Below are positions 1-64,000 of a stretch of DNA of 64,000 bases, piece by piece. Both the position numbers and the translations under genes were made by a program. Numbering within the stretch: the first letter of the stretch is position 1; every line of letters begins with the position of its first letter. The stretch comes from Paenibacillus sp. DCT19 (GTDB taxonomy: Bacteria > Bacillota > Bacilli > Paenibacillales > Paenibacillaceae), in NCBI RefSeq assembly GCF_003268635.1, contig NZ_CP029639.1, positions 5,343,501 through 5,407,500 on the forward strand, written 5' to 3'. The notes below the pieces were generated by a model. The model made no database searches, had not been told where the DNA came from, and saw only the letters and a list, made by a program, of their open reading frames with translations.

Positions 1-412
1 ACTTGGCTTTATCCTTCAGCACCCGCCGGGTTACTTCGAGCCGTGGATGCTTTTCATTCGTGATTTTGAGATAAGGAAAGGTCTTATCATCCTTGAGCAA
101 TACGTTATAACGAGGCATATGCTTCTTGATTAGATTACACTCTAGAATAAGTGCTTCCATATTACTGCCCGTCACGATGTATTCGAAATCGCGGATTTCG
201 GATACGAGGCGTTGCGTTTTACCATTATGACTACCCATAAAATAAGACTTAACTCGGTTCTTCAGAACTTTCGCTTTACCTACATAAATAATCGTACCTT
301 CTTTGTTCTTCATCAGGTAACAGCCAGACATATCTGGCAGCAGCGCCAGCTTGTGACGTATATGCTCTAATGCTTTTTCTTGCTCTTGTAAATCTGTCAT
401 AAATCCGTCCAT
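1..412 (-). CDS. uvrC: Excinuclease ABC subunit C, N-terminal part (runs off window)
   Basis: This is the N-terminal part of UvrC, the nuclease subunit that makes both incisions in UvrABC nucleotide excision repair in the cytoplasm. About 137 residues are visible; the rest lies to the left of the window. The GIY-YIG nuclease domain is clear: a GCYLMK stretch, then [14 protein letters not shown], then an [18 protein letters not shown] block. The start at 412 gives MDGFMTDLQ and lies 12 bases after GGAGG; a second in-frame ATG at 400 is possible. Expression appears to start here, since trxA next door reads the same way and ends in its own terminator. The family assignment is certain; only the start is open. 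Confidence 0.95.
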
Positions 413-587
413 CACTCTGTGAATCCTCCTTCCCCGAAAAGGTACACATCAATTGTTCACTTCACACTTCAAGGGGATTAATTATGCCCTCGCCATTTTC
501 ATTTATAATACACGTTCAAAAGGGTGGTTTTCAGTGCTTCTTATAATGAATAGTATACTTTATATTGTCCTATATGATAGCATTCGA

Positions 588-621
588 CGCAAAACGCCCC
601 CGGCATATAAACCGGAGGCGA
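588..621 (-). terminator. Intrinsic terminator of trxA
   Basis: A GC-rich stem (CGCCCCCGG with CCGGAGGCG around a short AT loop, 595-620) lies 18 bases past the trxA stop. On the minus strand a short U-rich stretch follows. It separates trxA from uvrC. Confidence 0.8.
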
Positions 622-638
622 ACGTTAAGCCTAGTGTC

Positions 639-956
639 TTATTGGTGTTTCTCAATAATTCCTTTGAGTGCATCTTTAGAGTTCAGACCAACCACTTTAT
701 CAACCGGTTGACCGTCTTTGAAGAAGATCAATGTTGGAATGCTCATTACGCCAAAGCGAGAAGCAGATTCCGGATTTTCGTCCACATTGACTTTTGCAAT
801 TTTCACTGCATCGCCAACTTCAGTGGACAGCTCTTCCAGGATTGGAGCGAGCATTTTACAAGGACCGCACCAAGGCGCCCAGAAATCAACAAGAACCGTT
901 CCTTCTCCTTCGACTTCTGCGTTAAAGGATTGATCGGATACGTTAACAATAGCCAT
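639..956 (-). CDS. trxA: Thioredoxin
   Basis: Thioredoxin is the general cytoplasmic protein disulfide reductase, recharged by thioredoxin reductase and supplying electrons to ribonucleotide reductase, peroxiredoxins and others. The 105-residue length is standard. The active site WCGPC is present with cysteines at about residues 30 and 33, preceded by the usual DFWAP, and the cis-proline loop appears as MSIPTLIFF near residue 74. An AGGAGG site sits about 8 bases before the ATG. The gene is a single unit between the upstream spacer and its own terminator. In B. subtilis trxA also lies next to uvrC, so the neighbourhood is conserved. The upstream 230 bases are AT-rich and hold no promoter I would defend base by base. 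Confidence 0.97.
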   Translation of the reverse strand: MAIVNVSDQSFNAEVEGEGTVLVDFWAPWCGPCKMLAPILEELSTEVGDAVKIAKVNVDENPESASRFGVMSIPTLIFFKDGQPVDKVVGLNSKDALKGIIEKHQ

Positions 957-1190
957 GATAATTGTCCTCCTTATATATGCTTACGGTTATTATAACCTGT
1001 AACGTCGTGAACGACACTTCCAGTATAACACATGTACTCTTGACTTGTGAAATGAACGGAACAATGTTCATCTATCAAACATCAAATCTTCATAATTATT
1101 GATTTCAGGTGTAAATGCAAAATCTTTACAAACGCTTTCTTTTCCAAGTATACTGAACTTACTCCGGGTTTCAGCACCAATAAAGTGCAG

Positions 1191-1356
1191 GTTCAAAAAG
1201 GGTGGTTTTCAGTCCCGAGAAGATGGGATGAAGATAGAAATGGAGTAGCGGAGCGTAGGGAAAACTACGTGAGCAACGGACATTTCGGCTGAATTCCATA
1301 TTCGATGCTGAGATGCCGTTAGGCATCCATCGTAATCAAAAGTGGACTTTTTGAAC
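1191..1356 (+). repeat. Dispersed palindromic repeat, short class, copy 1
   Basis: A 166-bp copy of a repeat found several times in this window. It begins with GTTCAAAAAG and ends with the exact inverse CTTTTTGAAC. The interior matches, in opposite orientation, the copies at 25941-26107 and 28009-28213, and in the same orientation the copy at 34480-34683. It fills most of the gene-free stretch 957-1399; in the remainder (957-1190) I see only AT-rich upstream sequence of trxA. No open reading frame or transposase is inside, so it is a non-autonomous MITE-like or REP-like element, or a structured RNA element. Confidence 0.85.
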
Positions 1357-1399
1357 TACCTTATATAGGTAGCTGAATATCCCCAAAGGAGGCAATTAC

Positions 1400-1555
1400 A
1401 TGGATGCAAATGTGCGGATCAGTGACCCGCGTGAACATGTCAACGAAGAACCCCGTAACGATCTATTTGATCTGATTGCAGGTGTAGCTGGCATGGGTGG
1501 CCTAATGACCGTGATCTTTTTCGGTATGGTTATCTTCAAATTTCTAACCGAATAG
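1400..1555 (+). CDS. Small membrane protein, YqzM-like
   Basis: A 51-residue protein preceded by AAAGGAGG with 7 bases of spacing, the best ribosome binding site in this area, and followed at once by a strong terminator. The first 20 residues are charged (DPREHVNEEPRND), followed by a single hydrophobic segment at about residues 25-48 rich in Gly, Met and Phe, and a short FLTE tail. The layout, length and FGMVIFKF ending resemble the YqzM family of small Firmicute membrane proteins, whose role is unknown; this assignment is from memory of the family. It is a monocistronic gene between the repeat copy at 1191 and dnaI. Confidence 0.75.
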   Translation: MDANVRISDPREHVNEEPRNDLFDLIAGVAGMGGLMTVIFFGMVIFKFLTE

Positions 1556-1580
1556 GACAGGACAGTCACACGCAAGATCC

Positions 1581-1620
1581 AAAAAAGCCTGGCTTTCGCA
1601 TTGCGAAAACCGGGCTTTTT
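1581..1620. terminator. Bidirectional terminator between the small membrane protein gene and dnaI
   Basis: A long stem (AAAAAGCCTGG.TTTCGC paired with GCGAAA.CCGGGCTTTTT) flanked by A-run on the left and T-run on the right. It can end the small gene on the plus strand and dnaI on the minus strand. Confidence 0.85.
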
Positions 1621-1657
1621 GCTGAGCATTGTTTAAACTTATTTCAAGCTAGTCGGA

Positions 1658-2608
1658 TCAACGCTTACCCCGCTGATTCTCCCCACGAACGGATACTACA
1701 TCAACAAATGGACGAATTCGATCCATCAGACGCTGACCCTTGTTCACTTCCTCGCCGTCTTTGCTTGTGAAGCTCAAATGTTTCTCCAGCCCCTCCAAGT
1801 TGTAATTCGACGTGTAGAACGTAGGCTTGCGATTCATGCGGTAGTTCAATATGGAACCCATCACATGGTCACGTACCCATGGATTCAGATTCTCAGCTCC
1901 AATATCATCAAAGATCAGCAGGTCACAGCTCTTCAGAATATCTGTCGTTTCCTTAACCTTCTGTCCATCCGTAATCATCGATTTCAGATCCTCTACAAAA
2001 TCAGGCATATAAATGATAACACCGGTATGACCGGCGACCGCCAGTTCGTGCAACAAATAACACATGAGAAACGTCTTGCCTGTTCCAAATGATCCTTCCA
2101 GGAACAGTCCATTAGAAGACAACCCATTCTCTTTAGTTTCGTTAATATAACGAAGAACTCGATTTACCGCTGGTGCACGCATCCGATCTTTGCCCATAAT
2201 TTCCACATCATCATAACCCGCATTTAGGGCACGCTCGTCCACATAGAAACTACGTATTCTTTGTTTAATCAGATGTTCATTCTGCCGAGCAATGTGCTTG
2301 GAGCAAGGTGCTTTTTTATCTATAATTTCGGGTTTTCCGTTAAAATGTTCTACTTCCAGCTTGCAAAAATGACCCTGAAAATCGTTAGGACAGTTGTCCA
2401 GTCCCGGACAATTCGCACAGTTCTTAGAATCTTTGGCATACTGAAACAGCTTGCTCAGATCAGTCATCATCTGTGTGTCTTTCAGTTCAGGATGACTCGC
2501 ACGGAACTCTCGTACGTATGGATCATCCATCAATTCTGCCGCGATTCGCCGAGACTGCTCACGAAAGGAAGGGTTAAGCTGCTGAAGCAGTCCTCCCAAG
2601 GATTCCAT
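1658..2608 (-). CDS. dnaI: Primosomal protein DnaI (helicase loader)
   Basis: DnaI is the AAA+ ATPase that loads the replicative helicase DnaC onto DNA with DnaB and DnaD during initiation and fork restart in Firmicutes. The 316 residues fit the family (B. subtilis about 311). The N-terminal helicase-binding part carries a cysteine cluster (about C64, C67, C73, C82) as in the zinc-binding DnaI N-domain. The ATPase domain has Walker A GSFGTGKT at about 172-179, Walker B LLIFDDIGAE near 230, and a YTSN sensor motif. AAGGGGG lies 9 bases before the ATG. Its usual operon partner dnaB is 23.5 kb away at 26136, with the glycan locus between them, so dnaI must have its own promoter or be read from the glycan operon. 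Confidence 0.95.
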   Translation of the reverse strand: MESLGGLLQQLNPSFREQSRRIAAELMDDPYVREFRASHPELKDTQMMTDLSKLFQYAKDSKNCANCPGLDNCPNDFQGHFCKLEVEHFNGKPEIIDKKAPCSKHIARQNEHLIKQRIRSFYVDERALNAGYDDVEIMGKDRMRAPAVNRVLRYINETKENGLSSNGLFLEGSFGTGKTFLMCYLLHELAVAGHTGVIIYMPDFVEDLKSMITDGQKVKETTDILKSCDLLIFDDIGAENLNPWVRDHVMGSILNYRMNRKPTFYTSNYNLEGLEKHLSFTSKDGEEVNKGQRLMDRIRPFVDVVSVRGENQRGKR

Positions 2609-2635
2609 GGCTTCAAGCCCCCTTAATGGTGTCTG

Positions 2636-2722
2636 TATAGAATGAACAATGAACCGTTACTTATACCATTACGATGGTATAGTAACCTTCAATCGCTTTG
2701 TAATTCTACTGTTCATTCTATA
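2636..2722. repeat. Nested inverted repeat upstream of dnaI
   Basis: Outer 13-base arms TATAGAATGAACA (2636-2648) and TGTTCATTCTATA (2710-2722) are exact inverses. Between them sits a second hairpin: GTTAC.TATACCAT (2656-2669) pairs with ATGGTATA.GTAAC (2674-2686) around a TACG loop. It occupies the junction between dnaI and the glycan locus. It could be a tiny mobile-element remnant, an operator, or a structured leader of dnaI; no U-tract makes it a convincing terminator. Confidence 0.75.
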
Positions 2723-2832
2723 GAAAAGCAACCAATAACTCAACTGAAACTGAGCGGATACCTCTGGAAAATAGCATAATCCCTTTGTCACGACACAGAT
2801 GTCAGATCCTACAAACTAGAAACTTGCACTTA

Positions 2833-5697
2833 TTAAAGCCGAAGACCCACGGTTACAATTTCACATGCTCTCGTCTGCATGATCCATTCTTTACTGGCAA
2901 AGGATACGGATGAAGCCCCTTCAATTGGACTAGCCTGTTGCGTTTCTGCCTCTTCCTCCAGTATGTTGCTCTTATACATCGTTTCAAATGACTGTGAATT
3001 GGTCTGTGAGGCAGCCAGTCTCAGCGTAGTCGCTTCTGTTGTCATGTTGTACCAGCGAAGCATCAGATCGCCTGAATCCGCATTGACCTTGAGGGATGAA
3101 AATGCCACCCCTTCCCCTTGCCACGCAAGTGGGGAATGACTAGGTGTGAGATCGCCTGGATGCACTTCAGTCTGTACCAGCGTCCATGGAACTTGGAACT
3201 GATAAGCCTCAATATATGCATCTGCAGATGCAGCACGGCCATGATGCGGGATGATCTCCAGTTGAAACGAATGCTCTCCGATACATTGGGCTTCTGGTGT
3301 CGGGAACAATCCCCAGTCTCCGAGTTCACCGACAGCTCGCAGTAAAGTAACGGCAATCGTATTGCGTCCATCCTGAAGGACTTCATACTCGTTCAGACCC
3401 AGGTTGGCAACGACTAATCCCACCTGATCCTCACTCACATTCACAAAGCTCTGCTGATGCTGCGTATTGCTAGGATTTTGCCACTCTGTTGCAGGGATAT
3501 TATCCCTTGTAGTGATTTCGAACATGGAATCCGCATGGTGCACAGCAGTCTTCAGATCCGTTGGGAAAAGAGCCCGCACCCGATGATCCTTCGCTTGATT
3601 GTCAAAGGTGGTTTCCATGTGAATTCCTTTTCCACATCGACTGAGCGATAGAACCGTCCGAATCTTTAACGGGATCATTCTCGCAGAACGTTGCGCTTTG
3701 CGATATGGATAATAGATCAATTCCCGTTGCTCACGATCCAGTAATTCATCTGCAGACTCAGGAACTTCCCAATGTTGAACAATTTCGTAGGAGACACGAT
3801 AGGCTGTATCCTCAATGACTCGAATCTCTGCCACAAGATCTTGTGTGGTTCTAGCCACTTCGTTTTCTGGCTGCTTGAACATGTACTCGTTCCCAATATC
3901 GCCAACATCCTCGTACATACCAAGATCATGATATGTACGACCTGTTTGTTTATCTGTAAGTGAGAACGAACCGTTGTTTGCAATCACGACCGATAAATGT
4001 TCATTTTCCATACCACGCTCTGTATGCCTTAATGCGGCTCCATTGGAGAGCTCTCCTTCATGAACGTCTTCATTAACTCCCCCTTCACTGCGAACCCAGG
4101 CAAATGTCTTCAAGCCAAGTGCAGGCACCTTCTCGGCTTCAAAAGTGATTCTGATCCGTCGGCAGCTGTATGGCTGGCGAAAACGGTCATCTGGGAGATC
4201 ATAGCCGAATTGCAGACCAAGATCATCTACTGTGCATGGAATAGATGTACCATGTTCATCAACCAGAATGCGATTGGATAGGTCAACTTTATTCATCTGA
4301 AGAGCCATTTCTTCCAAGGAATAGCCATCACGGAAATATCGGCGCGCAGCATCTAGTTCCATCTGCACAACACCACTACGTTCCCAACCTGTTGTATTGA
4401 AGGTAATGAGTGGTCGTGCATCCTCGCCATAGCTGCTAAAAATGGATGTATCCACCATGCTAGCGATCTCGCTGCTGCTCTGCTCAGCCAATGCTTCGGC
4501 TACATGACGGCTCTTATCGAATCGCGTGACCATTTCACGATGAACCTCGTCCACACTGCACCCACAGATACTATCATGTGGATGGTTTTGCATTAACGTT
4601 TTCCAAGCATATGTCAATTGATCATGCGGATAGGTGTGTCCGAGCAGATACGCATAGGACGCCAGTGGCTCAGCCACTTTTTCCAGCATCGCTTGCCCCA
4701 ATTGATTCATTTGTTTGAGATACACACGAGCGGAGGCCGTATTCACAAGCGTTCCCCAACCATCCGTACGCTGACTACGCAATTCTCCTTTTACCGTGGA
4801 TAGCTCATGTTCGGCATTTCCTTTCAGTGCTTCTAGATAATCTGGAAAGTTGGAATGAACAAACTCAATATCGGGGTATAATTGTTCCGCCATCCGAATG
4901 GCTTCCGGCAGATCCCGCTGGATCGGCTGATGATCGCAACCGTTCATGTACAACAACTCATTGGTCGAAGCATATTTCTCTGCGTCTGCAAGCTTGGTTT
5001 CCCAGAACTTCCGAGCTGAAGCCTCATCCACCGGAACCTCATTCCCGTTCGAGTACCAGTTAGCAAACAAAACACCGAGCACTTTCGATCCATCCGGTCC
5101 TTCCCACATCAACTCAGAGAAGCTGGATTCATATCCTTCATCCGATACCGTATTGTTAAAGCCTGTAGGTTTAACGCCCCGACCAAAGAAAACATTATCA
5201 ATCCCCGATTGCAGCATGAGCTGCGGAGTCTGTCCAACAAGACCAAACGTATCAGGAAAATAACCGATCTTCGACGGTGTGCCATAATGCTTGGCATCCT
5301 GATGTCCAACCTGCATATTGCGCACATTGGCTTCCCCGCTCGTCAGGAATGCATCCTGCAAAATGTACCAAGGACCAATCACAATTCTTCCGTTACGGAT
5401 ATGTTTCTCCAGTCGTTCCTTCTGCTCTGGACGAACCTGAAGATAATCCTCAATAATGATCGTCTGCCCATCCAGATAAAAGCTTTTGTAATCCAGTCCC
5501 TTATCCAGTTGATCCAACAGCGAATCTACCAGTTGTACTAAACGCATATGATGCTTCTCATACGGCAGGTACCACTCACGATCCCAGTGCGTATGGGAGA
5601 TAATATGTGCTCTCTTTGATTTTCGAGGTCTGCTTACTGATTCCGTAGTTAGATCTTGGCCTGCTTGTGTGGCTGGTTCTGTATGGTGTTGGGTCAT
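2833..5697 (-). CDS. GH38 alpha-mannosidase (MngB-like form)
   Basis: A 954-residue glycoside hydrolase family 38 enzyme, a zinc-dependent retaining alpha-mannosidase. It has no signal peptide, so it acts on imported oligosaccharides. The metal-binding motif HTHWDREWY is at about residues 35-43. The nucleophile region YFPDTFG puts the catalytic Asp at about 149, and NHPHDSICGCS supplies further metal ligands. This compact form with HTHWDREWY resembles MngB and the streptococcal GH38 enzymes that cut alpha-1,3-mannose. The C-terminal half is the usual all-beta GH38 region. It starts 4 bases after the preceding gene and is the last gene of the glycan operon; no convincing terminator separates it from dnaI. 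Linkage preference is inferred, not visible. Confidence 0.92.
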   Translation of the reverse strand: MTQHHTEPATQAGQDLTTESVSRPRKSKRAHIISHTHWDREWYLPYEKHHMRLVQLVDSLLDQLDKGLDYKSFYLDGQTIIIEDYLQVRPEQKERLEKHIRNGRIVIGPWYILQDAFLTSGEANVRNMQVGHQDAKHYGTPSKIGYFPDTFGLVGQTPQLMLQSGIDNVFFGRGVKPTGFNNTVSDEGYESSFSELMWEGPDGSKVLGVLFANWYSNGNEVPVDEASARKFWETKLADAEKYASTNELLYMNGCDHQPIQRDLPEAIRMAEQLYPDIEFVHSNFPDYLEALKGNAEHELSTVKGELRSQRTDGWGTLVNTASARVYLKQMNQLGQAMLEKVAEPLASYAYLLGHTYPHDQLTYAWKTLMQNHPHDSICGCSVDEVHREMVTRFDKSRHVAEALAEQSSSEIASMVDTSIFSSYGEDARPLITFNTTGWERSGVVQMELDAARRYFRDGYSLEEMALQMNKVDLSNRILVDEHGTSIPCTVDDLGLQFGYDLPDDRFRQPYSCRRIRITFEAEKVPALGLKTFAWVRSEGGVNEDVHEGELSNGAALRHTERGMENEHLSVVIANNGSFSLTDKQTGRTYHDLGMYEDVGDIGNEYMFKQPENEVARTTQDLVAEIRVIEDTAYRVSYEIVQHWEVPESADELLDREQRELIYYPYRKAQRSARMIPLKIRTVLSLSRCGKGIHMETTFDNQAKDHRVRALFPTDLKTAVHHADSMFEITTRDNIPATEWQNPSNTQHQQSFVNVSEDQVGLVVANLGLNEYEVLQDGRNTIAVTLLRAVGELGDWGLFPTPEAQCIGEHSFQLEIIPHHGRAASADAYIEAYQFQVPWTLVQTEVHPGDLTPSHSPLAWQGEGVAFSSLKVNADSGDLMLRWYNMTTEATTLRLAASQTNSQSFETMYKSNILEEEAETQQASPIEGASSVSFASKEWIMQTRACEIVTVGLRL

Positions 5698-5701
5698 CGT
5701 G

Positions 5702-8700
5702 TTATCCTACCTCTCCGTCTTGTTGTATAATCTCAACCTCATCAGGACGATACACTGCAAGCAACTTGCCATCTGAGTCTGTGGCAAACAGCACGGAACG
5801 GTCTTTCTCCAGTTGGAACGTATATGAAACGCCGGTACGTTTATCTCTTACTTGTACTTGATGATTCATTGAAGACTCTGATACAAACACAAATACATTC
5901 CCTTTTGGGAAACTAAGCTTCCGCCCGTAGACGCCCGCAATGTCTCCGCCAGATTTCCATTCCAGCTCCTCATGCACACCAGCAATACCCGTCGCATAAC
6001 GATACAACGCTGCCAGCGGCTCATCCCGTCCGTTTAACTCCAGTGGTAGCGGCGTCCAGATCAATTTACCTTTCCCCCAGGCCCTAACGGTTACCTCATC
6101 CGGCTTCCCATAATCCCGACCAGATAACGTCTCCTTCGCCACTTCAGCAATGCGACGCCGTCCATACGTCACACGGTGATTTACTCCATTAAGACTTAAC
6201 ATTTCTTCCCGCTGTACGTTACCCAATGTACGTTTACCCACGATATGATCTGCAAAGTCATTTGGCTTCCAGTAGGCATCCAACCCAAGTGGCCCAGTGA
6301 TCAGCAGACTTATTCCTTTTTGCTCCGTAAACGCAAACAATTGACGCAATGCATCACGATCCATATTGTGTGCACTCGGTACAATCACTAACTTCGGTGG
6401 CTGCTGCTCCAACGCTTCGAGGTGATACTCCGATACGGCGCGAAATGGTAGTTTGAGATCATAGGACATCACACGCGTGAGCTTGGTTGTAGCATCATAA
6501 GCCAGGGATCGGTTCGAAAAGTCGTTAGAATAGGGGAATACCACCGCAATCTCCTCAAGCTCCCGATCCTCGAAAAGATCACGAACCTGATCAATAAATC
6601 GACCGTAAGCGTACGATACATCCGCCTCCGGTTTCTCCGTACCATCTGCACGAAGCGCTCCAATATGGGACTCATTCGCATTATCCATATAAAAGTTGGT
6701 GTTCCATATCCATTGCACCGCTCCTGCACCCCCTGTAGCAAACGCATAAGCGTATTTGCGTTCAAGAATGTGTTGAAGCTCGGCTTCTGTGCGTTTGGCT
6801 CTTCCGTCCGGTGTCTCCACATACATAATGCCTGTCTCCTGAATGAGATTTGGCTTATGAGGCGTTTTCGTAAAAATACCATCCCAGATCAGATCATCGT
6901 TCAGCCACCAGGAATGTACTGTTGTGTAGTCCACCTCACGTTCATAAAAGAATGGCGAAGGACGCTGTGCGCCAAGGGCCTCGTCCTGTCCAACCGTGAC
7001 CAGATGATTGGGCACCAGATCCTTAATTGCATGAACAAGCTCTTGAACCCATGCATTGTGCATCTCCATAGAAAAGAGACAATAATCAAGCCAGCGTGTT
7101 CCTTTCTTCGCCTTGTGCATATCCTGTACGTCAAAATTAATGTCTTCCGGCTCTGGAATGACTGCGGCTGCAAAATCAGGAAGCTGCTGAGGTGACATGT
7201 TCCATGCCTCCTGAAGCACTTCAATCGATTCATGCCGCTGTTGAAGCCACTTCACAAAAGCCTGCTGTTCATGCGAATCCCTAGCAGAACGTGGACCATC
7301 TGAGAAAATACGTACTGGATCGAACATGGATGGCTCGTTAATCAGATCCCAATCCACATGGGTCGTATGTTTATGTCGACTGACGATACTGCGGATAAAC
7401 CGCTTCTGTGCCTCAACACTTTGTGGATCCAAATACGGATTCGTGCCTTCCCATGTCTCGGGTGTAAAGGAGAAGAACGTGAAGGTTACCTGCAAGCCGT
7501 GGCGCTTAGCCGTTAACAGGAAGGCATCAATCGCACGTAGCACATCCTCTGCCATATGACCATCCACCTGCATCATATTGCGATAGGCTGTCCAGATTCC
7601 TGTTCGAATCCAGTTAATGCCCGCTTTCGCCATCTGTTCCATATCCCGATCCCACACGTCCGCATTCGGCAGGAACAGGAATTTGCGTGCCACATCAGAG
7701 GTCATATAGGTCATACCAACCACAGGCAATGGCCGGCCGTCTTTTACAAAATAATCTCTACTGCGGGTGATAACTTCTCCCTCTTCAAGCAATGGAGCAT
7801 CCTGTCCCCAGAAGCCTTGACGCAGAATTCGCACTTCCCCATCCGCTGCCTGCGCACGACATATGATACGGTATAGTCCAGGCTGCACAGTAATTGGAAG
7901 GGGCAGGCGAATGAACTGCTGTTCACCGGAAAGCGTCATCTCAATCTGGTGACTCCATACGTTTTCGGATGTGCCTTTTGCACGATCCTCCCGTTCAATC
8001 GTTACATCAAATGTCCACAATTCAGGCGAAATAGATCTGAGTCCTGTACGATTCAAAATCTGGCCTTGGAAGGTCAAAACGGGCTGTTCACCAAGCTCGT
8101 AAGTAGCATAATTCGGTTTCAGAGACAGCTCGGTGACACCTCTGGCACAGAACTGTGCCCATCTCAACATCTCCTTCCCACCATCCTGCTCCCAAAAGGA
8201 GGTTGTTAGTGGCACATGGACAAACATCCAGCGTGAACCGCTAAACGTACTGCGTGAATTCTCCCATAACACAACAGGAGCTGAGATTTTACGTTCATCC
8301 TTACTCCATCCACACAGCAGCGGGTAGATCTGTGTACTCATCGTTCCAGCCGAACCCATCTGGTGAGGCAGATCGCTGTTTTTAGTCGTGTGCGGAACTA
8401 GATTCCACGTGTCAGCGATCTGAAACAGTCCCTCTTTGCCAGCAAGAAGAGGAATTTGCTCCGTAGTAGCAATCGTTTGAACTTTGGCAGAAGATACGCT
8501 TAATGCCTCATGAATGTATAGTTCTTGATGATATGCCGTTTGCTCCGATTCCACGATCCATACTCCGGCCTCATCTCGCACAGGTCGCTTAAACGGCGCA
8601 CCTCCGATACTGATCAGACTTCCCCCTGCTGCAGGTAAGCGATAATTGCTGTCCATGCTGACTTTGGAAAATAGGGTGCGTGCAGATTCACCAGACAGCC

Positions 8701-8874
8701 TCCACCCGCGGTGGAATGTAACAGCTCAGCTAGTTGATGCGCATCTGCAACAACGATTTCTTGTGTCGCTTGCCATGTATCCACAGCCTGCTTGGAAGGG
8801 AGAGCACTCTCTACCGGAAAATTGGGGTCAGCAAAAACGATCAGTTTGGGTTTAATCATCTGTGCATTGCTCAT
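5702..8874 (-). CDS. Clan GH-A glycosidase, candidate beta-mannosidase, frame broken once
   Basis: A cytoplasmic glycosidase of about 1057 residues once one missing base is restored. The first 84 residues (8874 down to about 8627) and the remaining 973 are in different frames. The break is at a run of five G on the coding strand (8622-8626); a sixth G gives a continuous YLQQGGSLISIGGAPFK. The start is an ATG overlapping the GH125 stop as ATGA. After an N-terminal alpha/beta domain and beta domains comes a TIM barrel with DLINEPS (acid/base Glu about 514) and NLIQETGIMY (nucleophile Glu about 680). A flavodoxin-like domain follows (KLVIVPSAHNM, LLITGPLG), as in GH42 and GH164 enzymes. The exact family is not certain. 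The setting suggests cleavage of Man-beta-1,4-GlcNAc left by the alpha-mannosidases. Confidence 0.8.
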
Positions 8875-10190
8875 AGCAGGCCAGCCTTCATCGATTTATA
8901 AACCAACTGGGAGAACAGGCTGTTCGACCATGCAAACCATTTTCGTGTAAAAATAGTTGGATCATCGGCATGAAAGCCTTCATGCATATAACCGGTGTCC
9001 GCATCCGTTGCTTCAAGCATGCGAATGATCTCCAGCTTTTCCTCATCTGATTGTGCAGTCAATCCTTGCATTGATAAGCCCATATGCCAGATGTAATTCG
9101 GTGGTGTGTGCGGGCTGCCGATGCCTTTGGCAACTTTCCCTTCATAATAGAAAGGATTCTCTTTGCTTAGAGCAAACCGGCGAGTATTTTGATAAATTGG
9201 ATCATCCGCTGTGACGTAACCGAGATATGGAATAGACATGAGTCCAGGTGTGCCCGCATCGTCCATTAGACAATAGTTTCCGTAGCCATCCGTTTCGTAC
9301 GCATAGATGGGTCCAAATTCAGGATGTCGATAAATCCCGTACAATTGAATACCATAATCCACATCCTGCTCCAGATCCTTAAGCTCCTGCAACAATGCCA
9401 TATCTCTGAACACCCATTCCGCAAACTCCTGCATTTGGCGCAATGCAACAACCGCAAACATATTTCCCGGGATGTTGTAGTGGAAATCACACGCATCGTC
9501 ACTGGAACGGAAGCCTGACCAGATCATTCCCGTATAATTCACAGGCATGCCTTTACCATGATTACGGAGAGAGTCTGTTGGGATGCCGTTATTACGCGTG
9601 AAACGATACGGTGATTGCTCCATATGGTGCTGTTCTACTTTGAACAGATCAACAATTTTACGCATCGCCGCCTTGAAGCTGGTATCAAAAATATCCGTCC
9701 GTTCGGTTTCCTTCCAATATACATACGCCAATCTCACAACGAAGCATAAGGAGTCGATCTCGAATTTGCGTTCCCATACCCATGGCGACATGTCCGTCTC
9801 GTCCGTTGTGTTCCAGTGCCAGTCATTAGCGGTTTCGTTGAAGGCATTGGCATACGGATCAATGTGAACATATTGGATGTGACGTTTAATCAGCCCGCCA
9901 ATAATGCGTTGCAGCTCCTCGTCTTCCTTCGCAAAGGGAATGTAGTGTATCACCTGTTCAACGGAATCACGCAGCCAGGAAGCTGGAATATCTCCAGTAA
10001 TCACAAACGTTGTACCATCCTCCATTAACTTCGTTGTTGTCTCAATGGTATTGGGAAAACAGTTCTTGAATAACTGAAGCAGCTTCGGTCGGTGAGCCAG
10101 CTTCTGTTCCGCCTCTTCAAGCACCGCCTGAATGGATTGTGGCAAAGCAACAGGTGGCATCGATATTTTGGGTAATCGGAATTGTTCCAT
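8871..10190 (-). CDS. GH125 exo-alpha-1,6-mannosidase
   Basis: A 439-residue member of glycoside hydrolase family 125 (formerly DUF1237), metal-independent inverting exo-alpha-1,6-mannosidases. Visible family blocks are TGDIPASWLRDSVEQV at about residues 65-80, NETANDWHWNTTDETDMSPWVWERKFEIDSL, RNNGIPTDSLRNHGKGMPVNYTG split over two lines of the family consensus, and DDAGTPGLMSIPYLGY. There is no signal peptide. AAAGGAG lies 11 bases before the ATG. The stop overlaps the ATG of the next glycosidase (ATGA), so the two are translationally coupled. In pneumococcus a GH125 enzyme works with GH38 to strip imported high-mannose N-glycan; the same division of labour is expected here. Confidence 0.93.
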   Translation of the reverse strand: MEQFRLPKISMPPVALPQSIQAVLEEAEQKLAHRPKLLQLFKNCFPNTIETTTKLMEDGTTFVITGDIPASWLRDSVEQVIHYIPFAKEDEELQRIIGGLIKRHIQYVHIDPYANAFNETANDWHWNTTDETDMSPWVWERKFEIDSLCFVVRLAYVYWKETERTDIFDTSFKAAMRKIVDLFKVEQHHMEQSPYRFTRNNGIPTDSLRNHGKGMPVNYTGMIWSGFRSSDDACDFHYNIPGNMFAVVALRQMQEFAEWVFRDMALLQELKDLEQDVDYGIQLYGIYRHPEFGPIYAYETDGYGNYCLMDDAGTPGLMSIPYLGYVTADDPIYQNTRRFALSKENPFYYEGKVAKGIGSPHTPPNYIWHMGLSMQGLTAQSDEEKLEIIRMLEATDADTGYMHEGFHADDPTIFTRKWFAWSNSLFSQLVYKSMKAGLL

Positions 10191-10272
10191 AGATAAGTGC
10201 GCTCCTTTAAATAAATTGAGTGATGTATATGAAAAGAGAAAAATCGTTCTCGTATAGAAAGTTCAAAAACGT

Positions 10273-13200
10273 TTAGCGCAGTAGCACCGTTTTAATCTCG
10301 TAAGGCTCAAAGGTCAGTGTGATCTGACCATTGGTGATATCCAATGACTCCCCAACCTCTTCCAAAGCGTTTGAGAGGCAGGCTTGCTCACACCCTTGCG
10401 ACCATTGCAGAGTTACACGTTCCCGTGTACCTGAAGATTCATAGAAACGAAGCACCTGGCCGTAGCCATTCTCCGCCGGTTTAACGGTATCCAGCACGAC
10501 ATGATGACTATCCAACTGGATCCAGCTTCCTCTTGCCGGAAGATCACCTTCGCTCTGTTCCGTATGCTGAACAGTTATTTCATGATTCAGTTCGGCTGCT
10601 TGACGGACGATATGTGCTTGTTGCCAATCTCCTTCATGCGGGTACAGAGAATAAGTGAATGTATGCTCTCCAAGGTCAGCCGTTCGGTCAGGCCATTTAG
10701 GTGCACGCAGTAGAGATAAACGCATCGTGCTGCCTTGCACGTCATAGCCATATTTGCAATCATTAAGCAGGCTCACGCCGTATCCGTATTCTGATACATC
10801 TGCGAAACGGTGCCCACAAACTTCATATTGGGCTTGCTCCCAGCTTGTGTTACGGTGGGTTGGCCGTTCCAATGCGCCAAACGGTATTTCGAATGTAGCC
10901 TTGGATGTTACTACATCAATTGGGAAGCTAACTTTCAGCAGCTTGTGTTCTTCATTCCAGTCGACATGGGTCTCAAAGTCGATCCGAGGTGAGTCGTGAT
11001 AAAAGACAACATCCTGCGTAATCACCGATTGGTGAAGCTTCCATTGGAAGCGTAGTACATCCTTCGTTGTTCCCGCCAGCACCAGCTTTTTCTCCAACAG
11101 CTGCACTTCACCAGCGATCTGATCTTCATAACGGTTATCGATATCCCAAGCATCCCAGAGTGTCGGACGGTCATGGAAAAAGTAAAATTGATTGCCTCGT
11201 TCACCTGGCTTCAGTATCTCGCGCTCTGCGCGCTTATCCCATAAACGAGTGATCTCTCCGCGTTCGTTAAATTGTACATAGTAAAATGCCGTTTCCCATG
11301 TATCGTTAAAGCTCTGTTGTCCCGCGAGGATTGCCGATTCTCGCACATGTGTATCCCTAGTATTTTCCGGTACCAGCCAAATGGTCTTGTATCCAAACGC
11401 CGGGATATCTGTCACAAGAACAGACATGCTGTCCTCTTCCAGATCTAATCGCAAACGCTGACCTTCTCCATCTATGGCATATCGATCAAAGCCATCATGG
11501 AATGGAAGACGAACGAGTGCATTCCGTTTCCAACCGAGACTGTTAAACACAACGTAGGCTACAGAACCAGCTGGTCCTTGTGTGTCCATTCTCTTGATCA
11601 ATGCTGTAATTCCTTGATGAAGAGCGGTTGTACCCAGTTCAAATACTTGCCTGTATTCCTCATCTGAGGTCACGTAAGATTCTGTAATGGCCGAGCCTGG
11701 AATAATATCGTGGAATTGATTCAGCAAAATCAGCTTCCAGCCATCATGTAGTGTCGAACGCATCTCAGCTTCCGTGTCTGCGCTCATATCCGGAAAAGCG
11801 AGAGTGCTCCATAACTCGGCTTCACGATACAGCACTTCTGCTTTGCGGTTATTGCGTTTGTTGCGTGCATGGGTCGTATAAGTTCCTCGGTGCAGCTCCA
11901 AATACAGATCGCCATGCCACTTCGGAAGAACTGGATGTTCCTGTTCAATTCCAGCAAAAAAGGCTCCGGCTGTGCTATATCGACTTGCAGGCTGGCCTAC
12001 CATAAGACTCGCCCGATCCACGTACTCCAGCATCTCGCGCGTTACCCCGCCACCACCATCACCATGTCCGTATAAGAGCATTTGCTCGGGATGTGCTGCT
12101 TTCTCCCGGTATGACTGCCAGTGATCGTGGATATCCTTCGGCAAGGTATGTTCATTGACGCCATGATTGAGGTAAGACAAAATCGCTGTGCCGTCGATAC
12201 CAACCCAGTGAAAGAGATCATAGGGGAACACATTCGTGTCATTCCATCCCAGCTTCGTGGTCATGAAATAATCGACATTGCCATGCTTCAGAATCTGAGG
12301 GAGAGAAGCACAGTATCCAAACGTATCCGGCAGCCACTCGATATTCGATGTCTTGCCAAACTCCTCCATGTAGAAACGTTGACCATATAACATCTGGCGA
12401 ATCAAGGATTCACCACTTGGGATATTCAGATCCGGTTCAACCCACATGCCACCAACTAACTCCCACCGACCCTCCGCAATCCGCTGCTTCACCCGTTCAT
12501 ATAGCTCGGGATCATGCTCTTTCAGGAAGGCATACAGCAAAGGTTGGCTCTGGGAATACACATATTCAGGGTATTCATTCATTAGAGCATCCACGGTAGA
12601 GAACGTCCGACTTGTTTTGCGCACCGTCTCGCGTACAGGCCACAGCCAAGCAATATCAATGTGTGACTGTCCCACCATATGCTCCAGCCCTTCCGCATTA
12701 CCGCCGATCTGATGTACTTGATGCCTCAGGCTCTTCTCAATCTGACAAATGTGTTCTTCCTGCCTGATCTCTTCATTCGTTAAACCAACGAATTGATCCA
12801 TGGATTGATACAATGCTTCCAGTAACCTTACCCGCCGAAAGTCACTCTCGGGCAGCAATGTCGTCGAATCACGTATAATAATGACCGTGTACATCAAACT
12901 ACGAACTGCTTCGTTCGGTCTCACCAGCAAGCTGGTAATCGAAGTTATCGGTGGTTGAATAACCGCTTGTTGATTCAAGGGATCTACAGGTTCAGGTACT
13001 GGATCAAACATCTCAATCTCAAGTTCAGGTGAGATGCCGACTTGGGACGGATCAAGCGTAACGTAGGTATGATTGCGATCCAGCCCTTGATATGAGCGTC
13101 CATTTACCCGTAACAAACCTTCTCCTCCAGTTTCAAAGACCAATCCGTACGGTGCATCCCGCCAAGAGTCAGGAATCTCTAAACGTGTTCTGAAGAAATA

Positions 13201-13380
13201 GGTTGTTCCCTGCTTGCTCGGAAACCGCTCAAAATCCTGCCCTTCCAGATACACACCCTGATCCTTGTAGTCTCCCGGTACATTATAATAAGCACGATGA
13301 ATGTCCCAACTGCGCAACTGCAATTGCTCCAGCCACTGCTGCTCGGATAACTCGCGAATAAATCGTCTGATACGTTCCAA
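10273..13380 (-). CDS. GH38 alpha-mannosidase (AMS1-like form)
   Basis: A second GH38 enzyme of 1035 residues, of the longer type related to yeast vacuolar AMS1 and human cytosolic MAN2C1. An N-terminal jelly-roll-like domain (1-230) precedes the catalytic domain: GQSHIDIAWLWP (metal ligands at about H240 and D242), WLPDTFGYCASLPQ (nucleophile Asp about 352) and LLNQFHDIIPGSA (metal His). The rest is the beta-sandwich C-terminal region. The start is TTG, 8 bases after GGAGG and 3 bases after the GH3 stop, so the genes are coupled. There is no signal peptide. Enzymes of this type trim alpha-1,2/1,3/1,6-mannose from free cytosolic oligosaccharides, complementing the other GH38 and GH125 here. 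Confidence 0.93.
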   Translation of the reverse strand: MERIRRFIRELSEQQWLEQLQLRSWDIHRAYYNVPGDYKDQGVYLEGQDFERFPSKQGTTYFFRTRLEIPDSWRDAPYGLVFETGGEGLLRVNGRSYQGLDRNHTYVTLDPSQVGISPELEIEMFDPVPEPVDPLNQQAVIQPPITSITSLLVRPNEAVRSLMYTVIIIRDSTTLLPESDFRRVRLLEALYQSMDQFVGLTNEEIRQEEHICQIEKSLRHQVHQIGGNAEGLEHMVGQSHIDIAWLWPVRETVRKTSRTFSTVDALMNEYPEYVYSQSQPLLYAFLKEHDPELYERVKQRIAEGRWELVGGMWVEPDLNIPSGESLIRQMLYGQRFYMEEFGKTSNIEWLPDTFGYCASLPQILKHGNVDYFMTTKLGWNDTNVFPYDLFHWVGIDGTAILSYLNHGVNEHTLPKDIHDHWQSYREKAAHPEQMLLYGHGDGGGGVTREMLEYVDRASLMVGQPASRYSTAGAFFAGIEQEHPVLPKWHGDLYLELHRGTYTTHARNKRNNRKAEVLYREAELWSTLAFPDMSADTEAEMRSTLHDGWKLILLNQFHDIIPGSAITESYVTSDEEYRQVFELGTTALHQGITALIKRMDTQGPAGSVAYVVFNSLGWKRNALVRLPFHDGFDRYAIDGEGQRLRLDLEEDSMSVLVTDIPAFGYKTIWLVPENTRDTHVRESAILAGQQSFNDTWETAFYYVQFNERGEITRLWDKRAEREILKPGERGNQFYFFHDRPTLWDAWDIDNRYEDQIAGEVQLLEKKLVLAGTTKDVLRFQWKLHQSVITQDVVFYHDSPRIDFETHVDWNEEHKLLKVSFPIDVVTSKATFEIPFGALERPTHRNTSWEQAQYEVCGHRFADVSEYGYGVSLLNDCKYGYDVQGSTMRLSLLRAPKWPDRTADLGEHTFTYSLYPHEGDWQQAHIVRQAAELNHEITVQHTEQSEGDLPARGSWIQLDSHHVVLDTVKPAENGYGQVLRFYESSGTRERVTLQWSQGCEQACLSNALEEVGESLDITNGQITLTFEPYEIKTVLLR

Positions 13381-13383
13381 GAT

Positions 13384-15702
13384 TTACGCCTCCTCTACGG
13401 TCAGCTCGACCATCTGGGTATCGTTTACGTTGCGACCGATATGAATGTGGAATTGTCCTGCTTCAACAACAGGCTTCAGATCGCGTCCAATATATTGAAG
13501 CTGCTCTGCCCCAATACCAAATTCAATATTCCGGGTCTCACCCGGCTCTAAATTCACTTTGACAAACCCCTTAAGTTCCTTCGCCGGCCGGGTGATGGAG
13601 CTTATGACATCGGAAATGTACAGCTGTACTACCTCGGCTCCTGCACAGGTGCCGGTGTTAGTCACATGCACCGATACGGTGACTGATTCATTCTTAGTCA
13701 TGGAATTCATGCTAAGCTTTGGCGCGCTGTATTCAAATGACGTGTAACTGAGGCCATATCCGAATGCGTAACGTGGCTGCAGATCCTCTTCTAGATAACG
13801 CTTGCCACGAGATCGTTTACCGTTATAGTAGACTGGTAGCTGACCCACATGTTTGGGGATGGAGATTGTCAAACGACCTGATGGATTCACGTCACCAAAC
13901 AGAATGTCAGCAATCGCATGTCCTCCCTCTTGACCCGGGTACCATGCCTCCAGAATGGCATCGGCATGTTCGTCAACCCACGGTTCTGCAATAGGACGAC
14001 CATTGATGTAGACCACAACCAGTGTTTTTCCAAGTTGATGAATCTCTTTAATAAGTTCCAGTTGTACACCGGCAAGCCCTAAGGTCATGCGATCAATACC
14101 TTCACCGCACTCCATATCATTCCATGTGTTATCAGATACCTTCGAAGCTCCCGTCTTCAGGTCAATCGTGCCCTCTCCAAAATCACGAGCGCTGGAGCCA
14201 CCCACAACCATAATCACGGTATCTGCTTTACTTGCAACCTCTATAGCCCGCTCAAAACCTTCTCTTGAATCCCCTCTAATCCGACAACCTGGTGCATAGA
14301 GCACTTGCTCCGAGGGCTGCACCGTCTCAGAACACATGAACTTGCTTCGAATACCATCCAGTATCGTCTGCACTTTGGACTTCGGTTGGGGCGATGTGTA
14401 GTCGCCAAGCTGATTATAAGCATGATCCGCATTGGGTCCGATAACGGCAATCCGTCCCACCATGGCTGTAGATAACGGGAGTGTAGCGGCTTCATTTTTG
14501 AGCAACACGACTCCTTCCGCTGCCAATTGATGAGCCAGCTTGATATGCTGCTCATTGCCAATCACTTCGGCCGCTTGATCAGCATCCACATACGGCTGCT
14601 CGAATAGCCCTAATCTGAACTTCAATGCCAGTACACGACGGACAGCCTGATCCAGAACTTGTACTTCAAGCTTATCCTCTGCCACAGCCTGCTCCAGATA
14701 TTGTCCAAACATCTCGCCAGACATTTCCATATCAATACCCGCCTGAATCGCTTGAATCGATGCATGCAATCCGTCGGATGCAACGTCATGCCCACTGGCT
14801 AGCATGTTAATTGCACCGCAATCTGTAATGACCACTCCTTCAAAGCCCCAATCTTTACGCAATACGCCATTGAGTAATTCGTTATTTACCGTACAAGGTA
14901 TACCATCAATTTCGTTGTAAGCCGGCATAATAGAGGCTGCACCAGCCTCCACCGCTTTGCGAAAAGGATATAGATCAACTTCCAGCAGCTCACGCCAGCC
15001 CATATGTACAGGCCCTGCATTACGCCCGCCTTCTGAGCTGCCATAACCAACAAAATGCTTCAATGTCGCAGCCACCGCGTCTTCCTGGTCAAGGCTCTCA
15101 CCCTGAAGACCCTGCACCGAAGCAACGGCCAATTCCCCGATGAGGTACGGATCTTCACCGAAACATTCTTCGGTACGTCCCCAGCGTGGGTCACGCACGA
15201 CATCCAGTACCGGTGAGTACGTGACTGCACCGCCTTGGGCACGAGTCTCTCGTGCCACCGCCCGACACATCTCTCGATACAGATCTACGTTCCAGGTGCT
15301 CCCCAGCAGAAGAGGAACTGGAAAGACGGTTCCATCAATCGCCATATGCCCATGCGAGCATTCTTCACCGATGAGGATGGGAATGCCCAGTCTAGAATGT
15401 TCTACAGCATAACGTTGGATGAGATTAACTGCTTCTGCCCCTTCTCTCGCAGATAACCCGTTCTCTAGCGTAACGCCAGTCCAAGGGTCTGCCCGAAGTG
15501 CACCATAGAGGGAGCCGATGCCCCCCTGTTCTACTTGCTGCTTGAAGGAATCACTCAGCGTGATGTGACCCTCGTTATTCGTATAGGTCTGCCAACCGAA
15601 GGGTTGAACTAGCTGCCCGATCTTTTCCTCAATCGTCATTAGACTCAGCAAGTTCTCCACCCGTTCAGCCACCGATTTACTGGCGTCCTTATAAATCATC
15701 AT
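13384..15702 (-). CDS. GH3 glycosidase (beta-glucosidase type)
   Basis: A cytoplasmic family 3 glycosidase of about 772 residues. Domains in order: (beta/alpha)8 domain with DPRWGRTEECFGEDP and LKHFVGYG, nucleophile Asp (about 294) in GVVITDCGAI, the alpha/beta sandwich domain, and a C-terminal fibronectin-III-like domain (FGYGLSYTSFEYS onward). It follows the BglX/BglB plan, not the NagZ plan, so beta-glucosidase or beta-xylosidase chemistry is likelier than hexosaminidase. In this operon its substrate could be a glucosylated glycan or another beta-linked sugar released with the N-glycan. I chose the ATG at 15702, 7 bases after GGAGAG; a TTG at 15717 has no usable spacing. Confidence 0.9.
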   Translation of the reverse strand: MMIYKDASKSVAERVENLLSLMTIEEKIGQLVQPFGWQTYTNNEGHITLSDSFKQQVEQGGIGSLYGALRADPWTGVTLENGLSAREGAEAVNLIQRYAVEHSRLGIPILIGEECSHGHMAIDGTVFPVPLLLGSTWNVDLYREMCRAVARETRAQGGAVTYSPVLDVVRDPRWGRTEECFGEDPYLIGELAVASVQGLQGESLDQEDAVAATLKHFVGYGSSEGGRNAGPVHMGWRELLEVDLYPFRKAVEAGAASIMPAYNEIDGIPCTVNNELLNGVLRKDWGFEGVVITDCGAINMLASGHDVASDGLHASIQAIQAGIDMEMSGEMFGQYLEQAVAEDKLEVQVLDQAVRRVLALKFRLGLFEQPYVDADQAAEVIGNEQHIKLAHQLAAEGVVLLKNEAATLPLSTAMVGRIAVIGPNADHAYNQLGDYTSPQPKSKVQTILDGIRSKFMCSETVQPSEQVLYAPGCRIRGDSREGFERAIEVASKADTVIMVVGGSSARDFGEGTIDLKTGASKVSDNTWNDMECGEGIDRMTLGLAGVQLELIKEIHQLGKTLVVVYINGRPIAEPWVDEHADAILEAWYPGQEGGHAIADILFGDVNPSGRLTISIPKHVGQLPVYYNGKRSRGKRYLEEDLQPRYAFGYGLSYTSFEYSAPKLSMNSMTKNESVTVSVHVTNTGTCAGAEVVQLYISDVISSITRPAKELKGFVKVNLEPGETRNIEFGIGAEQLQYIGRDLKPVVEAGQFHIHIGRNVNDTQMVELTVEEA

Positions 15703-15735
15703 CCTGCATCTCTCCAATCCTATCGAGTGATTCGG

Positions 15736-16656
15736 TTATTCTTTGACTGCTCCCACTGTCAATCCTTGCACGAAATAACGCTGGAAGAATGGATAAGCGA
15801 ATATAATCGGCAACGTTGCAAGCACAACCATCGCCATACGGGACGTATCCTGTGGAATGGACTGCATCGCTGCCAGACTCATTGAACTGTTGGCCGAGTT
15901 TTGCTGGATAAACTGGATGCTTGATTCAATCCGCATCAGCATCGATTGCAGAGGAACCAGATTAGGGTTATCAATGTACAAGAGCGCATTAAACCAATCG
16001 TTCCAGTAACCGAGTGTACTAAACAGTCCAATGGTCGCGAGACCTGGCAAGGACAACGGAATCACGATTTTCATAAACGTATAAAATTCGCCTGCACCAT
16101 CAATTCTTGCTGACTCAATAACGGCATCCGGCACACTCGTAGAGTAGAATGTACGCAGAATCATAATGTAGAAGGCGTTCATCGCGAGCGGCAGTATGAG
16201 TGCCCATACGGTATCCTTTAATTGAAGCAATTGGGATACGACCATATAGGTCGGGATCATCCCGCCGTTAAACAACATCGTCAGGATGGCAAAAATAGAG
16301 AAGAATCTCCGATAACGGAAGCTCTTACGGGAAATCGCATAAGCATACAGTGACATTAGAATTAAACTGATGATCGTACCAAGCACGGTTACCAAAATAG
16401 TCACACCATAAGCACGTAGCAATGTGTCGCCACTCTGCCAGACAAACTGATAGGCCGCTAGGCTCCACTCTGCTGGAATCAGTCGGTACCCGTCACGAGC
16501 CAGCACCTTCTCGTCCGTAAACGAGATAATTACGACAAAAATAAACGGAAATACACAGATTAGAGCGAATAGACCGGCAATGAGGTTCATTATCACATTC
16601 CAGCCACTGGATACATGGTGGAAGTCGCGTTTTTTTACAAGTTGAGCTTGAGCCAT
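15736..16656 (-). CDS. Carbohydrate ABC transporter permease (LplC/YtcP type)
   Basis: A 306-residue integral membrane subunit of a CUT1-type sugar importer. Six hydrophobic segments are visible (about residues 20-45, 85-110, 120-145, 150-175, 195-220, 270-290). The ATPase-coupling EAA loop reads IESARIDGAGEFYTFMKIVIPLSLPG at about 190-215. It pairs with the permease immediately upstream and the lipoprotein before that. No ATP-binding subunit lies nearby, so a shared MsmX-type ATPase elsewhere on the chromosome is expected, as is usual for these transporters in Bacillales. AAAGGAG precedes the ATG. It likely imports the oligosaccharide released by the GH85 enzyme. Confidence 0.93.
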   Translation of the reverse strand: MAQAQLVKKRDFHHVSSGWNVIMNLIAGLFALICVFPFIFVVIISFTDEKVLARDGYRLIPAEWSLAAYQFVWQSGDTLLRAYGVTILVTVLGTIISLILMSLYAYAISRKSFRYRRFFSIFAILTMLFNGGMIPTYMVVSQLLQLKDTVWALILPLAMNAFYIMILRTFYSTSVPDAVIESARIDGAGEFYTFMKIVIPLSLPGLATIGLFSTLGYWNDWFNALLYIDNPNLVPLQSMLMRIESSIQFIQQNSANSSMSLAAMQSIPQDTSRMAMVVLATLPIIFAYPFFQRYFVQGLTVGAVKE

Positions 16657-16680
16657 AATGGTTCACTCCTTTCCCGTGTT

Positions 16681-17610
16681 CTAGAATAAACTGCTATCTT
16701 TATCAATTTTGCGAACGACATAGTTGGAGATGATTACAAGCACAAAGCCCACAACGGATTGATACAATCCTGCTGCTGTACTCATTCCAATCTCCCCGCT
16801 TGTTTTCAAGCCACGATAGACATACGTATCAATAACGTTCGTAACCGAGAAAAGTGTACCCGAGTCCCTTGGCACCTGATAGAACAGTCCAAAGTCGGCA
16901 TAGAAGATGCGGCCTACGGCCAGCAAGGTCATAATGGTAATGATTGGCGACAGCAATGGGATCGTAATGTTGCGAATCTGCTGCCATTTGTTCGCTCCAT
17001 CAATCATGGCTGCTTCATACAGCGAACGATCAATCCCCAGAATAGATGCCAGATACACGATGCTGTTGTAACCAATGGTTTTCCATAATGCGACAAAAAC
17101 CAGAATATACGGCCAATACTTAGCCTCGGAGTACCATTGGATCGGCTCCATTCCAAACCAGCCAATAATCTGATTCAACATCCCTCGATCCATACTCAGG
17201 AAGCTGAATACGAAGTAACCAACGATAACCCAGGACAGAAAGTAGGGGAGAAACATCCCCGTTTGATATAACTTCGCTAGCCGTTTATTAATGAGCTCCG
17301 AGAGTAAAATCGCTAGCCCTACTGCAAAAACCAGCCCTAAAAAAATAATGGCGATATTATAAAAAAGGGTATTTCGCGTAATCAGCCATGCGTCATTGGT
17401 GCTGAACAGAAATTTGAAATTATCCCAGCCTACCCACTCACTCTTCATCAGGCTTGCCCAGAAGCCTTCGCGACTGACTCGATATTCCTTGAATGCAGCC
17501 ACCGTGCCCACGAGTGGCAGATAAGAGAAGAAGAAAAACCAGATGGCACCAGGCAGTACCATGAACAGCATGACTCGGTTTTTAATCAGATTTTTCAAAA
17601 ATGTAGTCAT
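16681..17610 (-). CDS. Carbohydrate ABC transporter permease (LplB/YtcQ-partner type)
   Basis: A 309-residue permease with six predicted membrane segments and the EAA loop EAAMIDGANKWQQIRNITIPLLSP at about 208-232. The N-terminus FLKNLIKNRVMLFMVLPGAIWFFFFSYLPL is typical of the LplB family, which pair with LplC-type permeases and very long solute-binding lipoproteins for complex oligosaccharides. AAGGAGG lies 9 bases before the ATG. An intrinsic terminator (17638-17676) between the binding protein gene and this one should make permease mRNA less abundant than binding-protein mRNA. Confidence 0.93.
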   Translation of the reverse strand: MTTFLKNLIKNRVMLFMVLPGAIWFFFFSYLPLVGTVAAFKEYRVSREGFWASLMKSEWVGWDNFKFLFSTNDAWLITRNTLFYNIAIIFLGLVFAVGLAILLSELINKRLAKLYQTGMFLPYFLSWVIVGYFVFSFLSMDRGMLNQIIGWFGMEPIQWYSEAKYWPYILVFVALWKTIGYNSIVYLASILGIDRSLYEAAMIDGANKWQQIRNITIPLLSPIITIMTLLAVGRIFYADFGLFYQVPRDSGTLFSVTNVIDTYVYRGLKTSGEIGMSTAAGLYQSVVGFVLVIISNYVVRKIDKDSSLF

Positions 17611-17637
17611 TGTGGATATCCTCCTTCAAGCTCTGAA

Positions 17638-17676
17638 TAAAAAAAGATCGGACGCGATAAGCAGCCGCCCGATCCT
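17638..17676 (-). terminator. Terminator inside the transport operon
   Basis: On the minus strand GATCGG..CG pairs with CG..CCGATC, then a run of seven T. It lies between the binding protein stop (17689) and the permease start (17610). It can act as a partial terminator giving excess binding protein over permeases. Confidence 0.7.
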
Positions 17677-17688
17677 TACGAATTACGT

Positions 17689-19160
17689 TTACTTGTTTTC
17701 CGCTCTCCAGGCGTCCAGTTGGCTTTGGGCTTCAGCCATTACCTTCTCCAGTCCGGCTTGATTGAATTTCTCAATCACTTGATCCAGATTGGTTGCCGGG
17801 TCTAGTGTACCTGTCATCAAAGCTGCCCAATATTGCTCTTTCACGTTCTGTACTGCCGTAAGTTCAGCAGATACATTACTTGCATCAAAGTTGAAGCTGA
17901 GGATTGGAGAATTCACACCTTCAGCATTAAACTTTTTGAACTCATCCCATTTGTTGTCCGGGTCATTGCTGTTCAGATACAGGAGCATGTTATTCCCGAG
18001 GGAGTATGAAGGCATATCGTAGTTTTTCGATTCAGGCAGATTCTCCATGTGGGTGTCATCTACTTTTTTGTAATGCGTGCCCTCGATCCCGGAGTCAACC
18101 ATATTGCGGAGAACCGGATCTGTATTCAGCAGGTTCAAGAATTCCATCGCTTTCTCTGGATATTCCGAGTTCGCTGAGATCGCCATAATCGATCCTTGTA
18201 CCGATGTATTCGTAATAATTGCATCACTTGCTGGTGTGGAAACGACAGGATATCCATAGCTTGCAGACCATTGGTTATCTGCCATCGGTTGTGTCTGTGC
18301 ACGATCTAGGAACCAGTTGCCTGATGTCGTGAGATCATTCGTAGATCCCGTCGTTGCAGCTTCTGGGGACACATAACCTGCCTTATAATATTTATTCATA
18401 GTGGTAAGTGCTTCTTTCATCTCAGGTGTTTCTAAGATGTTCACAAGTTTGTAGTCGGTTGTATCCAGTTTGATTGCCATTGGAAGGTTCTGAATAACAT
18501 AATCGTATGGCACATATGGAACGTAGTTCTTATCCATAGCAAACGGCGTAACACTTGGCTCATTTTCCTTGATCGTTTTGAGCAATGGCTCTAAACTGTC
18601 TAGCGTTCGAATGCCGGACATATCCAGCTTGTATTTATCTAGCAAGGTTTGGTTGAAACGCCATACCTCTTGCTGTGGCAACTCTTTGTTGGCTGGAATA
18701 CCATAATTGTGTCCGTCTACCTTGGAGCCACTAAGGAAGGCCGGATCGATTGTATCCGTCAGCTCCTTACCGTATTCAGGAAGCAGCTCATCTAGCTCCA
18801 TGAACGCACCTTTTCTCGCATTTAGGACATAATCGAATCCGCCAGAAGCAGTAAACAGAATATCCATCGGTTCACCTGACGCTACGTTCACCTGCATCTT
18901 CTGTGGATAATCACCCCAGTCAACCATCTTCATTGTCACTGTGGCATTAATCTTTTCTTTGGTGTACTTGCTAACTTCCTCCATCACTTTATTAACATCC
19001 TTTTGCGGTGTACCAATGGTGTACCAGATCAACTCGACCGAGTCGTCTCCCGCTCCTCCGGATTCTGAGGCCTCTTTGCTCCCCCGCATGCACTAAGAAC
19101 AAGCGTAACAGCCATTAACAATGCAAGAACGAGTGAGAAACGTTTTTTTGATTTACTCAT
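17689..19160 (-). CDS. Extracellular solute-binding lipoprotein, frame broken once
   Basis: The substrate-binding lipoprotein of the importer, about 490 residues when restored. The ATG at 19160 (7 bases after GGGAGGG) starts a classic signal: MSKSKKR, a hydrophobic core, and lipobox LSAC. Directly after the lipobox Cys there is a run of five G on the coding strand (19081-19085). A sixth G would join the signal to the mature frame (CGGSKEASESGGAGDD). As written, the signal and the 466-residue mature part are in different frames. The mature part is a family 1 solute-binding protein (ELIWYTIGTPQKDVNKVMEEVSKYTKEK) as in LplA/YtcQ and pneumococcal NgtS. I think a base is missing from the sequence, but slippage within the run is an alternative. 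Confidence 0.85.
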
Positions 19161-19224
19161 TTTATGACCCTCCCTTTTCGTGTTCCCTTCAGCGCTACAA
19201 ACTAACTACATTAACCTTATCGAA

Positions 19225-19238
19225 TGAAAGCATTTACA
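19225..19238. promoter_or_regulatory. cre-like CcpA site upstream of the binding protein gene
   Basis: TGAAAGCATTTACA matches the cre consensus TGWAARCGYTWNCW at 13 of 14 positions when read on the minus strand. It lies 65-78 bases before the lipoprotein start, where a promoter would be, so CcpA binding would repress the transport and glycosidase operon. Confidence 0.65.
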
Positions 19239-19315
19239 AAAAGAAGATAAACTTAAGGTTTCGAGGTACAAATTAAAGAGAAACAGGTTTAATCATTCAA
19301 ATTTTTATTATTTTA

Positions 19316-19329
19316 ATAAAACGCTTACA
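19316..19329. promoter_or_regulatory. Weaker cre-like site upstream of the binding protein gene
   Basis: ATAAAACGCTTACA matches the cre consensus at 12 of 14 positions, about 155 bases before the lipoprotein start. It is a second, weaker candidate in the 282-base spacer between the regulator and the binding protein gene. Confidence 0.4.
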
Positions 19330-19442
19330 CAAAAGAGACATGCCAGGTAACATATTGCCTATGATTCTTTCCATGCCACTGTTTTATCTGAATGTCTTTT
19401 TCATCCTGTTACTTCGCAGTCCCATTCGTCGCTAATCCTACA

Positions 19443-20966
19443 TCATCCAAACACTTTAAAATCAGTCGGTGAAATACCTACATACTTGCGGAATTGTTTG
19501 TAAAAATATCCTGTCTCCCAATACCCTACATTCCGAGCGATCTCATGCACCTTCAGATTGGAATTACGTAACTGCTCCTTCGCACGTTCAATCCGGTATT
19601 TATTGAGGTATTCAGCAAATGTCTCTCCTGTCTCCTTATGAAACAATTGCCCCAGATACACGGGATGCAGATGATAATGGGCGCCTAGCAGCTTCAGGGA
19701 TAGCTCGTCTGCGTAATGTTTGTCGATATGCTGAAGCACCTGATTCACGATCGGATTTTTCAAATCCTGTAGCAAGGACTGGATGGTCTTTAGACCCACC
19801 TCCTGAAGAGCTAACACTAGTTCATCAAAGGTGTTGCTATCTAATACAAGACGAAGCCCCTCCTGATACATCGCCGTTTCATCTGAATGTTTAATGGCCT
19901 CTAGCTCCATTTTGAAACGAATAACGACTTCCAATGCGGTATTCTGAAGCTCCCCTGGCGTAAGTCCATCACGGTGTTGTTCAAAATCTGTGCGAATGCG
20001 GTTAGCAAGCTGTTCAACATTGCGGGACAGAATAAGCTTGGCATATTCCCTCCAATCAATAAAGAACGTAGCTGCATGATCTTCGCATTTGTCTAACATC
20101 GCATAATCAATAATTTTCAGATCGGGATAGATCATGACATACTGAAGTGCTGTCTTGGCATCTGCATAACTGGACGGCGCATGATATAACCCTTGCATCA
20201 ATCGTCCCATCCCGATCCGCACTGATGGATGTGTTACTGAGATCGCTTCATATAAGTTCTCTAGCCCCTCCATCAATTTCTTTTCCTCATCTGCATGCCC
20301 ATCCATATTAGCTATGATGACGATATCTCCGTCCATATCATGGAACACGTTGAGATGAGGCTTAACGCCTAGCAGCCGCCCCACTTGTTCAAACATGTCT
20401 GAGTTTTGTCCTTGATCTTTATTACGCAAGATGGCGACTGCAACATATGACGCTTCCAGCGAAATGTTCATAAACCGGGCACGTTCCTCAAATTCAGTAT
20501 CTGCAATCTGTCCTGTTAACCAGCGGTGAAGGATATTGTCCTTCAGAATCTGAATACCATAGGCGTCATTATTTAGTTTAGGTGGAACTGCACGATCTAG
20601 CTTGGAAGCTGTATTGGTCAGCGTCGATTCCAATTCTTCCACATTAATGGGTTTGAGCAGATAATTCTCAATGCCAAGTTTCATGCCTTCTTTTAAGTAT
20701 TCGAATTCATTGAAACCACTTAAAATAATCACTTTAACCTCAGGTTGCAGCCGTCTTGCTTCGCGAATCAGATCTAGGCCATTCATAATGGGCATCGATA
20801 TATCCGAAATGAGAATATCCACAGATTGAGAAGAAAGTGCTTCAAGCGCTGCTTGCCCATTACCCGCATGATTTACGATCTCCAACCCGAATGAAGACCA
20901 GTCCACTATATCGTACAGCCCTTCAATGATGAAAGGCTCATCATCTACAATAAAAACTTTATACAT
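19443..20966 (-). CDS. AraC-type response regulator (YesN family)
   Basis: A 507-residue cytoplasmic response regulator. The receiver domain (1-120) has VFIVDDEPFI at the start, phosphoacceptor Asp in ILISDISMP at about 55, and ILSGFNEFEYLKEGMKLGIENYLLKPI. A long middle domain follows. The C-terminal two-helix AraC DNA-binding domain (about 410-507) ends GYWETGYFYKQFRKYVGISPTDFK. I chose the ATG at 20966 (MYKVFIVDDE) preceded by GGACAGG. It overlaps nothing and begins one base past the kinase stop, so the pair is one operon. YesMN systems usually activate a neighbouring sugar locus; the counterpart in pneumococcus (TCS07) is linked to N-glycan use. Confidence 0.93.
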   Translation of the reverse strand: MYKVFIVDDEPFIIEGLYDIVDWSSFGLEIVNHAGNGQAALEALSSQSVDILISDISMPIMNGLDLIREARRLQPEVKVIILSGFNEFEYLKEGMKLGIENYLLKPINVEELESTLTNTASKLDRAVPPKLNNDAYGIQILKDNILHRWLTGQIADTEFEERARFMNISLEASYVAVAILRNKDQGQNSDMFEQVGRLLGVKPHLNVFHDMDGDIVIIANMDGHADEEKKLMEGLENLYEAISVTHPSVRIGMGRLMQGLYHAPSSYADAKTALQYVMIYPDLKIIDYAMLDKCEDHAATFFIDWREYAKLILSRNVEQLANRIRTDFEQHRDGLTPGELQNTALEVVIRFKMELEAIKHSDETAMYQEGLRLVLDSNTFDELVLALQEVGLKTIQSLLQDLKNPIVNQVLQHIDKHYADELSLKLLGAHYHLHPVYLGQLFHKETGETFAEYLNKYRIERAKEQLRNSNLKVHEIARNVGYWETGYFYKQFRKYVGISPTDFKVFG

Positions 20967-20967
20967 A

Positions 20968-22797
20968 TTACACACCTGTCCTTTCTGTATGTGGATAACG
21001 CACCGTGATTGTTGTCCCTTCTCCGAAAGTGCTCTCAATCGTAATTCCGAACTCTGGTCCATATAAGTAGCGCAACCGACTATGGACACTTCGCAATCCA
21101 AACATCTGACCTGACTCCTCAGGACGTTCCAACTCTTCCATGATCTCTGTCAGGCGTGAAGGCTCAATGCCCTTTCCGTTATCCCTGACCTCTACCTGTA
21201 GGATATCTCCTTTCTCTTGCACAACAATGGATAACCGATTGTCAGAGCGTTCTATGCGAATTCCATGAACGACGTAATTTTCAATAATCGGCTGTAGAGA
21301 AAGCTTAACCACGGGATGCTGATAAAAAATAGAATCGATCTGGATCGTATAGACGAATATATCCTTGTAGCGGATGCGGAATAGCTCCAGATATAAACGG
21401 CAAGCCTCCATCTCATCCTTCAACGTGTAGTTTTTCTTCTGTTGTACCAAGCTCTTGAACAATACAGATAGACTATAGATCATCTCACCCACATCTCTAG
21501 CTCCCTGAGATATAGCCCTCATCCGAATGACTTCGAGCGTATTATACAGAAAGTGCGGGTTAATACGTGCCTGTAGCGCAACGAGTTCGGTCTCCTTCTG
21601 TTTGATCTCAGCTTTGTACACTCGCTCAATGTATAGGTTGAGCTCGTCCAGCATATCGTTGAAGCTATGCGAGATTTGCCCAAGCTCATCATCCCTTGCG
21701 TCATCAATGCGCGCCTGCAAGTTCCCGTATTTTACTTTTTGGGTAAAGCGAATAATTTTTCGGGTACGCTTCGCAAAGTTGATAATGAAAAATGCCGGAA
21801 CGAGTACAGCGAACAAAAGACATACGATACTAATGGAAACGATGGTATTTCGAATACCCGCGTAAGCTTCAGCCATTTCTTCCACAGGAACTGTGCCAAT
21901 GACGACATAGCCTTGATCGGCCGAGACAAACTTATTGACGTACATGTTCTGCTCTTTCTTCATCTCGTCCATATCCGTCTGGTCAAACAGTGAGTCAGCC
22001 ATATTCACGTAAGGGTACTTCTTCCCGTAATAATTGTTGTTGGAGTCAAATAACACGGTGCCTTTGGCGGATAACACCACGATATCTCCCTTTAGATTGC
22101 TGTCATAGTTATCGAGCGCATTACCGATTCCTTTTGAATCATAGAACACAAGAAACTGCCCGAGATTGCGAAGCGTCTGCGTATCATTAATCGGAACACG
22201 AATGGCATACAATGCAGGGTCCCATTGATTGATCTCTTTACGAATCCATAGATTCGGTGCACTGATATTAGGCGTTTCCATCGCCATCACGTCAGGAATG
22301 TAAGAGTGCGCTGCATTGGTACTTAGCTTGCGGAACGGTTTGTTTTGATTAAAGACAGACAGGTCCTGCTGCTCAGCACTGTATAACATCAGATGATGAA
22401 TCTCTGAATTGCGATCCATGATATTCTGGAAATGTTTAAGCACATCTGCCGAATAATCATCCTGATTGGCGTAATAACCATTCGTCAAATGTTGAACATA
22501 CTCCGCATATGTGTGGTTCATCAGATAAGTGATGTTGGCGGATAATGCCTCATTCTGATGCATGTCCCTCACCATATTCTGCACTGCTTCAAATTGCTGA
22601 TGAATGGTTCGATCCACATGCTCCATCGCGGCTTTCTGAATGGCTAACTCCCTGCGAATAGTCGAGTCGGATACCGATAGAAAGATAAGATAAGACAGCG
22701 TTATGATCGTAACAATTGATATCATCGAGAAGATGAACAGCATTTTCATAAACATATTATTTTTGAAGAAATTATTGTAAACGCTAACAATTTTCAA
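20968..22797 (-). CDS. Sensor histidine kinase (YesM family)
   Basis: A 609-residue membrane sensor kinase. A first membrane segment (about 20-42) precedes a large extracellular sensor region of about 240 residues, probably Cache-like, then a second segment (about 290-312) and a HAMP domain. The His_kinase block LQARINPHFLYNTLEVIRM carries the phosphorylated His, and the HATPase domain has VRDNGKGI and FGLRSVHSRL. I chose the TTG at 22797, 10 bases after GGAGGG, giving LKIVSVYNNFF. A perfect cre site covers codons 3-8. It starts the TCS operon, divergent from the GH85 gene. It probably senses an extracellular glycan or a ligand-loaded binding protein. Confidence 0.9.
   Translation of the reverse strand: MKIVSVYNNFFKNNMFMKMLFIFSMISIVTIITLSYLIFLSVSDSTIRRELAIQKAAMEHVDRTIHQQFEAVQNMVRDMHQNEALSANITYLMNHTYAEYVQHLTNGYYANQDDYSADVLKHFQNIMDRNSEIHHLMLYSAEQQDLSVFNQNKPFRKLSTNAAHSYIPDVMAMETPNISAPNLWIRKEINQWDPALYAIRVPINDTQTLRNLGQFLVFYDSKGIGNALDNYDSNLKGDIVVLSAKGTVLFDSNNNYYGKKYPYVNMADSLFDQTDMDEMKKEQNMYVNKFVSADQGYVVIGTVPVEEMAEAYAGIRNTIVSISIVCLLFAVLVPAFFIINFAKRTRKIIRFTQKVKYGNLQARIDDARDDELGQISHSFNDMLDELNLYIERVYKAEIKQKETELVALQARINPHFLYNTLEVIRMRAISQGARDVGEMIYSLSVLFKSLVQQKKNYTLKDEMEACRLYLELFRIRYKDIFVYTIQIDSIFYQHPVVKLSLQPIIENYVVHGIRIERSDNRLSIVVQEKGDILQVEVRDNGKGIEPSRLTEIMEELERPEESGQMFGLRSVHSRLRYLYGPEFGITIESTFGEGTTITVRYPHTERTGV
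22776..22789. promoter_or_regulatory. Perfect cre site within the start of the sensor kinase gene
   Basis: TGTAAACGCTAACA matches the cre consensus TGWAARCGYTWNCW at every position. It lies 8 bases inside the kinase coding region, so CcpA would act as a roadblock or block the promoter, placing the regulator itself under catabolite repression. Confidence 0.8.
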
Positions 22798-22919
22798 GTC
22801 GCGGGTTCCCTCCGATGCTGTTTTTCTGTATTGAATTATATCATTCGCCCCCTGACATAGACCGGACACCTTGAATTTTTCTTTAATTTATACATATGTT
22901 TCTTTAATTTCGCCCTATA

Positions 22920-22933
22920 TGAAAACGCTTTTA
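22920..22933. promoter_or_regulatory. cre-like site upstream of the GH85 gene
   Basis: TGAAAACGCTTTTA matches the cre consensus at 13 of 14 positions. It lies 77-90 bases before the GH85 start and directly before a TATACACTAT stretch that could serve as the -10 region, in the 212-base divergent spacer. Confidence 0.65.
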
Positions 22934-23009
22934 TACACTATCGTTAACCATAAGTTTAGCTTTCTGTAAAAGAAAACCATACATTCATCCCACTTGAAGG
23001 AGGAACAGC

Positions 23010-25766
23010 ATGACACGTAAAATCAAACCGAAGGGCTTCATGCCCAAAGTAACGTCCATGGTGCTCACAACCGCACTACTCGGACAGATTCTGGCCTCGT
23101 CTGTATATGCGGGAGACACGCTCCCTTATACTGGCGAAAGTGCCAAGGGGATTAATCAGCCCTATCAGCATGGCTACACTGCTGCTCAGATTCTAAACTG
23201 GACACCGGAGAGTGATATCTATGGAGACCTACTTCGTGCCCACGTCCCCTTGCAACCGCGTAATGAGGCATTTGCTGCTACACAGGCTTACCCCGAGCTC
23301 AGCCCAGAAACTCAACTATTCACCATGAGTGGTGATTATGGTAATGCGTTCTTTGATAGCACGCCATATACCAATGAATTTAGTCAATATCTCTTTAATT
23401 ATTGGCAATATACGGACTACTACAGCTACTGGCACGGCATGGCGTCTGCTGGAGTTCCTGAAGAGTTATACGACCCCAGCAAGGAATGGACGGAGAAGTA
23501 TTTTGAATTCGGCATTCTGAACATTCCAAACCCAGCTTACACCAACGCAGCTCACAAGAATGGGGTGAAGTCCATTGCCAACATCTTTTTCTCCGATAAT
23601 GACCGCGGCCCTCAGACTTATAAACAAATGCTGATCCAAGACGAAAACGGAAACTTCCCTGTAGCTGAGAAGTTAGCCGAGATGGCGGAATACTACAACT
23701 ATGACGGATATTTCTTCAATCAGGAGGAGGTTGCCCGTGGTGTAGCTCCAGAGGATATCCCATCGTACAAAAAATTCATGAAGTATCTAAGAGATCAAGG
23801 ATTATATGTGCAATGGTACGATTCCACGGTCAATACAACCGGCAAAATTCAGTATCAGAATGAGTTTAATGGACTCAATAGTCCCTTTGTCCAAGATTCG
23901 ATTCTGGGCAGAGTCTCTGATTCCATCTTTTTGAATTATGTGTGGAACCACAATATGCTTCGCGATTCGCGCGACCATGCCATCAGCCTAGGACTTGATC
24001 CACTGGAAACCGTATTCGCTGGTGTTGAAGGCGGACATGACAAGTTTGGGCGCTGGAAGCAATCCTATGATCTACGAAACAACTTGGATGAGAACGGCCA
24101 ACCGATGAACAGCATTGCAACTTTAGGTGCGGACTTCACCCATAACGCGCTAGATGAAGAGATGGGCGACGGTAGCACCAATCATCGGGCAGAGGATGAG
24201 TACCAATGGATGACCTTTGTTCGTGATCGTGCTTGGTGGTCTGGGCCGAATCAGGATCCTACGAATGCACGGCGCAACGCCACAGCTAACCTATCGGATG
24301 TGTATGCATCTGGTGCCAACTGGGATGGTATTGCCGCATACCTTACTGAGCGCTCCGTCATCGAAGGCTCCAACTTTACAACCAGCTTCAATACTGGACA
24401 CGGCCTACAATATTATCTGAATGGCTCTGTATCCAATGATAAAGAGTGGTCCAACATCAATATTCAAGATATCCCTGTCACCTGGCAATGGTGGATGGAT
24501 AGTCAAGGTAGCAAACTCAGTGTAGATTTCGATTATGGTCCAACCTATGAAAAAGGCGCTCGATATAACTATGACGCCATTGGCGCATTCAAAGGTGGCA
24601 GCTCTCTTGTGGTAAACGGTACACTCAGCGCAGATAACTTCCTTCGCCTGTATAAAACTGATCTGTCCGTCAATGCACAGTCGAAACTGGATCTGACATA
24701 TAACAAGCCGTCTACTGATGATGCTTCCTCTCTACGCGTAGGACTAATCTTCCAAGACGCACCTGAGAACGTAGTCTACGTTAATGTCCCTAATTCGGGT
24801 AAACGTACAGCTGGCTGGGAGACTGTTTCACTGGATTTAAATGCATATCAAGGTAGGACGATTGCCGCTTTTGGACTCTCCTTTGATCCGAACCATACAA
24901 CCATTGAAAATTATCAGATGAACATTGGTCAGATCCGCATTACAGACGGTTCAGCGATTGTACCCGACGCTCCTACTGAATTCCATATTACCAGAGCATT
25001 AACCAATACGGATGAACTGGTCGTCGCATGGGACATGAAGGACTATTCAGAGGTCAAGCAATACAATTTATATGAAAATGGTGCATTTGTCGGCGGTGTG
25101 TATGATTCCACGTTTTACATCAAATCCCTTAAACAGCGGTCTGGTGAACTATCCATACGAGCTGTAGGGGCAGATGGTACTGAGAGTGAAGCAGCCGTTC
25201 TACCTTATAATTTGAATACAGCAGTGCAAGATATCGACGTAAAATTCAAATCGAATGGTGATGCCATCGTTAGTTGGAAGAAACCTAAGAAATCTAAGGG
25301 CAATGATACCATCCAGCTTACGCTTGAGACGGAATATACCAAGGAACCTTTCACCAAGTCACTTCAATTGAAAAATAATAAACCATCCACCATCCTGACG
25401 GGACTCCCGACTAATGGTGAACATTACGTATTGAATATCGCCGTCGGCGATCATGCTCCAGTGACCTACACTGGTAAACTGGCAGATCTCCAGATTACTC
25501 CATACCCCCAAGATAAGGTTACGGTAAAAGACGGTAAATACACACTTGCCCTGCCTGACTTGGAGGACTGGTACAAAATCTATGTATATGAGAACGGGGT
25601 AGCCCGCGAGTTCGGGGTTACTTATGTTACGCAGAAATTCCCGTATATCATCCGGGGCAGAACGAAGCTCAGTGAACTGACCTTCACACCTGCATCCAGT
25701 AATAGCACATTGAAGCTGGTTATCGAAGATTATGCAGGGAATCAGGCGACAACCATTCTGAGGTAG
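23010..25766 (+). CDS. Secreted GH85 endo-beta-N-acetylglucosaminidase
   Basis: A 918-residue secreted enzyme of family GH85, which cuts between the two core GlcNAc residues of N-glycans and frees the oligosaccharide from glycoproteins. A signal peptide spans 1-34 (basic start, hydrophobic core, cleavage after VYA). The catalytic barrel contains YDGYFFNQEE with the paired N237 and E239 expected of GH85 (oxazoline-stabilising Asn and acid/base Glu). After about residue 500 come beta-sandwich and fibronectin-like modules. No LPXTG, SLH or other anchor is visible, so it is probably released. GGAGG lies 8 bases before the ATG. It is divergent from the TCS operon and ends in a strong terminator. 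It is the only exported hydrolase of the locus. Confidence 0.93.
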   Translation: MTRKIKPKGFMPKVTSMVLTTALLGQILASSVYAGDTLPYTGESAKGINQPYQHGYTAAQILNWTPESDIYGDLLRAHVPLQPRNEAFAATQAYPELSPETQLFTMSGDYGNAFFDSTPYTNEFSQYLFNYWQYTDYYSYWHGMASAGVPEELYDPSKEWTEKYFEFGILNIPNPAYTNAAHKNGVKSIANIFFSDNDRGPQTYKQMLIQDENGNFPVAEKLAEMAEYYNYDGYFFNQEEVARGVAPEDIPSYKKFMKYLRDQGLYVQWYDSTVNTTGKIQYQNEFNGLNSPFVQDSILGRVSDSIFLNYVWNHNMLRDSRDHAISLGLDPLETVFAGVEGGHDKFGRWKQSYDLRNNLDENGQPMNSIATLGADFTHNALDEEMGDGSTNHRAEDEYQWMTFVRDRAWWSGPNQDPTNARRNATANLSDVYASGANWDGIAAYLTERSVIEGSNFTTSFNTGHGLQYYLNGSVSNDKEWSNINIQDIPVTWQWWMDSQGSKLSVDFDYGPTYEKGARYNYDAIGAFKGGSSLVVNGTLSADNFLRLYKTDLSVNAQSKLDLTYNKPSTDDASSLRVGLIFQDAPENVVYVNVPNSGKRTAGWETVSLDLNAYQGRTIAAFGLSFDPNHTTIENYQMNIGQIRITDGSAIVPDAPTEFHITRALTNTDELVVAWDMKDYSEVKQYNLYENGAFVGGVYDSTFYIKSLKQRSGELSIRAVGADGTESEAAVLPYNLNTAVQDIDVKFKSNGDAIVSWKKPKKSKGNDTIQLTLETEYTKEPFTKSLQLKNNKPSTILTGLPTNGEHYVLNIAVGDHAPVTYTGKLADLQITPYPQDKVTVKDGKYTLALPDLEDWYKIYVYENGVAREFGVTYVTQKFPYIIRGRTKLSELTFTPASSNSTLKLVIEDYAGNQATTILR

Positions 25767-25821
25767 GATGATCAGAGAATGTCCGAGATATAGTTCGAGC
25801 ACCCCTTGCATCAACGTCAGC

Positions 25822-25866
25822 AAAAAATACAGCCCTTCACTTCCACCAGGAAGTTGAAGGGCTGTA
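25822..25866 (+). terminator. Terminator after the GH85 gene
   Basis: A long stem ACAGCCCTTC.CTTCC paired with GGAAG.TGAAGGGCTGT (25829-25865), flanked by an A-run on the left and TATTAG on the right, 60 bases past the stop. Confidence 0.85.
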
Positions 25867-25940
25867 TTAGCTGCGCTCGGAGTGTATCAGATCATCTCTA
25901 TCAAGCGACCCGCCTTTATTATCCTTATCTATTAGAGGTT

Positions 25941-26107
25941 GTTCAAAAAGTCCGCTTTTGATTACGAAGGATGCGCGAGTGGCATCTCAGCATCGAATAT
26001 GGGATTCAGCCGAAATATCCGTTGCTCACGTAGCTTGATCTACGCTCCGCTACTCCATTTCTATCTTCATCCCATCTTCTCGGTACTGAAAACCACCCTT
26101 TTTGAAC
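25941..26107 (-). repeat. Dispersed palindromic repeat, short class, copy 2
   Basis: A 167-bp copy, inverted relative to the copy at 1191-1356, with the same GTTCAAAAAG and TTTTTGAAC ends. It occupies the right end of the gene-free stretch 25767-26135, whose left part holds the GH85 terminator; I see nothing else there. It lies 28 bases past the dnaB stop. Confidence 0.85.
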
Positions 26108-26135
26108 ACGACTATTAGAGACTAAACACGCGCTG

Positions 26136-27671
26136 TTATGACGTGCCTTTTTGTTTATTCGCCTGCATCTGCTGAGCGAACCTCATCATCTCTTCGAATT
26201 CTTCCTCGGACACGGCATCGCCATCGGCTGTCATGTCCTGTACAATCGGAATTTCCGGCTTGGCTTTGGCTCCTTTGCCGTATGTACGGGTACGGGTTCC
26301 AGCTGCACCAGCAGCCTGCTTGCCTTTCACTTTCGATTGATCACGAATGTACTGAACTGCCTTCTCGTACGAATTCACTTGCTTCAGCAGCATGTTGGAC
26401 GCAATAGCCTCAACAAAATTACGGTTGATCCGTTGCTCACCGCCTGAGACAAGAAGCTGCATCAAGTAATGAATCAGTACATTAATGACTTCTCCTGGCA
26501 ACTTGTAGCTTAGATCAATTTTCTCAAAAATATCCACTAGATTATCCGGCACGGCTCCCGGAAAGAATGTCTGAAGAAGTCGTGTATAAGGTTCGTTACG
26601 TAACATCATATTATATTGGTGAATGTCACATTTGGTTGCGAATTGTGGAGGGACTTCAACGTAATATTCCATCTGTACCACATGCTCTACAGGTGGTTCC
26701 TCCGAATCATTCTGCTGTTCTGGCTCATCCATATGCTGGCGAAGGGCAACGACCTTCGCGGCTTGCACGGTCTGCTGTTCCTGACGCTTCTTCGTCTGTC
26801 TGAACTGCAAGCTCGCCTTATGCTGAAGATCATCCAGAAGTAGCTGTCCCTGTGGACTGAAGACATCATCTTCATCCAATAAACGGCATACATCCTGCAC
26901 ACTGAGATTAAACTTGTTCACAACATAATTCACAATCCCAAGCTGTTCATGATCGAATCTCAGTTTCTCCACATGACGACGGTTCACGGATTCGCGTGGA
27001 AAACGCAAAATAATGTCGGCATAATTCAAGCTATTCTCTTCTGCAGCAAGGGTTGTCCCGCTACGCTGAGCTGAAGTCGATACTTCGGACAGGGCTTGCT
27101 CCAGCTCATAATCAATGACATGGGTATTAAGTTCAAATATATCGTAAAAAGGAACGGAAATATTCTCTTTATTCGCTGCCGGATAAGGCGCATCGCCATT
27201 CTCTACTGCCGAGAATCCGGAACGTAAGGAAAGCACGGCAAACTTACCAATCTTGTCACGAAGCAACAGTGTCAAATGCTGTGTACGGAAAAATTCCGAG
27301 GGCGACAGTGGTGGCTGTAGCTCATATTCATAGATGTAATCATCATTCTCCGGAATATATAAACGCGAGGTCTGAAGTAGACCTACCGCTTCTAGCTTCG
27401 AAGCTTGTTCGATCAAATATTTACGCCCCTTCTCGCTAGGCTCAAGACCGAGCGTCATGAACAATCTTCGTTGTTGTTCAAGCGGGGAATAACCTACCTG
27501 TTCGCCGGGAAGATGCTGAAATAACAGCCGATACAAGCCAACCGCAAAGGCACCTACCATAGGCTGGTATGCTCCGGTAAGCATACGGTCATCCAGGGCA
27601 CTTAGTCCAAACTCCCTGTATACGCAGTAGCGGTGATGTTCAGTATAATGCAGCAAGTTCTTCATGCGCAT
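26136..27671 (-). CDS. dnaB: Replication initiation and membrane attachment protein DnaB
   Basis: The Firmicute DnaB (not the E. coli helicase), a primosome protein that attaches oriC to the membrane and recruits DnaI-helicase. It has 511 residues; B. subtilis DnaB has about 472. The N-terminal DnaB/DnaD winged-helix domain (FGLSALDDRMLTGAYQPMVGAFAVGLYRLLF) is clear. A DnaB_2/DnaD-like C-terminal block YEKAVQYIRDQ lies near 435, and an acidic tail (DGDAVSEEEFEEMMRFAQQMQ) ends the protein. The start has AAGGAG 8 bases upstream. In B. subtilis dnaB is followed directly by dnaI; here its 3' side faces a repeat copy, the GH85 terminator and the glycan locus. Confidence 0.93.
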   Translation of the reverse strand: MRMKNLLHYTEHHRYCVYREFGLSALDDRMLTGAYQPMVGAFAVGLYRLLFQHLPGEQVGYSPLEQQRRLFMTLGLEPSEKGRKYLIEQASKLEAVGLLQTSRLYIPENDDYIYEYELQPPLSPSEFFRTQHLTLLLRDKIGKFAVLSLRSGFSAVENGDAPYPAANKENISVPFYDIFELNTHVIDYELEQALSEVSTSAQRSGTTLAAEENSLNYADIILRFPRESVNRRHVEKLRFDHEQLGIVNYVVNKFNLSVQDVCRLLDEDDVFSPQGQLLLDDLQHKASLQFRQTKKRQEQQTVQAAKVVALRQHMDEPEQQNDSEEPPVEHVVQMEYYVEVPPQFATKCDIHQYNMMLRNEPYTRLLQTFFPGAVPDNLVDIFEKIDLSYKLPGEVINVLIHYLMQLLVSGGEQRINRNFVEAIASNMLLKQVNSYEKAVQYIRDQSKVKGKQAAGAAGTRTRTYGKGAKAKPEIPIVQDMTADGDAVSEEEFEEMMRFAQQMQANKQKGTS

Positions 27672-27712
27672 GGCTTGATCTCCTTCTCCCCAAAAATCAT
27701 GTTAAAATATGT

Positions 27713-27735
27713 GTTCAAAAGCGAATCTTTTGAAC
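27713..27735. repeat. Minimal palindromic derivative of the dispersed repeat
   Basis: GTTCAAAA and its inverse TTTTGAAC around a 7-base loop, followed by AGCCTCC as at other copy ends. It looks like the two ends of the dispersed repeat joined with the interior lost. Confidence 0.55.
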
Positions 27736-28008
27736 AGCCTCCAAAAGTGTGTTTATCTATTCTATCACAAATATAGAATCCTCAAATGTTCAAAAACAGG
27801 TAAAAAACGAACCCGTTCTCGCTCCGTTTCGTCCTACGTCGACATCATTCACGTTTTCGTAGAGTTGCTAGAATACTATAAAAATAAAATGCTGACAACA
27901 TGAATCCATTTCAAAATACCTTAAGCAAACACAAGTGAACATCTTGAGAACGTGCTCTTCCATATATATGGAGTTGTCTCCCCTCACTATTCCATATCTT
28001 TAGAGGTT

Positions 28009-28213
28009 GTTCAAAAAGTCCGCTTTTGATTACGAAGGATGCGCGAGCGGCATCTCAGCGTCGATTATGGGATTCAGCCGAAATAAGCGGGATGCTTACG
28101 AAGCTTGTTTCCTTCGGAAACATGTAGTTGCTCACGTAGCTCCATCTACGCTCCGCTACTCCATTTCTACCTTCATCCCATCTTCTCGGTAATGAAAACC
28201 GACCTTTTTGAAC
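28009..28213 (-). repeat. Dispersed palindromic repeat, long class, copy 3
   Basis: A 205-bp copy in the same orientation as the one at 25941, so dnaB lies between two direct copies. Compared with the short class it carries about 40 extra bases, including the palindrome GTTTCCTTCGGAAAC. It sits in the 665-base gene-free stretch 27672-28336. The rest of that stretch holds the minimal derivative at 27713 and, near 28225-28290, an imperfect stem (AAAAAGCCCTT with AAGAGCTTTTT) that may terminate the next gene. Confidence 0.85.
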
Positions 28214-28336
28214 AGGATCTTTAGTCAAGCCAAAAAGCCCTTCCTGTCCCCCACGTAAGCGGTTACGACAAAGGCAAGAGCTTTTTATTCACATCCGTAT
28301 TTAACGCTACTTAACCATCTCATAGAACAACATCTC

Positions 28337-28630
28337 TTAGAACATCTTGTACCCGCCTAGACGGAGCTTACGTATGGTCCAACCGCTAATCACTGCCCCA
28401 GCAAGTCCAGCCACGCCTGTAAGATAATCTACGATCTGAAACGATCCTAGATGTGACGTAAGCGGCACAGTCTGATCCCATAACGAATACACAACTACAG
28501 GTAGGATCACGATCACAAACAAGTATGAGGGAAACCAGGTTGTCTTCATCAACATATTCAGAATGAAACCGATCCCGAACATCATTACGAAAAATAATAC
28601 CATTAATACCAGCACAGGTATAAACTGCAT
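28337..28630 (-). CDS. yuiB: YuiB-like membrane protein
   Basis: A 97-residue hydrophobic protein with three predicted membrane segments (about 2-28, 35-52, 68-88) and a conserved GYKMF ending. The length, the N-terminal PVLVLMVLFFVMMFGIGFILNMLM and the C-terminal ending match my memory of B. subtilis YuiB, which lies next to yumB there as it nearly does here. Function is unknown. The start codon lies just inside a weak upstream region (GGTGAACGTCACCCG) with GGTGA as the likely ribosome binding site. Confidence 0.75.
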   Translation of the reverse strand: MQFIPVLVLMVLFFVMMFGIGFILNMLMKTTWFPSYLFVIVILPVVVYSLWDQTVPLTSHLGSFQIVDYLTGVAGLAGAVISGWTIRKLRLGGYKMF

Positions 28631-28758
28631 CGGGTGACGTTCACCTCATCTTTCAACCGACTCGTGTTACGTTCTAGCTCGTAGTTAGTTTACCGTAAAA
28701 AATGTGGCGAAGCAACGAACTTTCTGGACAAATTCCCCTGTCTTCACGCTCTGTTCAT

Positions 28759-28788
28759 TTGCCCTTCTGCTTCTTGTTGGGATACAAT
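28759..28788 (+). promoter_or_regulatory. Possible promoter of hemQ
   Basis: TTGCCC (28759-28764) and TACAAT (28783-28788) are separated by 18 bases, about 110 bases before the hemQ start. A short CTTTTTGAAC-like end of the dispersed repeat lies downstream at about 28838-28850. Confidence 0.45.
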
Positions 28789-28896
28789 GTAAACGATTAA
28801 GAACTTAACCATCCCTTATTTTGCGTCTTCAAAACAAACTTTTGAACAACCTCATATAGGGATTTGGAAATATATTCTGCAGGAGGAAAAATACCG

Positions 28897-29643
28897 ATGA
28901 ACGAAGCAGCATCAACTCTAGAGGGCTGGTACGCCTTGCATGATTTCAGATCTATTAATTGGGCCGCCTGGAAAGCAGCCGACGACGAGGAACGCGCTGT
29001 CGCACTGGACGAGCTTCAAGAATTCTGGAAAGAATGGAAAGAGGTCGAAGATACATCCAAAGGAAGCACAGTCGTCTATACCGTTGTTGGTCAAAAAGCC
29101 GACCTGGTCATGATGCACCTGCGTGAGACGTTGGAAGACCTGAAGGCCGTTGAGAATGCGTTCAACAAAACGATGTTCGCTCAATACACGACCAAATCCT
29201 ATTCCTATGTCAGCGTAGTTGAGCTCAGTAACTACCTTGGCAAGGAAGGCGAAGATCCGATGCAAAACCCAGAGATCATCGCTCGCCTGAAACCTGTTCT
29301 ACCACAACGACAATACATCTGCTTCTATCCGATGAACAAAAAACGCGAGTTGAATGACAACTGGTATATGCTGTCTATGGACGAGCGCCGTACGATGATG
29401 CGCAGTCACGGCATGATTGGCCGCAGCTATGCGGGCAAAGTGAAACAAATTATTACCGGTTCCGTCGGATTCGACGATTGGGAATGGGGCGTTACCCTGT
29501 TTGCGGACGATGCATTGCAATTCAAAAAGCTCGTTTACGAGATGCGTTTTGATGAAGTAAGTGCCCGTTATGGTGAATTCGGCTCCTTCTACGTTGGTAG
29601 TTTGCTGAATGAATCTTCATTGGAAGATATGTTGAAACTGTAA
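28897..29643 (+). CDS. hemQ: Coproheme decarboxylase HemQ/ChdC
   Basis: A 248-residue chlorite-dismutase-fold enzyme that oxidatively decarboxylates coproheme III to heme b, the last step of the coproporphyrin-dependent pathway of Gram-positive bacteria. Family features are the start [17 protein letters not shown], the [10 protein letters not shown] block, the substrate loop [37 protein letters not shown] with the catalytic Tyr region, and [43 protein letters not shown] at the end. I chose the ATG at 28897, 10 bases after AGGAGG. It is a single gene with a terminator. Cytoplasmic. Confidence 0.96.
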
Positions 29644-29650
29644 AATGCAC

Positions 29651-29700
29651 AAAGCACCGCGAAGCCATCCTTTACCAGAATGGAACGCGGTGCTTTTATT
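29651..29700. terminator. Terminator between hemQ and the next gene
   Basis: AAAGCACCGCG pairs with CGCGGTGCTTT, followed by TATTTATT. It serves hemQ and, on the other strand, possibly the convergent small gene. Confidence 0.8.
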
Positions 29701-29731
29701 TATTACTTGTAATGGTTGTAAACTATACTAT

Positions 29732-29980
29732 TCAATCCTCTTCATCAACCGCTTTCAATGACTCCAAAAACTCAGCCGTTGCCCGATCACGGTCACGACC
29801 CTTCTCCTTAAGGCGCTCAATTGCAGGCAGAATAAGAATGTCTACTTCTTTTTGCACGACATAGGCTAGATCATACTGATTTTGATCCTCCAGGTAACCC
29901 CCAACCTGCATCAGGGCGTTATATCGATCTAACTCATCTCGTGTTAATAACCCTCGAACTTGAACACTGCAATGTCTCAT
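29732..29980 (-). CDS. Small conserved-looking hypothetical protein coupled to yumB
   Basis: An 82-residue acidic protein I do not recognise by family. It is mostly helical by composition (LTRDELDRYNALMQVGG, QKEVDILILPAIERLKEKGRDRDRATAEFLESLKAVDEED), with no membrane segment and no cysteine motif. Its ATG overlaps the yumB stop as ATGA and has GAAGGGCGG 8 bases upstream, which strongly supports it as a translated, coupled gene. Its role may be tied to the NADH dehydrogenase. Confidence 0.65.
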   Translation of the reverse strand: MRHCSVQVRGLLTRDELDRYNALMQVGGYLEDQNQYDLAYVVQKEVDILILPAIERLKEKGRDRDRATAEFLESLKAVDEED

Positions 29981-31170
29981 CCAAAGAACCGCCCTTTCTT
30001 CAGAACCAGGGGAATGCCACCAATAATAAACAAATACCGGAGATCGACCAGCTTCTTCAGCTGTGCTGCCTTCCAGCCTTTATATTTCTTATCGCCTACA
30101 ACCGCGATTGCTTCACCTTTTCCTAGCGAAGCCACCGTACCTTTACTCGTAAATACAAAAGGCTGCCGCTCTTTTTTGCGAATGGCTGCAACGACATTGA
30201 TCGCACAGTTCACTCCCTGCTGCATCGCAATCTGAGCTGTCGGAGGATAAGGACGTCCTTCCTTGTTGAATACAAGCGAGTTGTCTCCAATCACATATAC
30301 ATCCTCATGACCAGGTGCACGCAGATATTCATCCACCTTCACCCGTCCACGCATAACTTCTAGACCTGCCTGCTCCAATAACGCGTTACCACGAATCCCA
30401 CCCGTCCAAACGACGGTAGCGGCATCAATCTTCTCGCCTTCGCCGACAATAACTCCATCCGGCAGACACTGTTTAATGGGAACGCCGATTTTAAAGGTAA
30501 CTCCTTTTTTCTTCAGCACGTTCATCGCATGTTCGACAAGTTCCGGATCGAAGCCCGGAAGAGCCGAAGGTGCCGCCTCTACATTATATATGTGGACATT
30601 TTTGGGATTCACGTCGAATTCTTTGCATAACTTAGGAATACGATCCGCAAGCTCAGCGACGAATTCGACACCACTAAAGCCTGCCCCACCTACAACGAAA
30701 TTGATTCGATTGCGTTTATTGTCATTTTTGTACATGGCAAATTGATACTCAATGTGCTCACGGATCAATCTGACCGAGTTAATGCTGCGAATAGTCATTG
30801 CATGATCCAGCATCCCTGGAATGCCAAACGTCTCCGGTTCACCACCTAGACCAATAATGAGGTAATCGTAGGATAATGTACCGTCCTCTAAAATGATTTT
30901 ACGATCCTGTAAACGAATCTCTTTCACGTTAGATTTGACCAAATCAATTTTGAATTCATCAATCAGCTTCGAAATGGAAACCCTTGCGTGTTCAATTGTA
31001 TCTGTACCGGCTGCCGGCATATGTAGATGTGTAGTTATATAGTGATAATCATGCCGATTCACTAATGTGACGTCGGCCTCGTTATAATTTAATTCTTTCT
31101 GAAGCCTCTGGGCTGTCAGGATTCCGCCATAACCCGCGCCAAGGATGACGATTTTGGGAATACTGCTCAT
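29977..31170 (-). CDS. yumB: Type II NADH dehydrogenase (YumB/Ndh-like)
   Basis: A 397-residue flavoprotein that passes electrons from NADH to menaquinone at the membrane surface without proton pumping. The FAD Rossmann motif GAGYGG is at the N-terminus (IPKIVILGAGYGGILTAQ), the NADH motif is VVGGAGFSGVEFVAELA near residue 165, and DVYVIGDNSLVF near 300 is the second FAD block. The C-terminal part is amphipathic with a hydrophobic YLFIIGGIPLVL segment for membrane contact. I chose the ATG at 31170 after GGAAGGGG. The neighbours yuiB and yumC match B. subtilis gene order. Confidence 0.9.
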   Translation of the reverse strand: MSSIPKIVILGAGYGGILTAQRLQKELNYNEADVTLVNRHDYHYITTHLHMPAAGTDTIEHARVSISKLIDEFKIDLVKSNVKEIRLQDRKIILEDGTLSYDYLIIGLGGEPETFGIPGMLDHAMTIRSINSVRLIREHIEYQFAMYKNDNKRNRINFVVGGAGFSGVEFVAELADRIPKLCKEFDVNPKNVHIYNVEAAPSALPGFDPELVEHAMNVLKKKGVTFKIGVPIKQCLPDGVIVGEGEKIDAATVVWTGGIRGNALLEQAGLEVMRGRVKVDEYLRAPGHEDVYVIGDNSLVFNKEGRPYPPTAQIAMQQGVNCAINVVAAIRKKERQPFVFTSKGTVASLGKGEAIAVVGDKKYKGWKAAQLKKLVDLRYLFIIGGIPLVLKKGRFFG

Positions 31171-31362
31171 GTCTTTACCCCTTCCGGTTTCGCTCGCATC
31201 AGCCATTCGTGTGGATCATTACAACATGCATTTAATTAAAAATATGGATGAGGTCTTATCCATTATGACGACAAATGTTAACTTCGCGAATTTATTTGAA
31301 TTTTTACTTCAGCATTTTACAACAATTTATATGGTCATGCGAAAATTGCATTTTTAAGAGGT

Positions 31363-31395
31363 TGTACAAAAAGTCCCTTTTTGATTACAAAGGAT
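31363..31395 (-). repeat. Truncated copy of the dispersed repeat
   Basis: AGAGGTTGTACAAAAAGTCC with TTTTTGATTACAAAGGAT corresponds to one end of the repeat copies at 25941 and 28009, then similarity stops. It lies in the divergent 589-base spacer 31171-31759 between yumB and yumC, which otherwise holds the yumC promoter and AT-rich sequence. Confidence 0.6.
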
Positions 31396-31636
31396 ACTTA
31401 GAGACATCAAAATTGTGAAATTATACACAAGATTCGCTAACTCACACCTATTCCTCGACACACTAAAAAAGAAGAATTGTATTAGACAAAAAAACACATA
31501 GTACAGGTCAAGGATATCTGTATTTCTGGCAAAGATCAAGGATTTTTTTGTTATTTTTCATAACCTTTCATTTCCAATTTCACCCTATTCTCATGTGATC
31601 TTCATCATTTCTTCTCAGATTAGTGATGCAGCTAAC

Positions 31637-31665
31637 TTTGCAACCCAGAATACACCGTTTATAAT
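31637..31665 (+). promoter_or_regulatory. Promoter of yumC
   Basis: TTTGCA (31637-31642), 17 bases, TATAAT (31660-31665). The perfect -10 and ideal spacing make it the likely housekeeping promoter, giving a leader of about 90 bases. Confidence 0.65.
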
Positions 31666-31759
31666 AGGAAAGACAGTTCGGTACCTACGCTGGTTACAAT
31701 ATGTATCGTGCATATTTCTTCCTGCTAACTACCTATTAAAATACGAAAGGTGTTGTTGA

Positions 31760-32764
31760 TTGTTGACTGCACAAACTAACGGTCATGAAATGACTGATTT
31801 ACTTATTATTGGTGGCGGCCCTGCAGGACTATTCGCCGCATTTTATGGTGGAATGCGTCAAGCTTCCGTTACCCTGGTTGAAAGTATGCCTCAGCTGGGT
31901 GGACAACTTGCAGCTTTGTACCCGGAAAAGTACATCTATGATGTAGCTGGGTTCCCGAAAGTCACTGCTCAAGAACTCGTAAACAACCTGATTGAGCAAA
32001 TGAGTCACTTCAACCCGAATATCCGCCTTGAAGAAAAAGTGGTATCCGTGGAGAAAAAAGAAGAACAGCATTTCATCGTAAAGACAGATGAGAATGAATA
32101 TCATGCCAAAGCTGTTATCATTACAGCAGGTGTAGGTGCATTTGAACCACGTCGTCTGGAACTTGAAGGCGCAGCGAAGTTTGAAAAAACGAACCTGCAC
32201 TACTTCATCAGCGATCTGAACGCCTTTGCTGGCAAAAAAGTACTCATCAGTGGTGGCGGAGACTCCGCTGTAGACTGGGCACTTATGCTGGAGCCTATCG
32301 CAGAGCAAGTGACTCTGATCCATCGTCGTGATAAATTCCGTGCACACGAGCACAGTGTAGAGAACCTCATGAACTCTAAGGTTAATGTGGTTACACCTAC
32401 CGAGATCACTGAACTTCATGGTGATGAAACGATCACTAAGGTTACACTTGCTCACGTCAAAACGAAGGAAACTCAAGAGATCGAAGTCGATGACGTTATC
32501 GTTAACTTCGGATTTGTGTCCTCTCTCGGCCCTATTGCAGAGTGGGGTATTGAGATCGATAGCAATTCCATCGTGGTTGACTCACGGATGGAAACATCGA
32601 TCCCAGGTATCTTCGCTGCTGGTGACATCACAACATACCCTGGTAAGCTTAAACTGATTGCCGTAGGATTCGGTGAAGCACCGACAGCAGTCAACAACGC
32701 GAAGGTATACTTCGACCCAGATGCTAAATTGTCCCCAGGACACAGCAGTAACATGAAACGCTAA
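31760..32764 (+). CDS. yumC: Ferredoxin/flavodoxin-NADP+ reductase (thioredoxin-reductase-like)
   Basis: A 334-residue FAD enzyme of the YumC type, which moves electrons between NADPH and ferredoxin or flavodoxin and is essential in B. subtilis. FAD motif GGGPAG is near residue 18 ([18 protein letters not shown]), NADP motif [11 protein letters not shown] near 168, and the second FAD block [14 protein letters not shown] near 287. It lacks the CxxC active site of thioredoxin reductase, as expected of this family. The start is TTG at 31760 or 31763 after GAAAGGTG. Confidence 0.93.
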
Positions 32765-32873
32765 TTCCATTCGGACAAGCCAAATAGATTAAGTTCAAAG
32801 AGGATCGTTTATCCTCACTCAGAAGAATAATAGGATGATTGCTGACTTTTTGAATAACATAAAAGCTACAAAA

Positions 32874-32920
32874 AAGGGTATCTTACTCCTGAACACTACA
32901 ATTCAGGAGGGATACCCTTG
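32874..32920 (+). promoter_or_regulatory. Hairpin that buries the ribosome binding site and start of the zinc-ribbon gene
   Basis: Two stacked stems: AAGGGTATC (32874-32882) with GATACCCTT (32911-32919), and CTCCTGAA (32886-32893) with TTCAGGAG (32902-32909). The ribosome binding site AGGAGGG (32905-32911) and two bases of the TTG start lie in the paired strand. It may also weakly terminate yumC, but no U-run follows. It looks like a translational control element. Confidence 0.7.
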
Positions 32921-33169
32921 TCTTATATATGCCCGCTATGTAACGGTCTGGTTGTACCGGAGCAGGCTTGTCCCCACTGCCTTCAGGGACTATCAGAATG
33001 CGGCAAATTGAACGACTACACCGGACCATATAGTCCTTATGCGACTTCGATCACTTCCAGTACTTCAGATGAAGAAGGAAGCAGTTGCATTCATCTCATG
33101 TATTGTCACCACTGTCAGACAGGCACTTTACAGCCTGTCGCAATGTGGGACATGTCCGGAAACTTGTAA
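32918..33169 (+). CDS. Small zinc-ribbon protein
   Basis: An 83-residue protein with cysteine pairs CPLC (5-8), CPHC (18-21) and CHHC (63-66), plus single cysteines near 28 and 57: enough for two zinc sites. The middle (PYSPYATSITSSTSDEEGSS) looks disordered. I do not know a named family. The start is TTG, 6 bases after a perfect AGGAGGG that is itself held in a hairpin. It lies between yumC and sda and is likely read from the yumC promoter. The Cys spacing and strong ribosome binding site argue that it is real. Confidence 0.7.
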   Translation: MSYICPLCNGLVVPEQACPHCLQGLSECGKLNDYTGPYSPYATSITSSTSDEEGSSCIHLMYCHHCQTGTLQPVAMWDMSGNL

Positions 33170-33191
33170 ACATTGCCTGCAATGAGGATCT

Positions 33192-33335
33192 CTAGTGAAG
33201 AATGGCAGATACGTCGGTACCCAGTTTGCGCTTATGAATTTCTGCCAAAAGCAGCGCGATGAAATCTCTCTCGAGATCAAGTTCAATCGCCTTATGGTAG
33301 GAATCCAACAACATCTCATCGGATAACATAGCCAT
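33192..33335 (-). CDS. sda: Sporulation checkpoint inhibitor Sda
   Basis: A 47-residue protein: MLSDEMLLDSYHKAIELDLERDFIAL is almost the B. subtilis Sda pattern of an antiparallel helical hairpin. Sda binds the sporulation kinase KinA and blocks phosphate flow to Spo0A when replication is impaired or newly started. I chose the ATG at 33335 (MAMLSDEM); the ATG 6 bases further in is possible. Upstream there is a cluster of DnaA boxes, consistent with DnaA control of sda in B. subtilis. It is convergent with the zinc-ribbon gene. Confidence 0.9.
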   Translation of the reverse strand: MAMLSDEMLLDSYHKAIELDLERDFIALLLAEIHKRKLGTDVSAILH

Positions 33336-33409
33336 TTCCCGCCACAACCTTTCCTTTATTTTCCTCAAAACTATCATATCAGAGATTCATATAGAGAACA
33401 AGCGTTCTG

Positions 33410-33509
33410 TTATCCACAAGAGTTTGTGGAAATCCTGTGCATAGTTTGTTGATAAATGGTAAAAATGTTGATTAAACAACGTGGATAATGTGGACAGAAT
33501 TTATACACA
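33410..33509. promoter_or_regulatory. DnaA-box cluster upstream of sda
   Basis: Two perfect TTATNCACA boxes (TTATCCACA 33410-33418; TTATACACA 33501-33509) and three single-mismatch boxes on the other strand (TGTGCATAG 33436, TGTTGATAA 33447, CGTGGATAA 33480) lie within 100 bases, starting 75 bases upstream of the sda start. They occupy most of the gene-free stretch 33336-33688; the rest is AT-rich. Confidence 0.8.
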
Positions 33510-33688
33510 GGATTCATCCGTTTCTACCAGAACGTTTAACATCGAATTTTTTTGGCAACAATTCATAGTTTCAGGAGTAGTTGCGTGTAATTTACCCGAA
33601 GTGATCTCATTTCAAACGTCTTTCATATGGTTTTATCTATTAAATATTATCGGATTCACATTTGGATTTATTTAGTGTTTTTCACAAT

Positions 33689-34348
33689 TCATTGGGGTCT
33701 GGTATTTACTTCGAGAATCCATATCTTTCCGCTGTAATCTATACCATAATCAAACCCAAGCTGCCCTACACCTGGAAATTGAACTTCCATGATGCGTGTA
33801 CATGTGAGGGTCAAAGCACGCATTTCACGACGTTTATGTCTGCTCGAGATATGAGGAAGTGAGAGCTGCAGTGCTCTTCTGCCAGACAGCATGGTTCCAC
33901 CCTTGCTTAGATTGGTAATGCACAGCCCTGGACGGGCCAAACGCCCCACTAATGCTCGGAACACCCAGCCTCGTTCCGTCTTAACTACCTTCACCCTGTA
34001 ATCCACAGGTCTACCTTGAATTGTAGCTAAGTGGATGCCTTGTTGAATCAAGTATCTGCGTTTGGCTTTTACTCGCATTAGAGAACGATACATCTGACTG
34101 TAGTTGGTAAATGTCCGGGTTACTTTCATATGGGTATAACGATAGCTCCCACCGCTTGTGGATACTTTGATTACACCGTAACCCCCTCCACCCACAATCG
34201 GTTTAATATATACCATGCCATAACGGCCAAGCATAAGCTGCAGATTTCTTGCATTGAACGCCATCGTCTGTGGAATATGAACGGCTGCTACCGGATATTT
34301 CAATAAGGCTGCTGTCTTTCGCCACTTGCTCGCAAGTTGTCTCGACAT
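33689..34348 (-). CDS. YheC/YheD-like ATP-grasp protein (spore-associated)
   Basis: A 219-residue short member of the YheC/YheD endospore coat-associated family with an ATP-grasp fold. Visible parts are IKPIVGGGGYGVIKV (glycine-rich ATP loop near 47-62), VDYRVKVVKTERGWVFRALVGRLARPG, and the metal/ATP-binding end FDYGIDYSGKIWILEVNTRP. Typical YheC proteins are about 360 residues; this one starts at the ATP-grasp core. AAGGAG precedes the ATG. It ends right after EVNTRPQ, next to a run of four C, so a missing base could have shortened its tail by about seven residues. The basic, arginine-rich composition is notable. The substrate is unknown. Confidence 0.75.
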   Translation of the reverse strand: MSRQLASKWRKTAALLKYPVAAVHIPQTMAFNARNLQLMLGRYGMVYIKPIVGGGGYGVIKVSTSGGSYRYTHMKVTRTFTNYSQMYRSLMRVKAKRRYLIQQGIHLATIQGRPVDYRVKVVKTERGWVFRALVGRLARPGLCITNLSKGGTMLSGRRALQLSLPHISSRHKRREMRALTLTCTRIMEVQFPGVGQLGFDYGIDYSGKIWILEVNTRPQ

Positions 34349-34479
34349 CCGTTAATCTCCTTTCCTGTGCCATGGTTCTTCTTTATACATACTCAACAGG
34401 AGTTCATTTTTCTTGGATGTCTGTCCAAGGCTAAGGCCCCTTTTGTAGTGAAAAAGTCCAAAGGCTTGTTCAAATGAAT

Positions 34480-34683
34480 GTTCAAAAAGGACGGTTTTCA
34501 GTACCGAGAAGATGGGATGAAGATAGAAATGGAGTAGCGGAGCGTAGGCAGGACTACGTGAGCAACTACATGTTTCCGAAGGAAACAAGCTTCGTAAGCA
34601 TCCCGCTTATTTCGGCTGAATTCCATATTCGATGCTGAGATGCCGTCAGGCATTCTTCGTAATCAAAAGCGGACTTTTTGAAC
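34480..34683 (+). repeat. Dispersed palindromic repeat, long class, copy 4
   Basis: A 204-bp copy in the orientation of the copy at 1191, with exact GTTCAAAAAG/CTTTTTGAAC ends and the same 40-base extra segment (with GTTTCCGAAGGAAAC) as copy 3. It fills most of the gene-free stretch 34349-34805, between the ATP-grasp gene and a small membrane protein gene transcribed away from each other. Confidence 0.85.
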
Positions 34684-34805
34684 AACCTCTTCAAGGAAAC
34701 TGACATATGCCCGGTTTGCTTTTCAAACGCTTCAATCTGTCGTATGCTACTAAAGAATGGTTTAGCAAGGCTTAAATATGTGGGTTTAAGGAGCGTTCAG
34801 AAGAA

Positions 34806-35060
34806 ATGGAGTCATTTTTCAAATCACTATATGGCGTAGCTTATGTTGCAATGTCCATCGTTCTGGTAGCTGTCACTATACTACTGTTTGTAACAGGCAT
34901 TCGACTGTTTATGAAGAAACGTAACCGCGGCTTTGCCCTAAGCTGTATTCTATTTGCTTGTTTTATCGTCTTCATCATTGTAGTCATGCTTACTACGCCC
35001 TTCTCCGCCACGCCTCCAGGTTCACCGGAAGCAATGGCTGCCCTGCTTCATTTCGGGTAG
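34806..35060 (+). CDS. Small two-segment membrane protein upstream of ppx
   Basis: An 84-residue protein with two hydrophobic segments (about 10-32 and 43-63) separated by the basic loop FMKKRNRG, so the loop should face the cytoplasm and both ends the outside. The tail (PFSATPPGSPEAMAALLHFG) is proline-rich. I do not recognise a family. AAGGAG lies 12 bases before the ATG. It ends 26 bases before ppx and is probably co-transcribed with it. Confidence 0.6.
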   Translation: MESFFKSLYGVAYVAMSIVLVAVTILLFVTGIRLFMKKRNRGFALSCILFACFIVFIIVVMLTTPFSATPPGSPEAMAALLHFG

Positions 35061-35086
35061 ATCACCTCTAATAGAAGGAGATGCAT

Positions 35087-36613
35087 ATGAAACAAAACGA
35101 AACGCTTGGCATTATTGATATTGGCTCGAACTCGATCCGTCTCGTCATCTACGAACTGGATCAAAATGGAGCATACCGGAATATCCATGAAGATAAATAT
35201 GCTGCTCGCCTAAGCAATGCAGTTGAAGCAAACGGACAAATTCTTCGTCCTTCATTGGACAAGGCTATAACCGTCTTGAAGCAATTCAAGGCTAAATGTG
35301 AAGCATTCCAAACCCATCGTATTCGTGCTGCGGCTACGGCAGCTATTCGTAATGCTACGAATGCTCAAGAGATTATCGGTTGGCTCGAACAGGAAACAGG
35401 ACTCGAAGTTGAATGTGTATCCGGGGATCAAGAGGCCTATTATGGTTTCCTTGGCGTTATCCAGTCCATTGATCTGGCTGACGGATACGTCGTGGATATT
35501 GGCGGAGGTAGTACGGAGATCACCGTGTTTCGAGACAGAAAAAGACTACATAGCATCTCCCTTCCCATCGGTGCTGTAAATTCCTATGCACGGTATGGTG
35601 GCGAGGATACTTGGTCAAACGATCATATTGAGGCACTATGTAATCAAGTTGCTGAGGCACTACGCGAACATGATTGGGTAAGACAGCATCCCGGACTTCC
35701 CTTGATCGGTCTTGGCGGCACCATGCGTACCTTGGCCAAAATTGAGCAAAAAAGAACGCAATATTCGTTGCCCGTAACCCATCACTATGAGATTAGCGCT
35801 GCTTCCATGGATAACATGTGTAAATCTCTGCCTCATCTCACTTCAGCACAGCGCAAAAAGGTACCGGGCCTAGCCAAGGATCGGGCAGATATCATCGTTC
35901 CAGGTATCCTTATTCTACGTACGGTCTTCGATATGATCCAAGGAGATCATTATGTGGTTAGTGGCGCAGGCCTGCGTGATGGAATCCTTCGGGATCTGAT
36001 GTCACCGCTCTGCCCTGAAGCACCCAATGCACTGGAGATCAGCGTACGTAATTTCATTCATTTTGGCCCTCCAGTTCCTGAGCAACATCTGAAACGTGTG
36101 CATCAGGATGCGGTTGTTCTATACCGCGCCTTAATGGGCGAAGCTCCTGAACCAGCGGATGCGCGAATTCTATATACAGCCGCCATGCTGCACGGCGCAG
36201 GTAAACAGATTAATTATTTCCGCTATACCCAGCATTCTTCGTACTGGATTATGAATGCAGGGATATACGGACTTTCTCACCGGGAGACGGTACTGACTGC
36301 CATCGCAGCCGATTACCATCCCAAAAAAAGAACGCCCCAATTGCTGAATAAGCATAGGGACATTCTAAAAGATTCAGATGAGCGCCATGCCCATCGACTC
36401 GGCTCCATTTTACGTGCATCGGAAGCCATCAATCGGTCAGAGAGTATCTCTGCTGTAATGGCAACGACAAAAAACGGCTCGCTGCAGATGCATTTCATCT
36501 GTACAGCAGAGCCGTTAATGGAACTCAGTGGGCTGGAAGACGCCCTCAAAGATTTGGAAGACGCTTGGGAAGTTAAGTCAGTATACTCCATTCAGCAGGC
36601 TTCCAAGGAATAA
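35087..36613 (+). CDS. ppx: Exopolyphosphatase, Ppx/GppA family
   Basis: A 508-residue enzyme that removes terminal phosphate from inorganic polyphosphate, or from pppGpp in GppA variants. The actin-like fold is clear: IIDIGSNSIRLVIYE at 8-22, catalytic Glu region in SGDQEAYYGFLGV near 120, and GYVVDIGGGSTEITVF near 140-155. The C-terminal helical HD-like domain (from about 300) is typical of longer Ppx enzymes. I chose the ATG at 35087, 6 bases after AAGGAG, over one at 35081. Its 3' end overlaps the convergent ppk end by 41 bases, pairing polyphosphate breakdown with synthesis. Confidence 0.9.
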   Translation: MKQNETLGIIDIGSNSIRLVIYELDQNGAYRNIHEDKYAARLSNAVEANGQILRPSLDKAITVLKQFKAKCEAFQTHRIRAAATAAIRNATNAQEIIGWLEQETGLEVECVSGDQEAYYGFLGVIQSIDLADGYVVDIGGGSTEITVFRDRKRLHSISLPIGAVNSYARYGGEDTWSNDHIEALCNQVAEALREHDWVRQHPGLPLIGLGGTMRTLAKIEQKRTQYSLPVTHHYEISAASMDNMCKSLPHLTSAQRKKVPGLAKDRADIIVPGILILRTVFDMIQGDHYVVSGAGLRDGILRDLMSPLCPEAPNALEISVRNFIHFGPPVPEQHLKRVHQDAVVLYRALMGEAPEPADARILYTAAMLHGAGKQINYFRYTQHSSYWIMNAGIYGLSHRETVLTAIAADYHPKKRTPQLLNKHRDILKDSDERHAHRLGSILRASEAINRSESISAVMATTKNGSLQMHFICTAEPLMELSGLEDALKDLEDAWEVKSVYSIQQASKE

Positions 36614-38654
36614 TACCCATCGCCTCCGTCTGACTTCTCAGCGGGGGTTTTTCGTTTTTTACAAAGACATAGTTGCCTCCAGGCATCAGCTCTCTTGCCT
36701 TGACGTTATCGTTAAGAGATAAGTTCAGAATGTCGACCAGCATTCGCTTCAGCTCAGGATCAAACACCGGGCACATCAATTCAATTCTACGTTGCAGATT
36801 CCGTGTCATCCAATCCGCACTGGAGATAAATACATCCGGGTTGCCGCCGTTCTCAAAATAGAACAACCGTGAGTGCTCCAGAAACCGGTCCACAATACTG
36901 ATCACTCGAATATTCTCACTCAGTCCCTCTACTCCAGGACGCAAACAACATACGCCGCGTACAATAAGATCAATCTGTACACCAGCTTGAGAAGCAATAT
37001 ACAGCTCATCAATCATATCCTGGTGAGATAGCGAGTTGATTTTGGCGATGATTCGAGCCTTGCGCCCCTGCTGAGCGTGTTCTGTTTCCCGGCGGATCAG
37101 TGCAAAAAGTTCATCCTTCATACCATCCGGAGCAACTCGGAACGCTTGTAATGCCTTCGGTCCAGAATATCCCGTAATCTCATTAAACAGTCCTGAGGCA
37201 TCCTCACCGATAATCGGATTGGATGTGAACAGCCCTACATCTGTATATACCTTGGCAGTACTCTCGTTATAGTTACCTGTTCCAACGTGAACATAACGTC
37301 GTACGCCATGTTGTTCTCTTCGCACGACAAGAATAATTTTGGCATGAGTCTTCAAACCAACCAGTCCATAGACCACGTGACACCCTGCCTTCTCCAGCTT
37401 CCGAGCCCAAGCAATGTTACGTTCTTCATCGAAGCGAGCCTTCAACTCCACAACGACCGTAACCTGCTTACCACTCTCTGCCGCGAGAGCCAGCGCTGGT
37501 ATCAAGCGCGAATCACCGTTAACCCGATATAAGGTCATTTTGATCGCCATTACTTTGGGATCTTCTGAAGCTTCCAATATAAAGTCGGTAACCGGCTCAA
37601 ATGATTCGTAAGGATGGTGAACGAGAACATCCCGTCTTCTCAATAATTCAAAATGACTTTCACGTGGAACGAACTCTGGCGGATACACCGGTTTAACCGG
37701 GCTGTATTTCAGATGCGTAAATCCTTCCAAACTATCCACAAATCCAGCCAGAAAACTCAGATCCAGTGGTCCATCAATCTCATATACCGGATCTTGGATC
37801 TCGAATTCTTCCTGCAGTTCGTCGAGAGCATCTTGTCTAAAGTCTTTGCAGACTTCCAGTCGCACCGGTGCTCCCCGGCGTCTACGACGCAGCTCTTTCT
37901 CAATCGCTTCAAGTAAATCTTCAGCCTCTTCTTCATTAATGGATAAATCCGCATTACGGGTTACCCGAAATTCTTGTACAGCAAGCGGTACATATCCACT
38001 GAAGAGTGTATGAATATGATGCTTGATCAGGTCTTCGATCAGGATGAACGTTTTCTTTTTACTATTGGCTCGAAGTGGAATAGGCACAACCCGTGGCAAA
38101 TTAGAAGGCACCTGAACAATCGCCAAGAACGGCTCGTCCTCTTGCTCCCCTTCCTTCTGCAACATCACGGACAGATATACCGATTTATTGTGTACCAATG
38201 GAAACGGACGACTCTGGTCAATCGCCATCGGTGTTAGTACAGGAAAAATAATCTCGTGATAATACTGATCCATCGCACGCTGTTGCGTCGCATTCAGATC
38301 CATATATTCTTGTAAAACGACACCTTTTTTGGCGAGGAGACGAATGAGCTCCCGATAAGTTTTATACTGCTCGGTAACCATAGCTCCTGTGCGTTTAATC
38401 AATCTTCGATATAAACCAGACGGGGTATACCCCGAGAAATCCTTTTGCGTAAAACCCGCCTTAATCTTTTCTTTGGTCTCCGCTACCCTTACACTCATGA
38501 ACTCGTCAAGATTGCTGGCGACAATACCGAGAAACCTTAACCGTTCCAATAAAGGAGTTGTCTGATCCTGAGCCTCTTGAAGTACACGTCGATTAAATTC
38601 AACCCAACTTAAATCACGGTTAACATAGTTGCCTGTTTTGATATCTCTATGCAT
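36573..38654 (-). CDS. ppk: Polyphosphate kinase 1
   Basis: A 693-residue membrane-associated enzyme that makes polyphosphate from ATP reversibly. Family blocks: NRDLSWVEFNRRVLQEA near the start, YESFEPVTDFILEASEDPKVMAIKMTLYRV, VVELKARFDEERNIAWARKLEKAGCHVVYG, and KTHAKIILVVRREQHGVRRYVHVGTGNYNESTAKVYTDVGLFT, which contains the two catalytic His regions. I chose the ATG at 38654 (MHRDIKTGNYVNRDLSW), 5 bases after GGAGGGG. Convergent with ppx, with overlapping 3' ends and no room for a separate terminator. Confidence 0.96.
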   Translation of the reverse strand: MHRDIKTGNYVNRDLSWVEFNRRVLQEAQDQTTPLLERLRFLGIVASNLDEFMSVRVAETKEKIKAGFTQKDFSGYTPSGLYRRLIKRTGAMVTEQYKTYRELIRLLAKKGVVLQEYMDLNATQQRAMDQYYHEIIFPVLTPMAIDQSRPFPLVHNKSVYLSVMLQKEGEQEDEPFLAIVQVPSNLPRVVPIPLRANSKKKTFILIEDLIKHHIHTLFSGYVPLAVQEFRVTRNADLSINEEEAEDLLEAIEKELRRRRRGAPVRLEVCKDFRQDALDELQEEFEIQDPVYEIDGPLDLSFLAGFVDSLEGFTHLKYSPVKPVYPPEFVPRESHFELLRRRDVLVHHPYESFEPVTDFILEASEDPKVMAIKMTLYRVNGDSRLIPALALAAESGKQVTVVVELKARFDEERNIAWARKLEKAGCHVVYGLVGLKTHAKIILVVRREQHGVRRYVHVGTGNYNESTAKVYTDVGLFTSNPIIGEDASGLFNEITGYSGPKALQAFRVAPDGMKDELFALIRRETEHAQQGRKARIIAKINSLSHQDMIDELYIASQAGVQIDLIVRGVCCLRPGVEGLSENIRVISIVDRFLEHSRLFYFENGGNPDVFISSADWMTRNLQRRIELMCPVFDPELKRMLVDILNLSLNDNVKARELMPGGNYVFVKNEKPPLRSQTEAMGIIPWKPAEWSILT

Positions 38655-38901
38655 GAATGCCCCTCCGAATATGTTGCATATCAATCCTTGGTTAGTGTTC
38701 TTCACTAATTGTACTATCCGTGATTGGATATAAGCGTCAGCGTAATGTAAATGCAGTGTAAAATTTGTGTAAATGATACCTGATTGTCCGAACTTTTTCC
38801 ATCCCTTTACAAAGATCAGCAGACAGAGTAAAGTGATGTACAGTGTGAAATAGGTCGGCTATTGTCCTCTTATAAATAAGCATATCTTAAAGGAGCATAT
38901 A

Positions 38902-39129
38902 ATGAAATCGAACAAACCTAGAACATTGCAAAAAAATATAGAATTTTTCACTGCTGCCCTCTCCCAATGTATCGTAACAGCATGGCAGGAGGATCCAGCA
39001 GGCGTATACTGTGAAGTTGGCCGAGGCATAGTTGAACGGATCAGTGAAGATAGCGTGCGCATTCGCAATGATAATGGTACGAAGAGTCACTATGCGCGCG
39101 ATATTACGATGTTCCAAACGGAGAAATAA
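38902..39129 (+). CDS. Small hypothetical protein
   Basis: A 75-residue protein with an excellent AAAGGAG site 6 bases before the ATG. The N-terminus is basic (MKSNKPRTLQKNIEFF); the rest (WQEDPAGVYCEVGRGIVERISEDSVRIRNDNGTKSHYARDITMFQTEK) has the alternating pattern of a small beta-barrel, like Hfq/SH3-type folds. I do not recognise a named family. It is monocistronic. Confidence 0.65.
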   Translation: MKSNKPRTLQKNIEFFTAALSQCIVTAWQEDPAGVYCEVGRGIVERISEDSVRIRNDNGTKSHYARDITMFQTEK

Positions 39130-39282
39130 GGAATTGTTCACTCTTCATTGGGCTGAGTAACCACTTTACTTCTGTTAGTGCCATGAGGCACTTCGTGAAT
39201 CATAGCAGATATTTGGAATATTCCCTAAAAAAAGATTGAAAAAAGACTAGCTTTCCGAAACAAGGTGTTGTATACTCTTGCC

Positions 39283-39417
39283 ACAAGGAAAGGAGGTGCG
39301 TCAACATTTCTAATCACATGTTGAACGTGTCCCTTACCCGATCCACTAGCTCAAAATAAAAGAGACTGGTTGGAGGCGCGGGATACGGATCAATGTTTTA
39401 AAAAGCGCCACGGGTAG
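39283..39417 (+). ncRNA. Possible structured leader or small RNA before a terminator
   Basis: A transcript beginning after TATACT (39271-39276) would contain AAGGAGGTG (39291), a short stem CAACAT/ATGTTG (39302-39323), a possible 17-codon reading frame starting at an ATT or ATG, and GGCGC/GCGCC arms (about 39376-39410), then the terminator at 39418. The shape is that of an attenuator leader ahead of the galactanase gene 128 bases downstream. It occupies the gene-free stretch 39130-39572. No known riboswitch was recognised. Confidence 0.35.
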
Positions 39418-39445
39418 AAAAGCCGTCTTTGGACGGCTTTTTGTT
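39418..39445 (+). terminator. Terminator upstream of the galactanase gene
   Basis: AAAGCCGTC, TTT loop, GACGGCTTT, then TTGTTTGCC and a T-run. It is a strong intrinsic terminator that does not belong to any upstream protein gene closer than 290 bases. Confidence 0.85.
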
Positions 39446-39572
39446 TGCCTTTTTTTTGTAGAGAAGTTGAGAAAACAACCAAAATATTGGAAATAAACCC
39501 TATAGTTCAGCAATCCTTGCCCACTATAATTAGGACGTATCTTAAATACTCAATACAAGGAGGGATTCTGTA

Positions 39573-40621
39573 ATGTTTAAATTTGTAAGGGGTTTCAAAA
39601 CATCCATCGCTTTGGCTTTTGTGCTATTGTTCACCTCCATTATGCTGCCTGCTGGTCAGCAAGTTAGCGCAGCACCTAGTTTCGCCAAGGGCGCAGATAT
39701 TAGCTGGGTTCCCGGGATGGAAGCCCAAGGATACAAATGGAAAGATAAGAACGGTGTTCAGCGAGACATCATTGATATTTTGAAAAAAGATTATCAGATC
39801 AACTCGGTTCGTATCCGCGTATTCGTTAATCCTTCGAATGATTATGGTAACGGTTACATGAACAAGGATCGTGCTGCTGCTCTGGCGCAACGTGCCAAAA
39901 ATGCAGGTATGAGCGTGATGTTGACGCTACATTACAGTGACTCTTGGGCAGACCCAGGCCAACAGACCAAACCGGCTGCATGGAAAAACTACACCTTCCA
40001 ACAGCTGATGGACGCCGTCTGGAATCATACACGCGATGTAATGACTACGATGCAAAGCAAAGGCGTAACCCTGACTGGGTGCAGATTGGCAACGAAACGA
40101 ATAACGGTATGTTATGGGAGGATGGTAAAGCCTCCAACAATATGAAGAACTATGCATGGCTTGTGAATACAGGTCATAACGCTGTAAAGTCCATTAGCAG
40201 CGGGACCAAAACGTTGGTTCATCTCGCCAATGGAAACGACAATAATCTGTATGTCTGGAATATTGGAGGTCTGATCAGCAACGGTGCTAATTTTGATATG
40301 GTCGCTATGTCCCTGTACCCTTCTCCTTCCGGATGGAATTCGGCCGTAACCAGTACGATAAACAATGCCAAAGATCTCATTAATAGATACGGGAAAGAAA
40401 TCATGATCTCAGAGATCGGTATGGATAACAACCAACCGGCGATCGGAAAGAGTTTCGTAGCATCGATGAAAAATCAAATTCGCAATTTGCCGAATGGCAA
40501 AGGTAAAGGTGTGTTCTACTGGGAGCCTCAGGCTACACCAGGTTATAACAGTGGCTATGGCAAAGGCGCTTGGCAGGCCAATGGTGTGCCAACCATCATC
40601 ATGGAAGGGTTTATCGACTAA
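39573..40621 (+). CDS. GH53 endo-beta-1,4-galactanase, frame broken once
   Basis: A secreted arabinogalactan endo-beta-1,4-galactanase of about 349 residues once restored. The signal peptide spans about 1-34 (cleaved near VSAAPS). The N-terminal GH53 blocks are FAKGADISWVPGMEAQGYKW and INSVRIRVFVNPSND. The frame breaks at CCC (40069-40071); a fourth C joins SKGVT to PDWVQIGNETNNGMLW. Acid/base Glu lies in IGNETNNG (about 174) and the nucleophile Glu in MISEIGMD (about 281). The enzyme cuts pectin side-chain galactan. AAGGAGGG precedes the ATG. It stands alone, with a possible leader RNA upstream and tandem repeats downstream. I consider the break a missing base, not decay, since both halves are otherwise intact. 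Confidence 0.85.
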
Positions 40622-40647
40622 GCCACGGGAGCAGAAGTAGGGGGTTG

Positions 40648-41245
40648 GAGCAGCTGGTGGTCGTTCCGGGGATGGATCGTTCTTCCGATCGCTGGTTGTC
40701 CTCGGATTTCTTGGATTCCCCTCTTAAGGGGAAAATCCGCGGACAAACGCGAGCGCTTCGCTTCTCCAGAATCGATTCCTTCCCCTCCACTACCTAGCTG
40801 CTCATGGCTAACTTCTGCAATCCATGTTAAGTCGATTATTGGAGTAATAGGGTAGATCCGGAGCAGCTGGTGGGCGTTCCGGGGATGGATCGTTCTTCCG
40901 ATCGCTGGTTGTCCTCGGATTTCTTGGATTCCCCTCTTAAGGGGAAAATCCGCGGACAAACGCGAGCGCTTCGCTTCTCCAGAATCGATTCCTTCCCCTC
41001 CACTACGTCGCTGCTCATGGCTACTTCTTCAATCCATGTTAAGTCGATTATTGGAGTAGTAGGGTAGATCCGGAGCAGCTAGTGGGCGTTTCGGGGACGG
41101 ATCATTCTTCTGATCGCTGGTTGTCCCCGGATTTCTTGGATTCCCCTCTTAAGGGGAAAATCCAGGGACAAACGCGAGCGCTTCACTTCTCCAGAATCGA
41201 TTCCTTCCCCTCCACTACTCGGCTGCTCATGGCTACTCCTGCAAT
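40648..41245. repeat. Three tandem 212-bp repeats
   Basis: Unit 1 40648-40860, unit 2 40861-41072, unit 3 41073-about 41245 (shortened). Units 1 and 2 are nearly identical; unit 3 is more diverged. Each holds a strong stem: GGATTCCCCTC/TTAAGGGGAAAATCC, extended by GTTGTCC..GG and CC.GGACAAAC. Open frames on both strands recur in each unit but have no ribosome binding site, so I treat the array as non-coding. It fills the gene-free stretch 40622-41245 between the galactanase gene and the convergent regulator gene. Confidence 0.9.
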
Positions 41246-42175
41246 TCAGAGCATTTTTTTCATTTCATAGTATTCTGCTTTTTTCTCATCGCCGCGTTCG
41301 CTATAAAACTGAATTAAGACATTCAATGCGTTGTCGAACCTTACCTCGTAAGGCTGCTGTATGCTTAACGTCCATGAATACGGCTTATTTTCAAGTAACA
41401 TGCCTGTGTATAGTTCCACCATTTGTTCGAGCATTTCCATCTTACTCTTATCTTCATTATAACGTTCACTGAAATGATCGAACTCAAGCAAATCCAATTT
41501 CATGTCTTCGAGGCTCAGACTAATATTCCCTAGTCTGCTCTTAAGCATATGTTGGATTCCAAATGTGTCGAGTCGCTTCTTTAAGTAGTATTGCGTCGTA
41601 TATAAGTTTGCATAGCCCTTTTCCATCACCAATTCCGGCCATAAGTCATTGATGATTCGTTCTCTAGACACGGATTTGCCGTTCATGCATAACAAATAGG
41701 CGAACAGCTCTTCCGTTTTTTTAGTTCTCCAATGATCGTCAATCAATTTCCCATCAATCGTTACGGCAAAATCGCCAAAGCACTTGACCTCAATTTTGTG
41801 TCCATCGCTGCTTTTGGTTCTAATCTTCTTTATTTTTTCCAGTGTGACATAAAGCTGTTCGAACTTCACCGGCTTCACGAGGAAATCCAACGCTTTTGTC
41901 TCAAGCGTTTCGGTTACATAAGCATGATAAGCAGATGTAAAGACAAAATCCATATCTGGTCTTTTTTTAAACATCATCCCGAGCAAGGTTATGCCATCGG
42001 TCTCCGGCATTTCAATATCCAGAAAAGCTAGGTCAGGCCGTGTTATACTCAACTCATCCAAGGCTATGGCTGGATCTTCATACATTGCAACAACTTCGAC
42101 ACCCGCAATTTTCTCCAACTTGGTTTTCAAGTTCCGCAGCGCATAATATTCGTCGTCTATAATAATAATCTTCAT
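41246..42175 (-). CDS. Response regulator with SARP-like output domain
   Basis: A 309-residue two-component regulator. The receiver domain (1-120) begins KIIIIDDEYYALRNLKTKLEK, has the phosphoacceptor in LAFLDIEMPETDG (Asp about 54) and LDFLVKPVKFEQL. A winged-helix DNA-binding domain follows (IEVKCFGDFAVTIDGKLIDDHWRTKKTEELFAYLL, about 138-175) and then a BTAD-like helical domain, as in SARP-type activators. The ATG overlaps the kinase stop (ATGA), so the two are coupled. Targets are unknown; the nearby galactanase is only a neighbour. Confidence 0.85.
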   Translation of the reverse strand: MKIIIIDDEYYALRNLKTKLEKIAGVEVVAMYEDPAIALDELSITRPDLAFLDIEMPETDGITLLGMMFKKRPDMDFVFTSAYHAYVTETLETKALDFLVKPVKFEQLYVTLEKIKKIRTKSSDGHKIEVKCFGDFAVTIDGKLIDDHWRTKKTEELFAYLLCMNGKSVSRERIINDLWPELVMEKGYANLYTTQYYLKKRLDTFGIQHMLKSRLGNISLSLEDMKLDLLEFDHFSERYNEDKSKMEMLEQMVELYTGMLLENKPYSWTLSIQQPYEVRFDNALNVLIQFYSERGDEKKAEYYEMKKML

Positions 42176-43995
42176 GGCTGCTCCTTAATGGGTACAATAA
42201 AACGAACTGCCGTTCCTTTACCCTTCTCACTGACGATTTGAAGTTGTGTTCCATACTCGGCCATAAGCCGTGCGTTTATACTGGCAAGCCCAATGCCTTT
42301 GCCCGCCGAATACTCAAGCAGTTTATCTTTGTCCACCTCTTCAATGCCAACACCGTCATCTTCTACCGCTATCAAGTAACCCTGTTCAAGCTCATTGACC
42401 CTAATCGTGACTGTACCTGCGATTTTCCGTTTGCGTATACCATGTTTAATCGCATTTTCCACCAAGGGTTGGATGACCATACGTGGCACCCTTAACTGAA
42501 TGCCTGAGTCAATTTCATAGTTGACCATGACTTTATTCGGAAATCTAGCTTGCTCAATGCGAACATAAAACTTGACGGCATCCAGCTCCTCATCGATAGA
42601 AATATATCTTTCCGAGTTGCTGTAATCGAATATATTTCTTAGATAATGGGATAAATCATTAACCAGGTTTCCCGCTTTTTCTTGATTCACAGCAATAACG
42701 CCTTCGATCACGTTCAAGGTATTGTGAATAAAATGTGGATCCATCTGTGCGCGTATAAAAGCAAGCTCAAACTGCTTAGATTGAATCTCCGAGTTTACAT
42801 ATAAAATATGATTGTGGTGCTTCTCTTCATTAAGAGCATTAATGATCTCTGCGACAGAAAGGGCAAATGCAATCGCCGACACACAAGAAAGAAAAAATAA
42901 GTAATAATTCATGATGTAACTTTGAGGCAACGCACCAAGAACCATCATATAAAATATAAGCACCGACACCAAACATAAGAGCCATGCTGTAATGAGATGC
43001 GGCGAACGAATGGTTTTGCTCCTTATTCCTTTAAACATAATGATAAAATACAATACATACATCAAAGTAGATGCACCCGCACCAAATGCTCCCAACTCTT
43101 TACTAACGAAAAGAAACAGCAATAACGTGATGGGGTAGAAACCAATGAGCAGCTTCAAACAAAAATCGATCCTGGGAAACCTGGTTTGGGTCTGAAAAAT
43201 GGCTCTCATGAAAATCGCGATGGCAAGGGACATGAAAATACCGATGCCCGTCGAATATTCCGCAAGCCAGTAGGCGTACTTGAAGCCGGTGATGTTCACA
43301 AGCCCTGTCATAGCTGCATTCCATAACAAGGTCGTGGATACATAAAAGCAGGATTTTATAAACGTTTTGTTTCTAATAGCAACGCCCATGAATAAGTTAT
43401 AAAAAAACAAGGCTACGGCAATGCCGACCAAGATGCCTCCTGCCCACACATTGATCATACTATTCTTTCTAAATAAATCCTCATTCAAGATCCCTACAAC
43501 AAAGTTTTGTCCATATAGCGATTTGCTTGTCATATATATGTACTGATTATGATCAAAATTAGATGGAATTTTGATTGCAGGGTAAACATAGTTGATCTCA
43601 TCGGAATTGCCCTTATATGCGTATCCAAAATGCTTTGTTATGTAGTCATTACTTGTCGGGAGATATATCGTTACATCTTCAAAAAGAGGGTTGTTTATCG
43701 TGAGGTAATTAACTTCATCCCCATTATACCGGTTTAATTTTATTTTGAACCATAATTGAACCGGGGAGTAGCCAACCTTAGAATAGTTGCTCGGTAAAGC
43801 TTTGAATTGCTCACTAACTTTAACATCGGACAAGGTCATGTTTCCTGATTGGTCTCGTAATATTTCCATACTGATCGTATCTTTGGATTGGTTCAAATCC
43901 TGAAAGTAAATGACGAAAACAAAAGCAGTGCAAAGTGATATAGTTATAAAAATGGTCATTACTTTCACTAAAAATGCAGTGGATTCGGATCTCAT
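42172..43995 (-). CDS. Sensor histidine kinase with 7TMR-DISM receptor
   Basis: A 607-residue kinase. An N-terminal anchor (about 8-30) leads into an extracellular 7TMR-DISMED2-type beta domain (to about 180), which often binds carbohydrate. Seven hydrophobic segments span about 185-390. The His_kinase block AQMDPHFIHNTLNVIEGVI carries the phosphorylated His, and the HATPase domain contains VEDDGVGIEEVDKD and GKGIGLASINARL. I chose the ATG at 43995, 6 bases after GGGGAG. It is coupled to the SARP-like regulator downstream. Confidence 0.87.
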   Translation of the reverse strand: MRSESTAFLVKVMTIFITISLCTAFVFVIYFQDLNQSKDTISMEILRDQSGNMTLSDVKVSEQFKALPSNYSKVGYSPVQLWFKIKLNRYNGDEVNYLTINNPLFEDVTIYLPTSNDYITKHFGYAYKGNSDEINYVYPAIKIPSNFDHNQYIYMTSKSLYGQNFVVGILNEDLFRKNSMINVWAGGILVGIAVALFFYNLFMGVAIRNKTFIKSCFYVSTTLLWNAAMTGLVNITGFKYAYWLAEYSTGIGIFMSLAIAIFMRAIFQTQTRFPRIDFCLKLLIGFYPITLLLFLFVSKELGAFGAGASTLMYVLYFIIMFKGIRSKTIRSPHLITAWLLCLVSVLIFYMMVLGALPQSYIMNYYLFFLSCVSAIAFALSVAEIINALNEEKHHNHILYVNSEIQSKQFELAFIRAQMDPHFIHNTLNVIEGVIAVNQEKAGNLVNDLSHYLRNIFDYSNSERYISIDEELDAVKFYVRIEQARFPNKVMVNYEIDSGIQLRVPRMVIQPLVENAIKHGIRKRKIAGTVTIRVNELEQGYLIAVEDDGVGIEEVDKDKLLEYSAGKGIGLASINARLMAEYGTQLQIVSEKGKGTAVRFIVPIKEQP

Positions 43996-44139
43996 AAACA
44001 ACTCCCCAGTAAACTCGAACGATGTCGACTCATGGGGTAATTTTACCATGGTTCTGTCTATCCTACAAAAGGATTTGTTATAACGTTTTGTGGGAGCTAA
44101 TGCTTTGTCACGCCTGAAATATTTAACTAAACTATAAAG

Positions 44140-44175
44140 AAACGGACGTCGATCTGTGGAGATCAGCGTCCGTTT
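44140..44175 (-). terminator. Terminator of the oxidoreductase gene
   Basis: AAACGGACG and CGTCCGTTT pair around GATCTGTGGAGATC, itself a small stem, 27 bases past the oxidoreductase stop. On the minus strand TTTCTTTATAG follows. It also faces the kinase gene promoter region. Confidence 0.75.
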
Positions 44176-44201
44176 ATGCTTAATCTATGGGTGCATCAAA
44201 A

Positions 44202-44843
44202 TTACTTCGCTTCGCCAACTACAGTAAAGCGTTCGTTTTTGTGTTGCGGTTTCTCGATCTCATCTACCAATGCGATTGCATAGTCTGCATAGCTAATGTA
44301 GCTATTGCCTTCGCTATTAACAAGAATAACATCATTACCTGCTTGATACTTACCTGTGCGAACGCCTTCTGGGTTGAAGAATCCAGCTGGGCTCAGGAAT
44401 GTCCATTGAATACCAGAAGATGCTTGCAGATCTTGCAAGTTTTGGCCTTGGTTCGTAGCAGTTGCTTTGTATGCATCAGGGAAACCTGGTGATTCGAATA
44501 CGCGCAATGTTTTGGATTCGTCTGTGAACAGACTTCCTGCACCACCTACAACGATTAGACGCGTATTAGGCGCATCCTTCAAAATATTGATCAACGCTTG
44601 TCCTGCTTCAACATGGCGATGTTCTTGTCCTGGCGCTGCGCCAAATGCGTTAACGATAACGTCAAATGCTTTGATATCCTCAGCTGTAAGATCAAAAACC
44701 TCTTTTTCCAAAACGTTAAGGGACTTGTCTTCCACTTTCGCTGCATTACGAACGATTGCTGTTACTTCATGCCCTCTGTCTACCGCTTCTTTCAAAATTA
44801 CACTTCCTGCTTTACCCGTTGCACCAATAATTCCAATTTTCAT
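44202..44843 (-). CDS. NAD(P)-binding oxidoreductase (YwnB/NmrA-like)
   Basis: A 213-residue cytoplasmic protein with a Rossmann fold: MKIGIIGATGKAGSVILKEA at the start, VTAIVRNAAKV, and the sequence LIVVGGAGSLFTDES near 100. It belongs to the NAD(P)H-binding family that includes B. subtilis YwnB and flavin-reductase-like proteins. The substrate cannot be told. A GGAGAG site precedes the ATG. Its promoter is excellent and has a palindromic operator over the -10 box, so it is likely repressed by a dimeric regulator, perhaps of the HxlR or MarR type, and induced by stress. Confidence 0.8.
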   Translation of the reverse strand: MKIGIIGATGKAGSVILKEAVDRGHEVTAIVRNAAKVEDKSLNVLEKEVFDLTAEDIKAFDVIVNAFGAAPGQEHRHVEAGQALINILKDAPNTRLIVVGGAGSLFTDESKTLRVFESPGFPDAYKATATNQGQNLQDLQASSGIQWTFLSPAGFFNPEGVRTGKYQAGNDVILVNSEGNSYISYADYAIALVDEIEKPQHKNERFTVVGEAK

Positions 44844-44888
44844 GATAATCTCTCCTTCGGCTATGTGTTGTTTTCCTAAAATCTATAA

Positions 44889-44921
44889 TGTAACTATAAT
44901 TGTTACAACTAAACTTGTCAA
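44889..44921 (-). promoter_or_regulatory. Promoter with operator for the oxidoreductase gene
   Basis: On the minus strand TTGACA (44916-44921), 17 bases, TATAGT (44893-44898). An exact inverted repeat TGTAAC-7-GTTACA (44889-44907) covers the -10 box, a good position for a repressor. Confidence 0.8.
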
Positions 44922-45094
44922 TACCTTTAATCTCATGTTCTGATAAAAGTTATTTCTTTCCTCACACCCTTGAAGTGTTGCTTTCCGTGCATCATGGCAG
45001 GGATTATGTTTAGTATGTCGAATATACGTGTCTGTGATTACTATTTAATTGAACTTACGTCCAGCAATAGCCCATTGAGAAGGAGCTGAGTGAT

Positions 45095-45412
45095 ATGAGC
45101 TTTGAAGATCAAGTCGCCATGATATTAAGACAAGCGAATCGTTCCGCTATTTCCACTGAAGCACTTTTTCAAAAAATAGACTCAGCCCTCCATCATTTGA
45201 TTGAGCGGTTAATTCAGACGGGTACTCAAGCAACGGTTGACCGCAGAGAAGAAACTTCGCCTCACACCTGGGAGATCACAGTCGAAGGCTTCTCGTTCGT
45301 ATTATTTTCAACAGATATTTTGGAGACCGCTGAAGAGAATGAAGATTATATTGAGGCGGTTGTCGAGGAGCTTTTTATCCAAGAGCTTGAGCACGCTGTT
45401 TCTGGCGAGTGA
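45095..45412 (+). CDS. Hypothetical acidic protein
   Basis: A 105-residue acidic protein with GAAGGAG 11 bases before the ATG and a terminator 25 bases past the stop, so it is a well-formed single gene. The first half is helical (EDQVAMILRQANRSAISTEALFQKIDSALHHLIERLI), the middle beta-like (TWEITVEGFSFVLFSTDIL), and the end a strongly acidic helix. No family recognised. Confidence 0.6.
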   Translation: MSFEDQVAMILRQANRSAISTEALFQKIDSALHHLIERLIQTGTQATVDRREETSPHTWEITVEGFSFVLFSTDILETAEENEDYIEAVVEELFIQELEHAVSGE

Positions 45413-45437
45413 AAAATTAGTATACACGTAGGTATGC

Positions 45438-45466
45438 AGATGTCCCTAAAAAGGGCATCTTTTTTT
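45438..45466 (+). terminator. Terminator after the hypothetical acidic protein gene
   Basis: AGATG.CCC, loop TAAAAA, GGG.CATCT followed by seven T. Confidence 0.85.
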
Positions 45467-45470
45467 GCAC

Positions 45471-45511
45471 AAAAAAACCTCCACAACGCAGTTGAACTAC
45501 GCCGTAGAGGT
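45471..45511 (-). terminator. Terminator of the IscA/ErpA-like gene
   Basis: On the minus strand ACCTCTACGGCGTAG pairs with CTGCGTTGTGGAGGT (imperfect), then a run of seven T. It lies 16 bases past the stop at 45528. Confidence 0.75.
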
Positions 45512-45527
45512 ATGATTAAACTAAATC

Positions 45528-45883
45528 TTAGCAATCTTTATCCGGTACGCCCGCTTCTTCCTTTGTACGGAAAGAAGATCCGCAGCCACATGTTGCTACT
45601 GCATTCGGGTTATGAATAGTGAATCCGCCGGTCATGCCGGACTCTTCAAAATCAATTTCGAGACCATTCAGATACTTCAGGTTCTCCTTCTCCACGACAA
45701 CCTTCATATCCTGAATATCCATATAGAGATCCTCATCGGATTCTTTATCATCAAAGCCCATGGCGTACGAAAATCCGGTACAACCCCCGGTGTTACGCCA
45801 AGACGCAGGAACATGCCAGGTGTCTCTTGCTGTGCAAGCATTTCTTTCAATCGGTCAGCAGCCGTTTCGCTGATGTTAATCAT
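45528..45883 (-). CDS. A-type iron-sulfur carrier (IscA/ErpA, YutM-like), frame broken once
   Basis: An Fe-S cluster assembly carrier of about 118 residues when restored (YutM is about 120). The start is MINISETAADRLKEMLAQQ at 45883. The frame breaks at five G on the coding strand (45784-45788). A sixth G gives VTPGGCTGFSYAMGFDDK, including the first conserved Cys; the CGCGSSF pair lies near 100. As written, the first 33 residues and the last 77 are in different frames. The three cysteines are the cluster ligands. It hands Fe-S clusters to apoproteins. The neighbourhood (yutJ, yuzB, yutI) matches B. subtilis yutM. I consider the break a missing base. Confidence 0.85.
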
Positions 45884-45916
45884 GCCAGGTCACTCTCCTT
45901 TTTCATATATAATCAT

Positions 45917-45960
45917 GTTCAAAAAAGCATCCTTCGTAATCAAAAGCGGACTTTTTGAAC
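45917..45960 (+). repeat. Short derivative of the dispersed repeat
   Basis: GTTCAAAAAA, then CATCCTTCGTAATCAAAAGC and GGACTTTTTGAAC: the right end of the repeat joined to the left terminus, 44 bp in all. It lies in the 562-base gene-free stretch 45884-46445, where I also see a palindrome GCAGCATATGCTGC near 46262 but no confident promoter. Confidence 0.65.
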
Positions 45961-46445
45961 AACTTTACATTAACTCTTCCTAAATTATACTCCACCCCGT
46001 CAAGGGCCTCAAGTGAAGTTTGCCCGTTTCCGCGTTCCTCCTGAACTCCTTTTTCTTCCCAGTGTATTGAACCACCGGGACACGAGGTTTATAATGGATA
46101 GGTGGTCGCTCTGAAATGTCGATATTTTGTCATGACTTATTCAGATGATGGTCATAATTGGAGTTGTAATTTTTTTCACATTTCGAGACTGCAACGCAGT
46201 CCCCAATGCATATAGAGTCATTAGACTCCTTTTTCTCGAACAAATAAGTCATAGCACAATGCAGCATATGCTGCACCGGGTAAATAAAAGTTAGTTTAAC
46301 TATAGAAGGCGGTGTTGACCGCATTTTTTTCTATGTGAGCTTTTGCATCCATCCAGTTAGCTGTTTTTTAAGCTTCACCATACTGATGTAGCTCTGCAAA
46401 CAGGCCTATACTACTTAATCCGGTTAAGAACAGGAGGAATAACAA

Positions 46446-47552
46446 ATGTCTACATTAGTTACACCATTTACAGACAAAAGAATGGCTGAGATCGTCGAGA
46501 AGGTTCAGAATGGCGTAAGATTGAGCGTGGAAGACGGTGTCTATCTGTATGAGACAGATGACTTGCTCACACTGGGCCAACTGGCTAACGAAGCCAACCT
46601 GCGGAAGAACGGTAAGAAAGTATATTTCATCGAAAACATGAGCCTTTATTTCACCAACGTATGTGAAGCTCGCTGCGCGTTTTGTAATTTCCGCAAAGAC
46701 CAAGGTGAAGAAGGCTCTTATACGTTGTCTGGTCAGGAAATGATTGATTATGTGGAAGAACATATTCACCCAGGCGTCCGTGAGTTTCATATCGTAGGTG
46801 GGCATAATAATCATGTTCCTTTTCAATATTATGTCGACTCTTTGCGTGCTTTAAACGAAAAATATCCTGATGTCACGCTCAAAGCTTACACAGCTGCTGA
46901 GATTGATTTCTTCACTCGTATTAGCGGTTTGAGCATTAAGGAAGTTCTGCAAGAGCTGCAAAAAGCAGGTCTGAAATCTCTGACTGGCGGCGGCGCGGAA
47001 ATTCTGTCTGATGAGTATCGCAAAAAAATGCGCGTAGACAAAGCCAATGTTGATCGCTATCTCGAAGTACACCGCACTGCTCACAACCTGGGCATGCGTA
47101 CGCATACAACCATGCTGTACGGATCCATTGAATCCTACGAGGATCGTGTGAATCACATGGTTCAAATTCGTGAGCTTCAAGATGAGACAAATGGTTTTAT
47201 GGTGTTTATCCCGCTCTCCATGCAGCCTAAGAGCAAAAGTGCAAGCATTATGCGTCGTAACTCTGCTTACGAGGATCTCAAAACCATTGCGATCAGCCGC
47301 CTGATGCTCGATAACATCGACCATGTTAAAGCGTACTTCATTAATATTGGTCCACAATTAACACAAGTTGCTCTGAGCTTCGGCGCTTCCGATGTTCATG
47401 GCACCATTGTACGTGAAAAAATCAGTCATGCTGCAGGTGCACTTACACCAGAAGGATTAACTCGTAAAGAATTGATCTGGTTAGTTAAAGGTGCTGGGCG
47501 CATTCCTGTAGAGCGTGATACTTTCTATAACGAAATTCAAGTATACGAGTAA
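46446..47552 (+). CDS. mqnE: Aminofutalosine synthase, radical SAM enzyme
   Basis: A 368-residue radical SAM enzyme of the futalosine route to menaquinone; MqnE joins carboxyvinyl-oxybenzoate to SAM, giving aminofutalosine. The cluster motif is CEARCAFCNF at about residues 72-79 (CxxxCxxC). Family blocks follow: FHIVGGHNNHVPFQYYVDSLRAL, TLKAYTAAEIDFF, GLKSLTGGGAEILSDEYR and DETNGFMVFIPLSMQP. AGGAGG lies 8 bases before the ATG. MqnC and CofH are related; the GGGAEI and HIVGG blocks favour MqnE. It implies this strain uses the futalosine pathway, at least in part; no other mqn gene is in the window. Confidence 0.88.
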   Translation: MSTLVTPFTDKRMAEIVEKVQNGVRLSVEDGVYLYETDDLLTLGQLANEANLRKNGKKVYFIENMSLYFTNVCEARCAFCNFRKDQGEEGSYTLSGQEMIDYVEEHIHPGVREFHIVGGHNNHVPFQYYVDSLRALNEKYPDVTLKAYTAAEIDFFTRISGLSIKEVLQELQKAGLKSLTGGGAEILSDEYRKKMRVDKANVDRYLEVHRTAHNLGMRTHTTMLYGSIESYEDRVNHMVQIRELQDETNGFMVFIPLSMQPKSKSASIMRRNSAYEDLKTIAISRLMLDNIDHVKAYFINIGPQLTQVALSFGASDVHGTIVREKISHAAGALTPEGLTRKELIWLVKGAGRIPVERDTFYNEIQVYE

Positions 47553-47690
47553 CATCTGCTTTTATATTTCCCAGCCACATCCAAGTAATGAATCGGATTC
47601 AGGCAAGATATAGCTCGGCTGCTTCTTCTCAACAATTCATTGTAAGGTTAGCACTTTCGACTATATCTTCACCCCTGAAGTCACCTCCAG

Positions 47691-47710
47691 GGTTGTACCA
47701 TGGTACAACC
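47691..47710. repeat. Perfect 20-bp palindrome
   Basis: GGTTGTACCATGGTACAACC reads the same on both strands. It lies in the 298-base gene-free stretch 47553-47850, upstream of yutJ. It may be an operator for a dimeric regulator. Confidence 0.6.
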
Positions 47711-47770
47711 GTGCTACACGATATCTGTAATTTGAAATGCATATTTTCTGAATATCAAAATAAAAACAAA

Positions 47771-47802
47771 TTGGAGCAGCTATGGAAGCATAGCTGCTCC
47801 AA
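47771..47802. terminator. Long hairpin between mqnE and yutJ
   Basis: TTGGAGCAGCTATG pairs exactly with CATAGCTGCTCCAA around GAAG. A U-rich tract follows only on the minus strand, so its role as an mqnE terminator is uncertain. It ends 48 bases before yutJ. Confidence 0.55.
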
Positions 47803-47850
47803 AGGTTGCAGCCCCGCTTAACGGGACTGATGCAGAAAGGAAGCCGAGTC

Positions 47851-48912
47851 ATGAAAAATTTCGTCGTTCTCGGAGGCGGTTACGGTGGCCTCACGATTAT
47901 CAAAGAACTTCTTGAAGGTAAAATTCCAGCAGACACACAAATCGTACTGGTGGATCGCAGCCCTTTTCAAGGATTAAAGACTGAATATTACGCACTCGCA
48001 GCAGGCACCGTATCTGATTACGACCTGCGCATCCAATTTCCAGTTCATGAAAAAGTTACGTATCGGTATGGAGAAGTGACGGCGATTGATCTGGAACAGC
48101 GTCAGATTGAATTTGAAGGCCAAGATCCGTTGGAATATGACAAACTGGTGATTGGATTAGGTTGTACCGATCGTTTCCATAACACACCAGGAGCAGAGGA
48201 ATATAGCTGCACCATTCAGAGCTTCAGCAAAACAAGAGAAACGTATCTTCGTCTTAGTGAAGTAAAAGCTTATGGACAAGTACACATCGTTGGTGGCGGT
48301 CTAAGTGGTGTAGAGATGGCCGCAGAGCTTCGTGAGAGCAGACCTGATCTTAATATCAGCATCCTGGATCGTGGGGAACGTGTATTGTCTGCCTTCCCAC
48401 AACGTCTATCCGCATATGTTCATGAATGGTTTGGTGAACATCAGGTCGAGACACGTGGACATATTGCCATTTCCCGTCTGGAAGCAGATGGAATTTATAA
48501 TCAGGATGAGGAAATTTTGACGGACGCCGTAGTATGGACTGCTGGAATCCAGCCGGTCAAAGTCGTACAGGACTTGGATGTCACCAAAGATCCCCAAGGC
48601 CGTGTTGTCCTTAACGAATATTATCAAATTCCTGAATATACAGATGTCTATGTTGTCGGTGACTGCGCTAGCGTGCCTTACGCTCCAAGTGGTCAAGCAG
48701 CAGAAGTACAGGGTGAACAGATCGCTCATATTCAGCATGCCCTTTGGAAAGGTGAAAAACCCAATCCACACCCTCTTAAGTTACGCGGCACGTTAGGTGC
48801 GCTTGGTAAGAAGGCTGGTTTTGGGCTAATGGGCAAAACGTCCATGATGGGACGTGTGCCTCGTATTTTGAAAAGCGGCGTGCTCTGGATGTCCAAGCGT
48901 CATCTCGGTTAG
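47851..48912 (+). CDS. yutJ: NADH dehydrogenase-like flavoprotein YutJ
   Basis: A 353-residue FAD protein of the type II NADH dehydrogenase fold. GGGYGGLTII is at the N-terminus, VHIVGGGLSGVEMAAELRE near 165 is the NAD site, and DVYVVGDCASV near 278 is the second FAD block. Matches B. subtilis YutJ by neighbours (yuzB, yutI) as well as by fold. Its electron acceptor is not established. I chose the ATG at 47851 after AAAGGAAG. It overlaps the convergent yuzB end by 4 bases. Confidence 0.88.
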   Translation: MKNFVVLGGGYGGLTIIKELLEGKIPADTQIVLVDRSPFQGLKTEYYALAAGTVSDYDLRIQFPVHEKVTYRYGEVTAIDLEQRQIEFEGQDPLEYDKLVIGLGCTDRFHNTPGAEEYSCTIQSFSKTRETYLRLSEVKAYGQVHIVGGGLSGVEMAAELRESRPDLNISILDRGERVLSAFPQRLSAYVHEWFGEHQVETRGHIAISRLEADGIYNQDEEILTDAVVWTAGIQPVKVVQDLDVTKDPQGRVVLNEYYQIPEYTDVYVVGDCASVPYAPSGQAAEVQGEQIAHIQHALWKGEKPNPHPLKLRGTLGALGKKAGFGLMGKTSMMGRVPRILKSGVLWMSKRHLG

Positions 48913-49163
48913 TCGAGATCCAGTTCACTCCAGGCATCGGCTTCAGCAATTTTGGCTAAGATGGCGTTGTATAGATCTTCAACTTTGTCGGTAATGACTA
49001 ATTCGCCATTCACTAGTGCAAAAGGAGTCATGTAACATTGGCCACAATTGCTGAGGCAGCCGTATTCAATAACATCATAATCTGGATTCTCATCCAGTTG
49101 ATCCATGATTTCATCTGTGCCAAAGTGCATGTTATTCGCACAAAATTCAATAATTGGTCTCAT
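48909..49163 (-). CDS. yuzB: YuzB family protein
   Basis: An 84-residue protein of the YuzB family (UPF0349), with a thioredoxin-like ferredoxin pattern: cysteines at about 8, 36, 40 and 43 (IEFCANN, YGCLSNCGQCY). The CxxxCxxC set may bind an Fe-S cluster or zinc. It starts in the short spacer before yutI, transcribed away from it. The acidic tail ends SELDLD. Function unknown, but the position between yutJ and yutI is conserved in Bacillus. Confidence 0.88.
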   Translation of the reverse strand: MRPIIEFCANNMHFGTDEIMDQLDENPDYDVIEYGCLSNCGQCYMTPFALVNGELVITDKVEDLYNAILAKIAEADAWSELDLD

Positions 49164-49243
49164 GTAGGTTCACCTGCTTTGTTTGACCATTTTAATTTAT
49201 GGTCATTTGTAATATAATATATAGAGGAAAGGAGTTGAAAAAA

Positions 49244-49492
49244 ATGAGCGAAAACGCACAAAGCACCATGATGTATGATGAGGTATCCGATGTGCTTGAC
49301 AAACTTCGTCCGTTCCTGCAACGCGATGGCGGTGACGTGGAATTGGTTGACGTAGAAGATGGCATCGTTAAGCTGAAACTGGTCGGTGCCTGCGGCAGTT
49401 GCCCAAGCTCCACCATTACCTTAAAAGCCGGGATTGAACGCGCCCTTCTTGAAGAAGTTGACGGTGTCGAAGAAGTCGTACAAGTATTCTAA
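49244..49492 (+). CDS. yutI: NifU-like Fe-S scaffold YutI
   Basis: An 82-residue NifU C-terminal domain protein, a scaffold or carrier for [4Fe-4S] clusters. [43 protein letters not shown] carries the CxxC ligand pair at about 48 and 51. I chose the ATG at 49244 ([10 protein letters not shown]), 9 bases after AAAGGAG. It ends in a terminator. Confidence 0.93.
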
Positions 49493-49516
49493 TCAATCCT
49501 TCACGAAATAAACCTC

Positions 49517-49556
49517 AAGAGCCTTTCGCTTCAATGAAGCGGAGGGCTCTTTTTTG
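49517..49556 (+). terminator. Terminator after yutI
   Basis: AAGAGCC.T.CGCTTCA pairs with TGAAGCG.A.GGCTCTT, followed by T-run. Confidence 0.85.
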
Positions 49557-49619
49557 TGCCTATTTCATTTTAACATAGTTCACATATCCTTCGCCCTACC
49601 GTTTCGCATTCTGCTACGT

Positions 49620-50384
49620 CTAAATTGTTGGACGAATTGGATCAAGTCCTCCAGACACATCCATAATGTTACCTGTAATAAAATCGGAATGGTCTAGACA
49701 GAGATACGTAATGACACGTGCAATATCTTCACCGCTGCCAGGACGCCCTCTTGGTGTTTCCTCGTCCGTTATCCCAGCAATTTCATCTATCGTTTTCTCT
49801 TTATTAGTGCCGCGGATATCCCCAGGACATACCATATTCACTGTTATGCCGTTAGACGCTTCTTCTACAGCTAATGTTTTGGTAAAAGAAACCAAACCCA
49901 CCTTCGCAGCTGCATATACAGCTCGATGAGGCCATGATCTAGCTTCTCCGGCATGACTGAATCCAAAGTGGATGATACGCCCCCACTGCTTACGCCGCAT
50001 CTCTGGCAGCACATACTGATCAAGCAGCATAGGCCCAAGCAAATTACCCTGTACTAACATTTGTATTTCCGCTTCTGCATATTCGGCAAACAAACGGCGC
50101 TCTCGGACAAAGGGGCCAGCATTATTCACAAGAATATCGATGCTCCCGAGCTGTTCTTCCACCTGTTTCACCAAAAATGTAATCTCCTCGGTCTTCGAAA
50201 TGTCAGCCTGGATCGCAATACAATTTACGCCTTTGGCTATGATCTGAGCTTGAAGCTCCTCCGCTTCGAGTCGGCTATTCACATAATTCAGGGCAATATG
50301 GCATCCCTGATCCGCCAGACTGAGGGCTGTCATTTTTCCAAGGCCTTTGGCACTTCCCGTTATGAGGGCAATCTTCCCCTTCAC
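49620..50384 (-). CDS. Short-chain dehydrogenase/reductase
   Basis: A classical SDR of about 254 residues: TGSAKGLGKMTALSL cofactor loop near the start, DILVNNAGPF, and the catalytic Tyr in VYAAAKVG (YxxxK), with the expected Ser in IHFGFSHAG. The C-terminal GNIMDVSGGLDPI is typical of 3-oxoacyl-ACP-reductase-like members such as B. subtilis YtkK. The start is uncertain: GTG at 50384 has GGGGG with 6 bases spacing, whereas ATG at 50390 is too close to it. Substrate unknown. Confidence 0.82.
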   Translation of the reverse strand: MKGKIALITGSAKGLGKMTALSLADQGCHIALNYVNSRLEAEELQAQIIAKGVNCIAIQADISKTEEITFLVKQVEEQLGSIDILVNNAGPFVRERRLFAEYAEAEIQMLVQGNLLGPMLLDQYVLPEMRRKQWGRIIHFGFSHAGEARSWPHRAVYAAAKVGLVSFTKTLAVEEASNGITVNMVCPGDIRGTNKEKTIDEIAGITDEETPRGRPGSGEDIARVITYLCLDHSDFITGNIMDVSGGLDPIRPTI

Positions 50385-50566
50385 GTCCATCCCCCTCTTC
50401 AATGAGCAGTCATTCATTAGTATAAAAGATTTATCATCCCCTCACAACTTGCATATTTTATAGGGATTTTATCTCTTTAATTCCAGATATATCTTGCCAG
50501 TGATAACTAGCTATGTTAGTGTCGGTGATATCGTGCGAAAGAAACTTATTATGAAAGGGCTGTGTG

Positions 50567-51547
50567 ATGAACATTTTTAAAAGAAGATGGAAAACATTTA
50601 TGCTGTTAATATTCATTAGTTTCTTAGCTTTCTCAGATGCTCCTCAAGTAACCGCAACAACCGATGAAGAGCAATCTCCTGATGCGTATAACTGGATTGC
50701 TGGGCCGGCTACTGTAGATTTAGATAGCAAAGCCACTTTAGAAATCCCTGAAGGCTATTTTTTTCTGGATAAAGCCAACACACAACGTTCAATGCTCAAT
50801 GCAGGTGGAAAACCTAACGGTAATGAAATAGGTAGCTTGTACAATAATAGCGATTCAGGTTCATGGTATGTCGTGTTTGAATACGTGAGAACCGGTCATA
50901 TCCGAGATGATGATCAGAAGCTGGATGCGAACGAACTTTTAAGCAGTTATATTCGTGGTACAGAAGCGGGGAACCGAGAAGCGGAGTTTGAAGATCGAAC
51001 TTACGTAACAGGTTGGGAAATTGAACCTACATATGATAGCAGCAAACATCAATTAATTTATTCTCTGGGTTTCAAGGATGCTTTTGAACAGGCCATGGTC
51101 AATTACAATGTACATATACTAACACGTGAAGGGTATGTATCTGCGATTTTGGTTACAGATCTGGCTAATTTTCAACAGAACAATAAAACATTTGAGGAAG
51201 CTGTTCTTAACCAATTGAGTATCAGTGCAGGATATACCTATGAAGAATACGATGCCTCGACAGACAAAACCTCAACGATCGGACTCAAAAGTTTAATTTG
51301 GGGCGGTATCGGTTATACAGGCAGTCCCACGAACAACTTATTGCTTTTTCTCAAGAAGTCATGGTTTATAATTTTAATTGTAGTCGTTGGGCTGATTGCT
51401 TGGATTAGATTCAAACGATCAAAAGGTGATGAAGAACAGCTCTCTCCTACGGAGCGAATGGTTCTGCAGGAGGCAGATGAACAGCAGAATGCCGATCAAA
51501 ATGAATTATCATATTATCGCAATTCTGGGCAGCCGCCTCATCAATAA
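50567..51547 (+). CDS. DUF2167 membrane protein, first of a tandem pair
   Basis: A 326-residue exported membrane protein. A signal or anchor segment spans about 8-28. The long extracellular domain (30-260) has the DUF2167 pattern: YNWIAGPATVDLDSKATLEIPEGYFFLD near the start, GSWYVVFEYVRTGHIRDDD, and TGWEIEPTYDSSKHQLIYSLGF. A membrane segment spans about 265-285, followed by a charged cytoplasmic tail. AAAGGG precedes the ATG at 50567. It is closely similar along its whole length to the gene at 51865. Function is unknown. Confidence 0.82.
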   Translation: MNIFKRRWKTFMLLIFISFLAFSDAPQVTATTDEEQSPDAYNWIAGPATVDLDSKATLEIPEGYFFLDKANTQRSMLNAGGKPNGNEIGSLYNNSDSGSWYVVFEYVRTGHIRDDDQKLDANELLSSYIRGTEAGNREAEFEDRTYVTGWEIEPTYDSSKHQLIYSLGFKDAFEQAMVNYNVHILTREGYVSAILVTDLANFQQNNKTFEEAVLNQLSISAGYTYEEYDASTDKTSTIGLKSLIWGGIGYTGSPTNNLLLFLKKSWFIILIVVVGLIAWIRFKRSKGDEEQLSPTERMVLQEADEQQNADQNELSYYRNSGQPPHQ

Positions 51548-51566
51548 TTGCAGTTAATAGCAGCAT

Positions 51567-51606
51567 AAAGGCCGTATATCTCTCCTATGGGGGTACACGG
51601 TCTTTG
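51567..51606 (+). terminator. Terminator between the DUF2167 genes
   Basis: AAAGGCCGTGTA-type stem (AAAGGCCGT with ACGGTCTTT) around a CTCCTATGGGG loop. It lies in the 317-base gene-free stretch 51548-51864, which also holds an imperfect inverted repeat GTCGTTACTT/AAAGTAATGAC at 51774-51801, a possible operator of the second gene. Confidence 0.65.
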
Positions 51607-51864
51607 TGTTGTACTTTAGCTCAACCGCCTCATTTGCAAAAAAGTGTAAGCCTCGGACTAAATACTTATATTCCCATCCTTTACTTTGTTATCAATTAGG
51701 TCTTTAGAAGGAAAATACCACCTAAATAACCATATATACCTTGTCTGGTAGGGGTGTCTATGGTAATGTCGATAAGTCGTTACTTCCTGTGAAAGTAATG
51801 ACACAATACATATGGTCATGTAAATATAATCATTACATGGCAACGCTGAAAGGATTTATAGCAA

Positions 51865-52869
51865 ATGATGAAAAAATGTGTAGCATCCCTGATCGCCATA
51901 CTGCTTGTACTTACATTACAAGCCCCCTTCTCCATCACAGCTTCTGCAGAAAGTAACAGTAGCACCACTGAGGATTATCAATGGATAGACGGACCACAAG
52001 ATGTCATGCTCGACAGCAAAGCCTCCTTGAAAGTAGTTGAAGGACTTACCTTTTTAGATGAAGCCAACACAAAACGTTTCATGGAAGACACCGAATCCTT
52101 CCCGAACGGAACAGAGATCGGTAGTATCTATGGAGCGGGTGAGAACTCCAACTGGTACGTGATCTTCGAGTACAATGACACTGGACATATTGACGACAGT
52201 GACAAGGATGACCTCGATGCTGAAGAGCTCCTGGACAGCTACAAACGAGGTACAGAGGAACAGAATGAGAAAACGACTCCTGATAACCAACTGTTTATTA
52301 CTGGCTGGGACATTGAACCGAACTATGATAGCGCCAAACACCATTTGCTTTATTCCATTGGTCTCAAAGACGCTCAGCAGGAAGCCCTCGTTAATTACAA
52401 TGTGAACGTTCTGACACGTCAGGGCTATATCGGCGTTATTCTCGTTACAGACAGTGCTAATTTTGAGGAGAACCGAAGACAGTTTGAGGACAACGTTCTC
52501 TCCAATCTTACCGTCACTGCGGGTAACAAGTATGAGGAGTTTGACGCTTCGATCGACAGAAAATCAGAACTCGGCTTAACCAGTCTCATCCTTGGTGGTG
52601 CAGGAGTGGCTGTTGCCAAAAAAGTAGGATTGTTGTTATTGCTCAAAAAAGGATGGTTTGTCATTGTAGCTCTAGTCGTTGGAGCATTCGGATGGCTACG
52701 TAATAAGCTGACTGGACGCAAAAAAAATGATGCTGATCATCCTACGGATGAGAACTCTCTTTCTCCTGCTGAACAGGCATATCAACAGCATGCAGCTGGA
52801 CAGGAATCCATCGAGCACACCCATTCATCCACTGGTGATCATTCAGAGAATGACCCGAACAAGCGCTAA
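51865..52869 (+). CDS. DUF2167 membrane protein, second of a tandem pair
   Basis: A 334-residue paralogue of the preceding protein: signal segment (about 5-27), extracellular DUF2167 domain with YQWIDGPQDVMLDSKASLKVVEGLTFLD and TGWDIEPNYDSAKHHLLYSIGLKDAQ, a glycine-rich segment and membrane span (about 245-285), then a charged tail rich in His, Glu and Asp. AAAGGA lies 11 bases before the first ATG. The terminator and separate upstream region suggest it has its own promoter. The two copies differ most in their cytoplasmic tails. Confidence 0.82.
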   Translation: MMKKCVASLIAILLVLTLQAPFSITASAESNSSTTEDYQWIDGPQDVMLDSKASLKVVEGLTFLDEANTKRFMEDTESFPNGTEIGSIYGAGENSNWYVIFEYNDTGHIDDSDKDDLDAEELLDSYKRGTEEQNEKTTPDNQLFITGWDIEPNYDSAKHHLLYSIGLKDAQQEALVNYNVNVLTRQGYIGVILVTDSANFEENRRQFEDNVLSNLTVTAGNKYEEFDASIDRKSELGLTSLILGGAGVAVAKKVGLLLLLKKGWFVIVALVVGAFGWLRNKLTGRKKNDADHPTDENSLSPAEQAYQQHAAGQESIEHTHSSTGDHSENDPNKR

Positions 52870-52897
52870 CAGCTTCAATCACGAATAATCAACACAC

Positions 52898-52939
52898 AAA
52901 AGCCCTACATCCTTGTTCAAAAGGTGTAGGGCTTTTTTT
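52898..52939 (+). terminator. Terminator after the second DUF2167 gene
   Basis: AAAGCCCTACA pairs with TGTAGGGCTTT, then a T-run. It lies between this gene and the convergent metQ. Confidence 0.85.
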
Positions 52940-53008
52940 GCATCGATACAGCGCTCCGTATCATCAATAATAAGCGGAATCGACTTTTTATGTTCGTTAA
53001 GCTATTAC

Positions 53009-53845
53009 TTAAAATGCAGGTTCAACTGCACCTTGGTAACGATCTTTAATAAATGTTTTTACTGCTTCGGAATTCAGGGCTGCTGCCAGTTTCTTGATTG
53101 CATCTGAATCTTTGTTATCTTCACGAGCTACAAGAATGTTAGCATACGGGTTACCTTGCAGATCTTCGATTAGAAGAGCATCTTTTTCTGGATTCAGATT
53201 CGCTTCCAGTGCAAAGTTTGCATTAATGAATACCAGGTCTGCTTCATCCAACTGACGCGGCATCATCGCTGCATCCAACTCAATAATCTCCAGGTTTTTC
53301 GGATTTTCAGTAATGTCTTGCAGAGTTGACGAGATGTTTGTGTTGTCTTTGAGCGTAATCAGACCTTCTTTTGCAAGCAACAACAATGCACGGCCACCAT
53401 TGGATGGGTCATTCGGGATCGCAACTTTTGCGCCGTCTTTCAATTCATCCAATGATTTGATCTTTTTGGAATAGCCACCAAAAGGCTCTACGTGTACAGG
53501 AGTTACAGTTACAAGGTTAAAACCACGTGCTGCATTTTCTGCATCTAGATAAGGTTGGTGTTGGAAGAAGTTAGCGTCCAATTGTTTGTCAGCCAATTGC
53601 TGATTCGGTTGAACATAATCATTAAATGTTACAACTTGCAAACGAATACCTTCTGCTTCAAGTTCAGGCTTGATACTTTCCAGAATTTCAGCATGAGGTG
53701 TAGGAGATGCTCCCACTTTCAGTTCAACGGTACGTGGTGCACCAGCAGAATTGTCTGCTCCGCTATCCGCATCCTTGTTGTTACCGCAAGCAGCTAGTAC
53801 TGCAATCAGCAAAATACTTAGTAGAGCAAATGACCATTTTTTCAT
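53009..53845 (-). CDS. metQ: Methionine-binding lipoprotein MetQ
   Basis: A 278-residue NlpA-family lipoprotein that binds methionine outside the cell for the MetNPQ importer. The signal is MKKWSFALLSILLIAVLAACGN with lipobox LAAC. Family blocks: VGASPTPHAEILESIKPELEAEGIRLQVVTFNDYVQPNQQLADKQLDANFFQHQPYLD split across two motifs, and the PNDPSNGGRALLLL binding loop. I chose the ATG at 53845 after GAAGGGG. Third gene of the metNPQ operon, which is controlled by a SAM-I riboswitch. Confidence 0.93.
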   Translation of the reverse strand: MKKWSFALLSILLIAVLAACGNNKDADSGADNSAGAPRTVELKVGASPTPHAEILESIKPELEAEGIRLQVVTFNDYVQPNQQLADKQLDANFFQHQPYLDAENAARGFNLVTVTPVHVEPFGGYSKKIKSLDELKDGAKVAIPNDPSNGGRALLLLAKEGLITLKDNTNISSTLQDITENPKNLEIIELDAAMMPRQLDEADLVFINANFALEANLNPEKDALLIEDLQGNPYANILVAREDNKDSDAIKKLAAALNSEAVKTFIKDRYQGAVEPAF

Positions 53846-53930
53846 GTGTAAAACCCCTTCTCCAATCAATTTTTGTTGCATTAGCTGAGCCTGATCAATT
53901 TGATCATGCGTCAGACATGCTGTCTATGTG

Positions 53931-54590
53931 TTATTTCCTGGTGAACCATTTAACCAAGCGATCTCCAGACATCTGAAGGACTTGTACCAAAATGACGATT
54001 AATACTACCGCTACAAGCATGACCTCGGTCTGGTAACGATAATAACCATAGTTGATCGCCAGCGTCCCAAGTCCACCGCCGCCAACCATCCCCGCCATTG
54101 CCGTATAGGAAACCAACGTAACAATGGTGATCGTTATACCTGCCAGCAAACCAGGTAATGCCTCTGGTAACAGAACACGTCTTACAATCTGCCCTGTCGA
54201 GGCTCCCATCGCTTGTGCAGCTTCTATGACTCCACGATCCACCTCACGCAATGTCGTCTCCACAATCCTAGCGAAGTACGGCGCTGCTGCAATGACAAGT
54301 GGTGGAATTGTACCCAACACACCTGTAGCCGTTCCAACAAGCGCACGGGTAACTGGAAGTAGAGCAACAATTAAGATGATGAATGGAACAGATCGCAATA
54401 TATTCACAATCACCGACAGAATCGAATAAACGAGAACCGATTTTGCCGATGAGGATCTTGCCGTCATGAATAGCAGCACACCCAATGGTAAGCCAATAAT
54501 TACAGTAAACAGACCGGATACAAGAAGAATCTGCAACGTCTCAATAGACGCCTTGCCAACCTCTTCCCAGCGTACAGTTGAAAAATCCAT
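53931..54590 (-). CDS. metP: Methionine ABC transporter permease
   Basis: A 219-residue permease with five membrane segments and the EAA loop EAAQAMGASTGQIVRRVLLPEALPG at about 140-164. MetI/MetP family. I chose the ATG at 54590 (MDFSTVRWEEVGKA), 10 bases after GGAGGTG, right after the metN stop. It forms the channel for methionine import with MetN and MetQ. Confidence 0.93.
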   Translation of the reverse strand: MDFSTVRWEEVGKASIETLQILLVSGLFTVIIGLPLGVLLFMTARSSSAKSVLVYSILSVIVNILRSVPFIILIVALLPVTRALVGTATGVLGTIPPLVIAAAPYFARIVETTLREVDRGVIEAAQAMGASTGQIVRRVLLPEALPGLLAGITITIVTLVSYTAMAGMVGGGGLGTLAINYGYYRYQTEVMLVAVVLIVILVQVLQMSGDRLVKWFTRK

Positions 54591-54591
54591 G

Positions 54592-55628
54592 TTAACGAAG
54601 CACCTCCACATCAAGCCCCTGCTCGATTAATTCACGGGTAGTTGAGTTAATCGCCGCAGAGGATCCCTCGAAACGAACGATAAGTTGTCCATAAGGGACT
54701 TGTTTGATCGTAGAGATTGTTCCTTGCAGAATCGCGAAATCAACGCCGGTACGGCGAACGGTTCTTGACAGAATGGCTTCATATGTCTTCTGTCCCAAGA
54801 ACGAAATTTTCACCAACTGAGATTGTTCGCCGTTCTCACGGTTGTTCTCTGAGCTTGATAGACCTTCCTCTTGAAGTAACAACAACTCGGTCGCCTGACC
54901 TTGCTGCATGAAATCACGTGTGATAGCATGCTTTGGCTTGAGGAACACTTCTGTGACTGGCCCCTGTTCAACGATGCCTCCCTGATGAATGACTGCAACC
55001 TGATCACAGATACTCTGGATCACATGCATCTCATGAGTAATCAGCACAATCGTTAACTCATACTTCTCGTTAATATCCAGCAGAAGCTTCAGAATAGAAC
55101 TTGTTGTCTGTGGATCAAGAGCAGAAGTGGCTTCATCACAGAGCAGCACATCCGGATCACTGGCGAGTGCACGAGCAATACCCACCCGTTGCTTCTGTCC
55201 TCCTGACAATTGTGCAGGATACTTGTTGCTATGCTGTTCAAGTCCGACCAAGGTGAGCATTTCCTTTACCTTACGATCGATCTCCGCTTTGGACGTATTG
55301 ACCAACTTCAGTGGAAATGCAACATTGTCGTAGACCGTAGCGGATGAGAGCAGATTGAAATGCTGAAAGATCATACCGATCTTGCCTCTTTGCTTCTGCA
55401 ATTCCGACTTGCTCAGACTGGTTAAGTCCACTCCATTCACCCAAACTTCACCTTCTGTAGGTCGCTCCAGTAGATTTATACATCGAATCAATGTACTTTT
55501 ACCGGCGCCTGAATGCCCAATGACTCCAAAATCTCGCCTTTGCTAACATTCAGATTCAGATCCGCAAGCGCAGTTGTTGCCTTTGCGCCTCTACCATATG
55601 TTTTGGTTATTCCTTTTAATTCAATCAA
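54592..55628 (-). CDS. metN: Methionine ABC transporter ATPase, frame broken once
   Basis: The ATP-binding subunit of the methionine importer, about 345 residues when restored (B. subtilis 341). TTG start at 55628, 8 bases after AAGGAG, gives MIELKGITKTYGRG. The frame breaks at TTTT on the coding strand (55528-55531), just before Walker A. A fifth T gives GEIFGVIGHSGAGKSTLIRCI. The remaining motifs are intact: signature LSGGQKQRVGIARAL, Walker B VLLCDEATSALD, His switch ITHE, and the C-terminal NIL regulatory domain. I consider the break a missing base, because both sides are perfect family sequence and the operon downstream is intact. Confidence 0.88.
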
Positions 55629-55697
55629 ATAATACTCTCCTTCCCACTGCCTACACCTATCTTTACCCGAAAGAGAGGAAAACTCCCATTCATGCAA

Positions 55698-55897
55698 TAA
55701 AAAAAGAACCCTTTGCAGAAACTGAAAGGGTTCTTCGCTTGAAAGAATATACCTTCTCATCTGCCAAAATCGCGCTTAACGCCATTTTGTAGGAATTAGC
55801 ACCTAACATCTATAAAGAATGACACGTTTGCCATTGTCGTTATAAATCGGTTGCCGGGCTTCATCGGGCCTGTCCCTCCGCCGCTCTCGATAAGAAA
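55698..55897 (-). ncRNA. SAM-I riboswitch (S-box) controlling metNPQ
   Basis: On the minus strand CTTATCGAGAGCGGCGGAGG, the GATGAAGCCCGGCAACC kink-turn block, GGTGCTAATTCC and GCAGATGAGAAG are the classic S-box elements in order. The terminator follows: AGAACCCTTTCAG and CTGCAAAGGGTTCT then a T-run (55698-55704). High SAM would favour termination before metN. It occupies most of the gene-free stretch 55629-56036. Confidence 0.95.
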
Positions 55898-56036
55898 TAT
55901 GATATTGTAAGTTTGTATAAGTTCGTGTAATTCAACAGTTATACTGTTCAGATAATTCATGTTGTAACATATTACATTTAATGTCCTATTAGGAACTCAG
56001 TATAATCCAAGTATTCCGATTTGTCAAAGGTAAATA

Positions 56037-56777
56037 TTATGATTTTATCCCTTTACTACGCTCTCTAAAGCCTTGTTGATGCCACATTTTATTCATGTAA
56101 CCATACGATGCCTTCAACGTTGCACACACCATATCTAATCCTTGACGCAATTCGTTCAGATGTTGATCCAAGTCCTCCAGCTTCACTTTCCCCTGCAATG
56201 TCTGGTGCAGTTGCCACAGATCGTCCTGCATTTCAGAATTCATGTAATGAATCTCCATGTTCCTGCGTTTACGTAATCTGCTCATGGGCTCTCGGTATGC
56301 ATCCTTGATTTCGATCAGCTTAGCCGCTAGTTCCCCATGCATCTTGGCGTATCCAAACTGTCGCAACACGGTAAAATAAGAGAAATGCGTTTTTACTTTG
56401 GTTGTATTGAGCTGAAACAGTTCATTCAATACAGTACCTGTCTTGTCCAAAATGGCAAAGCAACGAATGAATCCATCCTTGTAAAAATAAACGTACCGGG
56501 CATATTCCGCCTTTTCCTCGCTCGTCATGTCTTCTGTAGAGCCTGCTTTTACCTTCTTGCGAAAGTGAGATGCAGCAAAGCAGCTCTGCTCCAGTTCATC
56601 TAACGAGGAGATTAACCCCTGCGTCCAAACATACAGCTTACGATAATCATGCGTTGGGTCTTGGTTCTTCTCCAGTTGGCGTTGCAGTAACTCCAAAGTC
56701 TCCACCATTGAATCAATAGCTTCCTCCAACATACCCTCATTTTGGCGTGGCGGTTCGCCTAGCAACGTTCGCAGCAT
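56037..56777 (-). CDS. Cthe_2314-type HEPN-domain protein
   Basis: A 246-residue all-helical protein. R172 to H177 (RNMEIH) forms the Rx4H motif of HEPN domains, several of which are ribonucleases. The overall look, with long helices (MLEEAIDSMVETLELLQRQLEKNQD) and the family resemblance to the Cthe_2314 HEPN group, is from memory. There is no partner nucleotidyltransferase beside it, so it is not an obvious MNT/HEPN toxin pair. AGGAGG lies 8 bases before the ATG. It stands alone between the SAM riboswitch and ctaA. Confidence 0.65.
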   Translation of the reverse strand: MLRTLLGEPPRQNEGMLEEAIDSMVETLELLQRQLEKNQDPTHDYRKLYVWTQGLISSLDELEQSCFAASHFRKKVKAGSTEDMTSEEKAEYARYVYFYKDGFIRCFAILDKTGTVLNELFQLNTTKVKTHFSYFTVLRQFGYAKMHGELAAKLIEIKDAYREPMSRLRKRRNMEIHYMNSEMQDDLWQLHQTLQGKVKLEDLDQHLNELRQGLDMVCATLKASYGYMNKMWHQQGFRERSKGIKS

Positions 56778-56995
56778 ATACAGCCTCCTCTTTGCACTCT
56801 GCTGATCATGGGATGCTTAATCATGTTAAACAAAATCGGGATCAGAGTAAATGCATGAATGCTGCTTCGCTTAGGTTGCCCTGCCATGCCTAACATCAAA
56901 CAAAGTCCACCTCTCCAATGATCTACATCATTGAAAGGCAGACTCCGTAAGTTGTCGCAATATAACTTCGTATAACTTAAATCTGTATACTTGAT

Positions 56996-57934
56996 CTAGA
57001 AACGATTAACTGGACGATGCAGTTTGTATACAAGGAAACTCATGTATGTTAGAACTCCGAACAATATGGCAATATCCAACATATGAGCAAGCGCAACGAA
57101 CATGTACACTTCTGGACGACCAATCGTAAGCATCATCACGAAACCAATGAAGACTTGGAGCAGAATGAGCACTACAGCGATCACACCTAATCTCCGAAGT
57201 TCGGTATTATCAGGATGTTTGCGGTATGCATAATGACCCAAAATCGCGATGACAATAACCAAGGATAATGCAGCCAAACGGTGAGCAAATGCTACAGCTA
57301 CCCCTCCGGACAACTCTGGAACAATCTGTCCATTACATAATGGGAAACCTGAGCAGCCTCCCGCTGAGTCGGTATGGCTTACAAACGCACCTGTGTACAC
57401 AACAAGATACGTGTAAACCGTGGAAAACCAGACCAGATTACGGAACCCTTTAGTTACCCGAGGGTAATTATTCAATCTTTCCAGTCCTCCGTGACGCGCC
57501 TCCTGCCTTATTCCCAGCGCCATCATTAGAGAACTCGCGAACGCTATGATCGAGAATCCAAAGTGCAGCGCCATGACGGCAGAAGATTGGGAGAACACCA
57601 CGGCAAAGGCTCCCATGATTCCCTGGACAATAACAAATATGAGCGTTAGTAATGAGAACAATTGTAGATCTCGACGAGACTTACCGAACCGCAAAAATGC
57701 TACAAAAGAGGCAATCGACAGCAGACCTGCCAATGCGCTTACGGCACGATGTGAATATTCAATTAGGGATGCTACCGTATGTGCTGGAACAAGCTTTCCG
57801 TTACACAAAGGCCACTCTGTGCCACAACCTAATCCGGATTCTGTCTTGGTAACAATGCCCCCACCGAACGTTGCCAGGAACATCACAAGACAAGTTAATA
57901 CGGTTAACCATTTAAACAAGGTTAAATGCTTCAA
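56996..57934 (-). CDS. ctaA: Heme A synthase CtaA
   Basis: A 312-residue membrane enzyme that oxidises the methyl group of heme O to give heme A for cytochrome aa3. Eight hydrophobic segments form two four-helix halves. The heme-ligand regions are EYSHRAVSALAG, LHFGFSIIAFA, AFAHRLAALSL and ALAHMLDIAIL. The extracellular cysteine pairs (GCGTEWPLCNG and GCSGFPLCNG) mark the Bacillus type. The start is TTG at 57934, 6 bases after AGGTGAG. No other cytochrome oxidase gene is in the window. Confidence 0.93.
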   Translation of the reverse strand: MKHLTLFKWLTVLTCLVMFLATFGGGIVTKTESGLGCGTEWPLCNGKLVPAHTVASLIEYSHRAVSALAGLLSIASFVAFLRFGKSRRDLQLFSLLTLIFVIVQGIMGAFAVVFSQSSAVMALHFGFSIIAFASSLMMALGIRQEARHGGLERLNNYPRVTKGFRNLVWFSTVYTYLVVYTGAFVSHTDSAGGCSGFPLCNGQIVPELSGGVAVAFAHRLAALSLVIVIAILGHYAYRKHPDNTELRRLGVIAVVLILLQVFIGFVMMLTIGRPEVYMFVALAHMLDIAILFGVLTYMSFLVYKLHRPVNRF

Positions 57935-58368
57935 TTTTTTCTCACCTGCTGTTGGTTTAAGATGGCGAAAAACATCGTTTCTCGCTTGATTCAGTACTTT
58001 GACACGTAATTCACAACTAAACTCATTATACCGGATAAAAGTGTCATTGACGCCGCGCTTTGTGACAAAATGTTAACGTCTATTGAAAAAATGACCGAAA
58101 GGTCATTTCAATTCAAATTTTAGACACAAGGTGTTCATTCTATGCTTCCGCAATTTAAATGAATACGATAAGATTGCCCCACTCAACTGACCTTTTCCTA
58201 TTGATGAAATCCCGTTGCTCATCGATTTTCGAGAGCTCAAACGGTATGTATAGGCTCATACCCACATCTTGATAGTGTCTCCTGAACTTTAACGAACATA
58301 CCAACAGCCACTTCTCCGATGATGGAAAAATGGCTGTTAACATATGTAACCTTTAAAATTGATTGTGT
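57935..58368. other. Gene-free stretch with two hairpins
   Basis: Near ctaA there is a stem with a GAAA loop (TTGAAAAAATGACC and GGTCATTTCAA, 58083-58110), possibly an operator or terminator. Near the thioredoxin-like gene there is a stem AACAGCCA.TTCTCC/GGAAAA.TGGCTGTT (58303-58338) that probably terminates that gene. I see no reading frame with a ribosome binding site. Confidence 0.5.
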
Positions 58369-58713
58369 TTATTTGTGGATCGTTTTGTACACTTCGACAG
58401 CACGATCAAGGAACTGCTCAATCTCTTCTCTAGATTTACGAAGCTTGTTCACATAACGAACCAATTCACGTCCATCCGTATACGCTACAAAACTCGGTAT
58501 GCCGAGGATATTTTGTTCTTCACTCACTGTGCCCACTTGATCGACATCAACCTCAATCAATGTCAGCTCACGAGCATACTTGTCCTCTACTTCAGGCATA
58601 AATGGATCGATGTACTTGCAGTCTCCACACCAATCAGCCTTAAATACGGCTACGGTCAGTCTGGGAGATTGAATGGCTACATCAAATTCGGGTTTGGAAG
58701 TTATTTGTTCCAT
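58369..58713 (-). CDS. Thioredoxin-like protein
   Basis: A 114-residue thioredoxin-fold protein with active site WCGDC (about 27-31) in place of WCGPC, preceded by VFKAD and followed by KYIDPFMPEVED. The cis-proline loop is LGIPSFVAY near 74. The change of Pro to Asp in the active site shifts redox potential, so the role is likely specialised, as in YusE- or YtpP-like proteins. I chose the ATG at 58713 after AAAGGAAG; a GTG two codons earlier is too close to it. Confidence 0.82.
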   Translation of the reverse strand: MEQITSKPEFDVAIQSPRLTVAVFKADWCGDCKYIDPFMPEVEDKYARELTLIEVDVDQVGTVSEEQNILGIPSFVAYTDGRELVRYVNKLRKSREEIEQFLDRAVEVYKTIHK

Positions 58714-58829
58714 GATCACATCTTCCTTTCTTTACCTTGTCTTAACCTAAGTGAAGCAAATTGCCGAGTGGAAGTCAAATATTCAGTACATACTGAGGGT
58801 AGAGCAATTATGAGAAAGGATGACGAGCA

Positions 58830-60101
58830 ATGCATACTCACAAAACAGATTCGCCTCCACTGGAGTCCTTTTTTCAGATTGTGCGCTCCATTCCTGGTGC
58901 GGCGAGGGAAGTCTGGCGTGGCAAACAGGCAGCGTGGCAAGCCTCCAATCAACTACGTCATCCTTTACGTGATCTCGCTTGGCAATCCGATGTCGCGCAC
59001 TCCTTGCAAGAAGAAGTTGAACGGTTATTGCCTGGAACGGAGTCGGCCGCCACTAGACATGCCCGGAGCGCGATTGTATGTGAAGAGGACTGCAATATTT
59101 TAGAAGAAATCCATAGACTGACGTCAGAGCATAATCGAAGTAATATCACCCGCACAGCAGCTTATTTGGAATGTTATGAACAGTATCCGGAGCTTCATTG
59201 GGCACTGCTGGCTCATATGGTATCACGCAACGGTGGATATCATATGACAGATCTACAGAGTGGTCTGATGCACAACCTGCAAAATCAAACCGATCGAGAA
59301 CACATGTATCGCATGCTGGAGCGTTGTAATGCGCTTATCTTCCAAGATGCCTACCCCCAATTGTTGTTGTACATGAATAGCCGTAAACTGGGACGGAGTT
59401 GTTTCCACCTGCTCCCCCACTTCCATATCTCCGCCTTTATGACGCCCTTTTGGGAACGATTTTGGCTCGAACGATGCAGCTCGTTGCTTAGTGTGGCATT
59501 AATTATTAATGAGCAGAACTATATTGAGAGCCGTGTTGTGCAACATCCTTATTTCAAAAAAGAAGTGCTATCCAAGCCTGCCTTTCATCTGCATAACCTG
59601 GCCGGGCTCAATCATATTGTATTTCCTCTGGGACGTGGAAAAGGTCTTGCGGGCCGAGTCATTGAACATTTTGGCAAGCTGGATGAACGTATTATGTTTG
59701 GAAAAAGTCTGTATGCCATGCTGTTCGGTACCCAGCAAGTGTTCACGCAAGTGCTGGAATTCGCCCGCTCCGTACCCCACCGCGGATCGCGTGCCGAATA
59801 TTGGCCAGGCTTGTTCACTGCCCATGAGGAGCATGCTGGAAAAAATGAGTTTTATAGCAAAGAATTAATGGAGCAGGAATGGCTGCCAGAGGGTGATCGA
59901 CTGTATAGTCCTGAATTGCTGGCTGTGTGGCAGGACACACCCTATGAGCCAATTACAAGACAGGACTGGCTTCAGAGCAGAGATTGTCTCGGCCATCTAA
60001 CCACACCCCGTAGACCCTGGTTATTCGAAATGAGTCATGAACACCGATATGGACTGCTGAAAACATCAGTCGCGCATGACGCCAAAGCTTTATTACATTA
60101 A
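58830..60101 (+). CDS. DUF2515 protein (YppC-like)
   Basis: A 423-residue cytoplasmic protein of the DUF2515 family, to which B. subtilis YppC belongs; function unknown. Recognisable stretches are NRSNITRTAAYLECYEQYPELHWALLAHMVSRNGGYHMTDL, LINEQNYIESRVVQHPYF and LFGTQQVFTQVLEFARSVPHRGSRAEYWPGLF. No signal peptide or membrane segment. AAAGGA lies 10 bases before the ATG. Single gene with a terminator. Confidence 0.8.
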   Translation: MHTHKTDSPPLESFFQIVRSIPGAAREVWRGKQAAWQASNQLRHPLRDLAWQSDVAHSLQEEVERLLPGTESAATRHARSAIVCEEDCNILEEIHRLTSEHNRSNITRTAAYLECYEQYPELHWALLAHMVSRNGGYHMTDLQSGLMHNLQNQTDREHMYRMLERCNALIFQDAYPQLLLYMNSRKLGRSCFHLLPHFHISAFMTPFWERFWLERCSSLLSVALIINEQNYIESRVVQHPYFKKEVLSKPAFHLHNLAGLNHIVFPLGRGKGLAGRVIEHFGKLDERIMFGKSLYAMLFGTQQVFTQVLEFARSVPHRGSRAEYWPGLFTAHEEHAGKNEFYSKELMEQEWLPEGDRLYSPELLAVWQDTPYEPITRQDWLQSRDCLGHLTTPRRPWLFEMSHEHRYGLLKTSVAHDAKALLH

Positions 60102-60114
60102 GTATCATCACATA

Positions 60115-60153
60115 AAAAGCCTGTCCACTGAATAAATACAGCGAACAGGCTTA
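60115..60153. terminator. Terminator between the YppC-like gene and the flippase gene
   Basis: AAGCCTGT and ACAGGCTT pair around a 20-base loop. A-run on the left and TTA on the right make it usable in both directions. Confidence 0.7.
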
Positions 60154-60221
60154 TATGCAATGCTTGGATAGCTATTATAGGCAAGACATTAAGTTTAGGG
60201 CATATGAATGTTTACCAACGA

Positions 60222-61850
60222 CTACCCTTGTTGCTCTACTCCACGTTGCAGACGCATCAGTGGACGTAAAACCTTTTGCAAAATACGTGGATAACTTCCG
60301 AGTTCATCCTTACGCAGCACACGCAGCACAATCAGGAGCACGAGATAGATAACAACGACCAGTGCACCAACAACGAGACAGGTCATCAGGAACGATACGC
60401 GGGATGGCAGGAATGAGCCAAAGACCACATTTCCTAACCAGTTTGTCCCGAAGCCGGCACCTGCAGCAAGCAGTACGGTCAACAGGAACCCTTTCCAACG
60501 ATCACCCATGATCGAGAAGGTAACGATTTTTCTCAATACTCGAAGATTCAGATACGTAATCACTAAGAAGCAAAGCGCTGTAGCGATAATGATGCCATAA
60601 ATGCCAAAGAACGGAGCAAGGATCAGACTCGCCACCAATTTGACGACTACACCTATAGCCACACTGACCATCGTAATCCGCGGTTTACCCACACCCAGCA
60701 AGATGGAGTTTGTCGTCATCATCGTAATCTGGAAAATGGTACCGAAGGTTAACAACGCAATGATCGGTGTTCCATCCAATGAAGTAAATAATAGTCCGTT
60801 CACGGAATACGCAGCAGTACAGAGCGCAATAACAATAGGCATACCTGTCAGAATTGAAATGCGCAACGCCAGCGTAATCTGATTCTTCAGATGAGTCTCA
60901 TCCTTACGAGCGAATGCTGCCGAAATAATAGGCACGAGTGATTGACTCAGAGCAATGGCTAGAATCGGTGGAATACCGGCAATACTTTGCGCCTTCGCTC
61001 CCAGGATCGCAAGAACGGCTGTCGCCTCTTCCAGTCCAATACGACCACTCAGCAATGGCACGACAAGTGATGAGTCAATGAAGTTAATTGCAGGAACCGC
61101 GAGCGATGATAGCACAATCGGAATGGACAGCTTGAAAATATCTGCATATATACCGCGCATCGGCAATTGCTGAGCTCGTTCCATCTCAAACTGAGCTTCA
61201 CGGTCTTTGCGACGTAGTTTCAAGGTGAAGTACAACATAACAGAAAATGCGCCAATACTTCCGAATACACCACCGAAGGAAGCACCCGCTGCGATCGTCT
61301 GATCATCATAATTCCATTGAAGCATAATGTAGGCCACAATAATTGCAGTGCCTACACGAGCAAATTGCTCAACAATCTGTGAAATACCACCGGCCGTCAT
61401 ATTACCTCGACCTTGGAAATACCCACGCATCATGGCGATCGCAGGGAAGAGCAGCAAGGCTGGAGCCAGAGCCCGAATGGCGCTAGCAGATTCCGGTACC
61501 TTCGAGATATGGGTCGCATAGAACGGTGCAGCAAACCACAGCAGTGTCGACATAACAACACCAGCAACAGCAGCAAAGATCAGGGCTGCTCGGTAGATCT
61601 GCTGTGCTTCACCTGCTCGTCCTAGTGCGTAGCGTTCGGATACCATTTTACTCAGCGTACTTGGTATACCTGCCGTAGCAACCGTTAACAGCATTAAATA
61701 TACCGTATTGGAAATGGTAAACGATGCATTACCGATATCGCCGAGGATATGCTCAAGCGGCACACGTTGCACAAGACCAAGCACCCTTGCAATGAGAGCT
61801 GCTGCCGCCAGAATGAGCGTCCCCTTAATAAATGTTTCCTTCTTAGACAA
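60222..61850 (-). CDS. MurJ/SpoVB-type lipid flippase (YtgP-like)
   Basis: A 542-residue membrane protein of the MOP superfamily with about 14 predicted helices. The start FIKGTLILAAAALIARVLGLVQRVPLEHILGDIG is typical of the polysaccharide/SpoVB branch. Members flip lipid-linked sugars such as lipid II; YtgP (MurJ) and SpoVB of B. subtilis are the closest named relatives, and the sequence alone does not say which role applies. I chose the TTG at 61850, 6 bases after AAAGGGG. It is followed leftwards by a terminator region. Confidence 0.85.
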   Translation of the reverse strand: MSKKETFIKGTLILAAAALIARVLGLVQRVPLEHILGDIGNASFTISNTVYLMLLTVATAGIPSTLSKMVSERYALGRAGEAQQIYRAALIFAAVAGVVMSTLLWFAAPFYATHISKVPESASAIRALAPALLLFPAIAMMRGYFQGRGNMTAGGISQIVEQFARVGTAIIVAYIMLQWNYDDQTIAAGASFGGVFGSIGAFSVMLYFTLKLRRKDREAQFEMERAQQLPMRGIYADIFKLSIPIVLSSLAVPAINFIDSSLVVPLLSGRIGLEEATAVLAILGAKAQSIAGIPPILAIALSQSLVPIISAAFARKDETHLKNQITLALRISILTGMPIVIALCTAAYSVNGLLFTSLDGTPIIALLTFGTIFQITMMTTNSILLGVGKPRITMVSVAIGVVVKLVASLILAPFFGIYGIIIATALCFLVITYLNLRVLRKIVTFSIMGDRWKGFLLTVLLAAGAGFGTNWLGNVVFGSFLPSRVSFLMTCLVVGALVVVIYLVLLIVLRVLRKDELGSYPRILQKVLRPLMRLQRGVEQQG

Positions 61851-61913
61851 ACCAATTCCCCTTCTTTCCTCCACACGGACGTGCACCTAGATGACGCTCG
61901 CACTCACTAACGT

Positions 61914-62405
61914 CTATGCGAAACGAACCACCCAGATAATAAAGAGCACAATCATGACGATTTGCAAAATGATTTTCATCACCGTACTAGTAAACAGTCC
62001 CACCACGGAACCAAAACCAACTTTGGTCGCTTTGGAAGGTGATGATCCTCCGATAAGCTCCCCAATAAAAGCACCGAGGAATGGACCCAGTACAAGCCCG
62101 AACGCCGGGATGACAAATGGACCAATGATTACACCGATTGTACTTAACGTGGTGGATAGCTTGGAACCGCCGAATTTCTTAACGCCCCAGGCACTAACGA
62201 CATAATCCGCCACGAATAGTACAACAACAATCAAAATCTGTGTAATCCAGAACCATACACCAAACGGGTCAAAACTAAAGAACCAACCATAGACCAGAAA
62301 TGCGAAGAATATCGCTACAGCACCCGGTAAGATTGGATAGACGGTTCCCGCCATGCCTACTGCAAACAGAAGTACAATTAAAATCCAACCAACGGTTGCG
62401 AGCAA
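61914..62405 (-). CDS. DUF456 membrane protein
   Basis: A 163-residue hydrophobic protein of the DUF456 family with about four membrane segments and glycine-rich loops (FGLVLGPFLGAFIGELIGG). Function unknown. The start is TTG, 6 bases after GGGGGAG, just past the stop of the HAD gene, so the two are coupled. Confidence 0.85.
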   Translation of the reverse strand: MLATVGWILIVLLFAVGMAGTVYPILPGAVAIFFAFLVYGWFFSFDPFGVWFWITQILIVVVLFVADYVVSAWGVKKFGGSKLSTTLSTIGVIIGPFVIPAFGLVLGPFLGAFIGELIGGSSPSKATKVGFGSVVGLFTSTVMKIILQIVMIVLFIIWVVRFA

Positions 62406-62408
62406 AGG

Positions 62409-63157
62409 TTACTCCCCCTTTAGAATATGTTCACGAATGACTTCAACGATGCCATCTTCGTTATTGCTCGCTACAATGAGATCTGCCGCTTCTTTCACTT
62501 GCTCCTGGGCGTTACCATAGCCACACCTAGACCTACAGCTTCAATAACTGCTAGATCGTTCAAGCTATCGCCAACAGCGACTACCTCGGACATCTCAATG
62601 CCAAGCAACTTACACACTTCAGCTACACCGCTCGCTTTGGATATGCCCACAGGGTTAATCTCAATATTAACAGGTGAAGAATTCGTCATTTGCAGACCGC
62701 CAAGTTCCTGTAGTTCCAGCATGATCTGGTGACGCACTTCATCAATCTCGGTGGTATATCCGAACTTCAGCCATTCCAAGCCTTCGATATTGTCTGTCCA
62801 GCGGTCACGGTTGAACAGCTCTTCCACGGAGTATGCCCAGTACCAGCTGTTATATTTCTCCCCGATCTGTTGCAGCTTGCGGATTAATGCCGGATCCATC
62901 AGATGGCGAAAATGTAGATCATTCGGAGCTTTCCACACTTCACTACCGTTCACGGTAATCATCGGCGTCTCTAGACCAAGCTGCACGGCGTAAGGCATCG
63001 CATGAAATACCGCTCTTCCTGTAGATAAACATACATGTACGCCGCGGCGCATCGCAATCTTAATCCATTTGGTCGTTTCCTGTGTAATCTCGTGATTATC
63101 GTTAAGCAATGTTCCATCCATATCGAGTGCTAGCAGTTTGTATTTCAGTTCGCTCAT
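62409..63157 (-). CDS. Cof-type HAD phosphatase, frame broken once
   Basis: A 249-residue haloacid-dehalogenase phosphatase of the Cof/YkrA type when restored. Motif I is LALDMDGTLLN (nucleophile Asp about 12), motif II is LSTGRAVF, and motif IV is VAVGDSLNDLAVIE. The frame breaks just after, at GG on the coding strand (62515-62516); a third G gives GLGVAMGNAQEQVKEAADLIV and continues to the stop at 62409. The substrate is likely a sugar phosphate or flavin phosphate. As written the protein ends early after VAMVTPRSK. Confidence 0.85.
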
Positions 63158-63376
63158 GTCGTATTCCTCCTCAGTTGTCTCTCTTTAGTCCCATCCAACA
63201 TACTTTCACACAAAGATCGCCCGGTATCCGCACAAGCGGACGCCCCGGACGTCACAGCTAACGACATTTTACCACAGATCATCCATATGCAACAAAATAA
63301 CCAATATGAATCAACGTAAACATCATCGTGTTTGTGTTGAGTCAGATGATCAGTTAAATCTCGTTTCCTTAGCAAA

Positions 63377-63406
63377 GAAAAAACGCCTGCAATTAGCAGA
63401 CGTTTG
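63377..63406 (-). terminator. Terminator of the metal permease gene
   Basis: AAACG.CTGC and GCAG.CGTTT pair around AATTA; on the minus strand a T-run follows. It lies 30 bases past the stop at 63437. The stretch 63158-63376 shows nothing else that I can support. Confidence 0.8.
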
Positions 63407-63436
63407 AACTCTTTTCATCCGATGTCATTTTCCTCA

Positions 63437-64000
63437 TTAACGTGTAGCAAATTTACGGCGAGCATAGCGGAGGATAATCCCGTGCTTCGGAGACAACAGC
63501 AGCGCGAGTACAAATAAAATACCAGCAACCGCCACCATGCACCCTGCAATGGAAGCATCCAACATGTAAGCCATGATATAGCCTCCAACTGAGGAAGCAG
63601 CTCCAACCAGCACGCTGTACAGAATCATTTTGCCAAGTCGATCAGTTAACAGATACGCTGTTGCCGCGGGTACAATCAACATACCTACAACAAGAATGGA
63701 GCCTACACTTTCAAATGAAGCCACTGACGTCATGGATACAAGTCCCATGAGCAAGTAATGGAACAACACGACCGGAATTCCGCAGGCTGCCGCCAATGCT
63801 GGATCGAAGGCGCATAGCTTGAACTGTTTATAGAACAGCCCAATAACCACCAGGATGACCAATAACGTAATTCCCAGCATCCATACTGCCCTTGGCCCAA
63901 CATCCGTACCACCAATCATTAGGGTATCCCACTGCACATAGGCAATCTCACCAAACAGGACGCAGTCCAGATCCAAGTCAATATGCTGTGCATTCAGACT
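63437..64000 (-). CDS. Metal ABC transporter permease, C-terminal part (runs off window)
   Basis: The last 187 residues of an ABC-3 family permease (MntB/ZnuB/TroC-like) for manganese, zinc or iron import. Membrane segments are visible at VWMLGITLLVILVVIGLFY, GSILVVGMLIVPAATAYLL, MILYSVLVGAASSVGGYIMAYML and GCMVAVAGILFVLALLL. Helix-loop landmarks are FDPALAAACGIP and the block MTSVASFESVGSILVVGML. The N-terminus lies to the right of the window, presumably with the ATPase and binding protein genes. Confidence 0.9.
   Translation of the reverse strand, partial: SLNAQHIDLDLDCVLFGEIAYVQWDTLMIGGTDVGPRAVWMLGITLLVILVVIGLFYKQFKLCAFDPALAAACGIPVVLFHYLLMGLVSMTSVASFESVGSILVVGMLIVPAATAYLLTDRLGKMILYSVLVGAASSVGGYIMAYMLDASIAGCMVAVAGILFVLALLLSPKHGIILRYARRKFATR

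Follow-up and report, generated by a model that had tools for sequence, protein, structure and literature searches.

The window, a stretch of 64,000 nucleotides, holds 11 genes at 2833-25766 between dnaI (1658-2608) and dnaB (26136-27671), both of the latter named by eye from sequence (Table 1). Domain and homology searches upheld for all 11 the identities given by an earlier sequence-only reading, which had also called the locus self-contained; that term proved too strong, since the 11 genes include neither an importer ATPase nor a sugar kinase. The source genome is that of a Paenibacillus near P. tundrae.

Table 1. Genes and candidate regulatory sites of the locus, by position in the window
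Feature	Position	Strand	Basis
GH38 alpha-mannosidase, SpGH38/MngB-like type	2833..5697	-	Pfam GH38 domains; PDB best 3lvt/5kbp/2wyh
Clan GH-A enzyme	5702..8656	-	Partial GH42/GH5 Pfam; Bs164 profile match; fold; E441/E607
GH125 exo-alpha-1,6-mannosidase	8871..10190	-	Pfam 2.7e-157; PDB 2nvp E 8.5e-156
GH38 alpha-mannosidase, Ams1 type	10273..13380	-	Pfam GH38; nearest Ams1
GH3, beta-xylosidase/beta-glucosidase branch, not NagZ-like	13384..15717	-	Domain and family profiles
ABC permease 2	15736..16656	-	Domain searches
ABC permease 1	16681..17610	-	Domain searches
NgtS-like DUF3502 lipoprotein binding protein	17689..19160	-	Open frame only 17689-19089; NgtS homology
YesN/RR07-type response regulator	19443..20966	-	Receiver and AraC-type HTH
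YesM-type histidine kinase	20968..22869	-	Domain search
GH85 endo-beta-N-acetylglucosaminidase	23010..25766	+	Pfam 2.2e-67; EndoD 2w91 1.2e-53; signal peptide seen by eye at the N-terminus
Candidate regulator operator upstream of binding-protein gene	19249..19279	-	TCTTTAATTT once, then a 7/10 copy after 20 or 21 bp
Candidate operator upstream of GH85	22880..22910	+	TCTTTAATTT twice, 21 bp apart
cre-like site, binding-protein promoter	19224..19238	-	
cre-like site, GH85 promoter	22920..22934	+	

The GH85 domain lies far above its curated Pfam cut-off (228 against 22.2 bits), and its catalytic motif FFNQE aligns with FINQE of EndoD; the Asn and Glu of the aligned NQE we take to be the GH85 catalytic residues. 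The GH125 family domain is full length, at 524 bits against a cut-off of 23.4. Both GH38 proteins carry the GH38 N, middle and C domains and differ in type by their nearest PDB relatives, and the SpGH38-like one, in which no signal peptide was seen by eye, is predicted to be a cytoplasmic alpha-1,3-mannosidase. Assignment of the GH3 enzyme as NagZ was rejected (PRK05337, 58 bits against a cut-off of 207).

Among solved structures, the nearest relative of the binding protein is pneumococcal NgtS (5swa, E 5.2e-83, query residues 5-462), and among the seven DUF3502 places in the genome, itself included, it is the best NgtS match at 276 bits. This lead over the paralogs is modest: the runners-up score 179 and 170 bits as single pieces, and L189, whose frame is broken, totals 246 bits when its two pieces are added. 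NgtS Trp81, which contacts the alpha-1,6 mannose, is kept in the binding protein (WGDY aligned), and paralogs L193 and L194 share this Trp; Trp386, which stacks on Man-GlcNAc, is replaced by Tyr in one alignment and by a gap in another, and paralogs L189 and L190 have Trp at that column.

The regulator pair is of YesMN/TCS07 type by its domains, which in the kinase are His_kinase/HATPase and HAMP. Both locus promoters carry a direct repeat with 20-21-bp spacing, built on a motif that was picked after the alignments had been viewed: TCTTTAATTT occurs three times in the window, always in these promoters, a count reached in 0 of 100 shuffles. Upstream of the binding-protein gene the repeat recurs in relatives, a relaxed tandem site being found there in 24 of 40 loci as compared with nine other places in 1.79 Mb (both strands), while the strict tandem pattern matches just 1 of the 40. 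Spacing at these 24 sites is 20 bp in 23 and 21 bp in one; before GH85 it is 21 bp. Promoter-like sites ahead of dnaI showed no excess over chance.

The nearest-relative and best-match status of the binding protein with respect to NgtS points to the known GH85/NgtS/GH38/GH125 N-glycan route, and the locus, judged by sequence, is a homologue of the pneumococcal one. Published systems are compared here from excerpts of the papers cited. In these, the Streptococcus pneumoniae set comprises EndoD, the importer NgtS-P1-P2 and GH38, GH125, GH92, GH20, ROK and GH29 proteins under TCS07 (PMC5215778, PMC7075642). Common to both organisms are GH85, an NgtS-like importer, an SpGH38-like GH38, GH125 and two-component regulation; the Paenibacillus set differs in forming one contiguous locus, in adding the GH-A enzyme, the Ams1-type GH38 and GH3, and in lacking GH92, GH20, ROK and GH29 among its 11 genes by domain searches. 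The parallel with pneumococcus drawn in the sequence-only reading thus stands, whereas its word 'rebuilt' is the wrong one, because the parts are homologous. The plant or fungal glycoproteins that it favoured as the source are no more than a suggestion.

Starting from these gene identities, homologies, conserved linkage and common promoter motifs, we infer the activities, the induction and the GH-A substrate, and consider it likely that the locus encodes an inducible route for the use of N-glycans of high-mannose or paucimannose type. GH85, once secreted, would cut glycoproteins between the two core GlcNAc residues, and the lipoprotein with its two permeases would bring in the released ManxGlcNAc, energized by an ATPase encoded elsewhere. 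Inside the cell, alpha-1,3-mannose would be taken off by the SpGH38-like enzyme, alpha-1,6-mannose by GH125 and alpha-1,2-mannose probably by the Ams1-type GH38, in place of a surface GH92, leaving Man-beta-1,4-GlcNAc to be split by the GH-A enzyme. The YesMN-type pair would turn on both promoters through the tandem repeat, with CcpA control perhaps added.

The two GH38s and the large GH-A enzyme had together been put forward as what sets the locus apart. Several GH38s are no distinctive trait, since a Bifidobacterium longum high-mannose operon with three GH38s and GH125 has been described (PMC10154615, excerpt), likewise acting inside the cell after import; it is the GH-A enzyme that stands out. 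The pneumococcal pathway, in the portion of PMC7075642 compared, ends at ManGlcNAc and leaves the Man-beta-1,4-GlcNAc step open, and an excerpt of PMC10154615 lists GH2, GH5_18 and GH130 for that bond. In Paenibacillus the candidate is instead an enzyme with no good match to any glycosidase family tried, which may break this last mannose bond and, by its position, is the foremost contender for the role of Man-beta-1,4-GlcNAc hydrolase. Its Pfam matches exceed their cut-offs but are partial, to GH42 (36.3 against 21 bits, profile positions 149-236 of 376 only) and to GH5 (24.6 against 23.5 bits, 24-132 of 272 only). The best profile match is Bs164 (GH164; E 9.8e-6), its best stretch (427-577) lying in the GH42M-type domain, and a Foldseek search gives a GH42/GH164-like fold, common to the beta-mannosidase Bs164 among others. 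Two glutamates, E441 and E607 in window numbering, are invariant in the family alignment, in which, on our reading, all six active-site residues listed for GH5 exo-beta-mannosidases in the excerpted PMC8233224 have invariant counterparts.

Bs164 and the GH5 enzyme Op5Man5 are trimeric exo-beta-mannosidases (PMC7105311, PMC8233224), and the GH-A enzyme, by predicted likeness, shares their GH42-like architecture of TIM barrel and trimerisation domain, although it is longer on the N-terminal side of the barrel. At about 1060 residues in relatives, with a GH42M-like domain, it also differs from the GH5_18 enzyme of Cutibacterium acnes, described as a single TIM-barrel dimer (PMC8233224); the GH38/GH5_18 locus of that species (PMC6160142) resembles ours in that GH38 adjoins an N-glycan-core beta-mannosidase, in Paenibacillus a candidate one, with ABC transporter genes (all from excerpts). 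Within the genome sets searched, the family is full-length solely in Paenibacillaceae. We regard as evenly balanced the proposal that it founds a new clan GH-A family, cleaving Man-beta-1,4-GlcNAc of imported N-glycans, as the fourth beside GH2, GH5_18 and GH130. The family has a second clade, without adjoining GH125, that may act on other beta-mannosides; the neighbourhoods of this clade include one suggestive locus, L085.

The strongest competing explanation accepts the N-glycan route and has the GH-A enzyme remove some other beta-linked sugar, the Man-beta-1,4-GlcNAc being split by a GH130 phosphorylase elsewhere. In the fold search, Bs164 comes after GH42 beta-galactosidases, a beta-1,2-glucosyltransferase and an exo-beta-glucosaminidase, and with beta-galactosidases ahead the fold leaves the GH-A sugar unfixed; moreover, one of the two GH130 genes of the genome encodes a close relative of UhgbMP and of beta-1,4-mannooligosaccharide phosphorylases, and this protein could split Man-GlcNAc. 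That gene, however, sits in an apparent separate beta-mannan locus, whereas, among the best 80 of 361 named loci, 78 have GH125 and 76 the SpGH38-like enzyme in the stretch that carries the GH-A gene, and we hold this explanation to be possible though unlikely. No mannosidase Ig domain was found in the 8 scanned of the 10 GH2 matches in the genome.

The locus is not peculiar to one strain. The sequence-only reading had proposed a search for the gene set between dnaI and dnaB in related strains: of 75 genus genomes, 51 contain relatives of the GH-A enzyme, encoded between these two genes in 42. The core common to relatives is importer, GH125, GH-A enzyme and GH38, and the Ams1-type GH38 and GH3 are an optional pair (among the best 80 named loci, 32 have both, 47 neither and one the GH38 only). 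GH85 is linked to the locus mainly in the genus, lying within 30 kb of the GH-A gene in 44 of the 51 genomes (absent from that range in seven) and, outside the genus, in 1 of 28 family genomes (G086), among those with both matches listed. This distribution, together with short-form loci outside the genus that have importer, GH125, GH-A and GH38 and no GH85 in the flanks examined, would suit a locus that feeds on free or fungal/yeast alpha-mannosides, to which GH85 was a late addition in the genus. Those flanks, however, reach little upstream of the kinase gene and are incomplete evidence of absence; the NgtS-type binding protein, the frequency of GH85 in the genus and the promoter motifs it has in common with the operon also speak against this account, which we judge rather improbable.

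Two locus genes are frame-broken in the assembly, which would fit a decaying relic in this strain. The open frame of the binding protein starts right after the lipobox, with the signal-peptide ATG (19160) in another frame, and the GH-A N-terminus is cut by a break beyond which coding continues in another frame to about 8874. Relatives also include broken or partial copies of GH-A (G002, G005, G013, G054) and GH85 (G005, G013, G025, G054), a split Ams1-type GH38 (G017) and a split kinase (G025). Both breaks in the window, however, fall within runs of G; all 10 stretches examined from relatives have signal peptide and binding protein in one frame, and the GH-A N-terminal motif is in frame in 48 of 49 stretches, the other (L086) having a variant motif within a frame 1062 codons long. 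As further genes of the assembly also look broken, sequence errors are indicated, and, the GH-A protein sharing 96% identity with its G035 counterpart across 975 residues, we think decay very improbable. A mannosylglycerate locus of MngB type, suggested by a PRK09819 match to the first GH38 (E 2e-146), is rejected as next to impossible: at 489 bits the match falls well short of the cut-off, 1138, and the neighbouring genes do not fit.

The N-glycan pathway thus remains our preferred reading. In the titles and abstract openings retrieved for Paenibacillus and N-glycans, GH125, GH38, GH85 or beta-mannosidases, the locus is not described, and the pathways compared, as excerpted, are those of gut, skin and host-associated bacteria. 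The locus would offer, in its GH-A enzyme, a possible new family of beta-mannosidases and, in its tandem repeat, a candidate operator for a YesMN/RR07-type regulator, for which the pneumococcal study, in the part drawn on here, found no consensus motif (PMC7075642). Were the pathway widespread and regulated in Paenibacillus, this would point to regular use of glycoproteins as a carbon source beyond the animal host as well.

Domain and family searches found every gene named in the sequence-only reading at its proposed position. Eight enzyme and transport genes, a response regulator and a kinase occupy the minus strand of the locus, and the eleventh gene, GH85, is transcribed divergently from the plus strand; dnaI and dnaB flank the locus at opposite ends. 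Export signals were seen by eye in just two of the products, GH85 and the lipoprotein, the latter's signal peptide lying in a different frame. The locus is real and coherent. Its overall strategy is already known; the novelty lies in the GH-A enzyme, in the candidate operator and in the dnaB–dnaI placement. The literature compared comprises PMC10154615, PMC5215778, PMC6160142, PMC7105311, PMC8233224, PMC9522356 and PMC7075642.

Coordinates of the features discussed, in window positions
Feature	Position	Strand
dnaI	1658-2608	
Stretch between locus and dnaI	2609-2832	
Proposed N-glycan locus	2833-25766	
SpGH38-like GH38 (first GH38)	2833-5697	-
GH-A enzyme	5702-8656	-
Ams1-type GH38 (second GH38)	10273-13380	-
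NgtS-like binding protein (DUF3502 lipoprotein)	17689-19160	-
Exact cre consensus	22776-22789	
GH85	23010-25766	+
dnaB	26136-27671	
Endo-galactanase-like gene	39573-40621	+

The first GH38 is closest in the PDB to 3lvt/5kbp and 2wyh (best E = 4.4e-275), the second to Ams1, and GH125 to 2nvp of Clostridium perfringens (E = 8.5e-156). GH85 matches EndoD (2w91, E = 1.2e-53) and four further GH85 chain sequences about equally well, so its glycan preference is not readable from these matches. Twelve genus genomes have an additional, higher-scoring (Pfam) GH85 at another place (L002-L013), which coexists with the locus GH85 in eleven and replaces it in one (G066). GH3 places in the beta-xylosidase/beta-glucosidase branch in the NCBIfam comparison, under the cut-off for all eight models matched, and its top PDB match is the beta-xylosidase 7zb3.

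With the alpha bonds assigned to GH38 and GH125, the bond that remains is Man-beta-1,4-GlcNAc, for which a passage of PMC10154615 gives families GH2, GH5_18 and GH130; the pneumococcal pathway, as described in part of PMC7075642, ends at ManGlcNAc. Our candidate, the 984-residue GH-A ORF, has partial GH42 and GH5 Pfam matches barely over their cut-offs, matched no family in the NCBIfam search and showed no convincing relative in a single-sequence PDB search (best E = 0.0092). A profile built from 27 rows (A1) placed the GH164 beta-mannosidase Bs164 first (9.8e-6, best listed stretch within the GH42M-type domain) and a GH5 mannanase second (4.6e-5, profile positions 388-429). The structure model (pLDDT 79, pTM 0.83) has a GH42-like fold, with a GH42 beta-galactosidase as top fold match (1.7e-23) and Bs164 at rank 28 (1.4e-20, target TM 0.66-0.70 across the rows listed). 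Residues invariant across the 27 rows of A1 (among them E441 in NEP, E607 in QETG, R351, N440, H581, W649 and W651) would, in our own correspondence, parallel six given for GH5 exo-beta-mannosidases in a passage of PMC8233224, such residues being common throughout clan GH-A. The modelled fold supports a beta-glycosidase and leaves the predicted mannose specificity to gene context.

That context was tallied in the best 80 of 361 named loci, a sample biased towards the window's clade, with genes called by identity thresholds up to 10 kb each side of GH-A. These stretches include GH125 in 78/80, the SpGH38-like GH38 in 76, each permease in 71 and the binding protein in 70; GH3 and the Ams1-type GH38 occur together in 32, neither in 47 and the GH38 alone in one. 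GH85 appears in 0/80, the genus-member GH85 sitting beyond that flank. Among 20 family loci, the 13 of the window's clade (61-70% identical) have GH125 near in 12, and the remaining seven (54-59% identical) have none nearby. Among the listed relatives that carry a name, Paenibacillus tundrae DS1314 is closest (GH-A 96%).

Counted against GH-A as the ManGlcNAc hydrolase are two GH130 genes in the same genome. One, which closely resembles TM1225, mannooligosaccharide phosphorylases and UhgbMP, lies 0.95 Mb from the locus beside the second; the stretch holding them (L218, G000:C1:6311000-6330900), with an importer, an epimerase-like and a LacI-like gene, looks, from ORFs read by eye, like a separate beta-mannan locus. 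GH2 has ten matches in the genome. Eight of these proteins were scanned: two passed a LacZ-type cut-off, none any other, and none (0/8) showed a mannosidase Ig domain, three being incomplete at a stretch edge, among them L215, short by about 99 residues. Separately, at L085:1533-8281, a GH-A paralog of the second clade (clade B) has two notable neighbours: a GH2 that does show a mannosidase Ig domain, and a protein of GlcNAc-2-epimerase type.

The binding protein is closest in the PDB to 5swa/5swb/5suo, identified as NgtS in part of PMC5215778, and to 5mlt, a binding protein without a name (E = 5e-83 to 4.5e-82). It is one of seven DUF3502 places in the genome and scores 276 bits against NgtS, the next single pieces being L190 (179) and L189 (170); the latter, a frame-broken paralog, sums to 246 bits across two pieces. 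Of the two NgtS tryptophans singled out in PMC5215778, Trp81 is kept in the alignment to NgtS and Trp386 is not; the paralogs L189 and L190 have Trp in the Trp386 column. At the level of alignment, NgtS-like homology is firm, as distinct from any Man5GlcNAc specificity.

Aligned promoters of relatives contain conserved blocks, and TCTTTAATTT was picked after this alignment had been viewed. It occurs three times in 64 kb, all within the two locus promoters (0/100 shuffles reach 3): twice before GH85, spaced 21 bp, and once before the binding-protein gene, where a copy matching at 7/10 positions follows after 20 or 21 bp. In 40 named loci with the binding-protein 5′ end covered, a tandem pattern relaxed to 2 mismatches lies ≤450 bp upstream of that gene in 24 and is absent there in 16; elsewhere it occurs at nine places in 1.79 Mb, both strands. 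The second half is spaced 20 bp in 23 of the 24 sites and 21 bp in one. The strict pattern matches 1/40 loci and nowhere else. The tandem repeat is a candidate operator. A cre-like 15-mer, likewise chosen post hoc, occurs twice in the window, once per locus promoter (0/100 shuffles reach 2); when one mismatch is allowed, the plain cre consensus gives nine matches across the window against a mean of 5 (11/100 shuffles reach 9), no more than chance would give. An exact consensus lies within the kinase gene, close to its start.

The binding-protein and GH-A genes are frame-broken in the DCT19 assembly. Sequence errors are likely, because the breaks fall in G runs, the relatives examined are in frame there and further DCT19 genes appear interrupted, and no more than likely, because some other genomes also have broken copies of locus genes. 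The endo-galactanase-like gene (GH53-like, by eye) is apparently split across two overlapping frames, the third break of the window.

GH-A matches, both clades pooled, occur in 181/295 family genomes, a few of them weak, and in 18/398 genomes of a phylum-wide sample, where six, own genome counted, are full-length and of the window's family and 12 are short weak pieces only. Among 75 genus genomes 51 carry GH-A, certain copies broken or partial, with GH125 ≤8 kb away in 49 and GH85 ≤30 kb away in 44; outside the genus, GH-A and GH85 lie within 30 kb in one (G086) of 28 family genomes with both listed. The placement between dnaI and dnaB, proposed for checking in relatives, held in 42/51 carriers (dnaB–dnaI spacing 17-43 kb); eight have the locus elsewhere, with dnaB and dnaI 37-270 bp apart, and in one (G049) the contigs are split. 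In the 24 genomes without GH-A the gap is ≤1.21 kb in 23 and 8.5 kb in one. Given these short gaps where the locus is missing from the junction, dnaB–dnaI adjacency is probably ancestral, the locus having probably entered this junction in one branch. In the window the operon runs same-strand into dnaI, whose transcription may therefore be driven, or else uncoupled, by a sugar operon.
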